The notes under the pieces were generated by a model. That model was not told where the DNA came from, did not search any database, and was given only the letters and a program-made list of their open reading frames with translations. Positions 1 to 64,000 of a DNA stretch of 64,000 nt are shown in pieces (position 1 is the first letter of the stretch; every line of letters begins with the position of its first letter). This DNA is from Actinoplanes derwentensis. Its GTDB lineage: Bacteria; Actinomycetota; Actinomycetes; Mycobacteriales; Micromonosporaceae. The translations under genes were made by a program, and so were the position numbers. The stretch is from NCBI RefSeq assembly GCF_900104725.1, contig NZ_LT629758.1:2046001-2110000 (forward strand), given 5' to 3'.

Positions 1-236
1 TCGATCAGGCGGGTCGCCGGGCTGCCGGACAGCCCTGCCAGGCCGAGCATCTTCTCGGCGTTCTCGCTGACCACGGCGATGTGGCCGGCCTGGATGGCGA
101 TCAGCGCGCCGTACGATTGGATCCCGCCGAGCAGGTGGATGGGTTCCTGCACACACTCGGTCAGGTCGAAGGTGCCGCCGACCTCACGCTCGGCGGCGGC
201 GACCCGTTCCGGCAGCCAGGACGTCTGATCGGTCAC
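1..236 (-). CDS. Bacteriophytochrome-like photosensor, N-terminal fragment
   Basis: Only the first 78 codons lie in the window; the gene runs off the left edge. From a GTG start at 236 the protein has a short leader, then Cys28 and a PAS_2-type segment (EPIHLLGGIQSYGALIAI). In bacteriophytochromes a cysteine just before the EPIH motif bonds covalently to biliverdin, and the following PAS domain contacts the GAF domain. Placement of Cys28 fits that rule. The output domain is outside the window, so kinase, phosphatase or cyclase function cannot be decided. A PAS_2 protein that does not bind bilin is the alternative. Confidence 0.72.
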   Translation of the reverse strand, partial: MTDQTSWLPERVAAAEREVGGTFDLTECVQEPIHLLGGIQSYGALIAIQAGHIAVVSENAEKMLGLAGLSGSPATRLI

Positions 237-260
237 CGGGGAAATGCTACGCGGGCGAGG

Positions 261-923
261 TCAGGCCGGCGTCTGGACCATGAACGAGCTCTCGCCGTCG
301 AACGCCGCACCCTCCGGCTTGTCGATGTAGAGCGAGGCGTCCTTGCGCTGATGGATCCGGTAGTCCGGGTAGTTCTTGGACCGCAGCCGGATGGTGCCCG
401 CATCGGTGCCGGACTCCTGGCAGAACGTGGCGTCCGCCCGGAACAGGTCGGAATCGTCGGAGGCGTCGAAACGCAGCCGGTAGTCGAAGTGCCGCAGGAA
501 CCGGCCGTCGGACAGCCGGAACGAGAAGCACGCCTCGTCGCCCAGGCCCGCGACCACGGTCACTGTCGCCGGGTCGGCCGGGGACATCTTCGCGAAGTCC
601 CCGCTCACCGTCAGATAGGTGTTCTCGTCACCGAGCGGGGACAGCTGCCACTCGCCGGCGCCGAGCAGCGGTTTCGCCGGTTCGGCCGCGGACGGTTGCG
701 CCGCGGCCGGGGTGGTGGCGGCGGTGGCCGTCGCGGCCACGGCCGGGTCCTTCTCGCCGGTGATGCTGTTCCACGCGGCCCAGGCCAGCAGGAGCACCGC
801 GACGCCGCCGGCCCCGACGGCGATCGGCACGAACCGGGGCAGCCCGTCGCTCGGTGCGGCCGGACCGCCACTGCCGTAGACGGTGCCGGACGGGCGCGCC
901 GGCCCGGGGCCCTGGTCGGTCAT
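261..923 (-). CDS. Membrane-anchored AbfB (CBM42-like) domain protein
   Basis: A 220-residue protein with a short cytoplasmic Pro/Gly-rich head, one transmembrane segment (about 33-51), an Ala/Pro/Thr-rich linker (60-86) and a C-terminal beta-trefoil-like region (about 129-218). That region carries the AbfB signatures FSFRLSDGRFLRHFDY, FRADATF and SKNYPDYRIH. AbfB/CBM42 domains of fungal and bacterial arabinofuranosidases bind arabinofuranose side chains. No catalytic domain is attached, so a sugar-sensing or wall-binding surface role is inferred. The ATG at 923 is preceded by a GGAG-like site. It ends 24 bp before the phytochrome gene start, so the two may be co-transcribed. Confidence 0.7.
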   Translation of the reverse strand: MTDQGPGPARPSGTVYGSGGPAAPSDGLPRFVPIAVGAGGVAVLLLAWAAWNSITGEKDPAVAATATAATTPAAAQPSAAEPAKPLLGAGEWQLSPLGDENTYLTVSGDFAKMSPADPATVTVVAGLGDEACFSFRLSDGRFLRHFDYRLRFDASDDSDLFRADATFCQESGTDAGTIRLRSKNYPDYRIHQRKDASLYIDKPEGAAFDGESSFMVQTPA

Positions 924-1019
924 ACGACTGCTCCTCCATGTCGGCGTCGTTTCCCGGAAAGCCGGATGAAACGACCGGCTCCCGGCCCGACAGGTTACCC
1001 GGTGCTGCCCCGCAGGCCG

Positions 1020-1682
1020 CTACACGCCGGGGGCCCGCCCGACCAGGCGCAGCGCGGCGGCGGCGACGATGCCCTGCAGGACTTCGGTGGCGGGCAGGTC
1101 GTCGAGGTCGCGGCGCATCCCGATGACGCTCTCTACCAGGCCGAACACCAGGTCGCCGGTGATCTCCGGGTTGTCCAGGTGGCCACCGCAGGCGGAGACC
1201 AGCGTGCGGTACGCGTACCGAAGCCGTTCTCGCTCCTGCCGGAACCGGGTGAAGGGTTCGCTGGCGACCTCGGGCAGCGCGTAGAGGATGCCGACGTTCC
1301 AGCGGGCGCCGAGCAGCACCCCGACGTCGTAGCGGACCAGTGCGTGCAGGGCGGCGGCCGGTTCCAGTCCCTGGCCGGTGATCTCGCCGGCGTAGTCGAG
1401 CGACGGCCGGACAGTGGCTTCGAGCAGTTCGGCGAGGACCGTCTCCTTGTTGTCGAAGTGGTAGTAGAGCGACGCCTGCCGGATCCCGACCCGTTCGGCG
1501 ATCAGCCGGGTGGAGGTGGCCGCGTAGCCGCGCTGGGCGAACAGTTCGGCCGCCGCGTCGAGGATCTCGTCGCGGGCACTGGCGGTCGGCAGTCGCCGGG
1601 CGCCGGAGCGGGGCCGGCCGACGGAGGGGGCGCTCACGTTCTGCATCGTCGCACGCCGGTTCTCACGTAACGTCGCGGACAT
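1020..1682 (-). CDS. TetR-family regulator of the guanidine/urea operon
   Basis: TetR/AcrR repressor. The N-terminal helix-turn-helix reads DEILDAAAELFAQRGYAATS followed by RLIAERVGIRQASLYYHF, and the C-terminal ligand-binding part is all-helical. It is transcribed away from the permease operon at 1774, and an 18-bp inverted repeat (1738-1755) lies between them. It therefore probably represses that operon and perhaps itself. Start choice is uncertain: ATG 1682 is used here, ATG 1646 would give a more typical short N-terminus, and an in-frame GTG at 1733 is less likely because it would put the gene almost into the operator. The inducer is unknown; guanidine, carboxyguanidine or urea are candidates by context only. 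Confidence 0.85.
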   Translation of the reverse strand: MSATLRENRRATMQNVSAPSVGRPRSGARRLPTASARDEILDAAAELFAQRGYAATSTRLIAERVGIRQASLYYHFDNKETVLAELLEATVRPSLDYAGEITGQGLEPAAALHALVRYDVGVLLGARWNVGILYALPEVASEPFTRFRQERERLRYAYRTLVSACGGHLDNPEITGDLVFGLVESVIGMRRDLDDLPATEVLQGIVAAAALRLVGRAPGV

Positions 1683-1737
1683 AGTCGGCAACTCAAGGTT
1701 TACCGCCGGGAAACCGGCGTCGGCGCTGGTCACCGGA

Positions 1738-1755
1738 ATCTGTCAACTGACAGAT
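1738..1755. promoter_or_regulatory. Palindromic operator in divergent TetR/permease region
   Basis: Perfect inverted repeat with 8-bp arms (ATCTGTCA and TGACAGAT) around a 2-bp spacer, 18 bp upstream of the permease ATG. Size and symmetry suit a TetR dimer. Binding here would block the permease promoter. Confidence 0.6.
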
Positions 1756-1773
1756 ATCTCCTCAGGAGGCGGT

Positions 1774-3288
1774 ATGACCACCACCACGGATGCCGCGGAC
1801 CTCCGCGGTTTCGGATATGAGCCGGAGCTGCGGCGCAGCATCGGCACCTACGCGTCGTTCGCTGCCGGGTTCTCCTTCGTCTCCATCCTCACCACGGTCT
1901 TCCAGCTCTTCGCCTTCGGATTCTCGTTCGGCGGCCCGGCCTTCTTCTGGACCTGGCCGCTGGTCTTCCTCGGCCAGTTCATGGTCGCGCTCAACTTCGC
2001 CGAACTCGCCGCCCGCTACCCGCTCTCCGGCTGCATCTACCAGTGGTCGCGGCGACTCTCCAACGCCACCGTCGGCTGGTTCGCCGGCTGGGTCATGATC
2101 ATCGCCCAGATCGCCACCGTCGCCGCCGCCGCGATCGCCCTGCAAGTCGTCCTGCCGTCGATCTGGTCCGGTTTCCAGCTCGTCGGTGGCGACCCGTCAC
2201 TGACCTCGCCGACCGGAGCCACCAACGCCGTCATCCTCGGTTCCGTCCTGATCGCCCTGACCACCGTCGTGAACGTCATCGGCGTCCGCCTGATGGCCAT
2301 CGTCAACAGCACCGGCGTCACCCTGGAGATCATCGGTGTGGTCGCCGTGGTGATCCTGCTGCTGTTCAACATCGAACGCGGCCCCGGCGTCGTCTTCGAC
2401 ACCGGCGGAACCGGCAGCGGCCTCGGCTACGTCGGGCCGTTCCTGGTCTCCGCCCTGATGGCCGCCTATGTGGTGGTCGGCTTCGACAGCGCCGGCGAAC
2501 TCTCCGAGGAGACCCGCGACCCCCGGCACACCGCACCCCGCACCATCCTGCGCGCCCTCGCCGCGGCCGGTATCGGTGGCGGACTGATGCTGCTCGCCGC
2601 CCTGATGGCCGCGCCCAGCCTCACCGACGGGCGGCTCGCCACCGAAGGACTGCCGTACGTGCTGACCAGCCGCCTCGGCGAGACCGGTGGCCGGATCCTG
2701 CTGATCGACGTCGCCATCGCCATCGCCGTCTGCACCCTGGCCATCCAGACCGCCGGCAGCCGGATGATCTTCTCGATGGCCCGCGACAACGTGCTGCCGT
2801 TCTCCGCCGCGCTCAGCAAGGTCAACCCGCGTACCGGCACTCCCGCGCTGCCCGCGATCGTCGTCGGGGTCGGCGCGGCCGGGCTGCTGCTGATCAACAT
2901 CGGTCAGGCGGCGCTGTTCACCGCCATCACCAGCGTCTGCATCGTGATGCTCTACATCGCCTACGCACTGGTCACCATCCCGCTGCTGATCCGCCGGGTC
3001 AAAGGCTGGCCGCCCGCCGACGGACAGCTCACCGAACGCGGTGGCAAGCTCTTCGCCCTCGGGCGGTTCGGCATCGTCGTCAACGCCGTCGCCGTCGTCT
3101 ACGGCCTCGGCATGATCCTCAACCTCGGGTGGCCCCGGCAGGAGGTCTACGACCCGGCCGGCACCCACTGGTACCTGCACTACTTCTCCCTGCTGTTCGT
3201 CGGCGGCGCACTGATCACCGGAGCCCTGGTCCACCAGCGCTACCTCCGCGCCGCCCAGCCCGCCACCGCTGTTCCGGCCGCCCTCTGA
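1774..3288 (+). CDS. APC-family permease of urea/guanidine carboxylase cluster
   Basis: A 504-residue integral membrane protein with about twelve hydrophobic segments and the amino acid-polyamine-organocation fold. It looks like the permeases found next to urea/guanidine carboxylases (urea carboxylase-associated permease group). An ideal AGGAGG site lies 6 bp before the ATG. It is the first gene of the operon and is followed at 3369 by the carboxyguanidine deiminase subunit genes. I infer uptake of a nitrogen compound such as guanidine, urea or an amino acid that yields them; substrate cannot be read from sequence. Confidence 0.85.
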   Translation: MTTTTDAADLRGFGYEPELRRSIGTYASFAAGFSFVSILTTVFQLFAFGFSFGGPAFFWTWPLVFLGQFMVALNFAELAARYPLSGCIYQWSRRLSNATVGWFAGWVMIIAQIATVAAAAIALQVVLPSIWSGFQLVGGDPSLTSPTGATNAVILGSVLIALTTVVNVIGVRLMAIVNSTGVTLEIIGVVAVVILLLFNIERGPGVVFDTGGTGSGLGYVGPFLVSALMAAYVVVGFDSAGELSEETRDPRHTAPRTILRALAAAGIGGGLMLLAALMAAPSLTDGRLATEGLPYVLTSRLGETGGRILLIDVAIAIAVCTLAIQTAGSRMIFSMARDNVLPFSAALSKVNPRTGTPALPAIVVGVGAAGLLLINIGQAALFTAITSVCIVMLYIAYALVTIPLLIRRVKGWPPADGQLTERGGKLFALGRFGIVVNAVAVVYGLGMILNLGWPRQEVYDPAGTHWYLHYFSLLFVGGALITGALVHQRYLRAAQPATAVPAAL

Positions 3289-3323
3289 CCGTCCTCGCCC
3301 TTTTCATCACCTCCGTTCCTGCA

Positions 3324-3357
3324 GTTGTTTCCGTCACCTGTCGTTGTTTCCGCCACC
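3324..3357 (+). repeat. 15-bp tandem direct repeat between permease and cgdA
   Basis: Two copies of GTTGTTTCCGYCACC start at 3324 and 3343, 19 bp apart, in the 80-bp gap before cgdA. They differ at one base. They could be an internal regulatory site or a slippage product; no promoter is obvious. Confidence 0.45.
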
Positions 3358-3368
3358 GAGGAGACCTT

Positions 3369-4175
3369 ATGAGTACCGCTACCACCGCCGGGGCGCGTGA
3401 TCACGCACGCGCCCAGGGCGGCACCGTCGTCGACTGCATGCCGATCGTCCCGGCCACCTCACTCGGCCCCGATCTGACCTGGGCGGAGACCGTTCCGGGC
3501 GGCGGGTACGCCAGCAGACGGCTGGCCCGCGGCACCACCCTGCGGCTCACCGACCTGGCTGGCGACGCTTGCGTGTCCATGTTGATCCTCAACGCTGACG
3601 AGCCGTGGGAACGGATCAACATCGCCGACACCGTCAAGGTGTTGTGGCAGGCCTACGTCGGTGAGGGCCACCTCCTGCTGTCCGATCAGGGCCGTGTCCT
3701 CGCCTCGGTCACCGCCGGATCGCGGGACCGCTCGGACACGTTCTGCGGCACGACAACCCTCACAGGCAACACTTCCCGGTACGGGGACGGCAGTCCGCAC
3801 TCGGCCACTCCGGCCGGCCGGGAACTGTTCACCCTGGCCGCCGCCAAACACGGCCTGACCAGGCGTGACCTGCCACCGAGCATCTCGTTCTTCCAGGGCG
3901 TGCGCGTCGGCGACGACGGCACCTTCACGTGGCTCGGCTCGGCCGGGGCCGGGGCGACCGTCGAACTGCGCGCCGAGATGCCGGTGACGGTGCTGCTCGT
4001 CAACGTGCCGCACCCGCTCGACCCCCGCGAGGCGTACACCAGCACTCCCGTCGAGATCCGGGCCTGGACCGGGCAGCCGACCGCGCCCACCGACCCGATC
4101 TGGTCCCGCTCCCCGGAAGGCGAACGCGCCTTCCTGAACACCGCCGACTACCTCACCGCCCGGGGGATCCGATGA
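3369..4175 (+). CDS. cgdA: Carboxyguanidine deiminase subunit CgdA-like (DUF1989, UAAP1)
   Basis: A 268-residue DUF1989 protein, the longer of the two urea-carboxylase-associated proteins (UAAP1). In characterised guanidine-degrading operons, CgdA and CgdB form a heteromeric enzyme that deiminates carboxyguanidine to allophanate and ammonia. Typical family landmarks are present: LTDLAGDACVSMLILNA, FCGTTTLTGNTSRYG and SISFFQGVRV. The GAGGAG site before ATG 3369 fixes the start. The stop overlaps the next ATG by 4 bp, so the two subunits are translationally coupled. Their joint presence argues that the carboxylase downstream uses guanidine at least as well as urea. Confidence 0.82.
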   Translation: MSTATTAGARDHARAQGGTVVDCMPIVPATSLGPDLTWAETVPGGGYASRRLARGTTLRLTDLAGDACVSMLILNADEPWERINIADTVKVLWQAYVGEGHLLLSDQGRVLASVTAGSRDRSDTFCGTTTLTGNTSRYGDGSPHSATPAGRELFTLAAAKHGLTRRDLPPSISFFQGVRVGDDGTFTWLGSAGAGATVELRAEMPVTVLLVNVPHPLDPREAYTSTPVEIRAWTGQPTAPTDPIWSRSPEGERAFLNTADYLTARGIR

Positions 4176-4903
4176 CCGCGCCCTCCACCGGCCAAGCCTT
4201 CGCCGCCACGCCCGAGACCGACCACGCACTCGCCGCCGAGCCGGTGGGCGGTAAGTCCGAGACCAATCAGTCCGCTTCCGGGCGGGTCGTTCTGGACCAG
4301 ACGGTTCCGGCTCGGGCTCCCTGGTCGGCGGTGGTGCGGCGGGGTGACGTGCTGACCATCGTCGACCTGCACGGCAACCAGGCCGTGGACTGCCTGCTCT
4401 ACGACGCCGGCGACACCTCCGAGCGCTACTCGGCGCAGGACACCGTCGCCGCGCAGGGTGGCATCTTCCTCACCACCGGCAGCGTGCTGCGCTCGTCGGA
4501 GGGCAATCCGCTGATGACCGTGATCGCGGACGAGGTGGGGCGGCACGACACCGTCGGTGGGGCGTGCAGCCGGGAGTCCAACACGCTGCGCTACGGCCAC
4601 CACACCAAACACCAGCACGCCTGCGTGGAGAACTTCCTCATCGAGGGTTCGAAGTGGGGACTCGGCAAACGCGACCTGGTCAGCAACATCAACTGGTACA
4701 TGAACGTCCCGGTCGACCCGGACGGCAGCCTCGGCATCGTCGACGGCATCTCCGCCCCCGGCCTGTCACTGTCCCTGCGGGCCGAGACCGACGTCCTCGT
4801 GCTCGTCTCCAACTGCCCCCAGATCAACAACCCGTGCAACGGCTTCGACCCGACCCCGATACGAATGATCGTCACCTCATCGGGGGAGGCGGCCGGTGTT
4901 TGA
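4172..4903 (+). CDS. cgdB: Carboxyguanidine deiminase subunit CgdB-like (DUF1989, UAAP2)
   Basis: A 243-residue DUF1989 protein (UAAP2), partner of the preceding subunit. The metal- and substrate-site region is visible as CSRESNTLRYG followed by HQHACVENFL, with Cys and His residues likely to bind zinc. An ATGA overlap links it to cgdA, and its end overlaps the carboxylase GTG start by 8 bp. The first 35 residues are low-complexity and poorly conserved in style, so a later start is possible, but the overlap favours ATG 4172. Role: conversion of carboxyguanidine to allophanate together with CgdA (known for the family, inferred here). Confidence 0.82.
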   Translation: MTAPSTGQAFAATPETDHALAAEPVGGKSETNQSASGRVVLDQTVPARAPWSAVVRRGDVLTIVDLHGNQAVDCLLYDAGDTSERYSAQDTVAAQGGIFLTTGSVLRSSEGNPLMTVIADEVGRHDTVGGACSRESNTLRYGHHTKHQHACVENFLIEGSKWGLGKRDLVSNINWYMNVPVDPDGSLGIVDGISAPGLSLSLRAETDVLVLVSNCPQINNPCNGFDPTPIRMIVTSSGEAAGV

Positions 4904-7900
4904 CACTCTGCTCGTCGCCAACCGGGGTGAGATCGCCTGCCGGATCATCCGTACCGCCGCTCGTCTCGGGTTGAAGACCGTCGCGGTCTTCTCCGACCCG
5001 GACCGGGGCGCGCCGCACGTCCGGATGGCGGACACGGCGGTCCGCCTGGGACCGGCCCCGGCCAGGGAGAGTTACCTGCTCACCGACCGGGTCATCGAGG
5101 CGGCGCTCGCCAACGGTGCCGGTGCCGTCCATCCGGGATACGGATTCCTGTCCGAGGACGCCGCGTTCGCCACCGCCGTGGAGGCCGCCGGGCTCGTGTT
5201 CGTGGGCCCGACCCCGGCACAGCTCACCGCCTTCGGGGCCAAGCACACCGCCCGTGACCTGGCCCAGGCCGCCGGAGTACCGATGATCCAGGGCACCGGG
5301 CTGCTCTCCGGGCTCGACGAGGCGCTGGCCGCCGCGTCCACGATCGGCTACCCGGTGATGCTCAAGGCGACCGGGGGCGGCGGTGGCATCGGCATGCAGG
5401 CCTGCCACGACACCGCCGAACTGACCGAGGCCTACGGCCGGGTCGAACGGCTCGCTGTCGCGAGTTTCGGCAGCGGCGGGGTCTTTCTGGAACGGTTCGT
5501 GCAGCGGGCCCGGCACGTCGAGGTCCAGGTCTTCGGTGATGGGTACGGCCGGGTCGTCGCCCTGGGAGACCGGGACTGCTCCCTGCAACGACGTAACCAG
5601 AAGGTGATCGAGGAGGCGCCCGCACCCGGCCTGCCCGACGCGGTCCGCGCCCGCCTGCACGAGTCGGCGGCCGCCCTGTGCGCGTCGGTCGGCTACCGGT
5701 CGGCGGGAACCGTCGAGTTCGTCTACGACGCCGCCCGCGAAGAAGCGTCGTTCCTCGAGGTCAACGCCCGTCTCCAGGTGGAACACCCGGTCACCGAGGA
5801 GGTGCTCGGGATCGACCTGGTCGAGTGGATGCTGCGGCTCGCCCAGGGCGACACCGGCGTGCTCGACACACCCCGGAAAGCCGCCGGGGCCGCGGTCGAG
5901 GCCCGGGTCTACGCCGAGGACCCGACCCTGGGGCACCGGCCCAGTGCCGGGCTGGTCACCCGGGTCTCCTTCCCGGCCGGAGTGCGGGTCGACGGCTGGG
6001 TGGAGAACGGCACTGAGGTCTCCACCTCCTACGACCCGATGCTCGCCAAGATCATCGTCACCGGTGCCGACCGGGCCGAGGCGTATGCCCGGCTCGGTGC
6101 GGCTCTGGCGGAGACCCGGGTAGACGGGATCGAGACCAACCTCGGACTGCTGCGCGCGGCAGTTCTCGAACCATCCGTGCTCAATGTCGAACACTCGACG
6201 GCAACGTTGATCAACGTGTACGACAACGAGCCCAGAATCATTGTCGAGCGTGCCGGAACGTTGACGGCCGTTCAGGACTGGCCCGGCCGGGTCGGCCTCT
6301 GGGAGGTCGGGGTTCCGCCGTCCGGCCCGATGGACGACAAGTCGTTCCGGCTGGGGAACACCGCGCTCGGCAACCCCGAGGGCGCCCCGGGCCTGGAGTG
6401 CACGGTGGACGGGCCGGCTCTGCGGTTCAGCGCGGCGACCACGGTCTGCGTGACCGGCGCGGACGTGACGGTCACCGTGAACGGTGTCCCGGTGCCGTGC
6501 TGGGAGCCGGTACTCGTCCCGGCCGGCGGGCTCCTGGACGTAGGAAAGGCCACCTCAGGCCTGCGCCCCTACATCCTGTTCGCGGGCGGCCTGGACATCC
6601 CCCTGTACCTGGGCAGCGCCGCGACCTTCACCCTCGGCCAGTTCGGCGGGCACGGCGGCCGGGCCCTGCGCCTGGGCGACGTCCTGCGCGTGGTCACCCC
6701 GAAAGACCAGCCGGCGGCCGAGCCGGTGCCGGTGGGGGAGCGGCCGGTCATCGGGCGGGAGTGGCGGATCGCCGTCACGGAAGGGCCGCACGCGGCGCCG
6801 GAGTTCTTCACGCGGGAGGACATCGACGAGTTCTACGCCGCCTCCTGGGAGGTGCACTTCAACTCGGCGCGGACCGGGGTTCGCCTGGTCGGGCCGAAAC
6901 CCCGGTGGGCGCGCACCGACGGCGGGGAAGCGGGGCTGCACCCGTCGAACATTCATGACACCGCCTACTCGGTGGGGGCGATCGACTTCACCGGTGACGT
7001 GCCGATCCTGCTCGGACCGGACGGTCCCAGTCTCGGCGGGTTCGTCTGCCCGGCCACGGTCGTCACCGCTGAGCGGTGGAAACTCGGACAGCTCACGCCC
7101 GGCGACCGGGTCACGTTCGTACCGGTCAATGATATTGATTTCACGCCGTTGATTGTCAATGTGGACGACGGTGTCCTGGCACGCGGCGAAGGCGTCACCT
7201 ATCGGCGGTCCGGGGACGACAACCTGCTGATCGAGTACGGGCCGATGACTCTCGACCTCGGGCTGCGGATGCGGGCCCACGCGCTGATGGACCGCCTGCG
7301 CGCGGAGAACCTCGCCGGAGTCGTCGACCTGACCCCGGGCATCCGGTCCTTGCAGGTGCACGTCGATCCGGCTCGGTTACCCGTACGCAAATTGCTCGGT
7401 CTGGTTCGGGAACTCGAGAACGAACTGCCGGCCACCCGGGAACTGGAGGTGCCGAGCCGGGTCGTGCACCTGCCACTGTCCTGGGACGATCCGTCCACCC
7501 GGGAGGCGATCGCCCGCTACATGGCCGGGGTGCGCGACGACGCGCCGTGGTGCCCGTGGAACATCGAGTTCATCCGCCGGGTCAACGGCCTGGACAGCGT
7601 CGACGACGTCTACGCGACCGTCTTCGACGCCAGCTATCTGGTGCTCGGGCTCGGCGACGTCTACCTCGGCGCGCCGGTCGCCACCCCGCTGGACCCCCGG
7701 CACCGGCTCGTCACCACCAAGTACAACCCGGCGCGCACGTGGACGCCGGAGAACGCGGTCGGCATCGGCGGCGCGTACCTGTGCATTTACGGCATGGAAG
7801 GCCCCGGCGGTTATCAGTTCGTCGGCAGGACCGTGCAGGTCTGGTCCCGCTGGAAGCAGAAACCGTGGCTGCTGCGGCACTTCGACCGCATCCAGTGGTA

Positions 7901-8393
7901 CCCGGTCGGCGCGGAGGAACTGCTCGACCTGCGGGCCGACATGGCCGCCGGCCGGCACCGGCTGCGGATCGAGGACGGCACCTTCCGGCTCGCCGATCAC
8001 GAGAACTTCCTGGCCGAGAACGCCACGTCGATCGAGGCGTTCCGGGAGAAGCAGGCCGCCGCGTTCGGCGCCGAACGCCAGGCCTGGGCGGCGGCCGGCG
8101 AATTCGATCCGCGCCCGGAACCGCCCACCCCACCGGCCGCCGGTCAGGTGACCGTCCCGGACGGCGGCGCCCTGGTCGAAGCCCCGTTCGTCGCCAGCGT
8201 GTGGCGGCTCGACGTGCGGCCCGGCGACCGGGTGGTGGCCGGACAGCCGCTGCTCGCGCTGGAGGCGATGAAGATGGAGACCGTCGTCGTCGCACCCCAG
8301 GACGGCGAGGTCACCGACATCCTGGTCAACCCCGGCAGCCAGGTCGCGCCGGGAAGCCCGCTGCTCGTACTCTCCGGAAGGACCGCCGCATGA
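4896..8393 (+). CDS. Biotin-dependent guanidine/urea carboxylase
   Basis: An 1165-residue single-chain carboxylase. Order of domains: biotin carboxylase (about 1-445; LVANRGEIACRIIR at the start, glycine-rich KATGGGGGIGM loop, EVNARLQVEHPVTEEV), then AHS2/KipA-like and AHS1/KipI-like carboxyltransferase halves (about 450-1000), and a biotinyl domain with EAMKMET, Lys1126 being the biotin site. It carboxylates urea or guanidine with ATP and bicarbonate. Unlike yeast urea amidolyase it has no fused allophanate hydrolase, which is encoded next. Start is GTG 4896 inside the cgdB end. With cgdAB beside it, guanidine is the likelier substrate; the residue reported to separate the two activities could not be aligned by eye. 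Confidence 0.88.
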   Translation: MFDTLLVANRGEIACRIIRTAARLGLKTVAVFSDPDRGAPHVRMADTAVRLGPAPARESYLLTDRVIEAALANGAGAVHPGYGFLSEDAAFATAVEAAGLVFVGPTPAQLTAFGAKHTARDLAQAAGVPMIQGTGLLSGLDEALAAASTIGYPVMLKATGGGGGIGMQACHDTAELTEAYGRVERLAVASFGSGGVFLERFVQRARHVEVQVFGDGYGRVVALGDRDCSLQRRNQKVIEEAPAPGLPDAVRARLHESAAALCASVGYRSAGTVEFVYDAAREEASFLEVNARLQVEHPVTEEVLGIDLVEWMLRLAQGDTGVLDTPRKAAGAAVEARVYAEDPTLGHRPSAGLVTRVSFPAGVRVDGWVENGTEVSTSYDPMLAKIIVTGADRAEAYARLGAALAETRVDGIETNLGLLRAAVLEPSVLNVEHSTATLINVYDNEPRIIVERAGTLTAVQDWPGRVGLWEVGVPPSGPMDDKSFRLGNTALGNPEGAPGLECTVDGPALRFSAATTVCVTGADVTVTVNGVPVPCWEPVLVPAGGLLDVGKATSGLRPYILFAGGLDIPLYLGSAATFTLGQFGGHGGRALRLGDVLRVVTPKDQPAAEPVPVGERPVIGREWRIAVTEGPHAAPEFFTREDIDEFYAASWEVHFNSARTGVRLVGPKPRWARTDGGEAGLHPSNIHDTAYSVGAIDFTGDVPILLGPDGPSLGGFVCPATVVTAERWKLGQLTPGDRVTFVPVNDIDFTPLIVNVDDGVLARGEGVTYRRSGDDNLLIEYGPMTLDLGLRMRAHALMDRLRAENLAGVVDLTPGIRSLQVHVDPARLPVRKLLGLVRELENELPATRELEVPSRVVHLPLSWDDPSTREAIARYMAGVRDDAPWCPWNIEFIRRVNGLDSVDDVYATVFDASYLVLGLGDVYLGAPVATPLDPRHRLVTTKYNPARTWTPENAVGIGGAYLCIYGMEGPGGYQFVGRTVQVWSRWKQKPWLLRHFDRIQWYPVGAEELLDLRADMAAGRHRLRIEDGTFRLADHENFLAENATSIEAFREKQAAAFGAERQAWAAAGEFDPRPEPPTPPAAGQVTVPDGGALVEAPFVASVWRLDVRPGDRVVAGQPLLALEAMKMETVVVAPQDGEVTDILVNPGSQVAPGSPLLVLSGRTAA

Positions 8394-10039
8394 CCCCCCA
8401 GGACCGTGTCCGAGCCGCCTACGCCCGGATCGCCCTCGGTGAACGCCCCGAAGCCTGGATCACCCTGCGTGACGAAGCGGCGGTGCTGGCCGACGCGGTG
8501 GCGGTAGAGGCTCGCCTCGCGGCCGGGGAGGACCTGCCGCTCGCCGGGTCGCTGCTGGCGGTCAAGGACAACATCGACGTGGCCGGGCTGCCGACCACCG
8601 CCGGCTGCCCGGGGTTCGCCTACCAGCCGGACGTCAGCGCCCCGGCGGTGCAACGCCTCGTCGACGCCGGAGCGCTCGTTCTCGGCAAGACCAATCTCGA
8701 CCAGTTCGCCACCGGGCTGGTCGGCACCCGCAGCCCCTATGGTGCCGTCCGGGACGTCCGTGACCCGTCGCTGGTCTCCGGCGGATCCAGCTCCGGATCG
8801 GCCGTGGCGGTGGCCCTCGGCATCGCTGACCTGGCCCTCGGCACCGACACCGCCGGATCGGGCCGGGTGCCCGCCGCCTTCCAGGGCATCGTCGGGATCA
8901 AACCGACCCGTGGCGTGGTGCCCAACGACGGGGTGGTGCCGGCCTGCCGGAGCTTCGACTGCGTGACGGTGTTCGCCCGTACCCTCGGTGACGCCCAGCG
9001 GGCCGCCAACCTGATGGCGTCACCGGTGTGGCCGGCTTCCGCGCCGCTGGCCGCACCGCCCCGGCCGGTGGTGGCCGTGCCGTCGCGCGACGAACTGGCC
9101 GGGATGTCACCGGAGTGGCTGGACGCCTTCGAACAGGTCGCCAAAGACCTGGAGACCGCGGGCGCCGTGCTGCGGCCCCTGCGGCTCGCACCGTTCCTGG
9201 CGGCGGCGAAGCTGCTGTACGACGGCGGTTTCGTGGCCGAACGGTACGAGGCCGTCGGCGCGTTCGTCACCGAACACCTCGCCGACGTGGACCCGACCGT
9301 CGGCCGGATCATCGCGTCGGCCCGTGACATCCCGGCCCACGTGCTGGTCGCCGACACGGCCCGGCTCGCCCGGCTGCGCGACGAGGCGATGGCCGAATGG
9401 GGTGACGCGGACGCGCTGCTGCTGCCGACCGCGCCGCTGCACCCGTCGATCGCCGACGTGCTGGCCGACCCGGTCGGGGTCAACTCGCGAGTCGGGACGT
9501 ACACCAACTTCTGCAACCTGTTCGACCTGGCCGCCGTCGCCGTACCCGCCCCCGGCCTGGGTGTTCAGGTGATCACCCGGGCGCACGCGGACGCGGTCGC
9601 CGCCGGGATCGCCGCCCTGATCGTCGGTGAACCGGCCCCACCGTCCGCCGCCACCGGGCTGCCGCTGATGGTCGTCGGCGCCCACCTCAGTGGTCAGCCG
9701 CTCAACGAGCAGCTGACCGCAGCCGGAGCGCGGTTCACCGCAACGGTCACGACGGCGCCGTCGTACCGGCTGCACGCGCTGCCCACCACCCCACCGAAAC
9801 CCGGCCTGACCAGGGTGGACAGCGGCGGGGCCTCGATCGAGGGCGAGATCTGGGAGATGCCGCCCGCCGCTCTCGGACCGTTCCTGGCCGCCCTCGGTGA
9901 ACCGATGACCCTCGGTAAGGTCCGGCTCGCCGACGGCACCAGCGTCACCGGCTTCCTCAGTGAGGCCGCCGCCCTGGCCGGTGCCCCGGACATCACCCAC
10001 CACGGCGGGTGGCGTGCCTACCTCGCGGAGAACTCGTGA
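8390..10039 (+). CDS. atzF: Allophanate hydrolase
   Basis: A 549-residue amidase-signature enzyme with a C-terminal allophanate hydrolase domain (about 425-549). The Ser-cisSer-Lys triad is readable as Lys59 (LAVKDN), Ser133 (GGSSSGS) and Ser157 (GTDTAGSGRVPAAF). It hydrolyses allophanate to ammonia and CO2, the last step after carboxylation of urea or after CgdAB. The ATG at 8390 overlaps the carboxylase stop (ATGA) and follows a GGAAGGA site. Its own stop overlaps the bioY GTG. The C-terminal half carries TLGKVRLADGTSVTGFL, typical of AtzF-like proteins. Confidence 0.92.
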   Translation: MTPQDRVRAAYARIALGERPEAWITLRDEAAVLADAVAVEARLAAGEDLPLAGSLLAVKDNIDVAGLPTTAGCPGFAYQPDVSAPAVQRLVDAGALVLGKTNLDQFATGLVGTRSPYGAVRDVRDPSLVSGGSSSGSAVAVALGIADLALGTDTAGSGRVPAAFQGIVGIKPTRGVVPNDGVVPACRSFDCVTVFARTLGDAQRAANLMASPVWPASAPLAAPPRPVVAVPSRDELAGMSPEWLDAFEQVAKDLETAGAVLRPLRLAPFLAAAKLLYDGGFVAERYEAVGAFVTEHLADVDPTVGRIIASARDIPAHVLVADTARLARLRDEAMAEWGDADALLLPTAPLHPSIADVLADPVGVNSRVGTYTNFCNLFDLAAVAVPAPGLGVQVITRAHADAVAAGIAALIVGEPAPPSAATGLPLMVVGAHLSGQPLNEQLTAAGARFTATVTTAPSYRLHALPTTPPKPGLTRVDSGGASIEGEIWEMPPAALGPFLAALGEPMTLGKVRLADGTSVTGFLSEAAALAGAPDITHHGGWRAYLAENS

Positions 10040-10605
10040 ACAACCTGACACTTCATGCGCCCCGGTACGTCCTCGGGGACCTGATTCTGACCCGGCTCAG
10101 CCCGTACACCCGCAGTGTCCTGCTCGTTCTCGGCGGAGCCGTCCTGATCGGGGTGTCCGCGCAGATCGCGGTGCCGGTCCCCGGAAGCCCGGTCCCGGTC
10201 ACCGGGCAGACCCTGGCGGTCCTGCTCACCGCGGCAGTCCTCGGGCCCTGGCGCGGCCCGGCCGCGTGTCTCACCTATGTGCTGGCCGGCCTGGCCGGCG
10301 TCTCCTGGTTCGCCGCCCCGAAAGCGGTCACGTTCGGTTACCTGCTGGGGATGCTGCTGGCGTCCGTCGTGGTCGGTGAGCTGGCCCGGCGCGGCGCCAC
10401 CCGCACCCCGTGGCGGGTCGCCCCGACGATGATCCTCGGCAGCCTGCTCGTCTACGCCGTCGGCGCGCCGTGGATGGCGCTCTCCCTTGGCCTGGACGCG
10501 GCGACCGCCGTCCACACCGGCGTCCTGCCGTTCCTGGTCGGCGACGCCCTGAAGGTGCTGATCGCGACGGCTGTCCTCGCGCTGCTGCCGCGTCCCGCAC
10601 GGTGA
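10036..10605 (+). CDS. bioY: Biotin transporter substrate-binding component BioY
   Basis: A 189-residue membrane protein with about six hydrophobic segments and the BioY signature PVPGSPVPVTGQTLAVLL. BioY is the S-component of ECF-type biotin uptake, and it can work alone or with an energy-coupling module; no such module is in the window. GTG 10036 overlaps the allophanate hydrolase stop (GTGA) and has GGAG 8 bp upstream, so it is translationally coupled as the last gene. The placement makes sense: the operon's carboxylase needs biotin, so cofactor uptake rises with the enzyme. Confidence 0.9.
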   Translation: MNNLTLHAPRYVLGDLILTRLSPYTRSVLLVLGGAVLIGVSAQIAVPVPGSPVPVTGQTLAVLLTAAVLGPWRGPAACLTYVLAGLAGVSWFAAPKAVTFGYLLGMLLASVVVGELARRGATRTPWRVAPTMILGSLLVYAVGAPWMALSLGLDAATAVHTGVLPFLVGDALKVLIATAVLALLPRPAR

Positions 10606-10610
10606 TCCCG

Positions 10611-10653
10611 CCGCTGCTCGGGGAGGCGGCAACACCATCTCCCCGAGCAGCGG
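10611..10653. terminator. Bidirectional terminator between convergent genes
   Basis: Perfect 15-bp stem (CCGCTGCTCGGGGAG and its complement) with a 13-nt loop, 5 bp after bioY and just beyond the stop of the convergent gene at 10657. No T-tract, as is common in actinobacteria. Confidence 0.75.
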
Positions 10654-10656
10654 GAA

Positions 10657-11271
10657 TCATCCGACGGTCTGCTTGAGTCTGGTCACGCCGGCGGTGACGG
10701 CGCTGGTCAGGGCCGCGCTGTCGGCGGCGTCGGCGGTGAAGGTGGCCAGGACGTCGCCGTGCGACACCACCACCGTGATCACCTTCTCGGTGGGTTCCTC
10801 GGGCTGCTCGATCGTCACCAGGAAACCGACGGTGGGGACACCGACCTGAGGGGCCTGCCAGCGGGAGTACGTGACACCCTTCGTCACCGTGGGGCAGCTG
10901 TCCAGCACGGCCTGGTGGCGTTTGAGCTGGTCGGCGGCGAGTTTCGCACCGATCGCGTTGATCGCCTCGGTGATGACCGTGCCGTCCCGGCCGCCCTTCT
11001 GGAACGAGACGGTGACGGATCCGCCCAGGCTGTCCACGAACTTCGGCGCGGCTGTCGTCTTGCAGGGTTCGGGGACGGTCTCCGGGACGACCGACGAGGC
11101 CATCACCATCCGGCTGTGGAACACGAAACCCGATGGTGCCTGTGCGGGGGCGAGCAGCGCCTGTTCCAGTTTCTCGACCGGCGGCACGGCCGCGGACGCG
11201 GGTGCTGCGGTGAAGGCGATGGTCGGCATGGTCAACGCGATCGACAGAACAGCGGCGATTCGGTTACTCAT
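10657..11271 (-). CDS. Secreted protein of unknown function
   Basis: A 204-residue protein with a clear Sec signal peptide (about 1-28, ending in PASAA). The mature part has two Cys residues that could form a disulfide. Its style (DGTVITEAINAIGAKLAADQ, SHGDVLATFTADA) recalls the extracellular sensor-like domains seen on PknH-type kinases and related secreted proteins, but I cannot assign a family with confidence. It converges on bioY and is separated from it by the terminator at 10611-10653. No neighbour suggests a role. Confidence 0.6.
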   Translation of the reverse strand: MSNRIAAVLSIALTMPTIAFTAAPASAAVPPVEKLEQALLAPAQAPSGFVFHSRMVMASSVVPETVPEPCKTTAAPKFVDSLGGSVTVSFQKGGRDGTVITEAINAIGAKLAADQLKRHQAVLDSCPTVTKGVTYSRWQAPQVGVPTVGFLVTIEQPEEPTEKVITVVVSHGDVLATFTADAADSAALTSAVTAGVTRLKQTVG

Positions 11272-11324
11272 GGCGCCACCCTATGACGCTTAAAGTCCTG
11301 TCTGTCCGATAAAACGCCGAAAGA

Positions 11325-11361
11325 CCGGCTCCGGCCACCTGCGGGTGATGACCGGAGCCGG
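11325..11361 (-). terminator. Terminator downstream of glsB-like gene
   Basis: Perfect 10-bp stem (CCGGCTCCGG and complement) 9 bp past the stop of the 11371 gene. On the minus strand it is followed by a T-rich stretch (TCTTTCGGCGTTTTA), as expected for intrinsic termination. Confidence 0.65.
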
Positions 11362-11370
11362 AAGTGGGTC

Positions 11371-11637
11371 TCAGGGCTTGCGCCGCCAGGTGCCGGCGAT
11401 GATCGCGACGCCCACCGCGGCCAGGCCGATCTGCAGCGCGATCTCGATCCAGTCGATGCCGGGGGTGTCGTCGACGCCGAGCAGTGCGGCGACGAAGGTG
11501 CCGATGACGGCGGCGACCACACCGATCAGCAGCGTCACCCACAGCGGGATGCTCTGCCTGCCGGGGATGACGAGCCTGCCGAGCGCGCCGATTACCAGGC
11601 CGAACAGGATGGCGGTGAAGAATCCGGTGACTTCCAC
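11371..11637 (-). CDS. GlsB/YeaQ/YmgE family stress membrane protein
   Basis: An 88-residue protein with three hydrophobic segments and the family pattern FGLVIGALGRLVIPGRQ, then LLIGVVAAVIGTFVA. Members of this transglycosylase-associated family are small inner-membrane proteins induced by general stress; biochemical function is unknown. Start chosen at GTG 11637 because GAGGAG lies 6 bp upstream; a longer in-frame reading exists but lacks a site. The C-terminus is the basic TWRRKP. Confidence 0.82.
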   Translation of the reverse strand: MEVTGFFTAILFGLVIGALGRLVIPGRQSIPLWVTLLIGVVAAVIGTFVAALLGVDDTPGIDWIEIALQIGLAAVGVAIIAGTWRRKP

Positions 11638-11768
11638 GTTCTGCTCCTCGAGGGGTTGTACCTGAGGAGCGGGTTCCCGGCGCGGGGCACCGGGCAAACG
11701 CGGCGGCGGAGCATGTCACGCGACTGTCATGGCGGGACCGTCATGACAGGACTTTCATGACAGGACCG

Positions 11769-12794
11769 TCACGGCAGGCCGGCGAGGCTGTCCTTCTGCA
11801 GGAAACCGGCCAGGTAGTTGACGACGCCGAGCACCAGCGCGCCGATCCCGGCATAGAGCCCGAGCGTGAGCAGCGGCGTCCCCATTGGTGCGTCCGGGAA
11901 GTACAGGACCCGCCGGAGCAGAGTGGCGCCGGCGCCGGGTGGCAGGGCCTGGCCGAAGTCGTGCCAGAACACCGGCATGAGTGGCCCGGCGGTGGCGGCG
12001 CCGCTGATCGGTGCGCCGATCAGGAAGTAGAGCAGCCCGCCGACGGCCGCACCGGCCGACCCGACCAGGGACACCAGCGCGCTGGTGGACGCGGTCGCGG
12101 CCAGGTTGATCAGGGCCAGGCTGAGGGTCAGGTGTAGGAAGTCGACGTGGTCGCCGACCCCGAATCCCCTGGCCAGGCCGGAGATTCCAGCGCCCACGCA
12201 CAGCGCGTACAGGACGAGGAACAGCAGCGGGAGTTCGCCGCGCGCCCACTTCGCGCGATACCGCGGGACGAGCCGGCCCAGCCCGATCGACCCGATGGTG
12301 CCGCCGAGAATCACCACCTGCAGCATCACGCCGAGGCCGCCGCCCGCCGAGTCGCCGGCCGGTAGGGGGGTGGCCTCGGTGACCGTCGGCGTGGCGGTGC
12401 CGGCGAACGCCTTGGTGACCAGGGCGGTCAGGGAGGCCGCCACCTGCGGGGACGCGGCGGTGGACTTGAGGAGTTCTACGCCGGTGTCGGTGACGATCAG
12501 CGCGCCGTAGACGTCGAGGCGGGCGATTCCGGTGAGGGCGGCGTCCCGGCTCTCGTAGTCGGTGATCTCCAGGGCGCTGCCTGCCTGCGTGCTGAGGGCC
12601 TGGCGGGTGGTCTCGGCGCCGACGTAACCGACCGGGATGTGATGCGGTGCCGGGGCGTGCGAGATGCTCAGCAGGGTCGCCCCGAGCAGGGCCACCACGG
12701 AGACCCCGAGAATCGCGAGCGCGATGGCCCGTACCCAGAAATGGTGTTCGCGTTTCCGCTCCTCGGCGGCCGGCAGTTCCGCCTCGGTCTCCAT
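11769..12794 (-). CDS. ABC-2-like multi-span membrane protein
   Basis: A 341-residue membrane protein. One transmembrane helix near the N-terminus (about 22-44) is followed by an extracytoplasmic loop of about 120 residues, then five or six more helices. This one-plus-five layout with a large first loop is that of ABC-2/YhgE-Pip-like export permeases. No ATPase gene is adjacent, so its partner, if any, is elsewhere. ATG 12794 is preferred over an upstream TTG at 12815; neither has a strong ribosome site. It ends close to 11760 where short repeats of a CATGACAGGAC-like sequence occur. Substrate unknown. Confidence 0.6.
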   Translation of the reverse strand: METEAELPAAEERKREHHFWVRAIALAILGVSVVALLGATLLSISHAPAPHHIPVGYVGAETTRQALSTQAGSALEITDYESRDAALTGIARLDVYGALIVTDTGVELLKSTAASPQVAASLTALVTKAFAGTATPTVTEATPLPAGDSAGGGLGVMLQVVILGGTIGSIGLGRLVPRYRAKWARGELPLLFLVLYALCVGAGISGLARGFGVGDHVDFLHLTLSLALINLAATASTSALVSLVGSAGAAVGGLLYFLIGAPISGAATAGPLMPVFWHDFGQALPPGAGATLLRRVLYFPDAPMGTPLLTLGLYAGIGALVLGVVNYLAGFLQKDSLAGLP

Positions 12795-12842
12795 GGGACC
12801 GATTTTTCCAGACAAAACGAGAACTTTTCGGCGATACGAGAA

Positions 12843-12867
12843 ACCCCCGGCCGGAACGGCCGGGGGT
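12843..12867 (-). terminator. Terminator of csbD-like gene
   Basis: Perfect 10-bp GC-rich stem (ACCCCCGGCC and complement) with a 5-nt loop, 11 bp beyond the CsbD stop. On the minus strand it is followed by TTTCTCG. Confidence 0.7.
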
Positions 12868-12878
12868 CACGGACGTGT

Positions 12879-13052
12879 TCAGGACTTGAAGACGTCCTTG
12901 ATCTTCTCGCCGGCCTGCTTGAGGTTCGAGGCGCGCTGGTCGGCCTTGCCTTCGGCTTCCAGACTCTCGTCGTCGGTCGCCTTGCCGAGGCCTTCCTTCG
13001 CCTTGCCGCCGATCTCTTCGGCCTTGTTGTCGACCTTGTCGTCAAAAGCCAT
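12879..13052 (-). CDS. CsbD family stress protein
   Basis: A 57-residue, highly charged protein that starts MAFDDKVDNKAEEIGGKAKE and has Lys/Glu/Ala-rich helical repeats typical of the CsbD family. These are abundant general-stress proteins of unknown mechanism, often under stress sigma factors. GGAGGTG lies 6 bp before ATG 13052. A strong terminator follows at 12843-12867, so the gene is monocistronic. Confidence 0.85.
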   Translation of the reverse strand: MAFDDKVDNKAEEIGGKAKEGLGKATDDESLEAEGKADQRASNLKQAGEKIKDVFKS

Positions 13053-13122
13053 CAGACACCTCCACGTCGAATTCTGTACGTGTCAGTACCCGTCGCCCGC
13101 CGTCCCAACCGGACTGACCGTG

Positions 13123-14172
13123 TCAGTCCCGGGTGATCTCCAGGGAACCCAGTCCGGCCTCGGCGTCGATGTCCAGTCCGGGCCGCTCGGCGAGGTCACC
13201 GACCTGGACCGTCAGGCCCTCACCGACGCCGCCCTTCGGTCGCCCGTAGACCTTGACGTCACCGGCCCCGCTGGTGAACGCGATCTCCACCGGCACCTCG
13301 TCGGAGGTAATGATCCGCCACTTCTCCACCCCACCGGCCATCAGGATCGGCAGGATGCCGTCGAGGTTGCCGAGTTCGATGTCGATGGTCTGCGCGCCAC
13401 CGATCAGGTCGATGTCGCTGACCGTGCCGCCGCCCATGTCCAGCGACGCCCGCCGCACTCCGGCGGTCATCCGCAGCCGCCACACGATGTCTTTGCTGAG
13501 CAGCACGTCGACCCGGCCGGAGCCCTTCACCGTGCCGTCCGGTTCGGCGCTGACCTTCAAGGTCTCGCCGGTGAACGCCGCGGTGACGTCCAGCCCGGAG
13601 TTCTTCGGCGTGGTGACCCGGAAGTTCTCCCCGTCCAGGTCGGCGGTCTTCACGTTCAGTTCGGTGACCCCGGTGACCAGGTCGAACCGGGCGGTGGTGA
13701 TCGCGGCGGCCGGTGGCGTGGATTCCACCGGCGCGGCCGAGGCGGAGGCGGGCGCCGCAGCGGACGCGGAGACGGGCGCGGACGCCGAGACGGAAGGTGC
13801 GAGTGCGGAGACGGACGGCGCGGGTGCCGCGGGTGCGGCCGTGTTCTGCGGCTCCCGGTCGCCGGTGGGACGCATCAGCAGCAGGGTGCCGACGGCGATC
13901 GCGCCGACCAGCAGCCCGCCCACGACGGCGGTCCGCCCGCGCCGGGAGCGTTCCGGTGGCGGCTCCCCGAAGTCCGCGAAGTCGGGCGGTGTGCCACCGT
14001 TCCGTGGCCGGTTCGCGGTGTCCGGCCAGTAGTCGGCGATGTTGGGCAGGTTGACCTGCTGCGACCGGTCGCCGGGCTCGTATTCCGAGCCGGCCACGGG
14101 TTCCGCGTGCCCCGGCACGTACCCGCCGATCCGTAGTCCTGGGCGCTCGCGGTCGGCGCCGTTACTCTCCAT
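13123..14172 (-). CDS. Membrane-anchored protein with DUF4097-like beta domain
   Basis: About 349 residues: cytoplasmic Pro/Asn-rich head, one transmembrane helix (about 82-101), an Ala/Ser/Pro linker (about 110-158) made of short ASASAP-type repeats, and a C-terminal beta-solenoid-like domain (160-349). The pattern TGVTELNVKTADLDGENFRV resembles DUF4097/adhesin-like domains that often accompany regulators or PspC proteins. AGGAG lies upstream of both GTG 14175 and ATG 14172, so the first residue is uncertain by one codon. Function unknown; an envelope-exposed structural or sensing role is inferred from topology only. Confidence 0.6.
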   Translation of the reverse strand: MESNGADRERPGLRIGGYVPGHAEPVAGSEYEPGDRSQQVNLPNIADYWPDTANRPRNGGTPPDFADFGEPPPERSRRGRTAVVGGLLVGAIAVGTLLLMRPTGDREPQNTAAPAAPAPSVSALAPSVSASAPVSASAAAPASASAAPVESTPPAAAITTARFDLVTGVTELNVKTADLDGENFRVTTPKNSGLDVTAAFTGETLKVSAEPDGTVKGSGRVDVLLSKDIVWRLRMTAGVRRASLDMGGGTVSDIDLIGGAQTIDIELGNLDGILPILMAGGVEKWRIITSDEVPVEIAFTSGAGDVKVYGRPKGGVGEGLTVQVGDLAERPGLDIDAEAGLGSLEITRD

Positions 14173-14367
14173 CACACCCGTCTCCTGCCGGCCCCTCGAT
14201 GTGATTCCCCGTGCAACATACGGACACGTAGCGTGGAGAGTTCAACCGGCGGTGAATCTCCTCGGACGGTGAGCAACTTACACGTTTCGTACAGCGGCGA
14301 GTTGTACGTCACACGCCGTCACGTTCATCCGATTTGTCGTACCGGAACCGGATAAGGTCTTGTCCTC

Positions 14368-15084
14368 GTGCCCCTCTCCCGCTCCCGCTTGACCCTGGTG
14401 TTCGGCGCCGTCGTCGTGATCCTGATCGCGGTCAATGTCGCCAACAAGTTCGGCCCGCACGGCACCGGCCTGGTCGCCGGCCCGCTGGTCGCGTTGCTCC
14501 TCGTCCTGCTCGGGCGGCGCGCCGGTCTCACCTGGCACGATCTCGGCCTGTCCCGCCGCACCCTGCTGCCCGGCCTGAAGTACGCGGTCGGGGCGATCAC
14601 CGTGGTGGCCGTGGTCTACGCGGCCGGGGCGGCACTGCCGTTCACCCGGCCCGCCTTCCAGGACGTCCGTTACCACCTGCACTTGAGCGCGGCTCTGTTG
14701 ACCGCGTTCGTGGTGGTCCCGCTCGGCACCGTCCTGCTGGAGGAGGTGGCGTTCCGGGGCGTGCTGATGGGCCTGGTCAACCGGCACCGTGGCGCGGTCT
14801 GGGCCAGCATCACGTCCTCGGTGCTGTTCGGCCTCTGGCACATCCTGCCGTCCCTGCGCCTCAACGAGGCCAACGGTGCGGTCGGTTCCACCGTCGGCAC
14901 CGGTTCGACCGGGCAGGTCCTGGCGGTGGTGGCCGCGGTGGCGTTCACTGCCCTGGCCGGGCTGCTGCTGTGTGAACTGCGCCGCCGCAGCGGCAGCCTG
15001 CTCGCGGCCGTCGGCCTGCACTGGGCCACCAACGGCCTGGGCCTGCTGATCACCGCGGGCTTGGCCGCGGCCCAGCTCACGTAA
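14368..15084 (+). CDS. CPBP family intramembrane metalloprotease
   Basis: A 238-residue polytopic protein with about seven hydrophobic segments and the complete CPBP (Abi/CAAX protease) signature: Glu125-Glu126 and Arg130 in EEVAFR, His158 in FGLWHI and His218/Asn222 in HWATN. Members cleave prenylated or membrane peptides, and some provide bacteriocin self-immunity. No bacteriocin genes are near. GTG 14368 is used; a weak AAGG site lies upstream. Substrate unknown. Confidence 0.87.
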   Translation: MPLSRSRLTLVFGAVVVILIAVNVANKFGPHGTGLVAGPLVALLLVLLGRRAGLTWHDLGLSRRTLLPGLKYAVGAITVVAVVYAAGAALPFTRPAFQDVRYHLHLSAALLTAFVVVPLGTVLLEEVAFRGVLMGLVNRHRGAVWASITSSVLFGLWHILPSLRLNEANGAVGSTVGTGSTGQVLAVVAAVAFTALAGLLLCELRRRSGSLLAAVGLHWATNGLGLLITAGLAAAQLT

Positions 15085-15117
15085 GGCGCCGCAGCTCACC
15101 TGGAGCGACTGAAGCGC

Positions 15118-15726
15118 CTAGGGCGCCGGGGCCAGCACCCAGACGACCTCGCACGTGCCGTTCTCGTCGGCGTTGGACCAGGTGTGCGGCTCGCGGCCGG
15201 GGAAGGTGAAGGCGTCGCCGACGGCCAGCAGTACGGTCTCGGTGGCCAGGCGCAGTTCGAGGCGCCCGCGGATCACGTAGACGAACTCGACCTCGCAGTC
15301 CAGCGTGTACAGCTCCTCGCCACCGCTGCCGCCGGGTTCCACCGTCGAGTGGATGACCTGCAGGTGGCTCTGGGTGCCGGGGGTGAGCAGCAGTTCGCCG
15401 ACCTTGCTGCCGCCGAAGTTGATCGGACGGCCCTCGCCGGCCCGGACCAGGGACGTGGCGGGCGGTTCGAACAGCTCGCCGACCCGGATGCCGATCACCT
15501 CGCAGATCGACACCAGCGACGCGACCGAGGGGGACACCTCGTCGCGTTCGAGCCGGCTGATGAAGCCCTTGTTGAGGCTTGTCGCGTCGGCGACCTGCTG
15601 CAACGTCAGCCCGCGGGCCTGCCGGGCGGCCCGCAGGCGGCCTCCGATCGCGGCACCGGCGGCCGGCGGCTGGGCCACCCGGCGTACCTGCCCTGCCATT
15701 ACTCCTCCAGCCGGGTCGTCCTTCAT
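15118..15726 (-). CDS. XRE-cupin regulator (PuuR-like) of the ureohydrolase operon
   Basis: About 202 residues: an N-terminal helix-turn-helix (RLRAARQARGLTLQQVADAT, then FISRLERDEVSPSVASL) and a C-terminal cupin (about 110-200; ELYTLDCEVEFVYVIRGRLE, FPGREPHTW) that would bind a small ligand. It faces the permease-ureohydrolase operon at 15851. HTH-cupin proteins such as PuuR commonly control polyamine or amino acid catabolism. ATG 15726 has GGAG 8 bp upstream; ATG 15699 with GGAGGAG is an equally good start. A 5-bp-arm inverted repeat at 15781 is a candidate binding site. Confidence 0.82.
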   Translation of the reverse strand: MKDDPAGGVMAGQVRRVAQPPAAGAAIGGRLRAARQARGLTLQQVADATSLNKGFISRLERDEVSPSVASLVSICEVIGIRVGELFEPPATSLVRAGEGRPINFGGSKVGELLLTPGTQSHLQVIHSTVEPGGSGGEELYTLDCEVEFVYVIRGRLELRLATETVLLAVGDAFTFPGREPHTWSNADENGTCEVVWVLAPAP

Positions 15727-15780
15727 CGAACATTCTCCAGGGTTGTCCGCCCGCCCTGAGCGCCGGGGTGTTAATTCCAA

Positions 15781-15794
15781 GCAACAAAGGTTGC
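15781..15794. promoter_or_regulatory. Candidate operator for the XRE-cupin regulator
   Basis: GCAAC-N4-GTTGC inverted repeat in the 124-bp divergent region between the regulator and the NCS1 permease, 56 bp upstream of the permease ATG. Short arms make this tentative. Confidence 0.4.
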
Positions 15795-15850
15795 GTGACA
15801 GGAAACTCGGCCCTAGTGTCGCCGCATCAGGTCTCACCTAAGGAAGCCCC

Positions 15851-17386
15851 ATGACCGATAACCCGGCCGTCATCGCGCGGCCCAAGGTCACCGAGGTCGA
15901 GCAGCACGGCATCGACACCATCCCGGCGTCGCACCGGCACTCCCGGCCCATCGACCTGTTCCGCATCCAGTTCGGCGGCGCCAACACCTTCGCCACCGTC
16001 ATCCTCGGCACCTTCCCGATCCTGCTCGGCCTGTCGCTCTGGCAGGCCGTCGCGGCCACCGTCACCGGTCTGCTCGTCGGCACGCTCTTCCTCGCCCCGA
16101 TGGGCCTGTTCGGGCCGCTGACCGGCACCAACAACGCGGTCGCCTCGGGCGCGCACTTCGGGGTCCGCGGCCGGATCGTCGGATCGTTCCTGTCCCTGCT
16201 GACCGCGATCGCCTTCTACTCGATCTCGGTCTGGGTCAGCGGCGACGCGGTGGTCGGCGCCCTGGTCCGGCTGGCCGGGGTACCGGACTCCGACCTGCTG
16301 CGCGCGGTGGTCTACGCGGTGCTCGGCGCGATCGTGATCGTCGTGGTGATCTACGGTTACGCGTTCATGCTGCTGGTCAACAAGATCGTGGTGTTCGGCA
16401 ACACCGCGCTCATGCTGCTCGGCATCCTGGCCTTCAGCGGCAGCCTCGACCTCGGTTACGACCCCGGCCCCGGCGCGTACGCCCTCGGCTCGTTCTGGCC
16501 CACCTTCGTGCTCTCCGCACTGATCGTGATGGGCAACCCGATCTCCTTCGGCGCCTTCCTCGGTGACTGGTCGCGGTACATCCCGGCGGGCGCCAAGCCG
16601 TCGCGGGTCCTCGGGGCCACCTTTGCCGCCCAGCTCGCCAGCCTCGTGCCGTTCATGTTCGGTGTCTTCACCGCGACCCTGGTCGCCGATCAGGCCGACT
16701 ACGTCATCGCCCTGATCAACACCGCACCGGCCTGGTACGCGGTGCTGCTGATCGTGGTCGCGTTCCTCGGCGGCCTCTCCACCGGCATCACCGCCCTCTA
16801 CGGCACCGGCCTGGACTTCTCCTCGGTCTTTCCGCGCCTGAACCGGGTGAAGGCGTCGTTGTTCATCGGCACGCTCGCGTTCGTCTTCATCCTCGTCGGC
16901 CGGCTCGCCTTCGACATGCTCGCGAGTGTGAACGCGTTCGTCGGCGCGATCGTCATCTGCACCACCCCGTGGATGGTGATCATGACGATCGGATGGTTCG
17001 TCCGCCGTGGCCACTACCGGGAGGCCGACCTCCAGGTCTTCAACCAGGGCCGGGAAGGTGGCGCCTACTGGTTCGACAAGGGTGTCAACTGGCGCGGCAT
17101 GGCGGCCTGGATCCCGGCCGCGATCGCCGGTCTGCTGTTCGCCAACTACCCGCCGCTGATCGAAGGCCCGTTCCGCAACGCCGCCGGGGGAGTGGACATC
17201 AGCCTGCCCGTCTCGATCGGCCTGGCCGCGGTCCTCTACCTGGGGATGCTGTTCCTGTTCCCGGAGCCCCGCTACGTGTTCGGCCCGGACGGCCCGCGTC
17301 TGGTCCCGGCGCGAGACGCGGAGATGCCCGCCGTGGTCGACGATCACACCGCCTCCGAGCACCGCGTCAAAACCCGTACCAGCTAA
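15851..17386 (+). CDS. NCS1-family permease
   Basis: A 511-residue, twelve-helix transporter of the nucleobase-cation-symport-1 family (cytosine, purine, allantoin, thiamine, hydantoin). Family signs are FGGANTFATVILGTF near residue 42 and a GPLTGTNNA loop in helix three. An AAGGAAG site precedes the ATG. First gene of a four-gene operon with ureohydrolase, NTF2-like protein and aldehyde dehydrogenase; the spacer to the next gene is 9 bp. Context suggests uptake of a nitrogen-rich compound that is later attacked by the ureohydrolase, but the substrate class cannot be read from sequence. Confidence 0.88.
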   Translation: MTDNPAVIARPKVTEVEQHGIDTIPASHRHSRPIDLFRIQFGGANTFATVILGTFPILLGLSLWQAVAATVTGLLVGTLFLAPMGLFGPLTGTNNAVASGAHFGVRGRIVGSFLSLLTAIAFYSISVWVSGDAVVGALVRLAGVPDSDLLRAVVYAVLGAIVIVVVIYGYAFMLLVNKIVVFGNTALMLLGILAFSGSLDLGYDPGPGAYALGSFWPTFVLSALIVMGNPISFGAFLGDWSRYIPAGAKPSRVLGATFAAQLASLVPFMFGVFTATLVADQADYVIALINTAPAWYAVLLIVVAFLGGLSTGITALYGTGLDFSSVFPRLNRVKASLFIGTLAFVFILVGRLAFDMLASVNAFVGAIVICTTPWMVIMTIGWFVRRGHYREADLQVFNQGREGGAYWFDKGVNWRGMAAWIPAAIAGLLFANYPPLIEGPFRNAAGGVDISLPVSIGLAAVLYLGMLFLFPEPRYVFGPDGPRLVPARDAEMPAVVDDHTASEHRVKTRTS

Positions 17387-17395
17387 GGAAAGATC

Positions 17396-18364
17396 TTGTC
17401 CGTTCCCCGTATCGTCCAGGACGGTCGTGTCGGCCAGGTCGACGCGACCGTGGTCCCCCGGTTCGCCGGGCCGGCCACCTTCGCCCGGCTGCCCCGCATC
17501 GACGAGGTCTCCGACGTCGACGTGGCAGTGCTCGGTGTGCCGTTCGACGCCGGAGTCTCCTACCGTCCGGGAGCCCGGTTCGGCCCCGCCCACGTCCGCG
17601 AGTCGTCGCGCCTGCTGCGGCCCTACAACCCGGCCGCCGACGTGTCCCCGTTCGCCAGCCAGCAGGTCGTCGACGCCGGTGACCTGGCGGTCAACCCGTT
17701 CTCCCTGGACGAGGCGATCGCTGCGATCGAGGCCGGCGCCCGGGACCTGCTGGAACGGGCCGGGCGCCTGGTCGGCATCGGCGGCGACCACACCATCGCG
17801 CTGCCGCTGCTGCGGGCCGTCGCCGCGAAACACGGGCCGGTCGCCGTCGTGCACTTCGACGCCCACCTGGACACCTGGGACACCTACTTCGGGGCCGCGC
17901 ACACCCACGGCACCCCGTTCCGGCGCGCCTCCGAAGAGGGCCTGATCGACACGTCCGGCTGCCTGCACGTCGGCACCCGCGGCCCGCTCTACTCCAGCAG
18001 CGACCTGGCCGAGGACAAGGAACTGGGCTTCCACGTGGTACCCAGCGTGGAGATCGACGACCTGGGCGCCCGCGGTATCGCCGAGCGCATCCGCGACCGG
18101 GTCCAGGACCGCCCGGTCTACCTGTCGATCGACATCGACGTGCTCGACCCGGCGTTCGCACCCGGCACCGGCACCCCTGAGGCCGGTGGCATGACCAGCC
18201 GGGAACTGCTCGCCGTGCTGCGCAGCTTCGGCACGCTCAACCTGGTCGGCGCGGACGTCGTCGAGGTCGCACCGGCCTACGACCACGCCGAGATCACCGG
18301 CATCGCCGCGGCTCACACGGTTTACGAGATCCTGTCCGCCCTCGCACCCAGGAGTGCCCGGTGA
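17396..18364 (+). CDS. Agmatinase/guanidino-acid ureohydrolase family enzyme
   Basis: A 322-residue arginase/agmatinase superfamily enzyme with an intact dinuclear manganese site: His132 in GGDH, Asp155/His157/Asp159 in DAHLD and the two Asp of [14 protein letters not shown]. It splits urea from a guanidino compound. Agmatine, 4-guanidinobutyrate, 3-guanidinopropionate or free guanidine are possible; the family does not allow a choice by motif alone. The start is TTG 17396 with AAGGAAAG 4 bp upstream. The stop overlaps the next GTG. A urea product could be fed to the carboxylase-allophanate hydrolase pair at 4896-10039. Confidence 0.88.
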
Positions 18365-18735
18365 CCCCACAGCAAGCCGCCGACCGGCTCCTCGCCGCGT
18401 TCGCCGCCCACGACACCGCCGGCTATTTCGCCTGCTTCGCCGGGGACGCGACGTTCCTGTTCCACACGACGCCGGGGCTGTTGCGGTCGCGGTCCGATTA
18501 CGAGCAGTTGTGGTACGGGTGGGAGAGTGACGGATTCCGGGTCCTGTCGTGCACGTCCTCGGACCAGGACATGCGTGTCTACGGCGATACCGCGATCTTC
18601 ACCCATAGCGTACGAACGATCGTGTTCTCCGACGGTGCGGAGCAGACCCTCACCGAACGCGAGACGATCGTCTTCCGGCACGACGGCGACCAGTGGCTCG
18701 CCGTCCACGAACACCTGAGTGGAGATCCGTCGTGA
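18361..18735 (+). CDS. NTF2-like (SnoaL/DUF4440) protein
   Basis: A 124-residue single-domain protein with the alpha+beta cone fold of the NTF2/SnoaL superfamily ([21 protein letters not shown] at the N-terminus, [10 protein letters not shown] at the end). Such proteins are small-molecule binding or isomerase domains, and catalytic assignment is not possible. It is overlapped 4 bp on both sides (GTGA), which puts it firmly in the ureohydrolase-aldehyde dehydrogenase operon. It might process the intermediate between those two enzymes (inference). Confidence 0.75.
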
Positions 18736-20060
18736 GCAGCTACGAAGTCGTCGACCCGGCGACCGGGGAACTAGTCGCGTCGTTCCCGACCGCCTCGGAC
18801 GCCGAGGTCACCGCGGCCGTCGGGCACGCCCATGACGCGTTCGTGACGTGGGCCCGGACCGTGCCCGTCGCCACCCGGGCCGCACTGATCGGCCGGGTCG
18901 CCGCCCTGCACACCGAACGGCGCCAGGAACTGGCCGAGGCGATCCGGCGGGAGATGGGCAAACCGCTCGACGACGCCCTCGGTGAGGTCGACTTCTCCGC
19001 GTCGATCTACCAGTACTACGCCGACAACGCCGCGTCGTTCCTCGCCGACGAGCAGATCGAACTGCTCGAGGGTGCGGGTTCGGCGGTCGTCCAGCGGCGC
19101 CCGCTCGGCGTACTCCTCGGGATCATGCCGTGGAACTACCCCGCCTACCAGGTCGCCAGGTTCGCCGGACCGAACCTGGCGGCCGGCAACACCATCGTGC
19201 TCAAACACGCCCCGCAATGCCCCGCCTCGGCGACCCTGCTCGCCGACATCTTCCGGGACGCCGGTTTCCCGGACGGCGCCTACGTCAACGTGTTCGCCAC
19301 CAACGAGCAGATCGAGCAGGTCATCGCCGACCCCCGCGTGCAGGGTGTCTCGCTGACCGGTTCGGAACGGGCCGGGGCGGCGGTCGCCGAGATCGCCGGC
19401 CGGCACCTGAAGAAGGTCGTCCTGGAACTCGGCGGCTCCGACCCGTTCATCGTGCTGAGCAGCGACGACCTCGACGCCACCGTGGCGGCGGCGGTGGCCG
19501 CCCGGCTCGACAACACCGGGCAGGCCTGCAACGCCGGCAAGCGGTTCATCGTGCACCGGGACCTGTACGACGAGTTCCTGCCCCGGTTCACCGCGGCCGT
19601 GCTGGCCACCCCGCCCGCGCCGCTGTCCTCGGCGGCCGCCGCGTCCCGGCTGGAGTCGCAGGTCGCCACCGCGGTGTCCGGCGGGGCCACGCTGGAGACC
19701 GCCGGCTCCCGGGACGGCGCCTGGTACCCGCCGGGTGTCCTGACCGGTGTCACCGACTTCCCGGAGGAACTGTTCGGGCCGGTCGCGATCGTCTACCGGG
19801 CCGCCGACGAGGCGCAGGCCGTGGAGATCGCCAACGACACCCCGTACGGCCTCGGGTCCTATGTCTTCACCACCGACCCGGCGCAGGCCCTGCGGGTCGC
19901 CGACCACCTCGACACCGGCATGGTCTTCATCAACGGTGTCGGAGCCGAAGGCGCCGAACTGCCCTTCGGCGGTGTGAAGCGCTCCGGTTTCGGCCGCGAA
20001 CTGGGCCGCTTCGGCATCGAGGAGTTCGTCAACCGCAAACTGATCCGCACCGTCGGCTAG
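18732..20060 (+). CDS. NAD(P)-dependent aldehyde dehydrogenase (succinate-semialdehyde type)
   Basis: A 442-residue ALDH-superfamily enzyme with Asn135 (MPWNYP), Glu232 (LELGGSDPF) and the catalytic Cys266 (NTGQACNAGKRF). The sequence is of the short succinate-semialdehyde/aminobutyraldehyde dehydrogenase type, about 450-460 residues. GTG 18732 overlaps the upstream stop. As last gene of the operon it would oxidise an aldehyde such as succinic semialdehyde, 4-aminobutyraldehyde or 4-guanidinobutyraldehyde, which fits catabolism of agmatine, putrescine or guanidinobutyrate. No aminotransferase is in this operon, so the pathway is not complete here. Confidence 0.85.
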   Translation: MSSYEVVDPATGELVASFPTASDAEVTAAVGHAHDAFVTWARTVPVATRAALIGRVAALHTERRQELAEAIRREMGKPLDDALGEVDFSASIYQYYADNAASFLADEQIELLEGAGSAVVQRRPLGVLLGIMPWNYPAYQVARFAGPNLAAGNTIVLKHAPQCPASATLLADIFRDAGFPDGAYVNVFATNEQIEQVIADPRVQGVSLTGSERAGAAVAEIAGRHLKKVVLELGGSDPFIVLSSDDLDATVAAAVAARLDNTGQACNAGKRFIVHRDLYDEFLPRFTAAVLATPPAPLSSAAAASRLESQVATAVSGGATLETAGSRDGAWYPPGVLTGVTDFPEELFGPVAIVYRAADEAQAVEIANDTPYGLGSYVFTTDPAQALRVADHLDTGMVFINGVGAEGAELPFGGVKRSGFGRELGRFGIEEFVNRKLIRTVG

Positions 20061-20072
20061 AGCCGGTCCGGG

Positions 20073-20289
20073 TCACCGCACCGAAGACCATGCGGTGAGG
20101 GTGGGGACGCAGCGGTCGGCGAAGGCCTCGGCGTTCGGCTCCCATCGTGACCGCCCCGTATCCGTGGTCGGTCACCAGGATCTCCCCGCCCGGCGGAAGG
20201 TCGACGCTGCCCAGGACGGCGCTCGCACCGGCGCTGGCGTTCGGCACCAGGGCCAGCCGGTGGTGCGGGACGCCCATCGGGGAGTTGAA
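20073..20289 (-). pseudogene. Decayed class V aminotransferase-like remnant
   Basis: One minus-strand frame (from about 20289) reads GVPHHRLALVPNASAGASAV and then LPPGGEILVTDHGYGAVTMG. This matches the cofactor-domain start of isopenicillin-N-epimerase-like class V aminotransferases. The frame then degenerates; shifted by one base, it ends as EPNAEAFADRCVPTLTAW with a stop at 20073. The several hundred residues expected between and before these parts are missing. It occupies most of the 349-bp gap between the aldehyde dehydrogenase and the dehydrogenase at 20410. I read it as an internally deleted relic, not a working gene. Confidence 0.55.
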
Positions 20290-20293
20290 GCAC

Positions 20294-20308
20294 AGTGAAA
20301 TGTTACAG
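20294..20308 (+). promoter_or_regulatory. Regulon motif copy 1
   Basis: AGTGAAATGTTACAG, one of four sites fitting TGTGACATnnTACAG, 102 bp before the D-hydroxyproline dehydrogenase start. Confidence 0.45.
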
Positions 20309-20392
20309 ACGGGCTTCCTGTGCGGGAAGAAACCCAGGTGGCAACTGCGAACGGGGGTGAATGGGCGCTATCCATTCCCTGTAGCGAAGGCA

Positions 20393-20407
20393 TGTGACAT
20401 AGTACAG
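20393..20407 (+). promoter_or_regulatory. Regulon motif copy 2 overlapping a likely leaderless start
   Basis: TGTGACATAGTACAG ends 2 bp before GTG 20410. There is no ribosome-binding site, and CATAGT lies where a -10 box of a leaderless transcript would be. It may be operator, promoter or both. Confidence 0.55.
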
Positions 20408-20409
20408 CG

Positions 20410-21576
20410 GTGTCCACTGCTCCTCAGGTTCTCGTCGTCGGGGCCGGCATCGTCGGTGCTGCGATCGCCCGGGTGCTGGCCCGCGCCGGTTGCGGCGTCG
20501 TCGTGGTCGATCGCGGCGCGACGGCGGGCGGCACCTCGGCGAGCGGGGAGGGCAACATCCTCGTCTCCGACAAGGGTCCCGGCGCCGAGTTGCGGCTCAC
20601 CCAGCGGTCGCTGACCGCGTGGGACCGGGTGCGCGAAGAGCTGCGTGACGAGCTGCCGGCCGGGTTCCCTGATCTGGAGCTGGACCACAAGGGCGGCCTG
20701 GTCGTGGCCACCACCGGCACCGGCGCGACGGCGCTGCTGGAGTTCGCCGGGACCCAGCGTGGTGCCGGGGTGACCGCCGAGGTCGTCGACGACGTCCGGG
20801 CGCACGACCTCGAACCCGATTTGACCCGTGACCTCACCGCGGCGGTCTTCTACCCGCAGGACGCCCAGATCCAGCCGGTGATCGCCACCGAGGCCCTGCT
20901 CGCCGCGGCCCGCCGGCATGGCGCCGAGGTCCGCCAGCAGGTCGAGGTCACCGGCGGCATCGTGACCGGCGGTCGGCTGACCGGCGTGCGGACCACCGGC
21001 GGACCACTGCACGCCGACCTGGTGATCGTGGCGGCCGGTCCCTGGTCGGGCGCGGTCGCCGACCGGATCGGGGTGACGCTGCCGGTCCGCCCGCGCCGGG
21101 GCACCGTGCTGGTCACCGCACGGATGCCGCACCGGATCCACCGCAAGGTGTACGACGCCGACTATGTGGGCGCGGTCGGCTCGGGATCGGCCGACCTGCA
21201 GGTCTCCAGCGTGGTCGAGTCCACCGCGGCCGGCACCGTCTTGATCGGCTCGTCGCGCGAGCGCCGCGGGTTCGACGACCGGATCGAGGCGCGGGTGCTG
21301 TCCGTCCTGGCCGCCAAGGCCCTGCTGCTCTTCCCGTTCCTGGCCGACGCCCAGGTGATGCGGGCCTACGGCGGGTTCCGCCCGTTCGTGCCGGATCACC
21401 TGCCGATCATCGGGCCGGACCCGCGGCTGCCCGGACTGTGGCACGCCACCGGTCACGAGGGCGCCGGCATCGGCTTGAGCCTGGCCACCGCCGACCTGAT
21501 GGCGGACCTGATCTTCGAGAGAGTCACCGAGAACGAGTTCCGGCTCGACCGGCCCGCTCTGGAGGGAGAGCTGTGA
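20410..21576 (+). CDS. D-hydroxyproline dehydrogenase beta-like FAD subunit (DAO family)
   Basis: A 388-residue DAO-superfamily flavoprotein: N-terminal dinucleotide fold VLVVGAGIVGAAIARVLARA, then VDRGATAGGTSASGEGN, and a C-terminal ATGHEGAGIGLSLAT motif. With the two following genes it forms the heteromeric amine dehydrogenase found in octopine/nopaline oxidases and in hydroxyproline pathways. The enzyme oxidises cis-4-hydroxy-D-proline to 1-pyrroline-4-hydroxy-2-carboxylate. GTG 20410 has no ribosome site, suggesting a leaderless mRNA. The stop overlaps the next gene (GTGA). The downstream deaminase and epimerase make hydroxyproline the natural substrate. Confidence 0.85.
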   Translation: MSTAPQVLVVGAGIVGAAIARVLARAGCGVVVVDRGATAGGTSASGEGNILVSDKGPGAELRLTQRSLTAWDRVREELRDELPAGFPDLELDHKGGLVVATTGTGATALLEFAGTQRGAGVTAEVVDDVRAHDLEPDLTRDLTAAVFYPQDAQIQPVIATEALLAAARRHGAEVRQQVEVTGGIVTGGRLTGVRTTGGPLHADLVIVAAGPWSGAVADRIGVTLPVRPRRGTVLVTARMPHRIHRKVYDADYVGAVGSGSADLQVSSVVESTAAGTVLIGSSRERRGFDDRIEARVLSVLAAKALLLFPFLADAQVMRAYGGFRPFVPDHLPIIGPDPRLPGLWHATGHEGAGIGLSLATADLMADLIFERVTENEFRLDRPALEGEL

Positions 21577-21827
21577 ACATCCGAGTTCAGGTGGCCGGCG
21601 AGCAGGTCGAGGCCGAACAGGGCCAGACCGTCGCCGGAGTGCTGATGTCCGGCGGCCGGATCGCCTGGCGCACCAGCCGCAGCGGGAAGCCGCGCGGGGT
21701 GTTCTGTGGCATCGGCGTCTGCTTCGACTGCCTGGTGGTGGTCAACGACCTGCGGGACGTTCGCGCCTGCCAGCGCCGGGTGGCCGACGGCGACCGCATC
21801 GAGTTCCAGGAGGACGACCATGCCTGA
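21573..21827 (+). CDS. Small [2Fe-2S] subunit of the D-hydroxyproline dehydrogenase
   Basis: An 84-residue ferredoxin-like protein with the cysteine set CGIGVCFDC plus a later Cys in DVRACQR, typical for the plant-type [2Fe-2S] gamma subunit of three-component amine dehydrogenases (HcnA-like). It would shuttle electrons from the flavin subunits. Start GTG 21573 overlaps the upstream stop; its own end overlaps the next ATG by 8 bp. Stoichiometric co-translation of all three subunits is therefore likely. Confidence 0.87.
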   Translation: MNIRVQVAGEQVEAEQGQTVAGVLMSGGRIAWRTSRSGKPRGVFCGIGVCFDCLVVVNDLRDVRACQRRVADGDRIEFQEDDHA

Positions 21828-23229
21828 GACGGTCGTCGTGATCGGTGGTGGCCCGGCCGGGATGGCCGCGACGCTCGCCGCGCGCCGCCGGGGCGCCCGG
21901 GTCGTCCTGATCGAGGCGGGCGACGACGTCGGCGGACAGTACTGGCGGCACCTGCCGGACTCCCGGGCCACCGCCGACGAGCACACGCTGCACCACGGCT
22001 GGGAGAAGTTCCGGACCATGCGGTCGGCAGTGCGCGACGATCCCGGCGTGGAGCTGATCCTGAACGGTCACGTCTGGTCGGTGGACCGGCGGGACGGACA
22101 GCCGCCGCTGGTGCACGTGATGATCGGTGCGGCCGACGGGCAGCGCCGGGTGGCAAGAACGTTCGTTCCGTCAGCTCTGGTCATCGCCACGGGGGCGCAT
22201 GAACGGACGCTGCCGTTTCCGGGCTGGGACCTGCCCGGTGTCTTCACCGCGGGCGCGGCCCAGGCCCTGGCCAAGGGCGAGCGGGTCACGGTCGGCAAGA
22301 ACGTGCTGGTGGCGGGCGCGGGCCCGTTCCTGCTACCGGTCGTCTCCAGCCTGGTCCGGGTCGGCGCGCGGGTCGCCGGGGTGGTCGAGGCGGCCGGATG
22401 GGCGCAGATCAGCCAGGGTTGGGGCACCCGTGGGTGGCGACTGGCGCAAGCGAACGCCAAAGCGGCCGAGCTGGTCGGATATGTCGCCGACCTGGCCAAG
22501 CATCGGATTCCTTACCGGGTGGCGAGTGCCGTGATCGCCGCGCACGGCACCGACCGCGTCGAGGAAGTCACCGTGGCCAGGCTGAACCCGGACTGGTCCC
22601 CGATCCCCGGCACCGAGACGAGGATCGTCACCGACGCGCTCTGCGTCAGTCACGGCTTCGTCCCCCGCACCGAACTGGCGATCTCCGCTGGCTGCGCGCT
22701 CGCGGGCGACATGGTCGAGACTGATCGGAATCAACAGACCAGCGTCCCCGGTGTGTTCAGCGCGGGTGAACTCACCGGCATCGGCGGCGTCGACCTGGCC
22801 CTGGCCGAAGGGGAGATCGCCGGGGCCGCGGCCGCCGGGAGACAGCCCCCACCGGCGGCGGTCCGGAGACGAGCCGTCTTCCGGGAGTTCGCCGGGCGGC
22901 TGGAGGCCGCCCATGGCATCCGTCCCGGCTGGCAGGCCTGGGTGGACGACACCACAGTGGTCTGCCGTTGCGAGGACGTCACCGCCGGAGAGCTCCGCGA
23001 CACCGCCCGGATGACCGGGTCCCGCGGACTGCGCTCCCTCAAACTCACCACCCGCGCGGGCCTGGGCATCTGCCAGGGCCGCACCTGTGGACGGTCCGCC
23101 GAGGAGATTCTCGAGCAGGCCGTCCCGGGACCGGACGGCCTGCTCGACGCCGGCCGGACCGCTAACCGCCCCCTCGCGGTTCCCCTCAGACTGGGGGAAC
23201 TCGCCATCACCGGAGAGGACGCCGGATGA
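21820..23229 (+). CDS. D-hydroxyproline dehydrogenase alpha-like NAD/FAD subunit
   Basis: A 469-residue pyridine-nucleotide-disulfide-type oxidoreductase (HcnB / octopine-oxidase A-like). It has an N-terminal FAD fold (VVVIGGGPAGMAATLAARRR), a second dinucleotide fold near 165-200 (VLVAGAGPFLLPV) and a C-terminal BFD-like iron-sulfur domain with four cysteines in CRCEDVT and GICQGRTCG. AGGAGG lies 7 bp upstream of ATG 21820. It completes the three-subunit dehydrogenase with the DAO and ferredoxin-like subunits. The stop overlaps the deaminase start (ATGA). Confidence 0.86.
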   Translation: MPETVVVIGGGPAGMAATLAARRRGARVVLIEAGDDVGGQYWRHLPDSRATADEHTLHHGWEKFRTMRSAVRDDPGVELILNGHVWSVDRRDGQPPLVHVMIGAADGQRRVARTFVPSALVIATGAHERTLPFPGWDLPGVFTAGAAQALAKGERVTVGKNVLVAGAGPFLLPVVSSLVRVGARVAGVVEAAGWAQISQGWGTRGWRLAQANAKAAELVGYVADLAKHRIPYRVASAVIAAHGTDRVEEVTVARLNPDWSPIPGTETRIVTDALCVSHGFVPRTELAISAGCALAGDMVETDRNQQTSVPGVFSAGELTGIGGVDLALAEGEIAGAAAAGRQPPPAAVRRRAVFREFAGRLEAAHGIRPGWQAWVDDTTVVCRCEDVTAGELRDTARMTGSRGLRSLKLTTRAGLGICQGRTCGRSAEEILEQAVPGPDGLLDAGRTANRPLAVPLRLGELAITGEDAG

Positions 23230-24155
23230 GCCCCGAGCCCACCGATCTTCGCGGAGTCATCGTCGCCACCGCGCTGCCCTACAAGGAGAACCCGTCCGCG
23301 CCGGCCGGTCTCGAGGTCGACTACGACAAGTTCGCCGAGCACTGCGACTGGCTGATCAGCAACGGCTGCCGCGGTGTCGGCCCGAACGGCTCGCTGGGCG
23401 AGTACTCGTCGCTGACCGACGCGGAGCGCCGCAAGGTCATCCAGGTGGCCGTGGAGACGGTCGGTGATCGCGGTGTCGTGGTCGCCGGTGTGCACGGTCC
23501 GGGCTGGCACCAGGCCAAGCACTGGGCCGAGCTGGCCGCCGAGGACGGCGCGCACGGTCTGCTGTCGCTGCCGCCGACCATGTACCGGGCCAACGACTCG
23601 CAGGTCATCGAGCACTACGCCAAGCTCAGCGAGGTCGGCCTGCCGATCATGATCTACAACAACCCGATCGACACCAAGGTCGACCTGCGTCCCGACCTGG
23701 TCGCCGAGATCGCCAAGCTGCCGAACATCTCCGCGATCAAGGAGTTCAGCGGCGACGTCCGCCGGCTCTTCGAGATCAAGGAACTCTGCGACATCGACGT
23801 GGTCGCGGGCGCCGACGACGTGCTGTTCGAGCTGATGGCCGACGGTGCGGTCGGCTGGTTCGCCGGCTTCCCGAACGTCTTCCCGGCTGAGTCGGTGGAG
23901 ATCTACGAGCACATGCTGGCCGGCCGGTTCCTGGAGGCCCGCGAGCTGTACAAGCACCTCGTAGCGGTGTTCCGCTGGGACTCCCGGGTCGAGTTCGTAC
24001 AGGCCATCAAGCTCAGCATGGACCTCGTCGGCCGGTACGGCGGCCCGTGCCGCCCGCCGCGCGGCCCGCTGATCGCCGACCACCACGCCCAGGTCACCGC
24101 GGACACCGAACGGGCGGTCGCGGCACTGGAGAAGTACCGAGCGGTGGCGGCCTGA
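23226..24155 (+). CDS. 1-pyrroline-4-hydroxy-2-carboxylate deaminase-like (DapA family)
   Basis: A 309-residue TIM-barrel of the dihydrodipicolinate synthase/N-acetylneuraminate lyase family, with the Schiff-base lysine at Lys172 (SAIKEFSGD) and the partner Tyr144 (MIYNNP). In hydroxyproline operons this family member deaminates 1-pyrroline-4-hydroxy-2-carboxylate to alpha-ketoglutarate semialdehyde. Lysine-biosynthetic DapA is less likely, because the gene lies between a D-hydroxyproline dehydrogenase and an epimerase, with ATGA overlap upstream and a 1-bp gap downstream. Confidence 0.87.
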   Translation: MSPEPTDLRGVIVATALPYKENPSAPAGLEVDYDKFAEHCDWLISNGCRGVGPNGSLGEYSSLTDAERRKVIQVAVETVGDRGVVVAGVHGPGWHQAKHWAELAAEDGAHGLLSLPPTMYRANDSQVIEHYAKLSEVGLPIMIYNNPIDTKVDLRPDLVAEIAKLPNISAIKEFSGDVRRLFEIKELCDIDVVAGADDVLFELMADGAVGWFAGFPNVFPAESVEIYEHMLAGRFLEARELYKHLVAVFRWDSRVEFVQAIKLSMDLVGRYGGPCRPPRGPLIADHHAQVTADTERAVAALEKYRAVAA

Positions 24156-24156
24156 C

Positions 24157-25158
24157 ATGCGGGCGGCGCGGCTGTTCTCCGCCGTCGACTCGCACACCGA
24201 GGGCATGCCGACCCGGGTCGTGACCGGCGGTTTCGGCGTCATCCCCGGTGCGACCATGAACGAGAAGCGGTTGCACTTCATCGAGCACCTGGACCATCTG
24301 CGCCGCCTGCTCGTCACCGAACCCCGCGGGCACGCGGCGATGAGCGGGGCGATCCTGCAACCGCCGACCCGCCCGGACGCCGACTTCGGCGTGCTCTACA
24401 TCGAGGTGTCCGGGCTGCTGCCGATGTGCGGGCACGGCACCATCGGGGTGGCCACCGTGCTGGTGGAGACCGGGATGGTCGAGGTGGTCGAGCCGGTCAC
24501 CACGATCCGCCTGGACACCCCGGCCGGTCTGGTGGTCGCCCGGGTCGCGGTCAGCGACGGGCACGCTGACAGCGTCACCCTGGAGAACGTCCCGTCGTAC
24601 TGCGAGCGCCTCGACGTCACGGTCGAGGTGCCCGGCTACGGCACGGTTCCGTACAGCCTGGCGTTCGGCGGCAACTTCTACGCGATGGTCGAGCTGGACG
24701 CGCTCGGCCTGCCGTTCGACCGGGCGCACAAGGACGAGATCCTCAAGGCCGGTCTGGCGATCATGGACGCGATCAACACGACCGCGCCGCCGAAACACCC
24801 GACCATCGACGGGGTGGACCAGTGTCACCACGTCGAGTTCCTCGCGCCCGGTTCCGACGCCGTCCTGTCCCGGCACGCGATGGCCATCCACCCGGGCTGG
24901 TTCGACCGTTCGCCGTGCGGCACCGGCACCTCGGCCCGGATGGCCGAGCTGCACGCCCGCGGTGAGCTGCCGATCGGCGCGGACTTCGTCAACGAGTCCT
25001 TCATCGGCAGCCGGTTCACCGGCCGTCTGGTGGGGCAGACCACGGTGGGCGACATCCCGGCGGTGCTGCCCACCATCACCGGCCGGGCATGGGTGACCGG
25101 GATCGGGCAGTACATGCTGGACCCGACCGACCCGTACCCGGCAGGTTTCGAGTTCTAG
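24157..25158 (+). CDS. 4-hydroxyproline 2-epimerase
   Basis: A 333-residue proline-racemase-family enzyme with both catalytic cysteines: Cys91 in MCGHGTIG and Cys254 in SPCGTGTSA. Having two cysteines marks racemase/epimerase function; the Thr variant would mean a dehydratase. It converts trans-4-hydroxy-L-proline to cis-4-hydroxy-D-proline, the substrate of the adjacent dehydrogenase. Proline racemase is the alternative, but the pathway context favours hydroxyproline. ATG 24157 lies 1 bp after the deaminase stop. Confidence 0.9.
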   Translation: MRAARLFSAVDSHTEGMPTRVVTGGFGVIPGATMNEKRLHFIEHLDHLRRLLVTEPRGHAAMSGAILQPPTRPDADFGVLYIEVSGLLPMCGHGTIGVATVLVETGMVEVVEPVTTIRLDTPAGLVVARVAVSDGHADSVTLENVPSYCERLDVTVEVPGYGTVPYSLAFGGNFYAMVELDALGLPFDRAHKDEILKAGLAIMDAINTTAPPKHPTIDGVDQCHHVEFLAPGSDAVLSRHAMAIHPGWFDRSPCGTGTSARMAELHARGELPIGADFVNESFIGSRFTGRLVGQTTVGDIPAVLPTITGRAWVTGIGQYMLDPTDPYPAGFEF

Positions 25159-25169
25159 AAGGAGTGTTC

Positions 25170-26540
25170 ATGACGATCGCGGCCGCACACGCCGCCCGTG
25201 TCCCCCTGCGCCGGTCGACCCCGGAGCAGCGAGCGGACTGGCTGGAAGCGGTGGCCTCGGCCCTCGACGCCGCGGCCGAGGAGCTGATCGGCATCGCGGC
25301 GGGGGAGACCCACCTGCCGCTGCCGCGGCTGACCGGGGAGCTCAAACGCACCACGTTCCAGGCCCGGCTGTTCGCCCAAGGTCTGCGGTCCGGGGAGCTT
25401 CTTCCGGTACGGATGGACGAAGCGGACCCGGAGTGGGGCATGGGCCCGCGTCCCGACCTGCGCCGCACGGTCGTGCCGATCGGCCCGGTGCTGGTCTTCG
25501 CGGCGAGCAACTTCCCGTTCGCGTTCAGTGTGTTCGGTGGGGACACCGTCTCGGCGCTGGCCGCGGGTTGCCCGGTGGTGGTCAAGGCACATCCCGGACA
25601 TCCGCTGCTCTCCCGTCGTACGGCCGGGGTGGTTGTCGAATCTCTTGCCGAGGCCGGCGCCCCGGACGGCGCGTTCGCGCTGATCGAGGGGGTGGAGGCG
25701 TCACTGGAGGCGCTGCGGGACCCGCGGATCAAGGCGGTCGGGTTCACCGGCTCGACCAAGGGCGGCCGGGCGCTGTTCGACATCGCGGCGGCCCGTCCCG
25801 AGCCGATCCCGTTCTACGGTGAGCTGGGCAGCGTCAACCCGGTGGTGGTCACACCGGCCGCCTGGGCCGAGCGGGGCGCGGCGGTGGCCGAGGGCTGGGT
25901 CGGCTCGCTCACCCTGGGCGCCGGGCAGTTCTGCACCAACCCGGGCGTGGTGCTGGTCCCGGACCCGGACGGCTTCCTCAAGGCGGTGGACCTGCCGGTC
26001 CCCGGCCGGATGCTGACCACGGGCCTGGAGGAGGGTTTCGCCGCCGCGGTGGCCGAGGTGGGTGCCCACCAGGGGGTACGGGTGGCCGCCGAGAGCCCGG
26101 CCAACGACCAGGGGGTCCGGTCCAGCGTGCTGAACGTGGCCGCCGCCGACGTGATCGCCGATCCGGCGGTGCTGGACGTCGAGATGTTCGGCCCGGCCGG
26201 TCTGGTGGTCGGCTACACGTCTCAGGACGAGCTGCTCGAGGTGCTGCGACGTGTTCCCGGCCAACTCACCGGCACCATCCAGGGCCACAGCTCGGGAGAC
26301 GACGCGGTGGCCGTGGAGGTCGCCGACGTGCTCGCCGACACGGCCGGCCGGATCGTCTGGAACGACTGGCCGACCGGGGTGACGGTCTCCGGCGCCCAGC
26401 AGCACGGTGGCCCGTACCCGGCCAGCACGGCACCGGCGTCGACGTCGGTCGGCCTGGCGGCGATCAGCCGGTGGCAGCGGCCGGTCGCGTTCCAAGGGGC
26501 ACCGGATTCGGTACTGCCGCCGGAATTGCGGAACCGCTGA
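25170..26540 (+). CDS. Alpha-ketoglutarate semialdehyde dehydrogenase
   Basis: A 456-residue ALDH-superfamily protein of the KGSADH type: Asn114 in AASNFPFAFS, Glu218 in FYGELGSVNP, catalytic Cys255 in GAGQFCTNPG and the C-terminal NDWPTGVTVSGAQQHGGPYP. It oxidises 2,5-dioxopentanoate, the deaminase product, to 2-oxoglutarate, so the pathway ends in the TCA cycle. ATG 25170 is fixed by AGAAGGAG 5 bp upstream. It is the last enzyme gene of this operon, and the regulator begins 67 bp later. It looks about 30-50 residues shorter at the N-terminus than many KGSADH. Confidence 0.88.
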   Translation: MTIAAAHAARVPLRRSTPEQRADWLEAVASALDAAAEELIGIAAGETHLPLPRLTGELKRTTFQARLFAQGLRSGELLPVRMDEADPEWGMGPRPDLRRTVVPIGPVLVFAASNFPFAFSVFGGDTVSALAAGCPVVVKAHPGHPLLSRRTAGVVVESLAEAGAPDGAFALIEGVEASLEALRDPRIKAVGFTGSTKGGRALFDIAAARPEPIPFYGELGSVNPVVVTPAAWAERGAAVAEGWVGSLTLGAGQFCTNPGVVLVPDPDGFLKAVDLPVPGRMLTTGLEEGFAAAVAEVGAHQGVRVAAESPANDQGVRSSVLNVAAADVIADPAVLDVEMFGPAGLVVGYTSQDELLEVLRRVPGQLTGTIQGHSSGDDAVAVEVADVLADTAGRIVWNDWPTGVTVSGAQQHGGPYPASTAPASTSVGLAAISRWQRPVAFQGAPDSVLPPELRNR

Positions 26541-26577
26541 GTGCCGTACTCTGTGTTCGCTGAGCGAATCTGCGCAG

Positions 26578-26592
26578 TGTGACATTTTACAG
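26578..26592 (+). promoter_or_regulatory. Regulon motif copy 3, upstream of gntR
   Basis: TGTGACATTTTACAG lies 15 bp before GTG 26608, next to its GGAGGGG ribosome site. Same consensus as at 20294, 20393 and 27402; suggests autoregulation by the GntR protein. Confidence 0.55.
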
Positions 26593-26607
26593 ATGGAGGG
26601 GTAGCCG

Positions 26608-27276
26608 GTGAGTTCGTCGGTCATCGGGCCGGTCGATGTGGGCGTCAGCCTGCGGGGCACCGTCGAGGACGCGGTCTCGGCCGCGATCGTCTCCGGAGAG
26701 CTCGCGCCGGGCACCCTGGTGACCGCGCCGACGCTCGCCGCCCGGTTCGGCGTGTCCGCCACGCCGGTCCGGGAAGCGATGCTCAACCTGCAGAAACGCG
26801 GGTTCGTCGACGTGGTGCGCAACAAGGGTTTCCGGGTCACCGAGGTCAGTGAGCAGGACCTCTGGGAGATCGTGCGGATCCGGCAGCAACTGGAGAGCCC
26901 GCCGATGCGGGAGATCGCCCGGACCCTGCAGCCCGAGCAGGCCGCCGGGCTCCGGGTGAAGGCGCAGGACATCGTGGACGCCGCGGCGGCCGCCGACCTG
27001 TCCGGTTACCTGGCCGCCGACCTGGTCTTCCACCTGCGGCTGCTCGATCTGCACGGCAATCGGCGGCTGGTCGAGCTGGTCAAGGACCTGCGGCAGCAGA
27101 CCCGGATGGTGGGGCTGGCCGACATGATCGGGACGGCCGAACTGGCCCGGTCGGCAGCCGAGCACCACAGCTTGATCGACCTGCTCGAAGCACGGGACGG
27201 CCGGGGTGCCGAAACACTGATGAACGCGCACATCGGGCACGTGCTGGGCTGGTGGAGCGGGCGCGCAGAGGACTGA
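26608..27276 (+). CDS. GntR-family (FCD) regulator of hydroxyproline use
   Basis: A 222-residue regulator: winged helix at 10-80 (VTAPTLAARFGVSATPVREAMLNLQ) and an all-helical FCD ligand domain at about 88-215, with His and Asp residues positioned for metal and carboxylate ligand binding. It sits between the hydroxyproline pathway and the peptide importer operon. A shared 15-bp motif precedes both operons and this gene. FCD regulators often sense carboxylates, so hydroxyproline or a pathway acid may be the effector (inference). GTG 26608 follows GGAGGGG. Confidence 0.88.
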   Translation: MSSSVIGPVDVGVSLRGTVEDAVSAAIVSGELAPGTLVTAPTLAARFGVSATPVREAMLNLQKRGFVDVVRNKGFRVTEVSEQDLWEIVRIRQQLESPPMREIARTLQPEQAAGLRVKAQDIVDAAAAADLSGYLAADLVFHLRLLDLHGNRRLVELVKDLRQQTRMVGLADMIGTAELARSAAEHHSLIDLLEARDGRGAETLMNAHIGHVLGWWSGRAED

Positions 27277-27288
27277 AACCCCTGGTCA

Positions 27289-27321
27289 GAAGGTCGGTCA
27301 CCGTCACGGTGACCGGCCTTC
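27289..27321 (+). terminator. Terminator after gntR
   Basis: 15-bp stem with one G-T wobble (GAAGGTCGGTCACCG / CGGTGACCGGCCTTC) and a 3-nt loop, 12 bp past the regulator stop. It separates the regulator from the importer promoter. The rest of the 274-bp gap holds motif copy 4 and an AT-richer promoter stretch. Confidence 0.75.
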
Positions 27322-27401
27322 TCGCTGTTCGGGCACCGTACCGCCGCAAGAATTTGATCTCCAGTAGGTAAAAAGTCTCGCGGGACCTTTCACGAGCGAT
27401 G

Positions 27402-27416
27402 TGTGACATACTACTG
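27402..27416 (+). promoter_or_regulatory. Regulon motif copy 4, upstream of the peptide importer operon
   Basis: TGTGACATACTACTG, 134 bp before the solute-binding protein start. CATACT inside it resembles a -10 box. Confidence 0.5.
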
Positions 27417-27550
27417 TTCACTTCCAGTGACCGGGGTCGCAATGATCCGGCACTTCCGCCGGCTGGCGAACGCGCCGCCGCGGACGGTCCGACCCCGCAT
27501 GGTGCGCCCACGATCCGTCGTCTGCGCCCTCTGAGGAAGGCAGAACCCCC

Positions 27551-29245
27551 TTGAAGCGAACCAAACCCCCGATCGCCCTGGCCGGGCTGACGGTCTCCGT
27601 TCTGGCCCTGCAGGCCTGCTCCGGCGGCGCCTCGCCCTCCACCAGCGGCAACGCGTCGGGTGGCACGGCGGTGAAGGGCGGCACCGTCACCGTCCTGCAG
27701 ACCACCGACTTCTCGTACCTCGACCCGGCCCGCGGTTTCGACGGCGGCGTCAACGCGTTCTACCGCCTCGTCTACCGCACGCTGATCACCAAGGCGGCCA
27801 ACGACGCCGCCGACCCCAACGCGATGGTGCCCGACCTGGCCGAAGGCCTCGGTCAGGTGTCCGCGGACGGGCTGACCTGGACGTACAAGATCAAGGACGG
27901 GGTCAAGTTCGACACCGGCGCACCGATCACGGCCCAGGACGTCAAGTTCGGCATCAGCCGCGCCTGGGACCCGGAGATCGGCATCGGCGCGCCCTACCTT
28001 CGCCAGCTGCTCGCCACCCCGGCCACCTACCAGGGCCCGTACCAGTCCGGGGAGAACCCGGCCATCGAGACCCCGGACGACAAGACCGTGGTCTTCAAGC
28101 TCAAGGCGCCGTTCCCGGAATTCGACGCGGTCCTGTCGATGCCCAGCGCGGTGCCCTTCCCGGTCGGAACCGGTGCCGGCACCACGTTCATCAACGACAT
28201 CGTCGCGTCCGGGCCGTACGACCTGGACACCTTCACCCCGGGCAGCACGATCAAGCTCAAGCGCAACCCGAACTGGGACGCCGCCACCGACACCGAGCGC
28301 AAGGCCTACCCGGACGCCTGGAACTTCGCGATCGGCATCGACGGCGCCACCATCGACGAGCGACTGATCGCCGGTCAGGGCGCCGACGTCAACGCGATGG
28401 CCGGTTCGGTGCAGACCGCCACCATCGCCCGGTTGCAGACCCCGCAGCTGCAGGACCGCGTGGTCAAGGCCCCGTCCACCTGCCTGACCTATGTCGGCCT
28501 GAACACCAGTAAGAAGAACCTCAGCGACGTCCGCGTCCGGCAGGCCATCAACCTGGCGGTGGACAAGACCTCGCTGCTCAACGCCACCGGCGGCAACCAG
28601 TTCGCCACCATCGCCTCGACGATCATCCCGTCCAACGTCTCCGGGCACGCCGACTACGACCTGTACCCGAGCACCGGGAACACCGGTGACATCGAGAAGG
28701 CCAAGGCGCTGCTCACCGAGGCCGGGCTGCCGAACGGCTTCACCCTGACCCTGGACATCCGGACCCGTCCGGTGGCACAGGCCCAGGGCGAGGCGATCCA
28801 GCAGAGCCTCAAGCGGGTCGGAATCGACGTCAAGCTCAACGTGATCGACGCCGCCACCTACTACGAGACGATCGCCACCCCGTCGCAGCAGCACGATGCC
28901 GCGATCACCGGCTGGTGCCCCGACTGGGCGTCCAGCGCGTCGACGTTCCTGCCGCCGCTGTTCGACGGCCGGCAGATCACCGACAAGGGCAACCAGAACC
29001 TGGCCCAGCTCAACGACGTCACGGTGAACGCCGAGATCGACCGGATCAAGGCGCTCACCGACCTCGCCGAGGCCAACAAGGCCTGGGGCGAACTGGACCA
29101 GAAGATCATGGAGCTGGCGCCGGTCGTCCCGGTCAACGTGGAGAACCGGATCTACCTGCCCGGATCGAACGTGGCCGGTCTGGTGGCGCCGCAGGGCGAC
29201 CAGGACTACGCCATCATCGGTCTCAAGGACGCGTCGAAGGGCTGA
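27551..29245 (+). CDS. Peptide ABC transporter substrate-binding lipoprotein
   Basis: A 564-residue family-5 (DppA/OppA-like) solute-binding protein. The signal peptide ends in a lipobox (ALQACSGG, Cys near residue 24), followed by a Ser/Gly linker, and the domain is recognisable by TVTVLQTTDFSYLDPARGFD and DLAEGLGQVSADGLTWTYKIKDG-like stretches. Such proteins bind oligopeptides, dipeptides, nickel or oligosaccharides. TTG 27551 is used, with GAGGAAGG about 10 bp upstream. It opens an operon of importer, two proline-directed peptidase-like enzymes and a GH127, which argues for proline/hydroxyproline-containing peptides or glycopeptides as ligand. Confidence 0.88.
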   Translation: MKRTKPPIALAGLTVSVLALQACSGGASPSTSGNASGGTAVKGGTVTVLQTTDFSYLDPARGFDGGVNAFYRLVYRTLITKAANDAADPNAMVPDLAEGLGQVSADGLTWTYKIKDGVKFDTGAPITAQDVKFGISRAWDPEIGIGAPYLRQLLATPATYQGPYQSGENPAIETPDDKTVVFKLKAPFPEFDAVLSMPSAVPFPVGTGAGTTFINDIVASGPYDLDTFTPGSTIKLKRNPNWDAATDTERKAYPDAWNFAIGIDGATIDERLIAGQGADVNAMAGSVQTATIARLQTPQLQDRVVKAPSTCLTYVGLNTSKKNLSDVRVRQAINLAVDKTSLLNATGGNQFATIASTIIPSNVSGHADYDLYPSTGNTGDIEKAKALLTEAGLPNGFTLTLDIRTRPVAQAQGEAIQQSLKRVGIDVKLNVIDAATYYETIATPSQQHDAAITGWCPDWASSASTFLPPLFDGRQITDKGNQNLAQLNDVTVNAEIDRIKALTDLAEANKAWGELDQKIMELAPVVPVNVENRIYLPGSNVAGLVAPQGDQDYAIIGLKDASKG

Positions 29246-29252
29246 CCTGACC

Positions 29253-30206
29253 GTGTCGATATCGTCCACCGAACTGGAAGCCGCGGGAGCGCCGGACACC
29301 GGCGCCCTCGTGGCGGCCCCGGACCCCCGCCGCAGCGTCTGGCACGTCCTGCTGCGCGACCCGTCGGCCATCGCCTGCCTCACCTACATCGGCATCGTCG
29401 TCCTGATGGCGCTGTTCGCGCCGCTCATCGTCCGCGTCAGCGGCTGGGGACCGTACGACTTCGATCAGACCGCGATCGACCCGAATCTGGGCGGCATCCC
29501 GCTCGGGCCGGCCGGTGGCATCTCCGCGGAGCACTGGCTCGGCGTGGAACCGCAGAGCGGCCGGGACATCTTCGCCCGGATCGTCTACGGCGCCCGTGCC
29601 TCGATGCTCATCGCGGTGAGCGCGACGGCGTTGACGACCGTGCTCGGGGTGGTGTTCGGCCTGCTCGCCGGATACTTCGGTGGACGTACCGACATGGTGA
29701 TCTCGCGGCTCATGGAGTTCCTGATGGCGTTCCCCGCCCTGATCTTCATGATCGCGGTGCTCTCCGCGCTGCCCGCCGACAACCGGCAGTACCTGTTGGT
29801 ACTGGTCATCTCGGTGTTCGGCTGGCCGTACCTGGCCCGGATCGTGCGGGCGCAGACCATGTCGCTGAAACAGCGCGAGTTCGTCGAGGCCGCCCTCGCC
29901 TCCGGGGCATCCCGGACCCGGCTGGTCTTCACCGAGATCCTGCCGAACCTGCGCTCCACCATCCTGGTGATGGTCACCCTGGCGGTGCCCGGTTACATCG
30001 GCACCGAGGCGGGACTCTCCTTCCTCGGTGTCGGCGTGGTGCCGCCCACCCCGTCCTGGGGACAGATGATCTCCAGCTCGGTCGGCTGGTACTCCGTCGT
30101 CCCCAGCTACTTCCTGGTGCCGGGCACGTTCCTCGCCCTGCTGGTGCTCTCCTTCATGGTCCTCGGTGACCGTGTGCGGTCGGCTGTCGATCCCGGAGGG
30201 CGCTGA
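29253..30206 (+). CDS. Peptide ABC transporter permease (DppC-like)
   Basis: A 317-residue inner-membrane permease with an N-terminal helix (about 35-58), a periplasmic loop and five C-terminal helices. The EAA loop is visible as EAALASGASRTRLVFTEILPNL. It pairs with the DppB-like permease that follows 1 bp later; gene order C then B is reversed from the usual order. GTG 29253 is 7 bp after the binding-protein stop. Confidence 0.88.
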   Translation: MSISSTELEAAGAPDTGALVAAPDPRRSVWHVLLRDPSAIACLTYIGIVVLMALFAPLIVRVSGWGPYDFDQTAIDPNLGGIPLGPAGGISAEHWLGVEPQSGRDIFARIVYGARASMLIAVSATALTTVLGVVFGLLAGYFGGRTDMVISRLMEFLMAFPALIFMIAVLSALPADNRQYLLVLVISVFGWPYLARIVRAQTMSLKQREFVEAALASGASRTRLVFTEILPNLRSTILVMVTLAVPGYIGTEAGLSFLGVGVVPPTPSWGQMISSSVGWYSVVPSYFLVPGTFLALLVLSFMVLGDRVRSAVDPGGR

Positions 30207-30207
30207 C

Positions 30208-31194
30208 ATGACCCGCTACCTCGTTCACCGGGTACTCGGGATGCTCTTCGTCCTGTTCATGGTGTGCCTGTTCACCTACATGGTCTTCTTCCTGCTGTCG
30301 CCGGACCCGGCGGTGCAGATCTGCGGCAAGACCTGCACCCCGGAACGGATCGACCAGATCCGCGCCAACCTAGGCCTGGACGATCCTTTCCTGGCACAGT
30401 TCCTGCACTTCCTGCAGGGCCTGTTCACCGGCCGTGACTACGGCGCGGTGCACTGCTCGGCGCCCTGCCTGGGCTACTCGTTCCAGAGTTCGCAGGTCGT
30501 CACCGACATGATCGTGCAGCGCCTGCCGGTGACGGCCGTGGTGGCCGTCGGCGCGGCGGTGCTCTGGCTGCTCGCCGGCGTGATCGGCGGTCTGATCAGC
30601 GCGGTCCGGGAGGGCCGCTTCGCCGACCGGTTCATCACCGCGCTGACCCTCGGCGGCATGTCGGTCCCGAACTACGTCCTCGCCCTGGCCCTGCAGTACG
30701 TCTTCGTCGTTCAGCTCCAGTGGCTGCCCTTCCCGCAGGCCGTCCCGTTCGCCGACGACCCGGCCCAGTGGTTCCTCAACTTCATCCTGCCGTGGACCGT
30801 CCTGGCCGTCGGGTACGCCTCCTCCTACACCCGGCTCACCCGGGCCAACGTGATCGACACCCTGAGCGAGAACTTCGTGCGCACCGCCCGGGCCAAGGGC
30901 CTGCGACCACACCTGGTGTGGCGGCGGCACGCGCTGCGGCCGGCGCTCACCCCGATCGTCACCATCGCCGGCATGGACTTCGCCGGCCTGCTCGGCGGCG
31001 CGCTGATCACCGAGACGGTCTTCGGCATCAACGGCGTCGGCAAACTTGCCGCCGACTCGATCACCAAGAACGACCAGCCGGTGATCATGGCGGTCACCCT
31101 GCTCGCCGCGTTCTTCGTCGTGGTCGGCAACATGGCGGTCGACCTCCTCTACTCCGCGATCGACCCACGGGTCCGGGCAGGAGCGACATCATGA
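30208..31194 (+). CDS. Peptide ABC transporter permease (DppB-like)
   Basis: A 328-residue permease of the DppB/OppB type: first helix at about 10-31, a long extracytoplasmic loop and the conserved RTARAKGLRPHLVWRRHALR EAA-type motif near residue 230. ATG 30208 follows GGAGGG. The stop overlaps the first ATPase gene by 4 bp. With the other permease it forms the membrane channel of the importer. Confidence 0.88.
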   Translation: MTRYLVHRVLGMLFVLFMVCLFTYMVFFLLSPDPAVQICGKTCTPERIDQIRANLGLDDPFLAQFLHFLQGLFTGRDYGAVHCSAPCLGYSFQSSQVVTDMIVQRLPVTAVVAVGAAVLWLLAGVIGGLISAVREGRFADRFITALTLGGMSVPNYVLALALQYVFVVQLQWLPFPQAVPFADDPAQWFLNFILPWTVLAVGYASSYTRLTRANVIDTLSENFVRTARAKGLRPHLVWRRHALRPALTPIVTIAGMDFAGLLGGALITETVFGINGVGKLAADSITKNDQPVIMAVTLLAAFFVVVGNMAVDLLYSAIDPRVRAGATS

Positions 31195-32003
31195 GCCTTC
31201 TGCGGGTGAACGGCCTGACCGTGAAGTTCGGCGACACGACAGTGGTCGACGGGCTCGGTTTCGAACTGCCGAAGGGCGGCTCGCTCGGCATCGTCGGCGA
31301 GTCCGGCTCCGGCAAGTCGATGACCAGCCTCGCCGTGATGGACCTGCTGCCCAAGGGCGCGCGGCGCACCGGCAGCATCGTCTTCGACGGCATCGAACTG
31401 CGGGGCCTGCCGGAACGCCGGATGCGGACGATCCGCGGCGACCGGATCGCGATGATCTTCCAGGACCCACTGTCGTCGCTGAACCCCTACTACACCGTCG
31501 GCACCCAGATCGCCGAGGCGTACCGGTCGCACCGCTCCGGCGTGAGCCGCCGCGCCGCCCGCCGGGTGGCGATCGAGGCGATGGAACGGGTGCACATCAA
31601 GGAGGCCGGGCGGCGCGTCGACGACTACCCGCACCAGTTCTCCGGCGGCATGCGGCAACGCGTGATGATCGCGATGGCGCTCAGCACCGAACCCGAGCTG
31701 ATCATCGCGGACGAGCCGACCACCGCCCTGGACGTCACCGTGCAGGCCCAGATCCTCGACCTGCTCGCCGAGGTCCGCCGGGACACCGGCGCCGCCCTCA
31801 TCATGATCACCCACGATCTGGCAGTGGTCAGCGAGGTCGCCGACACCGTCGTGGTGATGCGCTACGGCGACGTGGTCGAGACCGGCACCACCGAGCAGAT
31901 CTTCTCCGATCCCCGGCATCCCTACACTCAGGCGCTGCTGGACGCCGTCCCGCGCATCGACGACACGATCGGCGACCTGCGTACCCTCGGAGGACACCCA
32001 TGA
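31191..32003 (+). CDS. Peptide ABC transporter ATPase (DppD-like)
   Basis: A 270-residue ABC ATPase: Walker A GESGSGKS at about 37-44, Q-loop FQDPLSSLNP, signature FSGGMRQRV, Walker B LIIADEPT and switch His in ITHDLAVV. It ends in DPRHPYTQALLDAVP, the start of the oligopeptide C-terminal extension, but lacks the cysteine cluster of longer DppD proteins (about 320-330 residues). ATGA overlaps on both sides keep it in the operon. Confidence 0.88.
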   Translation: MSLLRVNGLTVKFGDTTVVDGLGFELPKGGSLGIVGESGSGKSMTSLAVMDLLPKGARRTGSIVFDGIELRGLPERRMRTIRGDRIAMIFQDPLSSLNPYYTVGTQIAEAYRSHRSGVSRRAARRVAIEAMERVHIKEAGRRVDDYPHQFSGGMRQRVMIAMALSTEPELIIADEPTTALDVTVQAQILDLLAEVRRDTGAALIMITHDLAVVSEVADTVVVMRYGDVVETGTTEQIFSDPRHPYTQALLDAVPRIDDTIGDLRTLGGHP

Positions 32004-32839
32004 CCGGCGAACTCCTGCTGAGCGTCCGCGACCTGGTCAAACAGTTCCCGGTGGCCGGCACGGCCGGGCTGTTCACACCCGCGAAGCTGTTCACCGCGGT
32101 CGACGGCGTGTCCTTCGACCTGCACGCCGGACAGACCTTGGCCCTGGTCGGCGAGTCCGGCTCCGGCAAGTCGACCACCGCCCGGCTGGCCGCCCGGCTC
32201 CTCGACGTCACCTCCGGCAGCATCCAGCTGGACGGCCAGGACGTCACCACCCGCAAAGGCAAAGACCTCGCCGGAGTACGCCGGACCGTGCAAGTGGTCT
32301 TCCAGGACCCGTTCTCGTCACTGAACCCCCGGCACACCGTCGAGCGCATCGTCACCGCTCCCCTGCTCTACCAGCAGCGGGACATCCCGGGCGGGTCCCG
32401 CGACTTCACCCGGTCACTACTGGACCGCGTCGGCCTCAACCCCGACTGGCTCGACCGTTACCCGGCCCAGTTCTCCGGCGGGCAGGCCCAGCGCATCGGC
32501 ATCGCCCGCGCCCTGGCTATCGGCCCCCGGGTGCTGGTCTGTGACGAGGCGGTCTCCGCCCTCGACGTGTCGGTCCAGGCACAGATCATCAACCTGCTGC
32601 GCGACCTGCAGGCCGAGGAGGGCTTCGGCTGCCTGTTCATCGCCCACGACCTGGCCGTGGTCCGGCAGATCGCCACCTCGGTCGCGGTCATGACCGCCGG
32701 TAAGATCGTCGAGGCGGGGGAGCGGGACGCGGTCTTCGGCGATCCGAAACACGAGTACACCCGCAGACTACTAGCCGCCGTCCCGCGGATCCGCCCTGAG
32801 TGGGAGGCCGCACGGCGGGCGAAAGCAGCAGCCCGATGA
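32000..32839 (+). CDS. Peptide ABC transporter ATPase (DppF-like)
   Basis: A 279-residue second ATPase of the importer: Walker A GESGSGKST near residue 50, FQDPFSSLNPRHTV, signature FSGGQAQRI, Walker B VLVCDEAVSALD and the switch region IAHDLAVV. The insertion before Walker A (FPVAGTAGLFTPAKLFTAV) is usual in DppF/OppF. Coupled by ATGA to the ATPase before and the hydrolase after. Confidence 0.88.
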   Translation: MTGELLLSVRDLVKQFPVAGTAGLFTPAKLFTAVDGVSFDLHAGQTLALVGESGSGKSTTARLAARLLDVTSGSIQLDGQDVTTRKGKDLAGVRRTVQVVFQDPFSSLNPRHTVERIVTAPLLYQQRDIPGGSRDFTRSLLDRVGLNPDWLDRYPAQFSGGQAQRIGIARALAIGPRVLVCDEAVSALDVSVQAQIINLLRDLQAEEGFGCLFIAHDLAVVRQIATSVAVMTAGKIVEAGERDAVFGDPKHEYTRRLLAAVPRIRPEWEAARRAKAAAR

Positions 32840-34122
32840 CCATCGAATACCCCATTCCCGGCGCATGGGTCCGGGAGTACACCGTGCCGGTCCCGCTGGA
32901 CTGGTCGGACGAGACAGCCGGGACCATCGAGGTCTTCGTCCGGGAACTGGCCGACCCGGACCGACGCCACGACGACCTGCCGCTGCTCACCTACCTGCAG
33001 GGCGGCCCCGGCGGCGCCAACCCGCGACCGCCCGCCGTGAACGGCTGGCTCGCCGAAGCCCTGCCCGACTACCGCGTGGTCCTGGTCGACCAGCGCGGCA
33101 CCGGGCGCAGCACCCCGATCGACGGCACGGTGATCGCCGAGTTCCCGACCGGGGCGGCGGCAGCGGAATACCTGCTCAAGTTCCGTGCCGACTCCATCGT
33201 GCGGGACCTCGAGCACGTCCGGCGTACGAGCTACGGGTCGAAGAAGTGGGCGACGCTGGCCCAGAGTTACGGCGGATGGCTCACCCTGACCTACCTTTCG
33301 GTCGCGCCGGAGGCACTGACCGCGTGTTACGTCTGCGGCGGCATCCCCGGCCTGCCCCCCGACCCCGACGAGGTCTACCGGCGCACCTTCACCCGAGCCG
33401 CCGACAAGACCGCCGACTTCTACCGCCGCTACCCGCAGGACGTGGACACCGTGTCGGCCATCGCCGACCGGCTCGCCGCCGGCGACGTGCTGCTGCCCGA
33501 CGGATCGCCGCTGTCGGTCCGGCGCTTCCAGACTCTCGGCGGTGACCTCGGCTTCGGCGGCGGTCACCTGCGCCTGCACTGGCTGGTCGCCGAGGCGTTC
33601 TCGCCCCGCGGGCACCTGACCGGCGGCTTCCTGGAGAGTATTCTGACGAAGACGTCGAACGAGGCCAACCCACTGTTCTGGACCCTGCAGGAGAGCATCT
33701 ACGGCGACGGCGTCAACGGCCCGTTCCGCTGGTCCGCGCAGCGCGAACGCGACCGTCGTCCGGAGTTCGGCACCGACCGCCGACCCCTGTTGTTCACCAC
33801 CGAGATGGCCTTCCCGTGGATGTTCCAGGAGGTCCGGGCCCTGCGGCCGTTCGCCGCCGCGATGGCCGAACTGGCCGAGATACGGACCTGGACATCGCTC
33901 TACGACACCGAACGGCTGGCCGACAACGAAGTCCCGCTGGCCGCGGTGGTCTACTTCGATGACGTGTTCGTTGACGAGGGACTGCAACTGACCACCCTCG
34001 CCCGCCTCGGCAACAGCCGGGCCTGGGTGACCAACGAGTTCGAACACGACGGCATCGGCAGCGGACGGGCCTTCACCCACCTGCGCGAGATGGTCCGCGA
34101 CCGAGGAGGAGAACGACAGTGA
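32836..34122 (+). CDS. Alpha/beta-hydrolase, prolyl aminopeptidase-like
   Basis: A 428-residue S33-family-like hydrolase. Visible features are the oxyanion segment LQGGPGG, the VDQRGTGRST motif characteristic of proline iminopeptidases and related tripeptidyl hydrolases, and the nucleophile elbow AQSYGGW. A C-terminal His lies in EFEHDGIGSGRAF. Such enzymes release an N-terminal proline (often hydroxyproline too) from peptides. No signal peptide is seen, so it acts on imported peptides in the cytoplasm. It is linked by 4-bp overlaps to the importer ATPase and to the next peptidase. Confidence 0.83.
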   Translation: MTIEYPIPGAWVREYTVPVPLDWSDETAGTIEVFVRELADPDRRHDDLPLLTYLQGGPGGANPRPPAVNGWLAEALPDYRVVLVDQRGTGRSTPIDGTVIAEFPTGAAAAEYLLKFRADSIVRDLEHVRRTSYGSKKWATLAQSYGGWLTLTYLSVAPEALTACYVCGGIPGLPPDPDEVYRRTFTRAADKTADFYRRYPQDVDTVSAIADRLAAGDVLLPDGSPLSVRRFQTLGGDLGFGGGHLRLHWLVAEAFSPRGHLTGGFLESILTKTSNEANPLFWTLQESIYGDGVNGPFRWSAQRERDRRPEFGTDRRPLLFTTEMAFPWMFQEVRALRPFAAAMAELAEIRTWTSLYDTERLADNEVPLAAVVYFDDVFVDEGLQLTTLARLGNSRAWVTNEFEHDGIGSGRAFTHLREMVRDRGGERQ

Positions 34123-35471
34123 CGCAGCCCCGCCCCGCCTGGGCCGGAACCAAGCCGCCCCGCCTGGCCGACGACAGCCCCGGATTCCTGGCCTCGATCG
34201 GTCAGGGCTGGGCGGCCCGGAACGTGCCCGCACCGGTGGACGCCGCAGCCGCGAAGGCCGCCGCCGACCACCGGGAACGGCTCAGCGCCGCACTGCCCGG
34301 CGAGACGATCGTGCTCGCGGCCGGGACGGCGAAGAACCGCAACGGCGACGCCGACTACGCGTTCCGGGCCGACAGCGACTTCGTCTGGGCCACGTCCTGC
34401 CAGGTCGAGGAGTCGATCCTGGTGATGACACCGCGGTCCGGCGGCCACGACGCGGTGCTCTACATGCCGCCGCCGGCCCGGCCCGGCGAACGGAACTTCT
34501 TCGCCAGCGCCGCGTACGGCGAACTGTGGGTGGGACCGTCGGCCGGACTCGACGACTGGTCGTCGGCGCTGGACCTGCCGGTGCGGGACCGGGAGGCGTA
34601 CGCGGAACCGTCCTCGTTCGTCACCGGCGGAACGGCCGCCTCCGGCCTGCGCATGATCAAGGACGACTGGGAGATCACCCAGATGCGGGCGGCGGTCGAC
34701 GCCACCGTGGCCGGGTTCGCCGCGGTCGCCGGCGAGGTGCCCCGCGCGATCCGCGACAACCTCGGCGAACGATGGCTGCAGGGCACCTTCGACCGGTACG
34801 CCCGCACCTTCGGCAACGGCCCCGGCTACAGCACCATCGTCGGCTCCGGACCACACGCGCCGATCCTGCACTGGGTGCGCTGCGACGGCCCGATCCTGCC
34901 CGGCGAGACGCTGCTGCTGGACATGGGCGTGGAAGCGCGGTCGCTCTACACCGCCGACGTCACCCGGACCATCCCGGTCGGCGGCGGATTCACCCCCGCA
35001 CAACGTCGGGTCCACGACCTGGTCGAGGCCTCCCACCGGGCGGGCATGGCCCAGGTGCGCCCCGGAGCGCAGTACTCGGACTTCCACTTCGCCTCGATGG
35101 AGGTCCTCGCCAAGGGCCTCGCCGACTGGGGACTGCTCGGGGTCTCGGTCGACGAGGCGCTCGCCCCGGCCGGGCAGCAGCACCGCCGCTACATCGTCTG
35201 CGGGATCGGCCACCACCTGGGACTCGACGTGCACGACTGCGGCGCCTCGGGGTACGAGGACTACCAGGGTGCCGCACTGCGCGAGGGCATGGTGCTGACC
35301 GTCGAGCCTGGGCTGTACTTCCACGCCCACGACGAGACCGTCCCGCCGGAGCTGCGCGGCATCGGGGTGCGGCTGGAGGACGACCTGCTGGTCACCGCGA
35401 ACGGCCATGAGGTGCTGTCCGGCGCACTGCCGATCGACGCGGCCGGCCTGGAGCAGTGGGCCGCACGATGA
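34119..35471 (+). CDS. M24-family Xaa-Pro aminopeptidase-like enzyme
   Basis: A 450-residue protein with an AMP_N-type N-terminal domain (about 40-170) and a pita-bread metallopeptidase domain (about 195-430). Metal ligands are visible: Asp in LLLDMGVEA, Asp in YTADVTRT, His in GIGHHLGLDVHD, Glu in LTVEPGLY and Glu in GVRLEDD. The family removes the residue N-terminal to proline (aminopeptidase P/prolidase). Together with the prolyl aminopeptidase-like gene it would fully dismantle peptides rich in proline or hydroxyproline. GTG 34119 overlaps the hydrolase stop; its stop overlaps the GH127 ATG. Confidence 0.88.
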   Translation: MTQPRPAWAGTKPPRLADDSPGFLASIGQGWAARNVPAPVDAAAAKAAADHRERLSAALPGETIVLAAGTAKNRNGDADYAFRADSDFVWATSCQVEESILVMTPRSGGHDAVLYMPPPARPGERNFFASAAYGELWVGPSAGLDDWSSALDLPVRDREAYAEPSSFVTGGTAASGLRMIKDDWEITQMRAAVDATVAGFAAVAGEVPRAIRDNLGERWLQGTFDRYARTFGNGPGYSTIVGSGPHAPILHWVRCDGPILPGETLLLDMGVEARSLYTADVTRTIPVGGGFTPAQRRVHDLVEASHRAGMAQVRPGAQYSDFHFASMEVLAKGLADWGLLGVSVDEALAPAGQQHRRYIVCGIGHHLGLDVHDCGASGYEDYQGAALREGMVLTVEPGLYFHAHDETVPPELRGIGVRLEDDLLVTANGHEVLSGALPIDAAGLEQWAAR

Positions 35472-38098
35472 CCTTCTTCACGCTGGGCGAGGTCGGCCTG
35501 CACGACGGTGTGCACGCCCGTGCCCAGGAGCAGATGCTGCACCTGGCCCGGGTGTACCCGGTGGACCGGGTGCTCGCGGTGTTCCGCGCCAACGCCGGTA
35601 TGGACACCCGGGACGCGCTGCCGCCGGGTAACTGGGAGGACTTCGGGCATCCCGAGGAACAGCCGTGGTCCGGGTCGGACTATCCGGGGGCGGGCGTGGC
35701 GCAGACCGCGTCGCTGCTGCGTGGCCACTATGCCGGGCACTTCCTGTCCATGCTGGCCATGGCCCACGCGTCCACCGGATCTTCGCTGTTCCGCGAGAAG
35801 TCCGATCATCTGGTGGCCGGGCTGGCGGAGGTCCAGGAAGCGCTGGCCGCCACCGGGCGGTTCAGTCATCCCGGCTTTCTGGCCGCGTACGGCGAATGGC
35901 AGTTCACCAGACTTGAGGACCTCGCGCCGTACGGGGAGATCTGGGCGCCCTGGTACACCTGCCACAAGATCATGGCCGGGTTGCTCGACGCCTATCAACA
36001 CACCGGCAACAAGCAGGCCCTCGATGTGGTGACCGCGATGGGTCACTGGGCGGCGCGCAGCATCCTCGCCGTCGACCGGGTCCAGCGGCAGCGGATGTGG
36101 TCGCTCTACATCGCCGGTGAATACGGCGGCATGAACGAGAGCCTGACCGTCCTGCACCGGATCACCGGCGAGCAGACGTTCCTGGACGCCGCCGCGGCCT
36201 TCGAGATGGACACGTGGCTGGCCGGGGCGGTTGCCGGGCACGACGTGCTCGACGGCATGCACGCCAACCAGCACCTGCCGATGCTCGTCGGGCACCTGGC
36301 CCAGTACGAGGTCACCGGCGACCGGCGCTATCTGGACGCGGTGCTGAACCTGTGGGACCAGATCGTCCCCGGCCGCACCTTCGCCCACGGCGGCACCGGC
36401 GAGGGCGAACTGTGGGGCCCGGCCGGGGCGGTGGCCCGTTTCGTCGGCCGCCGCAACGCCGAGTCGTGCGCCACGTACAACCTGCTGAAGATCGCCCGCG
36501 GGCTGTTCACCAACACCCGGGACGTGAAGTACGCCGACTACGCCGAACGCGCGTCGCTCAACCACATGGTGGGCTCCCGCGCCGACGTCGTCTCGGACAG
36601 CAGCCCCGAGGTCGTCTACATGTACCCGGTCGACCCGGGCGCGGTCCGCGAGTACGACAACGTCGGCACCTGCTGCGGCGGCACCGGCCTGGAGAGTCAC
36701 GTCAAACACCAGGAGTCGATCTGGTTCGCCGGCCCCGGCGAACTGTACGTCCTGCAGTACGTGCCGTCCCGCCTGAGCTGGGCGGACGTCGACGGCGAGG
36801 TGGTGCTGGACACCCGCTACCCGCGGGACGGCCAGATCACCCTGGAGATCGGCTTCACCGCGTCGATCGCACTGCACCTGCGGATCCCGCCGTGGGCGCG
36901 GGACGGAGCCGTGGTCCAGCTCAACGGATCGCCCCGGCGGATCACCGCCGACGACCGGGGGTTCGTGACGATCCAGCGCGAATTCCGGGCCGGTGACACC
37001 GTCACACTGGTCCTGCCGATGCCGCTGCGGCTCGTACCCACCCCGGACGATCCGGCACTGGTCAGCCTGGAACACGGTCCGACGGTGCTACTGGCCCGCG
37101 ACGACGCGACGACCACACTTACGGTGGCGCCGGCCGGTGCCCGGCTGCTCGACGGCAGCATCACCGGGTTCGAGACCGACGGCGACCTGGTCACGGTGCT
37201 CGGGCACACCTTCGAACCGGCCTGGTCCGGCGGCGACCACCGCTACCACGCCTACCTGCGCCTGGACGACGCGGACATCGTGTTCCACGGCAGCGACCCC
37301 GGGGTGCCCAACCGGCGCGACCAGGACGGCTGGTCGGTGATCGGCGCGCTCTGGGCCGACGGTGGCCATGCCACCATCGATGACTTCTTCACCGCGGTCC
37401 ACCACAACGTGGTGCGGGCGGCTCGGGGCGGGCTGCTCAGCCGTTCGGAAGCCGAGGCGGTGCTGATCGCCGCGTCGTCGAGCACGGTGGACGGCGTCTC
37501 CCGGAACGGCCTGGTGCGCACCGGCGATCATGGCGTGACGGTCCAGGGAGACCGGGTCGTCTGGGAGCTACCGGCCGACGCGGGTGCGGAATCCGCGGCT
37601 CCGGTGATCAGAATCGACGTGACGGGTTCGCGGGCGTCGTCGGGCTGGTACACCTCGCCGCCGACCTGCACGGTCACCGTGGTCTCGCCGGGCCCGGGCC
37701 TCACGTCCCTGGAGACCTCCCGCGACGGCATCGAATGGACACCGGCGGACCTGACTCTCGGTGACGGCCGGCACCGCCTTCGGGCCCGGGCCACCGACGT
37801 GTCCGGCCGCGTGGTGCACGTCGCCCGCGAGATCGACGTCGACACCGCCGCGCCGCGGGTGTCGGCGCGGGTCCGGTCGCTGGGCCGCAGTGTCGAGGTG
37901 ACCCTGGACGCGGCCGACGAGGTGTCCGGCGTGGACCGTGTCCAGTGGCGTACGGCGGAGACGTTCTGGGGTGTCTTCCAGGAGCCGTTCACCCGGGCGC
38001 TGCACGACCAGCCGCAGACCCTCGAGTTCACCGCCACCGACCGGGCCGGCAACACCACAGCGGTCCAGACCGTGACCCTGCCCGCTCTCACCGGGTGA
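35468..38098 (+). CDS. GH127 beta-L-arabinofuranosidase (DUF1680) with C-terminal Ig-like region
   Basis: An 876-residue glycoside hydrolase. The (alpha/alpha)6 catalytic part covers about 1-560. The zinc-thiolate site known from HypBA1 of Bifidobacterium longum is fully conserved: Glu332 and Cys334 in AESCATYN, Cys402 and Cys403 in GTCCGGTG; Glu312 or Glu314 is a likely acid/base. HypBA1 removes L-arabinose from beta-arabinofuranosides linked to hydroxyproline in plant extensins. A region at about 726-795 (GWYTSPPTCTVTV, RARATDVSG) resembles OmpL47/Ig-like modules usually seen in secreted enzymes, yet no signal peptide exists. ATG 35468 overlaps the peptidase stop, coupling it to the importer operon. 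Confidence 0.87.
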   Translation: MTFFTLGEVGLHDGVHARAQEQMLHLARVYPVDRVLAVFRANAGMDTRDALPPGNWEDFGHPEEQPWSGSDYPGAGVAQTASLLRGHYAGHFLSMLAMAHASTGSSLFREKSDHLVAGLAEVQEALAATGRFSHPGFLAAYGEWQFTRLEDLAPYGEIWAPWYTCHKIMAGLLDAYQHTGNKQALDVVTAMGHWAARSILAVDRVQRQRMWSLYIAGEYGGMNESLTVLHRITGEQTFLDAAAAFEMDTWLAGAVAGHDVLDGMHANQHLPMLVGHLAQYEVTGDRRYLDAVLNLWDQIVPGRTFAHGGTGEGELWGPAGAVARFVGRRNAESCATYNLLKIARGLFTNTRDVKYADYAERASLNHMVGSRADVVSDSSPEVVYMYPVDPGAVREYDNVGTCCGGTGLESHVKHQESIWFAGPGELYVLQYVPSRLSWADVDGEVVLDTRYPRDGQITLEIGFTASIALHLRIPPWARDGAVVQLNGSPRRITADDRGFVTIQREFRAGDTVTLVLPMPLRLVPTPDDPALVSLEHGPTVLLARDDATTTLTVAPAGARLLDGSITGFETDGDLVTVLGHTFEPAWSGGDHRYHAYLRLDDADIVFHGSDPGVPNRRDQDGWSVIGALWADGGHATIDDFFTAVHHNVVRAARGGLLSRSEAEAVLIAASSSTVDGVSRNGLVRTGDHGVTVQGDRVVWELPADAGAESAAPVIRIDVTGSRASSGWYTSPPTCTVTVVSPGPGLTSLETSRDGIEWTPADLTLGDGRHRLRARATDVSGRVVHVAREIDVDTAAPRVSARVRSLGRSVEVTLDAADEVSGVDRVQWRTAETFWGVFQEPFTRALHDQPQTLEFTATDRAGNTTAVQTVTLPALTG

Positions 38099-38116
38099 CG
38101 GCCGGCCGCCGGTGGA

Positions 38117-38287
38117 TCAGGTCCGGTTCTGCGCGGGCAGCACGTCGATGATCCAGATGGCCAGGAAGGCGGCGGCCGCCAGCGCGACCGTCGCCAGGCC
38201 GATCATCAGCAGGAACGAGCGGGACATCGCCGCCAGCCGGTTCTTGTCACGCGGGGCTTCGGTGGTCTCGTCCTCGAACTCGAACAT
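38117..38287 (-). CDS. Small single-span membrane protein
   Basis: A 56-residue protein starting MFEFEDETTEAPRDKN, with one transmembrane helix (about 22-49). It lies 8 bp downstream of the GGDEF-EAL gene on the same strand and is probably co-transcribed. No family recognised; a small partner or stabiliser of the cyclic-di-GMP protein is a guess. The ribosome site is weak. Confidence 0.5.
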   Translation of the reverse strand: MFEFEDETTEAPRDKNRLAAMSRSFLLMIGLATVALAAAAFLAIWIIDVLPAQNRT

Positions 38288-38295
38288 GCCCGAAA

Positions 38296-40563
38296 CTATA
38301 GTTTCGCCCGCTCCGCGGCCAGGACGTGGGCGGCCCGGTCGGGTGGCATCGGGCGGTGGAAGTGGTAGCCCTGCCCGACGGTGCAGCCCATGCCGGTGAG
38401 CAATCGGGCCTGCTCGGCGGTCTCGACGCCCTCGGCGACGACGTACAGGTCGAAGGCCAGGCCCAGCCGTACGATCGCCTCGGCGATCCGCCGGTCCCGT
38501 TCGTCGTCGGCGATGCCCCGGATGTACGAGCGGTCGATCTTGAGGATGGTGACCGGCAGTTGCTGCAGGTAACTCAGGGCCGAATAGCCGGTGCCGAAGT
38601 CGTCGACCGCGAGCCGGATCCCCAGGTCCCGTAACGCCTCCAACCGGGCGATCGTCGGCGCGTCCGGTTCCAGCACCACCGACTCGGTGATCTCCAGGAC
38701 CAGCCGGTCGGCCGGGAACCCGGTCTCGGCCAGGATGCCGGTGACCGCATCCACCAGGTCGGCCTGTTTGACCTGCTGCGGGGAGAGGTTGACGCTGAGG
38801 GTGATCCGTTCGGCGCCGGCGATCCCGGCCTGCCACTCGGCGACCTGCCGGCAGCCCTCGCGCAGCACCCACTCACCGAGCGGAACCACCGCGCCGGTCT
38901 CCTCGGCCAGGCCGATGAAGGCGCCCGGCATCAGCAGACCCTCCTCGGGGTGCTGCCACCGGACCAGCGCCTCGACACCACGGATCGAGCCGTCGGTCAT
39001 CGTCACAGCCGGTTGATAGTGCAGCACCAGTTCGTCGTCGGCGATCGCCTGCCGCAGCCGGGCGTCCCGGGTGCCGGCGTCCAGTTCCGGGGTGTAGAGC
39101 TGGTAACGGGACCGGCCGGAGCGCTTGGCCGTGTACATCGCCAGGTCGGCCCGCCGCAGCAGTTGGTCGCCGTCGACCTGGGCGCCGTGACCGAGGACGG
39201 CGACGCCGATGCTGGCCTCCACCGACAGCACCAGATCCCCGAAGATCACCGGGGTGCGCAGGGCTTCGGCGACCCGCTGAGCCACCCGTTCGACGGCCGG
39301 CACGTCCGGCAGGTCACGCAGGATGACGGCGAACTCGTCGCCACCGAGCCGTCCCGCGGTGTCCCCGGTCCGGATCACCGACCGCAGCGCCACCCCGGCC
39401 GCCTGCAGGACCGCGTCACCGGCTTCATGACCGTACGTATCGTTGATGGGTTTGAACCGGTCCAGGTCGATGAGCAGGACCGCGCAGCACCGGCCGGCCC
39501 GGGGTGGCTGGGCGGCCAGCGCGGCGACCCGCTCGTTGATGCGGGTGCGGTTGGCGAGCCCGGTGAGCGGATCGGTGACGGCCAGGTCGTGGTTCTCCCG
39601 CAGCACGTACATCTGCCGGGCGATCACCAGCGCGGTCAGCAGGATGGCCCCGAGGATCATTCCACCGAGCGGGTAGATGCCCTGTTCGCGGGCCATGTAG
39701 CCGAGGATGCCGTAAGCCAGGGCGATGGCGCCGTACGGCAGCCAGTTGACCGTCGCCCGGCGAGCCGCCGGATCCGGCGGATTGTAGGTCTGCCGATAGG
39801 TGCGGTGCGCCGCCAGGACCAGCAGGAACCCGCCGCAGACCCAGAACAGGTCCGGCCAGGACCCGCCGGAGTAGCCGCTGTGCAGCTGCAGATACCCGTA
39901 GGCGATGTCGGCGACCACGAACAGTGTCACCGCCGCCACCAGCATGATCAGGGCGTGATCGACGACCCAGGAGCGGCGCAGCAGCAGCATCGCCAGCGCC
40001 AGCACCAGCAGCAGGTCGCCGACCGGCAGGGCGGCCGAGAAGAGGCTCTGGTAGAGCGACACCCCCTTGTTGACCACGAGCGGGCCGATCAGCAGGTACC
40101 ACAGCACGATGAACGCGCTGGCCGCGACGATCAGCGCGTCGAGCGTCAGTTTGATCCGGTCGATGCGGGACCGCCGGTCGGCGGGCATCATCATCAGGCC
40201 GGTGAACATGAACGGCACGAACGCGATGAACCAGTGGTCGGCGAAAGCCGGGAATCTCGGGTGTCCCAGGACCGAGTCCTCGATGAACCAGGACGCCTGC
40301 GCGACCAGCCGGCAGAAGAACGCCGCCGTGATGAACGCCCACGCCCGGCGCACACTGTGCGACCGCCCGCTGCGGAGCACGATCCGCAGGCCGACCGCGG
40401 TGTACATCAGGGCGATCGGGATGTGCACGAGATTGGTCAGGAACTGGCGCTTCCCGTCGGTCCCCCAGTCACCCAGGTAGAACACGAGGAACGCGCCGAC
40501 CAGCACCCCCGTGCCGCCGACCGCCGTATCGGCGATCCGGTCCGCCAACCTGTTCTCGGCCAT
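38296..40563 (-). CDS. Membrane GGDEF-EAL cyclic-di-GMP enzyme
   Basis: A 755-residue protein. About nine or ten hydrophobic segments fill residues 12-320, an MHYT/MASE-like sensor region of unknown ligand. A GGDEF domain follows (about 330-495; DPLTGLANRTRINERV, LIDLDRFKPINDTYGHEAGD, intact GGDEF), then an EAL domain (about 505-750; GVEALVRWQHP, ITESVVL, DDFGTGYSAL, EGVET). Both active sites look complete, so it may make and break cyclic-di-GMP, with the balance set by the membrane domain. In filamentous actinobacteria this messenger controls development and sporulation. A GGTGGAGG-type site precedes ATG 40563. Confidence 0.92.
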   Translation of the reverse strand: MAENRLADRIADTAVGGTGVLVGAFLVFYLGDWGTDGKRQFLTNLVHIPIALMYTAVGLRIVLRSGRSHSVRRAWAFITAAFFCRLVAQASWFIEDSVLGHPRFPAFADHWFIAFVPFMFTGLMMMPADRRSRIDRIKLTLDALIVAASAFIVLWYLLIGPLVVNKGVSLYQSLFSAALPVGDLLLVLALAMLLLRRSWVVDHALIMLVAAVTLFVVADIAYGYLQLHSGYSGGSWPDLFWVCGGFLLVLAAHRTYRQTYNPPDPAARRATVNWLPYGAIALAYGILGYMAREQGIYPLGGMILGAILLTALVIARQMYVLRENHDLAVTDPLTGLANRTRINERVAALAAQPPRAGRCCAVLLIDLDRFKPINDTYGHEAGDAVLQAAGVALRSVIRTGDTAGRLGGDEFAVILRDLPDVPAVERVAQRVAEALRTPVIFGDLVLSVEASIGVAVLGHGAQVDGDQLLRRADLAMYTAKRSGRSRYQLYTPELDAGTRDARLRQAIADDELVLHYQPAVTMTDGSIRGVEALVRWQHPEEGLLMPGAFIGLAEETGAVVPLGEWVLREGCRQVAEWQAGIAGAERITLSVNLSPQQVKQADLVDAVTGILAETGFPADRLVLEITESVVLEPDAPTIARLEALRDLGIRLAVDDFGTGYSALSYLQQLPVTILKIDRSYIRGIADDERDRRIAEAIVRLGLAFDLYVVAEGVETAEQARLLTGMGCTVGQGYHFHRPMPPDRAAHVLAAERAKL

Positions 40564-40594
40564 CCTCCACCCTTCGGCAGCGTGCCCGCCGGGC

Positions 40595-40732
40595 TTAGGC
40601 CAGTGCCGAAACCGCCGCCACGCTACGGAACCGGGGGTGCACCAGCAGGGCCAGCGGGGCGATGATCGGGCTCGGTGTCATCCGGCCCGGATAGACCGAG
40701 CCGAGAAGCAGCAGAGGGATCTGTGGTTTCAC
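40595..40732 (-). CDS. Possible 45-aa hydrophobic small protein overlapping the TetR tail
   Basis: On the minus strand GAAGGAAGGA sits 7 bp before GTG 40732, which opens a 45-codon frame starting MKPQIPLLLLGSVYPG and rich in Leu/Pro/Ala. The frame overlaps the last 110 bp of the TetR gene in another frame. Third codon positions here are about 80 percent G/C, while those of the overlapping TetR tail are near half. That favours this frame as the real coding one in this stretch. No family recognised. Confidence 0.45.
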   Translation of the reverse strand: MKPQIPLLLLGSVYPGRMTPSPIIAPLALLVHPRFRSVAAVSALA

Positions 40733-41330
40733 GCGACGTTCCTTCCTTCTCTGGTACGAGGGGAGAGCTAGCTTTCGGAGCCAGCTCGCGGTCGACGCCG
40801 GCCAGCACGACACGCAACCTGCCACGGAACCAGTCGATCGGGTCGGCCCGGATCGCCAGGGACAGGTCGTCGACGCCGCGCCGGTTGTCGACGGCCAGGC
40901 CGAAGACCAGGTCGACGGCGAGGACCGCGTCGGCCGGCCGGAAACCGTGGCCGATCAGCATCACGCCGAGCTGGTCGGCGAGCAGCAGCACCGCATGCGG
41001 CACCACCCCACGGTTCATCTCGGCGGTCGCGCCGGGATAGCGGGCGTAGGTGTGCCAGGCGGCGAGCGCCCACTGTTCGAGAACCTGCCGCCACGGCCCC
41101 GCAAGACTCGGCCAGGTGACCCGGCTGACGGCCAGGTCGAGCCCGAGACGGACCGGCTCGTCGCGGTTGGCGGCGTGCCGGTAGAGGGTGGCCTGACCGA
41201 TCCGCAGGTGGGCGGCGACCGCGGTGAAGGTGAGATCCCGGAACCCGACGGCGAGCACCGCGGCGGCGATCTCCGCCGTGTCCACCTGAGCGGGACGGCC
41301 CGGCCCACGACCGCTTCGCCTGTTCACCAC
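40623..41330 (-). CDS. TetR-family regulator with palindromic operator
   Basis: A 235-residue TetR-like protein: helix-turn-helix at about 15-55 (TAEIAAAVLAVGFRDLTFTA, then AAHLRIGQATLYRHAANRDE) and a helical C-terminal domain (DLVFGLAVDNRRGVDDL). The last 35-40 residues (after LAPKASS) are proline-rich, have poor codon bias and overlap a second frame, so the functional end may be near 40740. GTG 41330 lies 12 bp from a 26-bp perfect palindrome. It probably represses itself and the divergent BON-domain gene. Confidence 0.8.
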   Translation of the reverse strand: MVNRRSGRGPGRPAQVDTAEIAAAVLAVGFRDLTFTAVAAHLRIGQATLYRHAANRDEPVRLGLDLAVSRVTWPSLAGPWRQVLEQWALAAWHTYARYPGATAEMNRGVVPHAVLLLADQLGVMLIGHGFRPADAVLAVDLVFGLAVDNRRGVDDLSLAIRADPIDWFRGRLRVVLAGVDRELAPKASSPLVPEKEGTSRETTDPSAASRLGLSGPDDTEPDHRPAGPAGAPPVP

Positions 41331-41342
41331 TGCACCGTACCT

Positions 41343-41368
41343 GATTATGAGAGTGCACTCTCATAATC
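41343..41368. promoter_or_regulatory. 26-bp perfect palindrome, TetR operator
   Basis: Half-site GATTATGAGAGTG followed directly by its exact complement, centred on GTGCAC. It lies 12 bp upstream of the TetR start and 99 bp upstream of the divergent gene. Its AT-rich ends stand out in this GC-rich DNA. Confidence 0.75.
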
Positions 41369-41467
41369 ACGAACCTGTCATCGGCCTGTCATGAAACCGT
41401 GGTCCGATCGCTACGCCCGCCGACCAGACTTCGCCGCCGAGACCGCCGGCAGTACGGAGTGAGCAAC

Positions 41468-42013
41468 GTGTGGCCCCAGCCCTTCGACGACGCCTGGCAG
41501 GACCGGCGGCCCCGGCCCGCCAGCAGCCCCGACATCCGGCTCACCATCGAGGTGTTCGAACGGATCCTCGATGATCCACGGCTCGAACGCGAACTCGTCC
41601 TCGTCGAAGTGCAGAACCGGGTCGCCAACCTGATCGGCACCGTCGGTTCCCTGCACGCCCGGATCACCGCGGCCGAGATCGCCCGGACCACACCCGGCGT
41701 CACCGACATCTGCAACCGTCTCACCCTGGCCCGGGCCGCCGACGTCACCGCCACGATGGAACAACCGGACCCGTTCGACGATTTGATCGCCCACTGGGAC
41801 GAACCCCGCCGGCCGGCCACCGCACCCGGCGGCCGGCCAGCCGCCTCATCCCGGCGGGAGGTGTCCCTGAAAGGCGCCGCCGTCGTGATCGCGACCGTCG
41901 CCGTACTGGTCGGGGTCCTGCTCTACCCCCGGCTGGGCGGTGCCGGGGCACTGCTGCTGGCGGTGCCGTGGCTGGCCGTCGCCACGGCACTCGCCGTCCA
42001 GTCAGCTCTCTGA
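41468..42013 (+). CDS. BON-like domain membrane protein
   Basis: About 181 residues. A BON-like module (about 22-92; RILDDPRLERELVLVEVQNRV, GVTDICNRL) is followed by a polar linker and two hydrophobic segments (about 137-180) at the C-terminus. BON domains bind membranes or polymers. GTG 41468 has GGAG 8 bp upstream; GTG 41459 is possible. Divergent from the TetR gene, hence probably its target. It converges with the histidine kinase gene, overlapping its end by 12 bp. Confidence 0.6.
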   Translation: MWPQPFDDAWQDRRPRPASSPDIRLTIEVFERILDDPRLERELVLVEVQNRVANLIGTVGSLHARITAAEIARTTPGVTDICNRLTLARAADVTATMEQPDPFDDLIAHWDEPRRPATAPGGRPAASSRREVSLKGAAVVIATVAVLVGVLLYPRLGGAGALLLAVPWLAVATALAVQSAL

Positions 42014-43675
42014 GGCCGTCGCCACTTCTGTCCCGGCCTTCGTCTCCGGGTTCTCACCGGCTTCGGATGCCCCGGCGGCCGCCGACTTTCCAGTGGCTCC
42101 GGACGCCCCGGCGGTCGGGGGTTCCTCGTCGGCCCGGGGTTCCACGCCGGCCGGGAGGGTGAGCCAGATCGACGTGCCCTCCTCGACGTCCAGGTCCAGC
42201 CAGATCCGGCCGCCGTGGTACTCGACGATCTTCTTGACGATGGCCAGGCCGATGCCGGTGCCCTCGTACGCGTCCCGCGGATGCAACCGCTGGAAGATCA
42301 CGAAGACCTTGTCGGCGAACTCGCGCTCGATGCCGATGCCGTTGTCCCGGACGTTGATCCGCCAGTGGTCGCCGTCGCGTTCCGCGGTCGTCCGGATCAC
42401 CGGCGGCACGTCCGGCCGGCGGAACTTCAGCGAGTTCCCGATCAGGTTCACGAACAGCGTGGTGAGCAGCGGTTCCTCGCCCTCCACCACCGGCATCCCG
42501 GCCCAGCTGATGTCGGCGTCGTCACCGGCCCGGGCCTCCAACTGCGACGCCACCTCGGGCAGCACCCGGTCCAGGTCGACATCCTTGAACCCGGCGGTGA
42601 TCCGGCCGATCCGGGAGAACGCCAGCAGATCGTTGATCAGCCGCTGCATCCGCTGGGCGCCGTCGACGGCGAAACTGATGTACTGGTCGGCGCGCTCGTC
42701 CATCTGCCCCGCGTACCGGCGCTGCAGCAACTGGCAGAAACTGGCCACCTTGCGCAGCGGCTCCTGCAGGTCGTGTGACGCGACGTAGGCGAACTGCTCC
42801 AGATCACGGTTCGACCGGGTCAGTTCCTCGGCCTTCGCCTGCAACTCCAGGTTGATCGCCTCGACCTGGGCCCGCGCCTCCCGGACCACGGTCAGCTCGG
42901 CGGCGATCTGCCGGCGCATACCGTCCACGTCGGCCGCCAGCCCGCGCAACTCCGGCGACCCGGAACTGGTGATCGCCCGCTCGTAGTCCCCACCGGCGAC
43001 CTTGCGCACCTGCTCCGCGAGATCGGTGACCGGCCGGTTGATCAGCCGGTCGAGCAGCAGCATCAGCACGACACCGGCCACCACGACGATGACCGCGGTG
43101 GCGACCTGCAGGGCGATCAGCAGGGTCGAGGTGTGGCGGGCCGCGTCGACGGCGGCGTTGCGCAGGGTGAGGATGTCGGCCTGCAACAGGTTCACCGACT
43201 CCCGCAGGGCGTCGAACTCGCGGGTCCCGATCCCGGCCGCCGCCGGTTCGCCCCGCTCGACGGAGACGATGATCGGCTCGGCCACCGTCCGCCGCCAGGC
43301 GTCCGCCCGTTCCCGGACCACCCGCAGGTCGGTGCGGATCCGGGCGTTGCCGTTGGCGTCGTTGAGGGTTTCGAGCTGGATGAGCAGGTCCTGCTCGGTC
43401 TGCAGACCGGCCTGGTAGGGCTGCAGGTTCTCGGCCTTGCGACTGAGTGCGTACCCCCGGATACCGGTCTCCTGGTCCAGGTACGCGGCACTGAGGTCCT
43501 GGCCGGCCAGGCGCATCGGGCCGGTCTTGTTCAGGATCACGTCCAGGTTGTCGTTGCTGTCCACCGCGGTCACCACGGCCAGCAGGCCGACACCGGACAG
43601 CAGGATTCCCGCGACGGTGAACAGCACCGCTACCCGGCGCCGCAGCGACCAGGAAACCAGCCGGGCCCGGCTCAT
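42002..43675 (-). CDS. Sensor histidine kinase with CHASE3-like sensor
   Basis: A 557-residue membrane kinase: TM1 (about 12-35), extracytoplasmic CHASE3-like four-helix domain (about 40-180), TM2 (about 184-206), HAMP (to about 260), coiled coil, HisKA (YVASHDLQEPLRKVASF; His in SHD is the phospho-site) and HATPase (VNLIGNSLKF, DNGIGIEREF, GTGIGLAIVKKI). This is the bacteriophytochrome-type HisKA/HATPase layout common in light and stress sensors. An Ala/Gly/Glu-rich tail of about 45 residues ends it. GAGGAGA precedes ATG 43675. No response regulator gene is adjacent (orphan). Confidence 0.9.
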   Translation of the reverse strand: MSRARLVSWSLRRRVAVLFTVAGILLSGVGLLAVVTAVDSNDNLDVILNKTGPMRLAGQDLSAAYLDQETGIRGYALSRKAENLQPYQAGLQTEQDLLIQLETLNDANGNARIRTDLRVVRERADAWRRTVAEPIIVSVERGEPAAAGIGTREFDALRESVNLLQADILTLRNAAVDAARHTSTLLIALQVATAVIVVVAGVVLMLLLDRLINRPVTDLAEQVRKVAGGDYERAITSSGSPELRGLAADVDGMRRQIAAELTVVREARAQVEAINLELQAKAEELTRSNRDLEQFAYVASHDLQEPLRKVASFCQLLQRRYAGQMDERADQYISFAVDGAQRMQRLINDLLAFSRIGRITAGFKDVDLDRVLPEVASQLEARAGDDADISWAGMPVVEGEEPLLTTLFVNLIGNSLKFRRPDVPPVIRTTAERDGDHWRINVRDNGIGIEREFADKVFVIFQRLHPRDAYEGTGIGLAIVKKIVEYHGGRIWLDLDVEEGTSIWLTLPAGVEPRADEEPPTAGASGATGKSAAAGASEAGENPETKAGTEVATASES

Positions 43676-43868
43676 CGACTCTCCTCGCATGATGCCCCAG
43701 TTACCGGAAACGCCGCCGATCCTGCCCTGCCCGGCGACGCGATGCGCCACCGGGCAGGGGAACACCCGGCGGCGACAACCCGCCAATCCCCGGATCCGTG
43801 CCGGACGGGCACGACCCCGGAGGTCAGCGAGACACCGAAGTATGTCGCACCCACCGCAGCCCCGCGAC

Positions 43869-46505
43869 TCAGCCCGCCAGCATCGTCCGCAACCGGCGGG
43901 CTTCCTTCGTCACCCGGGAGGTGCCGGGCCTCGCGGCGACCTCGGCCAGGCCCGGGATCTCGTCGTGGGCACCGATCCGGCCCGCCACCAGGGTGGCGAG
44001 TTCCAACAGGTCGGGCAGCCCGCGCGGGGCGACCGGCAGCAGGACCGGCAGGGCCGCGGCCAGGACATGCCACACCGCGTGCGAGGCACCGCCCTGATGC
44101 GCGTCGGTGAGACCGGGCAGCACCCGGGTCAACTTCAGCGTGCCGTCGGCGCACAGGTCACCGATCTCGGCGCCGACGGCGGCACCGAACGGTTCGCCGC
44201 TCACGGCCAGGACCTCGTCGCCGGCGGCCAGGATCAGGAACGCGTCCACGGCGGCCAGCCGGTCGGCCTCGTCCCGGGCACCCAGCACATAGGCCACGGC
44301 CAGGGCGACGGCCGGCCCGACCGGGCCCGCGCACTCGGCGATCAGCGGCAACGCCTTGCCCGCACCGCGCTGATCGATGTCGGCGACCGAGGCCAGGGTC
44401 GGCAGGGCCCAGGCGGCCAGGACCTCCCGGTGATGCGGCAGCGCCGCGGCGGCGATGTCGGCGGGTTTGGCGAAGTCACCCGAGTACCACTCGATCTTCG
44501 GGCCACGGGTCAGGCCGAACAGGCGGTCCGACAGCGGGAACCGGTCGCCGCCACCGGCCGGCTCCAGCTCGGCCACCACGCGGCGGCCGGTGGGGGGAGT
44601 GCCGCCGTACCCGTACCGCCCGTCCTTGGCGTTCTGCACCCGCCGGGTGCTGACCGGATCGGGCAGGCCGCCCTCCTTCAGCCACGCCGCGAACCGCAGC
44701 CCGGCGACCGAGGTCAGCTCCGCGGCACCGGTCAGCACGTCCACACCGGTCTCCCGTGGCACCCGCAGCAGCGCCTGCTCGAAGTCGACCGGCCACGGTT
44801 TCCGGTCCGCGGCCTCCAGCCGGGCGAGGCGCTCCAGCAGCACCGCGGCGTCCAGGCTGCCGTCGACCCGGGTGGGGGTGGCCAGCAACTCGGCGGTCGG
44901 CTCGACGGTGATCCGGTCGGCGATCTCCTGCAGCCGCAGGACGAGGACGCCGCTCGGGCCGGTCGGTTCCTTGATGGTGTTCGGCCGTTTGATGACGGCT
45001 CCCGGGGTCATGACCCGCCGGAGCACGTCGCCGAGGTGACCGGGGCGCCGGAAGGTGCCGTACCAGTAAGTGTTGTTGAGATCGCCCTCGTGCCGGTCGA
45101 GGACGGGCTGCAGCGCCTCGGACAGGCCGTCGGCGGGCAGCGCCACCAGCGCGGCCATCACCCGCTCCCAGCCGACCGACGTCTCGCTGTGCAGCAGGGC
45201 GACGATCTCGGTGGCCAGCTCGGCGGCGGTGGTGATCGGCGGCGGCATCGCGGCGGCCGGTGCCGGAGCGGCCAGCGCCACGACCTCCGGCTCTGCTTCC
45301 GGCGCGGCCACCCCGAACAGCTCCGCGGCCCGCGCGGGCAGGTCGCCGGTGAGCACCACTGACGCGTCGGCCAGCCGGGCCACGGTCGCCGCGTCGAGGC
45401 GGCGGATCTGCCGGCCGATCAGGGTGAGTGCCCGCTCCTGCACCTCCAGCGCCGGATGCCCGAACGCCAGGGCGACCGTCTCCAGCACCTCGCCGGCCCG
45501 GTCGGGCTGTCGGCGGGCGACTTTCTCCAACCAGGACAGCTGGGTTTTGACCAGCCCTTTCTCGGTGCGCTGCAGGGTGGTGCCGCTCGTCTCCAGCAGA
45601 GTCTCGACGTCGAGGCGCCCGGCGTCGTCGACGGCCCGCAGCGAGCGCTGGGCCATCGCGGCGATCGGCGAGGGCGCCCCGGCCAGCAGCCCGGCATAGT
45701 CGCCGGCGGCGGCGGTGTGCTCGTCGAGGGTGGGAGCGAGGGCGTCGTGCAGCTCGGTGAACGGCCGCAGCCAGGCCGGCCGGTCGCCACGGACCAGGCG
45801 ATCCAGGGTGGCGGCGAGAATCGTGGCCCGGTCGAGGCGGCCCTCGGTCACCAGCTCGACGACGGCCTCGGGGAAGGGCGCTTTCGCCACCCAGCCCGCC
45901 GGGGTCCACTGGCCGCCGGTCAGCGCCCCGCCGAGACCGTCGATCTCGAACACCGCGGGCAGCAGCACGTCCAGGTAGGGACTGGACCGGAGCTTGCCGG
46001 CCAGCGGATTGCACTTGCCGTGACTGTCGTGCAGCGTCACGAGCCAGCCCCGGACGAACCCCTCGGTCGCCGGCGCCAGCTCGGGGGTGGCGTCGAGCAT
46101 CCGGGCGACGAACCGCCAGTCACCGGCCCAGGCCTCCTTGGCCGGCAGTCTCGCCGCGAGCCGCACCCCGAGGTCGGGCAACCACTCCAGGTCACGGGCC
46201 TCGGTGAGCTGCCGCCAGAACCGGTCGGGCACGCTGCCCCACCGGTCCCGCATGTCGCGGCGGTTCAGCAGGGCAGCGGCCCGGGCGGCGGTGGGCATGC
46301 AGGCGATCACGGCGAGGGCGAACCCGACGGCCGGGTCGTCGCCCTGGTCCCACCAGGAATCACCGCGGAGTCCTTTGACGCCTTTCTCGATCTCCGGGGC
46401 GAACGCCAGGCGCTCCTGCTCGGTCATCGACAGGAGGATTTCGGTGATCCGCGCGTATGCCGAACGCCGCGCCAGTTGCTCAAGATTCGCCCAGGTCAAA
46501 CTCAT
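43869..46505 (-). CDS. Large DUF6493-like repeat protein
   Basis: A protein of 878 residues, mostly alpha-helical, with several HEAT/armadillo-like stretches (RQIRRLDAATVARLADASVV; ADGLSEALQPVLDRHEGDLN). It resembles the actinobacterial DUF6493 family, whose function is unknown and whose genes often lie near SWIM zinc-finger or AAA genes; none is adjacent here. The start is uncertain: ATG 46505 (MSLTWANLEQL) looks natural, but ATG 46535 has GGGAG 3 bp upstream and overlaps the end of the NYN gene. No membrane segments or signal peptide. Co-transcription with the NYN-LOTUS gene is likely. Confidence 0.6.
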   Translation of the reverse strand: MSLTWANLEQLARRSAYARITEILLSMTEQERLAFAPEIEKGVKGLRGDSWWDQGDDPAVGFALAVIACMPTAARAAALLNRRDMRDRWGSVPDRFWRQLTEARDLEWLPDLGVRLAARLPAKEAWAGDWRFVARMLDATPELAPATEGFVRGWLVTLHDSHGKCNPLAGKLRSSPYLDVLLPAVFEIDGLGGALTGGQWTPAGWVAKAPFPEAVVELVTEGRLDRATILAATLDRLVRGDRPAWLRPFTELHDALAPTLDEHTAAAGDYAGLLAGAPSPIAAMAQRSLRAVDDAGRLDVETLLETSGTTLQRTEKGLVKTQLSWLEKVARRQPDRAGEVLETVALAFGHPALEVQERALTLIGRQIRRLDAATVARLADASVVLTGDLPARAAELFGVAAPEAEPEVVALAAPAPAAAMPPPITTAAELATEIVALLHSETSVGWERVMAALVALPADGLSEALQPVLDRHEGDLNNTYWYGTFRRPGHLGDVLRRVMTPGAVIKRPNTIKEPTGPSGVLVLRLQEIADRITVEPTAELLATPTRVDGSLDAAVLLERLARLEAADRKPWPVDFEQALLRVPRETGVDVLTGAAELTSVAGLRFAAWLKEGGLPDPVSTRRVQNAKDGRYGYGGTPPTGRRVVAELEPAGGGDRFPLSDRLFGLTRGPKIEWYSGDFAKPADIAAAALPHHREVLAAWALPTLASVADIDQRGAGKALPLIAECAGPVGPAVALAVAYVLGARDEADRLAAVDAFLILAAGDEVLAVSGEPFGAAVGAEIGDLCADGTLKLTRVLPGLTDAHQGGASHAVWHVLAAALPVLLPVAPRGLPDLLELATLVAGRIGAHDEIPGLAEVAARPGTSRVTKEARRLRTMLAG

Positions 46506-46515
46506 GGCCGAGAAT

Positions 46516-47541
46516 CTAGGACCCGGGTACGACATTTTCTCCCGGGGCGCTCAACAGGTAATCGTCGGCGGCCGTGTCCCACCGCAGATCGACCGCCCCG
46601 ACCGCCGCCGCGGCCTTGCAGAACTGCAGGAAGCTGCGGTAGCCGAGCTTCTTCTCGCTGAAGCCGGGTGCGGCCTTGCGCAGCTGGTTCTTCAGCCCGG
46701 ACAGTGCCGCCGGTCCCGGCTGGACCGTGGAGGCGAGCAGTTCGAACGCGGTCTCCCGGTCGCCGCGCTCGGGCAGGCCGATCTCCGGGTCGCCCTTGGC
46801 CGCCCGGTCGGCCAGTTCGATCACCGATTTACCGGCCAGGTGCCGCAGCAGCTCCCCGAAGGCCCGGAACCCGAAGTCGGCCTCGTTGAAGGTGGGGTCC
46901 TTGCGCAGCAGCGTGCGTTTGAGGACCGACGCGGTGACCGTGCCGCTGGAGCTCTGCTGCAGACCGGCGACGGTCTGCGCGACAAGCGCCGCGAGCGTTT
47001 CCAGGTCCCGTGGGGTCGGCGCGGGCGCCGTCTCGGGCTCGGGTGCCACCGGCTGGGCGGGTGTCTCCACGCCTTCGAGCCGGTCGTAGAAGAGGAACTC
47101 GTCGCAGGCCGGCGGCAGCAGGGCGGAGGTGGTCCGCTCGACACCGACGCCGATCACCCGTTTGTTGAGTTCGCGCAGCTTGTGGACCAGCGGGGTGAAG
47201 TCGCTGTCGCCGGTGCAGAGCACGAAGGTGGTGACGTACTCCCGCTCGAAGGCGAGCACCAGCGCGTCCACGGCCATCTTGATGTCGGCGGCGTTCTTGC
47301 GGGACGCGCCCATCTTCTGCGGGATGTCGATCAGCTCGACGTGCGACCGGGTGAGCATCCGGCGGTCCTCGTCGAAGTAGGACCAGTCCGCGTACGCCCG
47401 GCGGACCACCACCCGGCCTCGCTCGGCGAGCGCGTCGGTGACCGGCCGCAGATCGAACCGCATGCCACCGAGATGGTCACGCGCCCCGATCGCCAGGTTC
47501 TCATAGTCAAGGAACAGGGCGATACGTTCTTCCAGATCCAC
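46516..47541 (-). CDS. NYN-domain nuclease with two OST-HTH/LOTUS domains
   Basis: A 341-residue protein. An N-terminal NYN (PIN-like, LabA-type) domain covers about 5-155, with acidic residues at Asp12 (LFLDYENL), Asp86/Asp92 (ADIKMAVDAL) and Asp112/Asp114 (CTGDSDFTPLV), as needed for metal-dependent RNA cleavage. After a Pro-rich linker (160-178) come two LOTUS/OST-HTH repeats (about 180-240 and 262-330; RRTL-like KDPTFNEADFGFRAFGELL, then LGYRSFLQFCKAA), which bind structured or G-rich RNA. GTG 47541 is chosen at the domain start. A role in RNA turnover or defence is inferred. Confidence 0.85.
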   Translation of the reverse strand: MDLEERIALFLDYENLAIGARDHLGGMRFDLRPVTDALAERGRVVVRRAYADWSYFDEDRRMLTRSHVELIDIPQKMGASRKNAADIKMAVDALVLAFEREYVTTFVLCTGDSDFTPLVHKLRELNKRVIGVGVERTTSALLPPACDEFLFYDRLEGVETPAQPVAPEPETAPAPTPRDLETLAALVAQTVAGLQQSSSGTVTASVLKRTLLRKDPTFNEADFGFRAFGELLRHLAGKSVIELADRAAKGDPEIGLPERGDRETAFELLASTVQPGPAALSGLKNQLRKAAPGFSEKKLGYRSFLQFCKAAAAVGAVDLRWDTAADDYLLSAPGENVVPGS

Positions 47542-47579
47542 AACGCCACCGTACGCCTGGTCCGTCGCGCCGGGCCGGT

Positions 47580-47930
47580 TCACGCGGCCTGCCGCAGTGC
47601 GCTCCCGGTGGCGGCGTGCCGGATCCGCTGCCCGGGGACACCGGCCGCGGTGAGGTGGTGGGCGAGACCGGGTGTCGCGTTGTCGACGAGGACCAGCACG
47701 TGATGGTCGTCGCCGACCCCGCACGCGGCGGCCAGGGCGCCGAGGTTGAGGGCATCCAGTTCGTGGACGTCGGCCAGGTCGAGGATCAGCCGCACCGGCC
47801 GGGTGTGCAGGATCGCGTGGATCAGGGCCCGGCGCAGGCCGATGGCGTCGTCGGCGTCGAGGTCGCCGTGCGGGTGGATGACGAGGGTGCCGTCGGGGCT
47901 GCTGCTGACGTCGACAGTGCTAGCGCTCAT
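47580..47930 (-). CDS. STAS-domain protein lacking the phospho-serine
   Basis: A 116-residue STAS (anti-sigma-factor antagonist fold) protein with LVIHPHGDLDADDAIGLRRAL and LILDLADVHELDALNLGAL. In classical antagonists the last motif contains Asp-Ser-Ser-Gly, with the second Ser phosphorylated; here it is Asp59-Ala-Leu-Asn, so regulation by phosphorylation is lost or different. GGAGGCG precedes ATG 47930. It might be a constitutive antagonist, a solute-binding STAS or a partner of an unlinked kinase. Confidence 0.8.
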   Translation of the reverse strand: MSASTVDVSSSPDGTLVIHPHGDLDADDAIGLRRALIHAILHTRPVRLILDLADVHELDALNLGALAAACGVGDDHHVLVLVDNATPGLAHHLTAAGVPGQRIRHAATGSALRQAA

Positions 47931-48066
47931 GGCGAACGCCTCCCGTTTACCGGAACGACCGGGTGCGTAAACGCTAAGGCTTCCGGGAGTTCGCCGTCGA
48001 GGGGCTTTCGCGAATTTCCCCTGCTCACAGCTAATTCATAGACTTCCAGATCGGGCCGGACACGGC

Positions 48067-48100
48067 AACGGTGCCCGCTCGTGACCGAGCGGGCACCGTT
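48067..48100 (-). terminator. Terminator of pectate lyase gene
   Basis: Perfect 15-bp stem (AACGGTGCCCGCTCG and complement) with a 4-nt loop, 16 bp past the pectate lyase stop. No T-tract. The 186-bp gap to the STAS gene holds nothing else clear. Confidence 0.7.
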
Positions 48101-48116
48101 CGTACCGGGAATGGAT

Positions 48117-49094
48117 CTAGATCTTGCCGGTGCCGGCGCCCGCGGTGACGGTGGCCTTGACCGTGCTGTTGGCCTCCGGGGTGTAGGAGTAGGGGATCGC
48201 CGCGACGCTGGCGCCGTTGCGGACCACCTCGGTGCCCGAGTTGACCTTGTAGTTGTTGAGGACCTTCAAGTTGCCGGCGTCCGAGTCACCCGTCTGGGTG
48301 ATGGTCGGGTTGGCGACGTTCTCGAAGTAGTTGCGCTCGACGAAGACTCCGGCGTTCTCGGTCGAGGCCACCCCGTACGAGCCGATGTTGCTGTAGTAGT
48401 TGTTCAGCACGTGCACCGGGTTCGCGAACCGGACCCGCGGGTGACGCTGGCCGGTGCCCTCGAACCAGTTGTGCACGTAGGTGACGCGCAGCTTCCCGGT
48501 GTCCTGGGAGGCGTTGTCGTCGCTGTGGCCGAGCAGCATCGACTTGTCGTGGTTGTGCAGCCGGTTCCACGACACGGTGATGTAGTCCGAGCCGCGCTTG
48601 ATGTCGATCAGGCCGTCGTACCCGTTGGACAGGTCGTTGTGGTCGATCCAGATGTTGGTCGACCCCTCCTGGACGTTGATCGAGTCGTCGTTCGCGTTGC
48701 GGAACACCAGGTTGCGGATGATCACGTTCCGGACGCTGTTCAGGTTGAAGCCGCCGCCGGTGACGCCGGAGCCGGAACCGACCCCGATGATCGTCTTGTT
48801 GGAGGCGACGCTGTACATGCCGGAGATCGAGATCAGGCCGGACACCCGGACCGTCTGCGACGTGCCGGAGCTCAGCGCCGACGCGAGCGCCGACGCGGTG
48901 GTCACGGTGACCACGGTGGACGCCGAACCGCCGGAGGTGCCGCCGTTGAGGCTGGCGAAACCGACCGGGCTGGTCTCGTAGGCCAGCGCCGGGGACGGGG
49001 TGGCGACGGCCAGGCCGCCCGCGGCGATGACACCGGCGGACAGCGCGGCCAGGACGGTGCGGCGACGGGCGCGGGGACGGGGCTCGTGGGACAT
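48117..49094 (-). CDS. Secreted pectate lyase (PL1 family)
   Basis: A 325-residue secreted protein. The signal peptide (about 1-38) begins with an arginine-rich PRARRRTVL segment and ends ALA, possibly Tat-dependent. The mature part is a right-handed beta-helix of polysaccharide lyase family 1, with ASLNGGTSGGSAST at the start, the calcium-site region DHNDLSNGYDGLIDIKRGSD and the catalytic arginine block GTGQRHPRVRFANPVHVLNN. It cleaves polygalacturonate by beta-elimination. Three AAGCGCTT-type palindromes upstream suggest LacI-family control. Fits growth on plant wall together with the GH127/hydroxyproline locus. Confidence 0.92.
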   Translation of the reverse strand: MSHEPRPRARRRTVLAALSAGVIAAGGLAVATPSPALAYETSPVGFASLNGGTSGGSASTVVTVTTASALASALSSGTSQTVRVSGLISISGMYSVASNKTIIGVGSGSGVTGGGFNLNSVRNVIIRNLVFRNANDDSINVQEGSTNIWIDHNDLSNGYDGLIDIKRGSDYITVSWNRLHNHDKSMLLGHSDDNASQDTGKLRVTYVHNWFEGTGQRHPRVRFANPVHVLNNYYSNIGSYGVASTENAGVFVERNYFENVANPTITQTGDSDAGNLKVLNNYKVNSGTEVVRNGASVAAIPYSYTPEANSTVKATVTAGAGTGKI

Positions 49095-49156
49095 GCGGGG
49101 ATTCCCTTCCGTTGGGGGACGGATGCCGTCCGGGGAAGACGGCATGGGTGTGCCGG

Positions 49157-49250
49157 AAGCGCTTGGGGATACCTGCTAGCGCGCGGCCAGATCGGTGGGT
49201 CCGGCCGTACGCTGCGGGTAAGCGCTTTCCTCGGCCGACCGTAAGCGCTG
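49157..49250. promoter_or_regulatory. Three AAGCGCTT palindromes (LacI/CRE-like operators)
   Basis: AAGCGCTT occurs at 49157 and 49220, and AAGCGCTG at 49243, in the 242-bp gap upstream of the pectate lyase. The core GCGC symmetry resembles LacI-family operators controlling sugar-degrading genes in actinobacteria. No LacI gene is in the window. Confidence 0.55.
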
Positions 49251-49336
49251 CAATCGACATCTGTCAATGGTGATCTGGGGGCGTTCTCCAGTCGGTTAGG
49301 CGACGTGCTCGTTCCCGCCACGTCACCCGTCGGCCT

Positions 49337-52240
49337 ATGGTCCGCATCATCGCGACCAACCGGGCACCTCGTCTGCGCCTCGGTGGCCCGATCGTCGGCC
49401 GCCGCCCCGAACAGGACCTTCTCCGAGCCGCCGTGGCCGCCGCCACCACCGGTTCCGGCGGCGTTCTCCTGCTCGTCGGTGAGGCCGGCATCGGCAAGAC
49501 CCGCCTGGCGGCCGAGACGTCCCGATGGGCCCGCGACACCGGCATGCGCGCTCTCCGGGGACGGGCGACATCCGGTACGGACCACTACCGCCCGCTCCGG
49601 GAAGCCTTCATGGCGGCCCTGCGCCGCACCGGCCCACCCACCGACGAGCGGCTGACCCCGTACCGGGCGGCCCTGTCCCGCCTGCTCCCCGAATGGCGCC
49701 ACCCGGACCAGGGGGCCGCCGGGCCCGACGAGTCGCCGGTGGTCCTCGCCGAGGCGGTGTTGCGGCTGCTCACCGCGTTCGCGGTGGACGACGGGGCGAC
49801 CGTGGGGTGCCTGATCGTGCTGGAGGACCTGCACGACGCCGACGCGGAGACCCTCGCCGTGCTGGACTACCTGGCCGACCACCTCGCCGATGAACCGGTC
49901 GTGCTCGTCGGAACCGCCCGCCCCGGAACCGCCCTGGTCCGCGAACTGTCCCGGCGGCGCGCCGCCACCGTCCTGGAGATCACCGCCCTCACCGGCGACG
50001 AGGTCGCCACCCTCGCCGGATCCTGTCTGGGCACCACGGCGGACCAGGTCCCCGGCCCGGTGCTGGACCGGTTGCGCGACACCGCCGACGGCATCCCGTT
50101 CCACGTCGAGGAACTGCTCACCGGCATGGTCCTGGACGGCGCGATCACCGTCGACGGCGACGGCTGGCGCCCCCGTACACCGTGGCGGGCGACCATCCCG
50201 GCGTCGCTCGCCACGATCCTGGCCACCCGCGCCGACGGTCTCGGCCCGCAGACCCGGGAGTTGCTGCGGGTGGCGGCCCTGTTCGGTGTCCGGTTCCCGG
50301 CCGAGGTCGCCGCCGAGGCGGCCGGGATCGACGCCGAGACCCTGACCCGATGCCTGCGCGCCGCCGGCGACGCACACCTGATCATTGCCGACGGCGAACC
50401 CGGCGGGTACGCCTTCCGGCACGCCCTGACCGCCGAAGCCCTGCGCGCCGGCCTGCTCCCGGCCGAGACCGCGGAGCTCTCCCGCCGGGCCGCCAGCTCG
50501 ATCGAACGACGGCACCCCGGCCTGCCGCAGACCTGGGCAGACCTGGCCGCCGACCTCTGGTTCCAGGCCGGCCACCCCCGGCGTACCGCCGAGATCCGGA
50601 CCGTCCTGGCCGAACGCGCCCGTCTGCAGGGCGCCGTCACCACCGCGATCACCCAGGCCGAACGCGCCCTGTCCCGGCTGGTGGACGGGGACGTGCCGGA
50701 GCCGGTCATGACCGGGCTGCGGGCGGTGCTGCTGGACGCGCTCATCGACGCCGGGGAGATCGAGCGGGCCGCCGCTCTCGGCACCTGGCTGGACCTGCAC
50801 GCACCGTCCGGGCAGCGGGCCGCCGTGCACCTGCGCCTGGCCCGCGCCGCCGGAGCCGCCGGCCGCTGGGCGGAAGGGCTGCGGCAGACCGCCGGGGTCC
50901 GGGAACTCGGGCCCGGCCCGGAGATCGCCGCCGAAGTGGACGCCGTGGAGGCGTTCCTGGTGTTCGGGCATCCGGCGCCGGACCGGATGGCCCGGGCGCA
51001 GCGCCTGGCCGCCACCGCGCTGCGCGACACCCACCGGCCGGAGGTCGCCTGTGCCGCCCTGGAGGTGCTGGCGAGCTGCGCCCGCGCCCGGGACCTGGAC
51101 GAGGCCCGGGAACTGTGTGACCGGGCGCTGGCCCTCGCCGACGAGCACCACCTCACCACCTGGCGGGTCCGGATGCTGTTCCACCTGGGCGTTCTGGACG
51201 TCATCCACCACGTGGACCCGGCCCGGTTGCGGCTAGCGCACGAGACCGCGACCGTCGCGGGCGCCGTCGTCACCGGGCTGGTGATCGAATGCGAACTGGC
51301 GGTCGCCCATCTGACCCGCGGCGAGTTCGCCGAGGCGGAGCGACGGGCCGGGCACGCCGAACAGACCGCCGCCCGGCTCCGGCTGACCGCGACCCGGCTG
51401 ATCGCCCTCGCGCTGCGTGTCTGCGTCGCCGCCCATTCCGGGTCCAAGTCCGAAACCGATCAGCGGTACGGGCGGTACCGCGCGCTCGGCGGCGAGGACG
51501 TCGATCACGCGGCGGCCGTCTGGGGACTGGGACTCGGCTTCGGGGCGCTGCTCGACGACGACCGGGAACGCGCCTGGCATCTGCTGGACCGGGCGGTCGC
51601 CAAGGAGGACGACCTGCCACCGCACTACCTGTCGTTCAACCGTGGCCCGCACCTGCTGCTCGCCGTGCTGACCGGCAAGGCGGGCCGCGCCGAACACGAC
51701 GGCCTGGCCGATTCGGCGCCCGGCCGGGCCCGCTGGAACCGGCAGTTCGTCCTGCTCAGCCGGGCCGTTCTGGACGGCCGTGCGGGTGACGGTGCCGGGG
51801 CCGCTGCGGCGGTCGCCGAGTTCGAGGAGCTGTCGGCGCCCTACCCGCTGGCCCGGCACCTGGGGCTGCGGCTGATCGGCGAGGCGGCCGCCATCGACGG
51901 CTGGGGCCGGCCGCGGGAGTGGCTGACCACGGCCGAGAACCACTTCCACCGGACCGGGGCGGTACGGGCGGCGGCCGCGTGCCGGGAACGGCTGCGGGCG
52001 ATGGGCGTACCGCTGCGGCAGCGCCGCCGGGGCAGCGACCGGATCCCACCCGACCTGCGCCGTGCCGGAGTTACCGTGCGTGAGTACGAGGTTCTGCAAC
52101 TGATCGTCGAACGGCTCGGCAACAAACAGATCGGCGCCCGGCTGTTCCTGTCACCGCGAACCGTCGAGAAACACGTGGCCGGGCTGCTGCTCAAGACCGG
52201 GCTGCCGGACCGGGGCGCGCTCGCCCGCGAATACGGGTAG
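49337..52240 (+). CDS. LuxR-type AAA regulator (LAL family)
   Basis: A 967-residue large ATP-binding LuxR protein: Walker A GEAGIGKT at 48-55, Walker B region CLIVLEDLHDAD near 160, a long helical/TPR-like middle and a C-terminal LuxR helix-turn-helix (VTVREYEVLQLIVERLGNKQIGARL-type, then LSPRTVEKHV). LAL proteins activate sugar-use or secondary-metabolite genes. It is divergent from the pectate lyase and may regulate it or the secreted protein downstream. ATG 49337 fits; no strong ribosome site. Confidence 0.9.
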   Translation: MVRIIATNRAPRLRLGGPIVGRRPEQDLLRAAVAAATTGSGGVLLLVGEAGIGKTRLAAETSRWARDTGMRALRGRATSGTDHYRPLREAFMAALRRTGPPTDERLTPYRAALSRLLPEWRHPDQGAAGPDESPVVLAEAVLRLLTAFAVDDGATVGCLIVLEDLHDADAETLAVLDYLADHLADEPVVLVGTARPGTALVRELSRRRAATVLEITALTGDEVATLAGSCLGTTADQVPGPVLDRLRDTADGIPFHVEELLTGMVLDGAITVDGDGWRPRTPWRATIPASLATILATRADGLGPQTRELLRVAALFGVRFPAEVAAEAAGIDAETLTRCLRAAGDAHLIIADGEPGGYAFRHALTAEALRAGLLPAETAELSRRAASSIERRHPGLPQTWADLAADLWFQAGHPRRTAEIRTVLAERARLQGAVTTAITQAERALSRLVDGDVPEPVMTGLRAVLLDALIDAGEIERAAALGTWLDLHAPSGQRAAVHLRLARAAGAAGRWAEGLRQTAGVRELGPGPEIAAEVDAVEAFLVFGHPAPDRMARAQRLAATALRDTHRPEVACAALEVLASCARARDLDEARELCDRALALADEHHLTTWRVRMLFHLGVLDVIHHVDPARLRLAHETATVAGAVVTGLVIECELAVAHLTRGEFAEAERRAGHAEQTAARLRLTATRLIALALRVCVAAHSGSKSETDQRYGRYRALGGEDVDHAAAVWGLGLGFGALLDDDRERAWHLLDRAVAKEDDLPPHYLSFNRGPHLLLAVLTGKAGRAEHDGLADSAPGRARWNRQFVLLSRAVLDGRAGDGAGAAAAVAEFEELSAPYPLARHLGLRLIGEAAAIDGWGRPREWLTTAENHFHRTGAVRAAAACRERLRAMGVPLRQRRRGSDRIPPDLRRAGVTVREYEVLQLIVERLGNKQIGARLFLSPRTVEKHVAGLLLKTGLPDRGALAREYG

Positions 52241-52306
52241 TCCGGCGGCGAACATGGGTTGATCGACTTCGTCGTCTACGGGCCGGCCGGCCACAGACTG
52301 CGGAGC

Positions 52307-53398
52307 ATGAAATCACTACTGGCAGTGATCATCGCTGCTTCTCTGGTGGAGCCGTCGTCCGCGTGGACCGTGGTGTCCACGCCCAGCCCCAGCCGGTCGT
52401 CGAACCTGCTGCGGGGTGTCGTCTCGGCCGGCCCGGACGCGGTCTGGTCGGTCGGGACGTTCACTCCGGACGGCAGCGGCTACCAGCGGGCTCTCACCCA
52501 GCACTGGAACGGGACGCAGTGGCGTACCGTCGCCGTCCCGAACTTCTCCGGCGACCACGACACACTGACCGCGGTGGACGCGGTGTCACCGGGTGACGTG
52601 TGGACGGTCGGCCTCACCTCCACGGGCGTCTTCGACCCCGCCCTGCCCGCCTACCCCTCGGGCGCGCGGCCGGTCGTCGCCCACGGGGACGGCGTCTCCT
52701 GGACGGTCACCGAACTGCCCGGCGACGGGTACCTGACCGCCGTCGACATGGTCTCCGCCCGCGACGGCTGGGCGGTCGGCTCCACCGGCGGGCAGGCCCT
52801 GATCCTGCGCTGGAACGGCACCACCTGGACCGCCGTGCCGGCCCCGGACCTGGGCACCCGGCCGGTCCACCTGACCGGGGTGCTCGGGGACTGGGCGGTC
52901 GGCTACACCGGGGCGCTCGGCGGGCCGGCCGAGGCGGTGATCCTGCACTGGGACGGGCTCGGCTGGCAGCCGGTGCGGCTCGACATCGACCGGACCGTGC
53001 AGACCGCGCTGTTCAGCGTCGCGGCGGTCACCGATCAGGACGCGTGGGCGGTCGGGTACAGCTGGGCGGCCGGGAAGCGGGCCGGGTTCGCGCTGCGCTG
53101 GAACGGGCGCGACTGGGTCCGGGTGCCGGTCGACGTACCGCAGGAGGGCACCCAGTTGCGCAGTGTGGTGGCCGTTCCCACCGGCGTGTGGGCGGTCGGC
53201 TACCACATCGTCGACGGTGTGGACAACGCGCTGGTCATGTCGTACGACGGCAAGGGTTTTGTCAAGGATCCTCCGCCCGGCCTGCCGCAGAACGTCGCCG
53301 GAACCGCGATCACCGGGGTGGCCGCCACCCCGGCCGGTGAACTGTGGGCGGTCGGCTGTCTCGGCGGGGCGACCCGGGTGCTGCGGCGGATGACCTGA
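52307..53398 (+). CDS. Secreted beta-propeller-like protein with W-AVG repeats
   Basis: A 363-residue protein with a short Sec signal (MKSLLAVIIAASLVEPSSA). The mature part has at least seven blades marked by W/V-x-VG motifs: VWSVGTF, VWTVGLT, GWAVGST, DWAVGYT, AWAVGYS, VWAVGYH and LWAVGCL, each following a HWNG/RWNG-type strand. The pattern is that of a seven-bladed propeller seen in secreted actinobacterial proteins; ligand and activity unknown. ATG 52307 is preferred over an upstream start because the signal peptide then begins correctly. Same strand as the LAL regulator, 66 bp downstream. Confidence 0.7.
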   Translation: MKSLLAVIIAASLVEPSSAWTVVSTPSPSRSSNLLRGVVSAGPDAVWSVGTFTPDGSGYQRALTQHWNGTQWRTVAVPNFSGDHDTLTAVDAVSPGDVWTVGLTSTGVFDPALPAYPSGARPVVAHGDGVSWTVTELPGDGYLTAVDMVSARDGWAVGSTGGQALILRWNGTTWTAVPAPDLGTRPVHLTGVLGDWAVGYTGALGGPAEAVILHWDGLGWQPVRLDIDRTVQTALFSVAAVTDQDAWAVGYSWAAGKRAGFALRWNGRDWVRVPVDVPQEGTQLRSVVAVPTGVWAVGYHIVDGVDNALVMSYDGKGFVKDPPPGLPQNVAGTAITGVAATPAGELWAVGCLGGATRVLRRMT

Positions 53399-53486
53399 AT
53401 CCGGGTGGCGGCCACCCATGTGGGCGGGGTGCGGTCGCTGGCAGCGTTCCCGGCATCCGAGTAACCGATCCGATGGGAGACCGACA

Positions 53487-53975
53487 GTGAGATTGTGGAG
53501 AACGATCGCCGTCCCGGCGGTGACCGCGGCCCTCGCCCTGGCCACGACCGCCGTACCCGCCCAGGCCGCGCCGGTGCGGGCCTGCGCCGGCCAGGCCGGA
53601 GTCTTCAACGCCTGCCTGACCATCGAGGGCACCCTCACTCCCAACGTCTGGCGGGTCACCGCCGGCCTGGACCGGTACATGTCGCAGGCGGCGTGTGAGG
53701 CGATCCTGCCGGTCGGTGAGTTCGGTGGCGCGCTCTACTCCAACGACGACGGGTTCCTCGACGAGCTGACCCTCGCGTGGGTGGCGTGCGGACCCGCCGG
53801 GCTCGGGGTCGAGTTCGTCGAGGACGAGCCGTACTACGTCCTGGACGAGGACACCGACGGCAAGGACGAGCTGTACGCGAAGATCAACTACTTCAACCCG
53901 ACTACCGGCCGATCCGAGGTCTACCAGACCGGGCTGGTCCAGAAGGAGTTCCGCAAGGGGATCCCGGTCGACTGA
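53487..53975 (+). CDS. Secreted small protein of unknown function
   Basis: A 162-residue protein with a Sec signal (about 1-29, ending PAQAA) and four cysteines in the mature part (ACAGQ, NACLT, QAACEA, WVACG), probably two disulfides. An acidic stretch (YVLDEDTDGKDELYAKI) looks able to bind calcium. GGGAGA lies 8 bp before GTG 53487. No family recognised; follows the propeller gene after 88 bp. Confidence 0.65.
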   Translation: MRLWRTIAVPAVTAALALATTAVPAQAAPVRACAGQAGVFNACLTIEGTLTPNVWRVTAGLDRYMSQAACEAILPVGEFGGALYSNDDGFLDELTLAWVACGPAGLGVEFVEDEPYYVLDEDTDGKDELYAKINYFNPTTGRSEVYQTGLVQKEFRKGIPVD

Positions 53976-54040
53976 GACGACACGGGCCGGCCGGGTGGGT
54001 TCACCGGGCCGGCCCGCACCCACCGGGGGAGAATGCGGGC

Positions 54041-54469
54041 ATGGCGACGAAGATGACCGAGACCGAGGTTCGTGACTTCCTCACGGCCGGCACCCGGACC
54101 GGAAAACTGGCGACGGTACGCGCCGACGGCTCCCCGCACGTGGTGCCGATCTGGTTCGTGCTCGACGGCGACGACCTGGTGTTCAACACCGGCGCCGACA
54201 CCGTCAAAGGCAAGGCGATCCTCCGGGACCCGCGGGTGGCGATCTGTGTGGACTCCGAGATCGCCCCGTTCGCGTACGTCACCGTCCGCGGCACCGCCAC
54301 CGTCAGCACCGACCTGCCCGACATGCTGATCTGGGCCACCCGGATCGCCCACCGTTACATGGGCGCTGACCTGGCCGAGCAGTACGGCACCCGCAACGCC
54401 GTCGACGGTGAACTGCTGGTCCGGGTCCGGATGGCGAGGATCCACGGGTTCACCGGCGTCGCCTCATGA
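54041..54469 (+). CDS. PPOX-class F420-dependent oxidoreductase
   Basis: A 142-residue split-barrel flavin/deazaflavin reductase-like protein: LATVRADGSPHVVPIWFVLDG, NTGADTVKGKAILRDPRVAI and the TVRGTATV strand are typical of the actinobacterial F420-dependent PPOX family. Substrate unknown; many act on biliverdin, pyridoxine phosphate analogues or xenobiotics. ATG 54041 has GGGGGAGA upstream. It converges on the membrane protein gene, whose end overlaps it by 6 bp. Confidence 0.83.
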   Translation: MATKMTETEVRDFLTAGTRTGKLATVRADGSPHVVPIWFVLDGDDLVFNTGADTVKGKAILRDPRVAICVDSEIAPFAYVTVRGTATVSTDLPDMLIWATRIAHRYMGADLAEQYGTRNAVDGELLVRVRMARIHGFTGVAS

Positions 54470-55534
54470 CCGGGCGTCCACCCCGACCCGACGGTTCATC
54501 GCCGACCGCAGCCGGTGCCGCACCGTCAGACTCGGCGTGAACGAGCGCGGCTCCCGGATCCGCCGGTTCCCGATCTTGCGCCAGAACCGTTCCGGGCACT
54601 CGCCGCGCAGACTGCGGAAATCGGGGTACGGCACCGGCGTCAACTCCAGCGACAGCCACGCGTCGGTGGTCAGCACCCGGTGCCACTCGGCCAGCGGCAT
54701 CCGCAGGTAGTGCTCCGGCTTCGCCGACTTGTCCACCGACGTGACGGTCAGGACCTTCACGTAGCCGGGCGTCCGCTCCCACACCACCACCGGCCGGTCC
54801 TTGTGGTTGTCGTCGTCGTGGATGATCGCCGCGTTCCACACCTGACCCGGCTCCGGCGGCCAGCTCGCCAGCCCCGGCGGGCGCGGCCAGAACGGCGGCC
54901 CGTGCCGCAGCCACCGCCGCAGCCGCCACCCACCGGTCAGCACCGCGACCAGCCCGGCCGCCGCGAGCACCACGATCAGCAGCGTCACCGCCAGCTCCCG
55001 AGGATCGGTGCTCCGGGTCGCGAACGGTCCCGGCCCGAGCGCGGCCGCACCGGCCACCACCAGCAGGATCACCCCGTCCCGGATCAGCAGCACCGGCCAG
55101 TACCCGGTGTCCAGCACCCGCCAGCACGCCAGATAGCCGGCCGTCACGATCGCCGACACCAGCCACGCCCGCACCAGCGAGGTCGTCCCCGCGGTCGACA
55201 GCTCGGCCCCCACGACCAGCGTCACCAGCAGCGCCGCCCGCACCGCGATCCACCCGGACGACGACTTCCACCAGGCCGGGCTCACCCACCGCGTCACCAC
55301 GAACGCCGCCACCGGTGCCAGCCCGGCGGCCACGAAGTCGAGCACCGTCAGCGAACGACCGAGGTCGACGATCAACAGCACCGGCGCCGGTACGATCAAC
55401 GACCCGGCCGCCACCACGAACGGCGCCGCGAACCCCGCCGACGGATAGCCCCGTCGTCTGCGCCAGTGGAACCGGTTGCCCGGCCCCGGCGTGACCAGCG
55501 CGCCCAGCAGAACCGGGACCAGGATCAGAAGCAT
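54464..55534 (-). CDS. Polytopic membrane protein with C-terminal PemK-like domain
   Basis: A 356-residue protein with six or seven hydrophobic helices (about 2-205) and a soluble C-terminal part. The segment PEPGQVWNAAIIHDDDNHKD, followed by RPVVVWE and VLTVTSVDKS (about 228-275), matches the SH3-like core of PemK/MazF toxins and related type II proteins. Fusion to a membrane domain is unusual; the last 80 residues are basic. It may be a non-toxic PemK-like binding module. ATG 55534 begins the first helix, but no ribosome site is clear. Convergent with the F420-type gene. Confidence 0.6.
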   Translation of the reverse strand: MLLILVPVLLGALVTPGPGNRFHWRRRRGYPSAGFAAPFVVAAGSLIVPAPVLLIVDLGRSLTVLDFVAAGLAPVAAFVVTRWVSPAWWKSSSGWIAVRAALLVTLVVGAELSTAGTTSLVRAWLVSAIVTAGYLACWRVLDTGYWPVLLIRDGVILLVVAGAAALGPGPFATRSTDPRELAVTLLIVVLAAAGLVAVLTGGWRLRRWLRHGPPFWPRPPGLASWPPEPGQVWNAAIIHDDDNHKDRPVVVWERTPGYVKVLTVTSVDKSAKPEHYLRMPLAEWHRVLTTDAWLSLELTPVPYPDFRSLRGECPERFWRKIGNRRIREPRSFTPSLTVRHRLRSAMNRRVGVDARS

Positions 55535-55540
55535 CCGCGA

Positions 55541-55816
55541 ATGGTGCCGTCGTCGATGCGCCACCCGTCGGACAGCCGGTACGCCGATCACGGTCCTTCG
55601 CCCGGATAGCCGTCGTACGGCTATCAGCTGCGAGCCGCCCTGCAACTGGCGCTCGGCCCGATGGCCGACGCCCTCAAAGAGAGCAAGGTCTACGTCACTC
55701 TCACCCGGCTGGAGCGCGCCGGCCTGGTCAGCTCCGAGCGCAAGGTCTGCGCGCTCACCGCTGCCGGGTGGCAGCGGGGTGTCGACTGGCTGGAGGCCTG
55801 CGCCCCATTGCTGTAA
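55541..55816 (+). pseudogene. PadR-family regulator remnant
   Basis: From 55616 the frame reads YGYQLRAALQLALGP, then ESKVYVTLTRLERAGLV and SSERK to a TAA at 55814, which is the PadR winged helix (GYQL... VY.TL.RLE..GLV). An in-frame TAG at 55607-55609 cuts it from the upstream start codons at 55541 and 55556, and about ten residues normally between the first two helices are missing. It is most likely a dead gene, although a short product from an internal start cannot be excluded. Confidence 0.6.
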
Positions 55817-55863
55817 GGCAAGGGGTTCAGCGGCACGTCACCGCGATGGTTGCCCGCAGAACC

Positions 55864-55905
55864 CTGACAAGCGGCCGCCCGCACCAGCGGACGGCCGCTT
55901 GTCAG
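55864..55905. terminator. Terminator hairpin
   Basis: Perfect 14-bp stem (CTGACAAGCGGCCG and complement) with a 14-nt loop, 12 bp beyond the stop of the minus-strand secreted protein gene at 55918. It can serve both strands. Confidence 0.7.
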
Positions 55906-55917
55906 ACCTGTCCGGGC

Positions 55918-56250
55918 TTACGCGAGTTCGGTCGTGGCGCCCAGGATGTAGCCGTGCGAAGACGGGCACTGCGCCGCGGAGGGCAGCTGGGTCTGCGGGG
56001 CGAACCAGTACCCGTAGAAGTAGGTTCCGCCGGAGGTCGGGCTCGGGGCGCAGGTGATCCGGACCCGGTAGTAGCCGGTCCCGATCTGGCACCGCGTCCA
56101 GGACGACATGTTCGACCAGTTGATGTTCTTGGAGGCGATGGTGCAGAGGTTCGGCTTCGCCGCGGCCGGCGTGGCGGTGGCGGCGACAACGGTGCCGGCC
56201 GCCAGCGGCAGCATGGCGGCGCCGATCAGGGCCCTTCGCAGACGAGACAT
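55918..56250 (-). CDS. Small secreted cysteine-containing protein
   Basis: A 110-residue protein with a Sec signal (about 1-31, TPAAA) and a mature part of about 80 residues, rich in Tyr/Ser/Thr with four cysteines (NLCTI, TRCQIG, ITCAPS, AQCPSS). The block IGTGYYRVRITCAPSPTSGG recalls small extracellular actinobacterial proteins of unknown role. GGAAGGAAAC precedes ATG 56250. Terminator at 55864-55905. Confidence 0.65.
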   Translation of the reverse strand: MSRLRRALIGAAMLPLAAGTVVAATATPAAAKPNLCTIASKNINWSNMSSWTRCQIGTGYYRVRITCAPSPTSGGTYFYGYWFAPQTQLPSAAQCPSSHGYILGATTELA

Positions 56251-56283
56251 CGGTGTTTCCTTCCCCGTGTGGACAAAGCGACG

Positions 56284-56556
56284 ATGATCATTGCACGAGC
56301 GGTTCGCCGGTGGGAATGGGTGGACGTGCTGGAGAGGGACGCCGCGGACTACGGGCTGCCGGTGCGCCGCCGGCGACAACATGCCTCAGCCCGGGAGATC
56401 GGAAGTCTGGTGTCTACGGCGAGCCGGTTGCCCCCGGAACAGGTCGAACTCCTGATCGCGCAGGCCCGGAGCGGTGACCCGGCGGCCGCCCATGCGGTGG
56501 GCGTCGTCAGGACGCGCCTGCCGGGACTGATCCGGGGTGGGCGGCCGGGAGCGTAG
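56284..56556 (+). CDS. Hypothetical 90-aa protein
   Basis: An open frame from ATG 56284 to 56556 with good codon bias, coding a basic, helical 90-residue protein (VRRWEWVDVLERDAADYGLP; LPPEQVELLIAQARSGDPAA). No signal peptide or membrane helix and no family recognised. Start is 33 bp from the divergent secreted protein gene and lacks a ribosome site. Confidence 0.4.
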   Translation: MIIARAVRRWEWVDVLERDAADYGLPVRRRRQHASAREIGSLVSTASRLPPEQVELLIAQARSGDPAAAHAVGVVRTRLPGLIRGGRPGA

Positions 56557-56701
56557 GTGATGGGCACGATGGCAGCCGGTCAGTCCGGGCCGCCTCCGCC
56601 CGGCGGCCGCGCCGACGGCCTTGCCGGTACGCCTGTCTCGCGCGGACTCTCGCGATCGGCCATGCACTGCGGTCGGTCGCGGTTTCTGTCGTACCCCCGC
56701 G

Positions 56702-57343
56702 TTATGTTCGTGGCCAGTCGGACAACCGGGAGCGGAGGGCGGAGATGGCGGCGCGGTCCAGTCCGTAAAGGGTGAAGCGGGCGTCGTCGAGGCGGTCGAG
56801 GTAACGGCCTGCGTCGGCGATGTCCTCGGGGTCGAGGGCCGGGTCGGCGGCGTGGGCGAGTTCCAGGACCCGGGGGAGGGGGTAACGTTCGAGAGCTGCG
56901 GCGACGTCGATGTAATCGCGGACTTCGCGCCGGTTGACCAGGGCGGCGACCTTCGTGGCGACCAGGTCGTCGAGGTGCATGACCGGGCCGAGGTCCATCA
57001 CCACGGGGGCTCGGTTGCGGTCCAGGCGGCACAGGGTGAGGCGTAGGGCGCGGTGTTCGCCCGCGACCAGGAACTCCTGGATGTCGGCGTTCATGCCTTC
57101 GAACAGTTCGTCGGCTTCCTCGGGGACCACACGGTAACCGGCGGCGGTCAGTGCGGACGTCACCTCGCCGGCTGCGGCGGCCACCGCTCCGGCCGTGTCG
57201 GTGAACAGGTCGAGGTCTTCGGTGGGGCGGGCCACCAGGCCGTTGACCAGCCAGGCGACGCCGCCGCCGAGGACGAAGCCGTGTTTGTCGGCGACGTTGA
57301 GGGCGATCCGGGCGATGTCGCGGTAGAAGTCGTCGACGCTCAC
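56702..57343 (-). CDS. AbiEii/AbiGii-like nucleotidyltransferase
   Basis: A 213-residue nucleotidyltransferase. The signature GGGVAWLVNGLVARPTEDLD contains the glycine lead-in and the catalytic Asp pair in DLDLF; a third acidic residue lies in VMDLGPV. The family includes AbiEii toxins of type IV toxin-antitoxin phage-defence systems and other small nucleotidyltransferases. GTG 57343 overlaps the stop of the upstream gene (GTGA), so the pair is co-translated. A housekeeping nucleotidyltransferase is possible, but no other context suggests it. Confidence 0.78.
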   Translation of the reverse strand: MSVDDFYRDIARIALNVADKHGFVLGGGVAWLVNGLVARPTEDLDLFTDTAGAVAAAAGEVTSALTAAGYRVVPEEADELFEGMNADIQEFLVAGEHRALRLTLCRLDRNRAPVVMDLGPVMHLDDLVATKVAALVNRREVRDYIDVAAALERYPLPRVLELAHAADPALDPEDIADAGRYLDRLDDARFTLYGLDRAAISALRSRLSDWPRT

Positions 57344-57684
57344 GCGGCGATGGCCAGCGCGCGCAGCCGGGGGTGACGTGCTTCCCAGGCGGCGCGGACT
57401 CCACGGGGGAGGTTGAGTTCGGGCCACAGCCGGATCAGGACCGTGCCGTTGACGTATTCGCGCAGCTCGTCGACGCGGATGGCTTCGCGGAGCACGTTCT
57501 CATACATCCACAGCAGCATGGTGTGCTGGCTCAGGTCGAAGGCCCGCTGCGGCTGCCACCAGAGGCGCAGCGGCAGCTCGACGATCCCGGTGGCAGGGCC
57601 GTGCAGCTCGCCGAGCGTCCCCGCCACGACCACGGGCCGGTGCGGCCGGGCGAGGTGTGTGACCGGGGCGGTACTCACTGACAT
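57340..57684 (-). CDS. Partner of the AbiEii-like protein, candidate antitoxin
   Basis: A 114-residue protein (LRLWWQPQRAFDLSQHTMLL, YVNGTVLIRLWPELNLPRGV) read just before, and overlapping, the nucleotidyltransferase. It lacks the winged-helix AbiEi antitoxin domain, so if this is a toxin-antitoxin pair it is not the standard kind. No ribosome site is clear at ATG 57684; the promoter lies in the 200-bp region shared with the monooxygenase leader. Confidence 0.55.
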   Translation of the reverse strand: MSVSTAPVTHLARPHRPVVVAGTLGELHGPATGIVELPLRLWWQPQRAFDLSQHTMLLWMYENVLREAIRVDELREYVNGTVLIRLWPELNLPRGVRAAWEARHPRLRALAIAA

Positions 57685-57725
57685 GTCATCAGCCTAAACC
57701 GACACACCGTACAGAAGGCAAACAG

Positions 57726-57759
57726 CTAGGTTCCTAGGATGGTCTAGCGGGTGTAATGT
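57726..57759 (+). promoter_or_regulatory. Promoter with palindrome for the monooxygenase leader
   Basis: TAATGT (57754-57759) resembles a -10 box. A weak -35 (TTCCTA, 57731) 17 bp upstream overlaps the palindrome CTAGGTTCCTAG (57726-57737), a possible repressor site. Confidence 0.45.
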
Positions 57760-57817
57760 GGCCAGCATCGTCGATGTCAGCCGAGGGAGGTGAGACCCCA
57801 TGAACGCAGTGATGAGG

Positions 57818-59266
<1,449 letters not shown>

Positions 59267-59275
59267 CGCCCATCT

Positions 59276-59318
59276 GTGTGGTGACTTCGGGTGCGAATCG
59301 CACCCGAAGTCACCACAC
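59276..59318. terminator. 43-nt perfect hairpin after the monooxygenase
   Basis: 20-bp perfect arms (59276-59295 and 59299-59318) around the loop AAT, 9 bp past the monooxygenase stop. Exceptionally stable; a terminator without T-tract, or a dyad operator for the glycosyltransferase 49 bp further. Confidence 0.65.
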
Positions 59319-59367
59319 GAGCCTGGCGAACCGGAGCCGGCGGCGGATCTCTGATAGAACGGCTTCC

Positions 59368-60456
59368 ATGCGCATCATGTTCGTTTCGGTTCCGCTGCAG
59401 GGTCACCTGCTGCCGTTGATCCCGTTCGCTGCCGCGTGCCGGGATGCCGGGCACGACGTGATCCTGGCGTCCGGTGGGTTCCCGCCCGATGTCCTCGGTC
59501 TGCGGTCCGAGGACATCGGGGCCGGCTTCGACCTGCCGCGCAGTGCGCTGCGCACCACCGTGGGCAATCCGCGTCTGGCCCTTGCCGAACTGCGCGGGGC
59601 CGCTGGTCACTCCATGGTCGGGGAGATCTTCGGCCGGGCCAACCTGGCGCTGGTGGAGCCGCTGACGGCCCTGGCCGAGCGGGAACGCCCCGACGTGATC
59701 GTCTTCGAGCCGCTCAGTGAGGCCGGGGCGATCGTGGCGGGGCGGCTGTCGATTCCGTCGGTGCTGCAGGAGAACACGCTGTGGCCCGCCGACGAACTGT
59801 TCCGGTCGGTGACGGCCAGCAGCTCCTTCGCCGGTCTGACAGTGCCCGCTCCGAGCCTGACGATTTCGGTCATCCCGCCGAGTCTGCGGGCCGGTGCCAT
59901 CGTGGGCGCGGTGACGATGCGCCCGGTGCCGTCCTCGGGCGGCGGCCCGATCCCCGGCTGGCTGCGCACTCCCGGTGACCGGCCGCGGGTCCTGGTCAGC
60001 CGCAGCACCCTGCAGGGCCCGGCGCCGGGCGATCCGACGGCCGCGGTGATCGCCGCCGCTACGTCGGTGGATGCCGAGTTCGTGCTGGTCCGAGCCAAGA
60101 TCAAGAGAAGATTGCCGGCTAACGTACGGCCGGTCGGGCGCGTCCCCATCGCCGAGGCACTGCCGTTCGCGGCCGGGTTCATCCACCACGCCGGGGCCGG
60201 CAGCATCCTGGGTGGCCTGGCCGCCGGAGTGCCGCAGTTGGTGGCACCCGGCCCCGGCGACCGCACCCACAACGCCGGCATGCTGGCCGGAAGCGGTGCC
60301 GGCCTCTCGGTCGCCGCGAAATCGATCACCGCCGCCGACCTGACCCGGCTGCTGACCGATCCGGCGCTGCGGGCCGCGGCCCGGGACGTGGCGGCCGAGA
60401 TCGCGTCGATGCCGTCCCCGGCCGAGGTGGTTCCGGCCCTGGAGCGTCTGGTGTGA
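59368..60456 (+). CDS. GT1-family glycosyltransferase (MGT-like)
   Basis: A 362-residue GT-B glycosyltransferase of the natural-product/macrolide type. N-terminal acceptor domain begins MRIMFVSVPLQGHLLPLIPF; the C-terminal donor site shows IHHAGAGSILGGLAAGVPQL and GDRTHNAGML. Such enzymes glycosylate polyketides, macrolides or other small molecules for resistance or biosynthesis. ATG 59368 has no ribosome site. The stop overlaps the LanC-like gene GTG (GTGA), coupling the two. Near a rifampin-monooxygenase-like gene, drug glycosylation is one option; peptide glycosylation is another. Confidence 0.87.
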   Translation: MRIMFVSVPLQGHLLPLIPFAAACRDAGHDVILASGGFPPDVLGLRSEDIGAGFDLPRSALRTTVGNPRLALAELRGAAGHSMVGEIFGRANLALVEPLTALAERERPDVIVFEPLSEAGAIVAGRLSIPSVLQENTLWPADELFRSVTASSSFAGLTVPAPSLTISVIPPSLRAGAIVGAVTMRPVPSSGGGPIPGWLRTPGDRPRVLVSRSTLQGPAPGDPTAAVIAAATSVDAEFVLVRAKIKRRLPANVRPVGRVPIAEALPFAAGFIHHAGAGSILGGLAAGVPQLVAPGPGDRTHNAGMLAGSGAGLSVAAKSITAADLTRLLTDPALRAAARDVAAEIASMPSPAEVVPALERLV

Positions 60457-61700
60457 GCGTCGACCAGCTGACCATGCCATTGGAGAACCTGGCCGCGGGA
60501 GCCGTCGACTGGATGATCGGGGCGGCACGCAGCACCGGCGGCGGCTTGACGTGGGCGAGTACCGCGACCGGCGATGAGGCTGACCACACGCTGTACAGCG
60601 GCGGGGCGGGGATCGTGCTGGCACTGCTGGAAGCCCAGCGTCACTTCCGGGACGACCGCTACGGCGACGCCGCTGTCCGTGGCGCGGCAGCGATGGCCGC
60701 CGCTGTCGACGACGAACAGGACTGTTCGTTGTATTTCGGTCTGTCCGGGACCGCGGTGACCCTGCGCGCGGTACACAACCTGCTCGGCGATCCCGCTGCG
60801 GACCGGGCCGCCGTACGGGCGCTGAGCCGGGTGCGCTCGCGTTTCGACGGCCGGCGCTGGGGTGACATGTTCGAGCTGCTCTTCGGCAACGCCGGCATCG
60901 CGCTGGGTGCGCTACACGCCGGTGACCTGGATCTCGCGGTCCTGGCCGTGGAGCCCTACCTCGACACCGCGGACCGGACTCCCGGCGGGGTCAACTGGGC
61001 GGTTCGCCCCAGCCCGCCGCGTTCGCATCACATCGCACACGGCACGCTGGGCATCGTGTCCGCGCTTGCGGCCGTGGGCGCCGCCGCCGGCCGCGACGAC
61101 CTGATCGAACTGGCCCTGGCCGGGGCCGCCGACGTGGTGTCGCGTGACGAGGCGGGACCGGCGGGTTTCCTCGTTCCGCATTCCGACCCGCCGCACCGGC
61201 CCGACCTGATCGAGCGCTACAGCTACGGCTGGTGCAACGGCCCGGCGGGCGACGCGCAGGTCTTCCGGCTGCTCGGTGCGCTCACCGGGGACGCCGCCTG
61301 GACCGTGCTGGCCGACCGGTGCTGGCACACCGTCACTCACTGCGGACTTCCGCGCCGTGTGCGCCCCGGTTTCTGGGACAACAACGGCCGGTGCTGCGGG
61401 ACCGCCGGAGTCCTGGCGCTGGCCTGCGACCGGCATGTCGAGCAGGGGGAGTCGCTCGACTTCGCCGGCGTGCTGGTCGACGACCTGGTCACCCTCGCGA
61501 CCGTCGACGCCGACGGGGTGCGCTGGTCGAATCACGAGCACCGGGCGACACCGAGCACGCTCGAACCCCACGTCGGCTGGGCGATGGGTAATGCCGGCAT
61601 CGTCCGTGAACTGTTGCGGTTCGCCCGGGTCGCTGCCGGGGCGGATCCCGCGTACGCGGTGGCCTGGCCCGACCAGCCGACGGCGTCGCGCCGCACGTGA
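60453..61700 (+). CDS. LanC-like cyclase
   Basis: A 415-residue LanC-family alpha/alpha barrel: repeated glycine motifs (LYSGGAGIVLALLE, LYFGLSGTAVTL, LLFGNAGIALG, IAHGTLGIVSAL, YGWCNGPAGD, RCCGTAGVLAL). The zinc ligands would be Cys261, Cys314 and Cys315, the Cys-Cys-Gly form found in some class II enzymes in place of Cys-His-Gly. His196 of IAHG is the likely general acid/base. LanC enzymes form thioether rings on lanthipeptides. No dehydratase or precursor peptide gene is seen nearby. GTG 60453 overlaps the glycosyltransferase stop. Confidence 0.87.
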   Translation: MSVDQLTMPLENLAAGAVDWMIGAARSTGGGLTWASTATGDEADHTLYSGGAGIVLALLEAQRHFRDDRYGDAAVRGAAAMAAAVDDEQDCSLYFGLSGTAVTLRAVHNLLGDPAADRAAVRALSRVRSRFDGRRWGDMFELLFGNAGIALGALHAGDLDLAVLAVEPYLDTADRTPGGVNWAVRPSPPRSHHIAHGTLGIVSALAAVGAAAGRDDLIELALAGAADVVSRDEAGPAGFLVPHSDPPHRPDLIERYSYGWCNGPAGDAQVFRLLGALTGDAAWTVLADRCWHTVTHCGLPRRVRPGFWDNNGRCCGTAGVLALACDRHVEQGESLDFAGVLVDDLVTLATVDADGVRWSNHEHRATPSTLEPHVGWAMGNAGIVRELLRFARVAAGADPAYAVAWPDQPTASRRT

Positions 61701-61763
61701 GTTTCGGTAGAGTCGGCCGGCGGGGCACGGTGCCACCGCCGTCACCACGAGAGGCGGAGTTCG

Positions 61764-62303
61764 GTGAACCGGCCGGTCTGGTTGCTCGACGTCGACGGTG
61801 TCCTCAACGCCACCCGGCCCGGGTGGAGCGCCGCACCTCGCAACGGCACCGCCTACGGCGACGGCCACCCGTACCGGCTGCGCTGGGCGCCGGCCCTGAT
61901 CTCCCGCATCCGGGCCCTGCATCGCGCGGAGAGTGTCACCGTGCGCTGGTGCTCCACCTGGTGCGCCGACGCCGACCAGGTGGAGCGCCTGTTCGCCCTG
62001 CCACCGCTGGAACGCGCGTGGACCGGCCCGATCGATCACCGCGAGGCACCCGCGGCCAAACTGGCCGCCGCGCACGCCGTTCTGGATCAGGGCCGGCGGT
62101 TGATCTGGACCGATGACGACGCCGTGCCCACCAGCGGACCGGTGTACGACGAACTCGTCGCGACCGGCCGCGCGCTGCTGATCGCACCCCGGGCCAACCG
62201 TGGTCTGCAGCCCGGACACCTCGACACGATCGAGGCCTTCGTGTCGGCCACCGGCGTGCTGGACCGGGCCGATGCGGCGCCCCGGTCGACCGGTACTGCC
62301 TGA
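61764..62303 (+). CDS. HAD-like hydrolase (SAK RNA-repair type)
   Basis: A 179-residue HAD-fold protein: catalytic Asp9 and Asp11 in WLLDVDGVLN, Thr in RWCSTWCADAD, Lys in PAAKLAAA and Asp-Asp in IWTDDD. It matches the short HAD domain found alone in actinobacteria and also in Swiss-army-knife RNA repair proteins; phosphatase activity is likely, substrate unknown. GTG 61764 with GGAG upstream. Follows the LanC gene after 63 bp. Confidence 0.75.
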   Translation: MNRPVWLLDVDGVLNATRPGWSAAPRNGTAYGDGHPYRLRWAPALISRIRALHRAESVTVRWCSTWCADADQVERLFALPPLERAWTGPIDHREAPAAKLAAAHAVLDQGRRLIWTDDDAVPTSGPVYDELVATGRALLIAPRANRGLQPGHLDTIEAFVSATGVLDRADAAPRSTGTA

Positions 62304-62354
62304 CGTCCGATTCGTTCAAGCAGGTTTCGCAGCCGGCTGGGTACCTTGACGGTC

Positions 62355-62765
62355 ATGGCTACTGCGACCTCTTCACATCGGCATCTGGCCGCGCAGATCG
62401 ACCGTCCGGCCAAGGACGTCTACGACTACGTCTCGGACCCGGCGAACCTGCCGGAGTGGGCGCCAGGGCTGGGCAGCACGATCGAGCTGGTCGGCGGCGA
62501 GTGGATGATGGACTCGACGCTGGGCCGGATCACGGTCACCTTCGCGCCGCGCAACGAGTTCGGCATCCTCGACCACCATGTGCGGCTGGAGTCGGGGGAG
62601 ACCTTCTACAACCCGGTCCGGGTGATTCCCGACGGCGACGGTTGCGAGGTGGTGTTCACGGTTCGCCGGGCGCCCGCGACCAGCGACGAGGATTTCGAAC
62701 GTGACGTGCGGGCGGTGTCGTCCGATCTGGCCGGCCTGAAGCGTCTGCTGGAGAGCCAGGGATGA
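62355..62765 (+). CDS. SRPBCC-family (polyketide cyclase-like) protein
   Basis: A 136-residue START/SRPBCC-fold protein (IDRPAKDVYDYVSDPANLPE, GPxxRL-like LESGETFYNPVRVIP). It would bind a hydrophobic ligand in a helix-grip cavity; function unknown. ATG 62355 chosen; no strong ribosome site. Confidence 0.72.
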   Translation: MATATSSHRHLAAQIDRPAKDVYDYVSDPANLPEWAPGLGSTIELVGGEWMMDSTLGRITVTFAPRNEFGILDHHVRLESGETFYNPVRVIPDGDGCEVVFTVRRAPATSDEDFERDVRAVSSDLAGLKRLLESQG

Positions 62766-62797
62766 GTGCGGTCGCGACCCGGCCGTAGGTGTTCCGG

Positions 62798-63379
62798 TCA
62801 GGCGTCGCGGATCTGCAGGCCGAGGGCCATCGCCAGGACGATGGCCTGGTCGGCGGTGATGATCGCGTCGCGGAGTTCGGTGGTGCGCGGGTCGACGGCG
62901 TGCAGGTCGGTGCCGCGCAGGTCGCAGCCGGTGAAGTCGGCTCCGGTGAGCTGGGCGGCGGACAGGTCCAGGCCGCGCATCGTGCCGTTGCGGCAGCGGG
63001 TGCCGGTCAGGTCGGCTTCGCGCATCCGGACGCCGGTGAAACTCGCGGTGCCGAGGTCGGCGCGGGGGAGTGAGATGAACGACCAGTCGCCGCCGTCGAC
63101 GGTGGTCAGGTCGAAGGTGCAGCCGTCGAACGAACTGCCGACGGTCTTGCAGTTGGTGAACGTCGCGTCGAAGAAGTTGCAGTTGACGAAACGGCAGTTC
63201 AGGTAGGCGACGTCGACCTGCTGGGAACAGTTGAACCGGGAGTCGTAGAAGACGCAGCCGGAGAATTCGACGCCCTCCAGGTCGGTCTCGCACAGGTCCA
63301 GCGACGAGAACCGCACCTCGTCATGCTTGCGTTGCTTGCCGGCGGAGGCGTCCCAGTCCCGGGTGGTGATCGTCTTCAC
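62798..63379 (-). CDS. Pentapeptide-repeat protein
   Basis: A 193-residue right-handed quadrilateral beta-helix: repeats of A(D/N)LXX type with Phe/Leu at the centre (DLCETDLEGVEFSGCVFYDS, RFVNCNFFDATFTNCKTVGS, READLTGTRCRNG). Size and single-domain form resemble Qnr/McbG-type DNA-mimic proteins that protect DNA gyrase, but most family members have no proven function. ATG 63379 overlaps the aldo/keto reductase stop, so the two are coupled. Confidence 0.83.
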   Translation of the reverse strand: MKTITTRDWDASAGKQRKHDEVRFSSLDLCETDLEGVEFSGCVFYDSRFNCSQQVDVAYLNCRFVNCNFFDATFTNCKTVGSSFDGCTFDLTTVDGGDWSFISLPRADLGTASFTGVRMREADLTGTRCRNGTMRGLDLSAAQLTGADFTGCDLRGTDLHAVDPRTTELRDAIITADQAIVLAMALGLQIRDA

Positions 63380-64000
63380 GATCGGCGCCGTGGGGATCGG
63401 GCCAAGTAGCCGTGCGGGTACGGCAGCGGCTGGTCACCGGCGGCCGTCAACTGGTCGAGGTGTTTCTCGTCGAGGGTCCAGCCGGTGACCCCGAGGGTGT
63501 CGGTCAGCTGGGCGACGCTGCGGGCGCCGACGATCGGCGCGGTCACGCCGGGCTGCTGCGACACCCACCGCAACGCGACCTGGGCCGGGCTGTGGTCCAC
63601 CGCGGTGGCGACGTCGATCAGGGTGTCGGTGACCCGCCAGACTCGTTCGTCGACGCTGTTCTCCCAGTTGCCGAGCCACGGCTGCTGGTCGCCGTCCCAG
63701 CGGGCGCCGGCCGGGGCGGCGGTCATGCCGCGCCGGTACTTGCCGGTCAGCCAGCCGCCGCGCATCGGCGACCAGGGGATGATCCCGACGCCTTCGTTGC
63801 GGCACACCGGCACGTGCTCGGTCTCGATCTCCCGGTCGATCAGGTTGTAGAGGGGCTGCGACGCCACGAACGGTTCCCAGCCGCGGAAGCGGGCCACGTC
63901 CACCGACCTCTGCAACTGCCACGCGGCGTAGTTGCTGACCCCCAGATGCCTGACCTTGCCGGTACGAACCAGCTGGTCGAGCGTGGACAGCGTCTCCTCG
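63376..64000 (-). CDS. Aldo/keto reductase, C-terminal part
   Basis: The last 208 residues of an aldo/keto reductase; the gene begins beyond the right edge. Visible are VRHLGVSNYAAWQLQ, FVASQPLYNLIDREIE, GIIPWSPMRGGWLTGKY and the cofactor-binding VTAPIVGARSVAQL. These match the YajO/potassium-channel-beta-like branch (NADPH-dependent). The catalytic Asp/Tyr/Lys region lies outside the window. Substrate unknown. Confidence 0.88.
   Translation of the reverse strand, partial: EETLSTLDQLVRTGKVRHLGVSNYAAWQLQRSVDVARFRGWEPFVASQPLYNLIDREIETEHVPVCRNEGVGIIPWSPMRGGWLTGKYRRGMTAAPAGARWDGDQQPWLGNWENSVDERVWRVTDTLIDVATAVDHSPAQVALRWVSQQPGVTAPIVGARSVAQLTDTLGVTGWTLDEKHLDQLTAAGDQPLPYPHGYLARSPRRRS

Follow-up and report, generated by a model that had tools for sequence, protein, structure and literature searches.

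Extensins are abundant and tough proteins of the plant wall. In the described bacterial routes for extensin, arabinose is removed, mostly extracellularly, and the protein part is not addressed in the available portions of these accounts. In Bifidobacterium longum (HypBA1/HypBA2/HypAA and an ABC importer), an extracellular GH121 enzyme frees beta-Ara2, a sugar importer takes up the disaccharide and the regulator is of LacI type; a peptide or hydroxyproline (Hyp) step is not reported in the accessible text (PMC7263609, PMC5928203). GH146 includes enzymes cutting Araf-beta-Hyp, such as XeHypBA1 of Xanthomonas euvesicatoria (PMC6085000), and other members act on beta1,3-arabinofuranosides of arabinan/AGP (PMC10850190; both papers available in part). 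In Streptomyces coelicolor, for which the accessible sections of PMC6608401 were used, deletion of the epimerase abolishes growth on Hyp, and neither Hyp nor proline altered HypR DNA binding in vitro.

The locus compared with these systems was taken from Actinoplanes derwentensis (GCF_900104725.1, contig NZ_LT629758.1, positions 2,046,001-2,110,000). This whole stretch of 64,000 nt is referred to as the window, and window coordinates are used throughout. Fifteen genes, designated A, A2 and B to N, are located at 20410-38098 on the + strand; domains were called with Pfam and NCBIfam. Judged from sequence, and with a probability of about 0.68, the fifteen genes form a HypR-type regulon through which arabinosylated Hyp-rich peptides from plant cell-wall glycoproteins, e.g. 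extensins, are used inside the cell. The original prediction of such a function was supported by a conserved neighbourhood, a common box and evidence for a cytoplasmic place of the hydrolases, and was revised as to a HypBA1-type GH127 enzyme and a single transcription unit. Every gene it had listed (Hyp pathway, GntR regulator, importer, two peptidases and glycoside hydrolase) is an intact ORF.

A candidate three-subunit D-hydroxyproline dehydrogenase is encoded by A (FAD subunit, 20410..21576, GTG start; DAO PF01266, 2e-65), A2 (small [2Fe-2S] subunit of 84 aa, 21573..21827, overlapping A and B; Fer2_4 PF13510, 1.7e-20) and B (pyridine-nucleotide/FAD and BFD [2Fe-2S] subunit, 21820..23229; Pyr_redox_2 PF07992, 3.7e-27, and PF04324, 4.9e-9). 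C (23226..24155; PF00701, 2.5e-44) belongs to the DHDPS family and is a candidate deaminase. D (24157..25158; PF05544, 1.6e-126) is a member of the 4-hydroxyproline epimerase/proline racemase family with NCBIfam matches under equivalog cut-offs; it carries cysteines C91 and C254, which lie in the two active-site motifs of this family. E (25170..26540, longer ORF 25089-26540; PF00171, 6.5e-36) is an aldehyde dehydrogenase and candidate alpha-ketoglutarate semialdehyde dehydrogenase (KGSADH), with 1eyy (1.1e-105) and 3v4c (about 1e-105) as best PDB relatives. By family, the trans-4-hydroxyproline pathway thus appears complete (epimerase, D-Hyp dehydrogenase, deaminase, KGSADH), with none of the proteins reaching an NCBIfam equivalog cut-off.

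The predicted importer consists of a family-5 solute-binding lipoprotein, G (27551..29245; SBP_bac_5 PF00496, 2e-78, lipoprotein-type start), an OppC-type permease, H (29253..30206; PF00528, PF12911), an OppB-type permease, I (30208..31194, longer ORF 30166-31194; PF19300, PF00528), an OppD/DppD-type ATPase, J (31191..32003; PF00005, 2.3e-27, PF08352), and an OppF/DppF-type ATPase, K (32000..32839; PF00005, PF08352). The best PDB relative of G was the oligopeptide-binding protein 2wok (1.3e-85). Family-5 SBPs are peptide binders, though some take other ligands, which counts against a glycopeptide reading.

L (32836..34122) is an S33-like alpha/beta hydrolase and candidate (hydroxy)prolyl aminopeptidase. 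It has the S33/PIP-type fold with GGPG and nucleophile Ser, as in S33 prolyl aminopeptidases; its NCBIfam pro_imino_pep_1 score is far under the cut-off, and its closest solved relative is of plant origin rather than a Hyp peptidase of assayed activity. M (34119..35471) is an aminopeptidase P with M24 (PF00557, 2.4e-46) and AMP_N (PF05195) domains, matching PDB 4pv4 at 3.8e-53.

N (35468..38098) is a predicted GH146-type beta-L-arabinofuranosidase with a C-terminal Ig-like region. It carries the Beta-AFase-like_GH127_cat domain (7.5e-76) and a middle domain, and belongs to the Pfam GH127 superfamily. By profile it is nearer CAZy GH146 than GH127, which replaces the earlier label of a HypBA1-type GH127; within GH146 the profile favours BT0349. 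Residues E314, E332, C334, C402 and C403 were invariant in 23/23 alignment rows and aligned with their counterparts in BT0349 and Bll3HypBA1, so that the acid/base Glu, zinc ligands and nucleophile Cys of GH146 are present (residue roles from the available part of PMC10850190). Assignment of N as GH127 HypBA1 was tried and rejected: HypBA1 was absent among the 6 PDB sequences found by single sequence and scored far below GH146 by profile.

Junctions within the Hyp unit were 4-bp overlaps (A/A2 and B/C), an 8-bp overlap (A2/B) and gaps of 1 (C/D) and 11 bp (D/E). G/H are separated by 7 bp and H/I by 1 bp, and I/J, J/K, K/L, L/M and M/N each overlap by 4 bp; the description of these genes as almost all joined by 1-4 bp junctions was accurate for H to N. 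True gaps were found between E and F (67 bp) and between F and G (274 bp), each with one putative operator. Three box-marked units (A-E, F and G-N) fit these data better than the one transcription unit originally proposed, and the cluster looks, from its sequence, like three promoter units belonging to one regulon.

F (26608..27276; PF00392, PF07729) is a GntR-FCD regulator of the FadR subfamily and HypR-like by domain family. Operator-like boxes were located before A (TGTGACATAGTACAG, 20393..20407, + strand, ending 2 bp upstream of the GTG start), before F (TGTGACATTTTACAG, 26578..26592, + strand) and before the importer unit (TGTGACATACTACTG, 27402..27416, + strand); a similar box precedes the SBP gene in many relatives. 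The three are the only matches to TGTGACATNNTAC in 10.65 Mb, with 0 matches for the reversed control. GTGACATNNTA is common to all three and to the HypR footprint TACAATGTCAC when the latter is read as its reverse complement (footprint from the accessible part of PMC6608401). As expected for a HypR-type regulon, putative operators matching the footprint stand ahead of both the Hyp operon and the gene for the regulator.

Among 51 matches to TGTGAYATNNTAC in 20 relatives, 33 were located at the cluster and 8 at a separate Hyp locus (41 in all), i.e. one with Hyp genes away from the GH cluster; the other 10 fall elsewhere, eight of them representing one recurrent Glycomyces site. The box was present in 5/7 separate Hyp loci and was not found at those of A. 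couchii (G226) and G157. One of the 20 relatives (G069) had no box anywhere, and a recognisable box was absent from the Hyp genes of Microbacterium, Diaminobutyricimonas (G563) and G157. The box ties the sugar/peptide unit to the Hyp unit, in 5/7 cases also where both are apart. At four boxed separate Glycomyces loci, C, D and an F-like gene were present, with E in 3/4; relatives of A, A2 and B were not found there.

Loss of the neighbourhood in related genomes had been set beforehand as a refuting test. Importer, S33, M24 and GH genes were found in this order in 20/20 named loci that are fully visible and contain a close GH relative; these loci span five actinomycete families. Four more close-GH loci (L011, L015, L017, L038) are truncated at contig ends, and what can be seen of them is either consistent with this order or uninformative. 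In the family sample (300 genomes minus the window's own), the GH clade was present in 20/299 relatives, most of them closely related Glycomyces. A close S33 relative accompanied it in 20/20 genomes, vs 12/279 without the GH, and a 4HypE relative in 20/20 vs 78/279 (Fisher 5e-11, kinship ignored). 4HypE was located within 20 kb of the GH gene in 14/20 family relatives and not in 6/20, and gene order varies among lineages. Because of this conservation and the box evidence, grouping of the locus genes is beyond chance.

Signal peptides were not seen in L, M or N. None of the listed L (22), M (24) or N (25) proteins had a hydrophobic N-terminus (maximum 1.22; the true start of N is missing in L015), vs values of at least 1.86 in 21 SBPs, in agreement with the cytoplasmic placing of the three hydrolases in the original prediction. 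The N clade forms one group in the tree (100/99). Among 17 GH relatives examined outside it, 15 begin with an RR-type (Tat-type) signal, the clade's tree sister included; the exceptions are L003 and L005, distant GH relatives encoded in the own genome. That the N clade lacks the export signal of its nearest relatives fits a substrate entering via the same importer.

In the main reading, G-K would take up short (glyco)peptides, N would strip beta-L-arabinofuranose from Hyp in the cytoplasm, and M and L would release Hyp by cleaving at Pro/Hyp. D would epimerise trans-4-Hyp, A, A2 and B would oxidise the D-form, C would deaminate it and E would oxidise the product to 2-oxoglutarate. F would repress three promoters through the box GTGACATNNTA, with repression lifted in the presence of Hyp. 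The cluster lacks L-arabinose genes, AraA being encoded by two genes elsewhere in the genome, and its fifteen genes include neither a secreted protease nor an arabinobiosidase that could carry out a first step.

In some relatives a cytoplasmic-looking GH36 alpha-galactosidase is added. Its gene is located inside the operon of Pseudoclavibacter, between the M24 and GH146-type genes; in 5/12 named Glycomyces loci it adjoins the importer, divergently oriented and with the box in between. Such an enzyme would match the Ser-alpha-galactose of extensin. An actinomycete extensin-glycopeptide system in which whole glycopeptides are imported and dismantled in the cytoplasm, with GH36 removing Ser-linked alpha-galactose, is put forward tentatively, as possible rather than probable.

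The importer might instead take small Hyp-O-arabinosides or beta-arabino-oligosaccharides, to be split inside by N with the Hyp burned, while the peptidases serve other Hyp/Pro peptides. B. longum is reported to import beta-Ara2 by an ABC importer and to split it with a cytoplasmic beta-arabinofuranosidase (PMC7263609), and XeHypBA1 is active on Araf-beta-Hyp (PMC6085000; both sources in part). The SBP_bac_5/OppBCDF type of the importer, whose SBP finds its best PDB relative in an oligopeptide-binding protein, and the presence of both peptidases in the importer unit in 20/20 fully visible loci make this unlikely. A little more doubtful still is a general scavenging core for Hyp/Pro peptides (e.g. 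from collagen) in which the GH is an addition directed at a plant arabinoside of only loose relation and shares no substrate with the peptidases. S33 does adjoin Hyp genes without a GH in 8/10 fetched loci; in genus g4 (probably Micromonospora) S33, mostly with M24, stands beside Hyp genes without importer or GH, in G067 and G135 S33 alone does so without M24, and the S. coelicolor HypR regulon has a putative collagenase (PMC6608401, accessible part). However, wherever the stretch was visible, close GH relatives were always accompanied by importer, S33 and M24; their loci bear the Hyp-gene box in most lineages, and the export signal found in their nearest relatives is missing from them.

It is very improbable that the substrates of N are beta-L-arabinofuranosides, beta1,3-linked or otherwise, of arabinan/AGP fragments, the Hyp link then reflecting AGP glycopeptides and not extensin-type Hyp-arabinosides. 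N is related to Bll3HypBA1, a beta1,3-specific GH146 enzyme with <0.1% relative activity on Hyp-arabinosides (PMC10850190, available part), but BT0349 is favoured by the profile of N, and GH43 and GH30 domains were not found in 10 + 4 scanned flanking genes of relatives, a small part of the flanks. If the main reading is true, it would explain how soil and plant-associated actinomycetes gain carbon and nitrogen from extensins, and N would be a cytoplasmic enzyme for Hyp-arabinosides. The locus would form one clear regulon that is testable genetically.

In the literature, the parts are known individually, and a description of their combination was not found. As in B. longum (PMC7263609, PMC5928203), the proposed target is Hyp-linked beta-Araf of HRGPs and the beta-L-arabinofuranosidase is predicted to be cytoplasmic; a B. 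longum-type GH121 arabinobiosidase and a sugar-type importer are absent among the fifteen genes at 20410-38098, where the importer is of SBP_bac_5/Opp type. In X. euvesicatoria (XeHypBA1/XeHypBA2/XeHypAA), XeHypBA1 (GH146 according to PMC10850190) frees arabinose from Araf-beta-Hyp of HRGPs and, unlike N, is synthesised with a signal peptide at its N-terminus; none of the words 'transporter', 'gene cluster' and 'epimerase' appears in the main text (PMC6085000). N resembles the GH146 enzymes BT0349, Bll3HypBA1 and Bll4HypBA1 in sequence profile, fold and active-site residues; Bll3HypBA1 bears a membrane anchor as well as a signal peptide, whereas N starts with neither and has its C-terminal Ig-like region (PMC10850190). 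The Colwellia BB5 collagen cluster likewise unites uptake, proline-directed peptidases and Hyp catabolism, but is gammaproteobacterial and employs an M9 collagenase and MFS/TonB uptake, and a Hyp-glycan glycosidase is not reported in the part available (PMC7883544). The S. coelicolor HypR regulon differs in a linked putative secreted collagenase and an adjoining transporter gene, SCO6295; S33, M24 and a glycosidase are not reported in the part available, and 'aminopeptidase' is absent from the main text. With this regulon (SCO6289-6293) the locus shares the Hyp layout of putative three-subunit D-Hyp dehydrogenase, DHDPS-type deaminase and epimerase (333 aa in S. coelicolor), as well as a GntR-FCD repressor and the operator core GTGACAT (PMC6608401).

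The fifteen genes of the locus (20410-38098, genes A to N) were all intact as ORFs, in a genome of 10.65 Mb held on one contig. Domain scans bore out the gene list of the original prediction, with a candidate D-4-hydroxyproline (D-Hyp) dehydrogenase (A, A2, B), a DHDPS-family deaminase (C), 4HypE (D), a candidate KGSADH (E), a HypR-like GntR-FCD regulator (F), a peptide importer (family-5 SBP G, permeases H and I, ATPases J and K), an S33-like enzyme (L), an M24 aminopeptidase P (M) and a glycosidase (N). The predicted 1-4 bp junctions were likewise found, genes H to N being spaced by 1 bp or overlapping by 4 bp; true gaps lay at E/F (67 bp) and F/G (274 bp). Two araA copies were present in the genome, neither within the locus. 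An Rfam scan of the window gave no family at the gathering threshold, and no riboswitch family around 1774-8390. There an amino acid permease, a DUF1989 protein and a biotin enzyme similar to urea carboxylase are encoded consecutively, an arrangement that resembles guanidine or urea carboxylase loci. Just upstream of the locus (15851-20060), genes for an NCS1-type permease, an agmatinase-family protein, a SnoaL-like protein and an SSADH-like aldehyde dehydrogenase were seen; agmatinase-like and SSADH-like genes also lie upstream of the A. couchii locus.

Contig scans of genomes yielded 34 loci with relatives of N, 24 close (at least 47% identity) and 10 distant. The close loci represent 23 genomes, because two of them (L015 and L038) are contigs of one genome, and belong to Actinoplanes, Symbioplanes, Catenuloplanes, Kineosporia, Actinosynnema, Glycomyces and Microbacterium. 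Four (L011, L015, L017 and L038) were cut by contig ends. The search for a conserved neighbourhood, proposed with the original prediction, came out positive: in all 20 close loci with the whole stretch visible, the importer, S33, M24 and GH genes (G to N) were found in the same order. Where Hyp genes are present in Glycomyces and Microbacterium, they lie on the opposite side of the GH gene; content is therefore kept and order altered.

A family sample of 300 genomes, including that of the window, was used for counting. The GH clade was found in 20 of 299 relatives. An S33 relative (at least 57% identity) was present in all 20 vs 12 of the 279 others, and a 4HypE relative in all 20 vs 78 of 279; Fisher values for both co-occurrences ignore kinship, and the majority of the 20 are Glycomyces. 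In 14 of the 20, 4HypE was at most 20 kb from the GH gene. Chance clustering was ruled out by the locus scan, the neighbourhoods and these counts.

In a wider class sample, GH matches occurred in 2 of 246 genomes, the window's own and G536, and in the family of G536 in 3 of 249 (G536, G563 and G725). The G536 protein (45% identity) is encoded without the cluster, G563 (Diaminobutyricimonas) carries the full cluster with a PutA-type gene upstream, and G725 (Pseudoclavibacter) has the importer-S33-M24-GH part with Hyp genes elsewhere in the genome. One genus of that family (g106, probably not Microbacterium) had no GH match in 60 genomes. Among the best 120 of 1137 matches of a protein search, further GH relatives were from Promicromonospora, Microbacterium and Leifsonia, among others. 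The 10 distant loci (33-36% identity) had neither S33 nor M24; one (L029) had an importer at 31-54% identity.

Individual loci departed from the common layout. In Plantactinospora mayteni (L034), a distant GH relative (36% identity) has A, A2, B and C at a distance of about 6.8 kb; it carries an RR-type signal, and no S33, M24 or matching importer gene accompanies it. This locus is a partial counter-example to GH genes joining Hyp genes only in the clade of N. In A. couchii the Hyp operon is largely gone, with a B fragment, C, F and three operator-like boxes remaining and the importer, peptidase and GH genes retained; at another place in that genome there is a further Hyp cluster, which is divergent and has no box (L138). 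A decayed cluster in another genome (G098, L128) consisted of fragments of K, of M24 and of the C-terminal region of the GH, beside the Hyp operon and an S33 match of full length.

N had been predicted as a GH127 enzyme of the HypBA1 type. This assignment was refuted by a single-sequence PDB search and profile comparison; at the sequence level its active site is of the GH146 type. In a tree of 31 rows (midpoint root; L003 and L005, distant paralogues from the window's own genome, left out), the 17 cluster rows formed one group (support 100/99), with the A. rectilineatus protein closest to N. The G536 protein was sister to the group (100/100), and rows with RR-type signals surrounded both. The window's own genome holds further GH127/GH146-type matches, a tight group at G000:C1:3370808-3377813 (L003, L006 and L007) and L001, L002 and L005.

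Among the listed relatives, no hydrophobic stretch was seen at the N-terminus of L, M or N (15-residue Kyte-Doolittle means of at most 1.22); 21 SBPs used as positive control gave 1.86 to 2.31. The three enzymes are thus likely cytoplasmic. RR-type (Tat-like) signals, judged by eye, were seen at the start of 15 of 17 related GH proteins outside the clade (14 GH proteins and the G536 protein), L001, L002 and L006 among those with such a signal. Since L003 and L005 also lack an export signal, cytoplasmic place alone is no marker of the cluster GH. The simplest reading is that a once-exported GH was relocated to the cytoplasm on joining the importer.

An operator-like box precedes A, F and the importer unit. 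Its pattern TGTGACATNNTAC occurred in the whole genome only at 20393, 26578 and 27402 (reversed control 0), and for the longer pattern TGTGACATNNTACNG with at most one mismatch, window shuffles averaged 0.08. In relatives the box lies before A, F or the SBP gene. HypR of S. coelicolor protects TACAATGTCAC, represses the Hyp operon, which is induced by Hyp, and binds DNA in vitro unaltered by Hyp; deletion of the epimerase abolished growth on Hyp (PMC6608401). The reverse complement of the protected site, GTGACATTGTA, matches every fixed position of the box GTGACATNNTA. By analogy, F may bind the box. In S33-Hyp clusters of genus g4 (probably Micromonospora), TGTGCCATTGCACTG preceded S33 in all 5 loci; one of them also had TGCAATGTCAC, which is exactly complementary to the HypR site, in front of C.

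Matches to TGTGAYATNNTAC in the 20 relatives lay mostly at the cluster or a Hyp locus (41 of 51), and one genome (G069) had none. Eight of the 10 off-locus matches were one recurrent Glycomyces site, and the others were in G006:C46 and at G108:C47:75127. The recurrent box TGTGACATCATAC (8 of 20 genomes) was discounted as a further regulon member because it belongs to another palindrome, TGACATCAT..ATGATGTCA with one half variable, beside an ABC-ATPase gene (three of the eight sites, L103, L113 and L115). In seven genomes the cluster has no Hyp genes next to it. Their separate Hyp locus has a box in five (G169, G145, G166, G108 and G725) and none in G226 (A. couchii) and G157. Four of these five genomes are Glycomyces; there the separate locus comprised C, D and an F-like gene, with E in three, and no relatives of A, A2 or B. 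In G725 a box with one mismatch lies 156 bp before the SBP gene. Two Microbacterium loci and L141 gave no box at up to 3 mismatches near the tested starts, and matches at 3 mismatches in G563 were inside genes.

Accessory genes were seen at some loci. A GH36 alpha-galactosidase gene (Melibiase, 1.6e-116) lies between M24 and GH in G725 (L155), and GH36 is divergent from the SBP gene in 5 of 12 named Glycomyces loci (L020, L023, L024, L026 and L039), with a box near or between both starts and no signal peptide in the N-termini inspected. As GH36 genes are common, four of these five loci are apparently close kin, the visible flank is 1-2 kb beyond the SBP and the window's cluster has no GH36, a tie to the Ser-alpha-galactose of extensin is suggestive only. 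Extensin Ser-Hyp repeats carry Ser-alpha-galactose and Hyp-arabinose (PMC8012813, PMC4908140, PMC5371791). In two Microbacterium loci (L017 and L019), D and F are separated by a gene of the ornithine cyclodeaminase family, and an extra GH127-type gene with a GH127 C-terminal domain lies downstream.

The genes, their conservation, the box, the likely cytoplasmic location and the GH146-type active site favour intracellular use of arabinosylated Hyp-rich glycopeptides, with a probability of about 0.68. Such glycopeptides, presumably of plant origin, would be the cargo of the importer and the substrates of N, L and M, and F would bind the box; the HypR operator and the Hyp pathway are known from S. 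coelicolor. Uptake of free Hyp-arabinosides or arabino-oligosaccharides is considered unlikely, as the importer is of the peptide type and S33 and M24 genes are present in every fully visible close locus. A general Hyp-peptide unit with an unrelated GH seems slightly less probable still; against it, the GH gene occurs with importer, S33 and M24 genes in each of those loci.

No description of a single locus that unites a peptide importer and peptidases with Hyp catabolism and a cytoplasmic GH146-type enzyme turned up in searches of an openly licensed library, most subscription papers lying outside this scope. The accessible parts of PMC4113996 and PMC8129789 held nothing further on glycosidases. 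For Latescibacteria, extensin use was predicted from gene content, with no coupled locus in the accessible part of that paper (PMC4454575). The parts themselves are already known from HypR-Hyp loci, from the degradation of hydroxyproline-rich glycoprotein arabinosides in Bifidobacterium and Xanthomonas, and from the collagen cluster of Colwellia.
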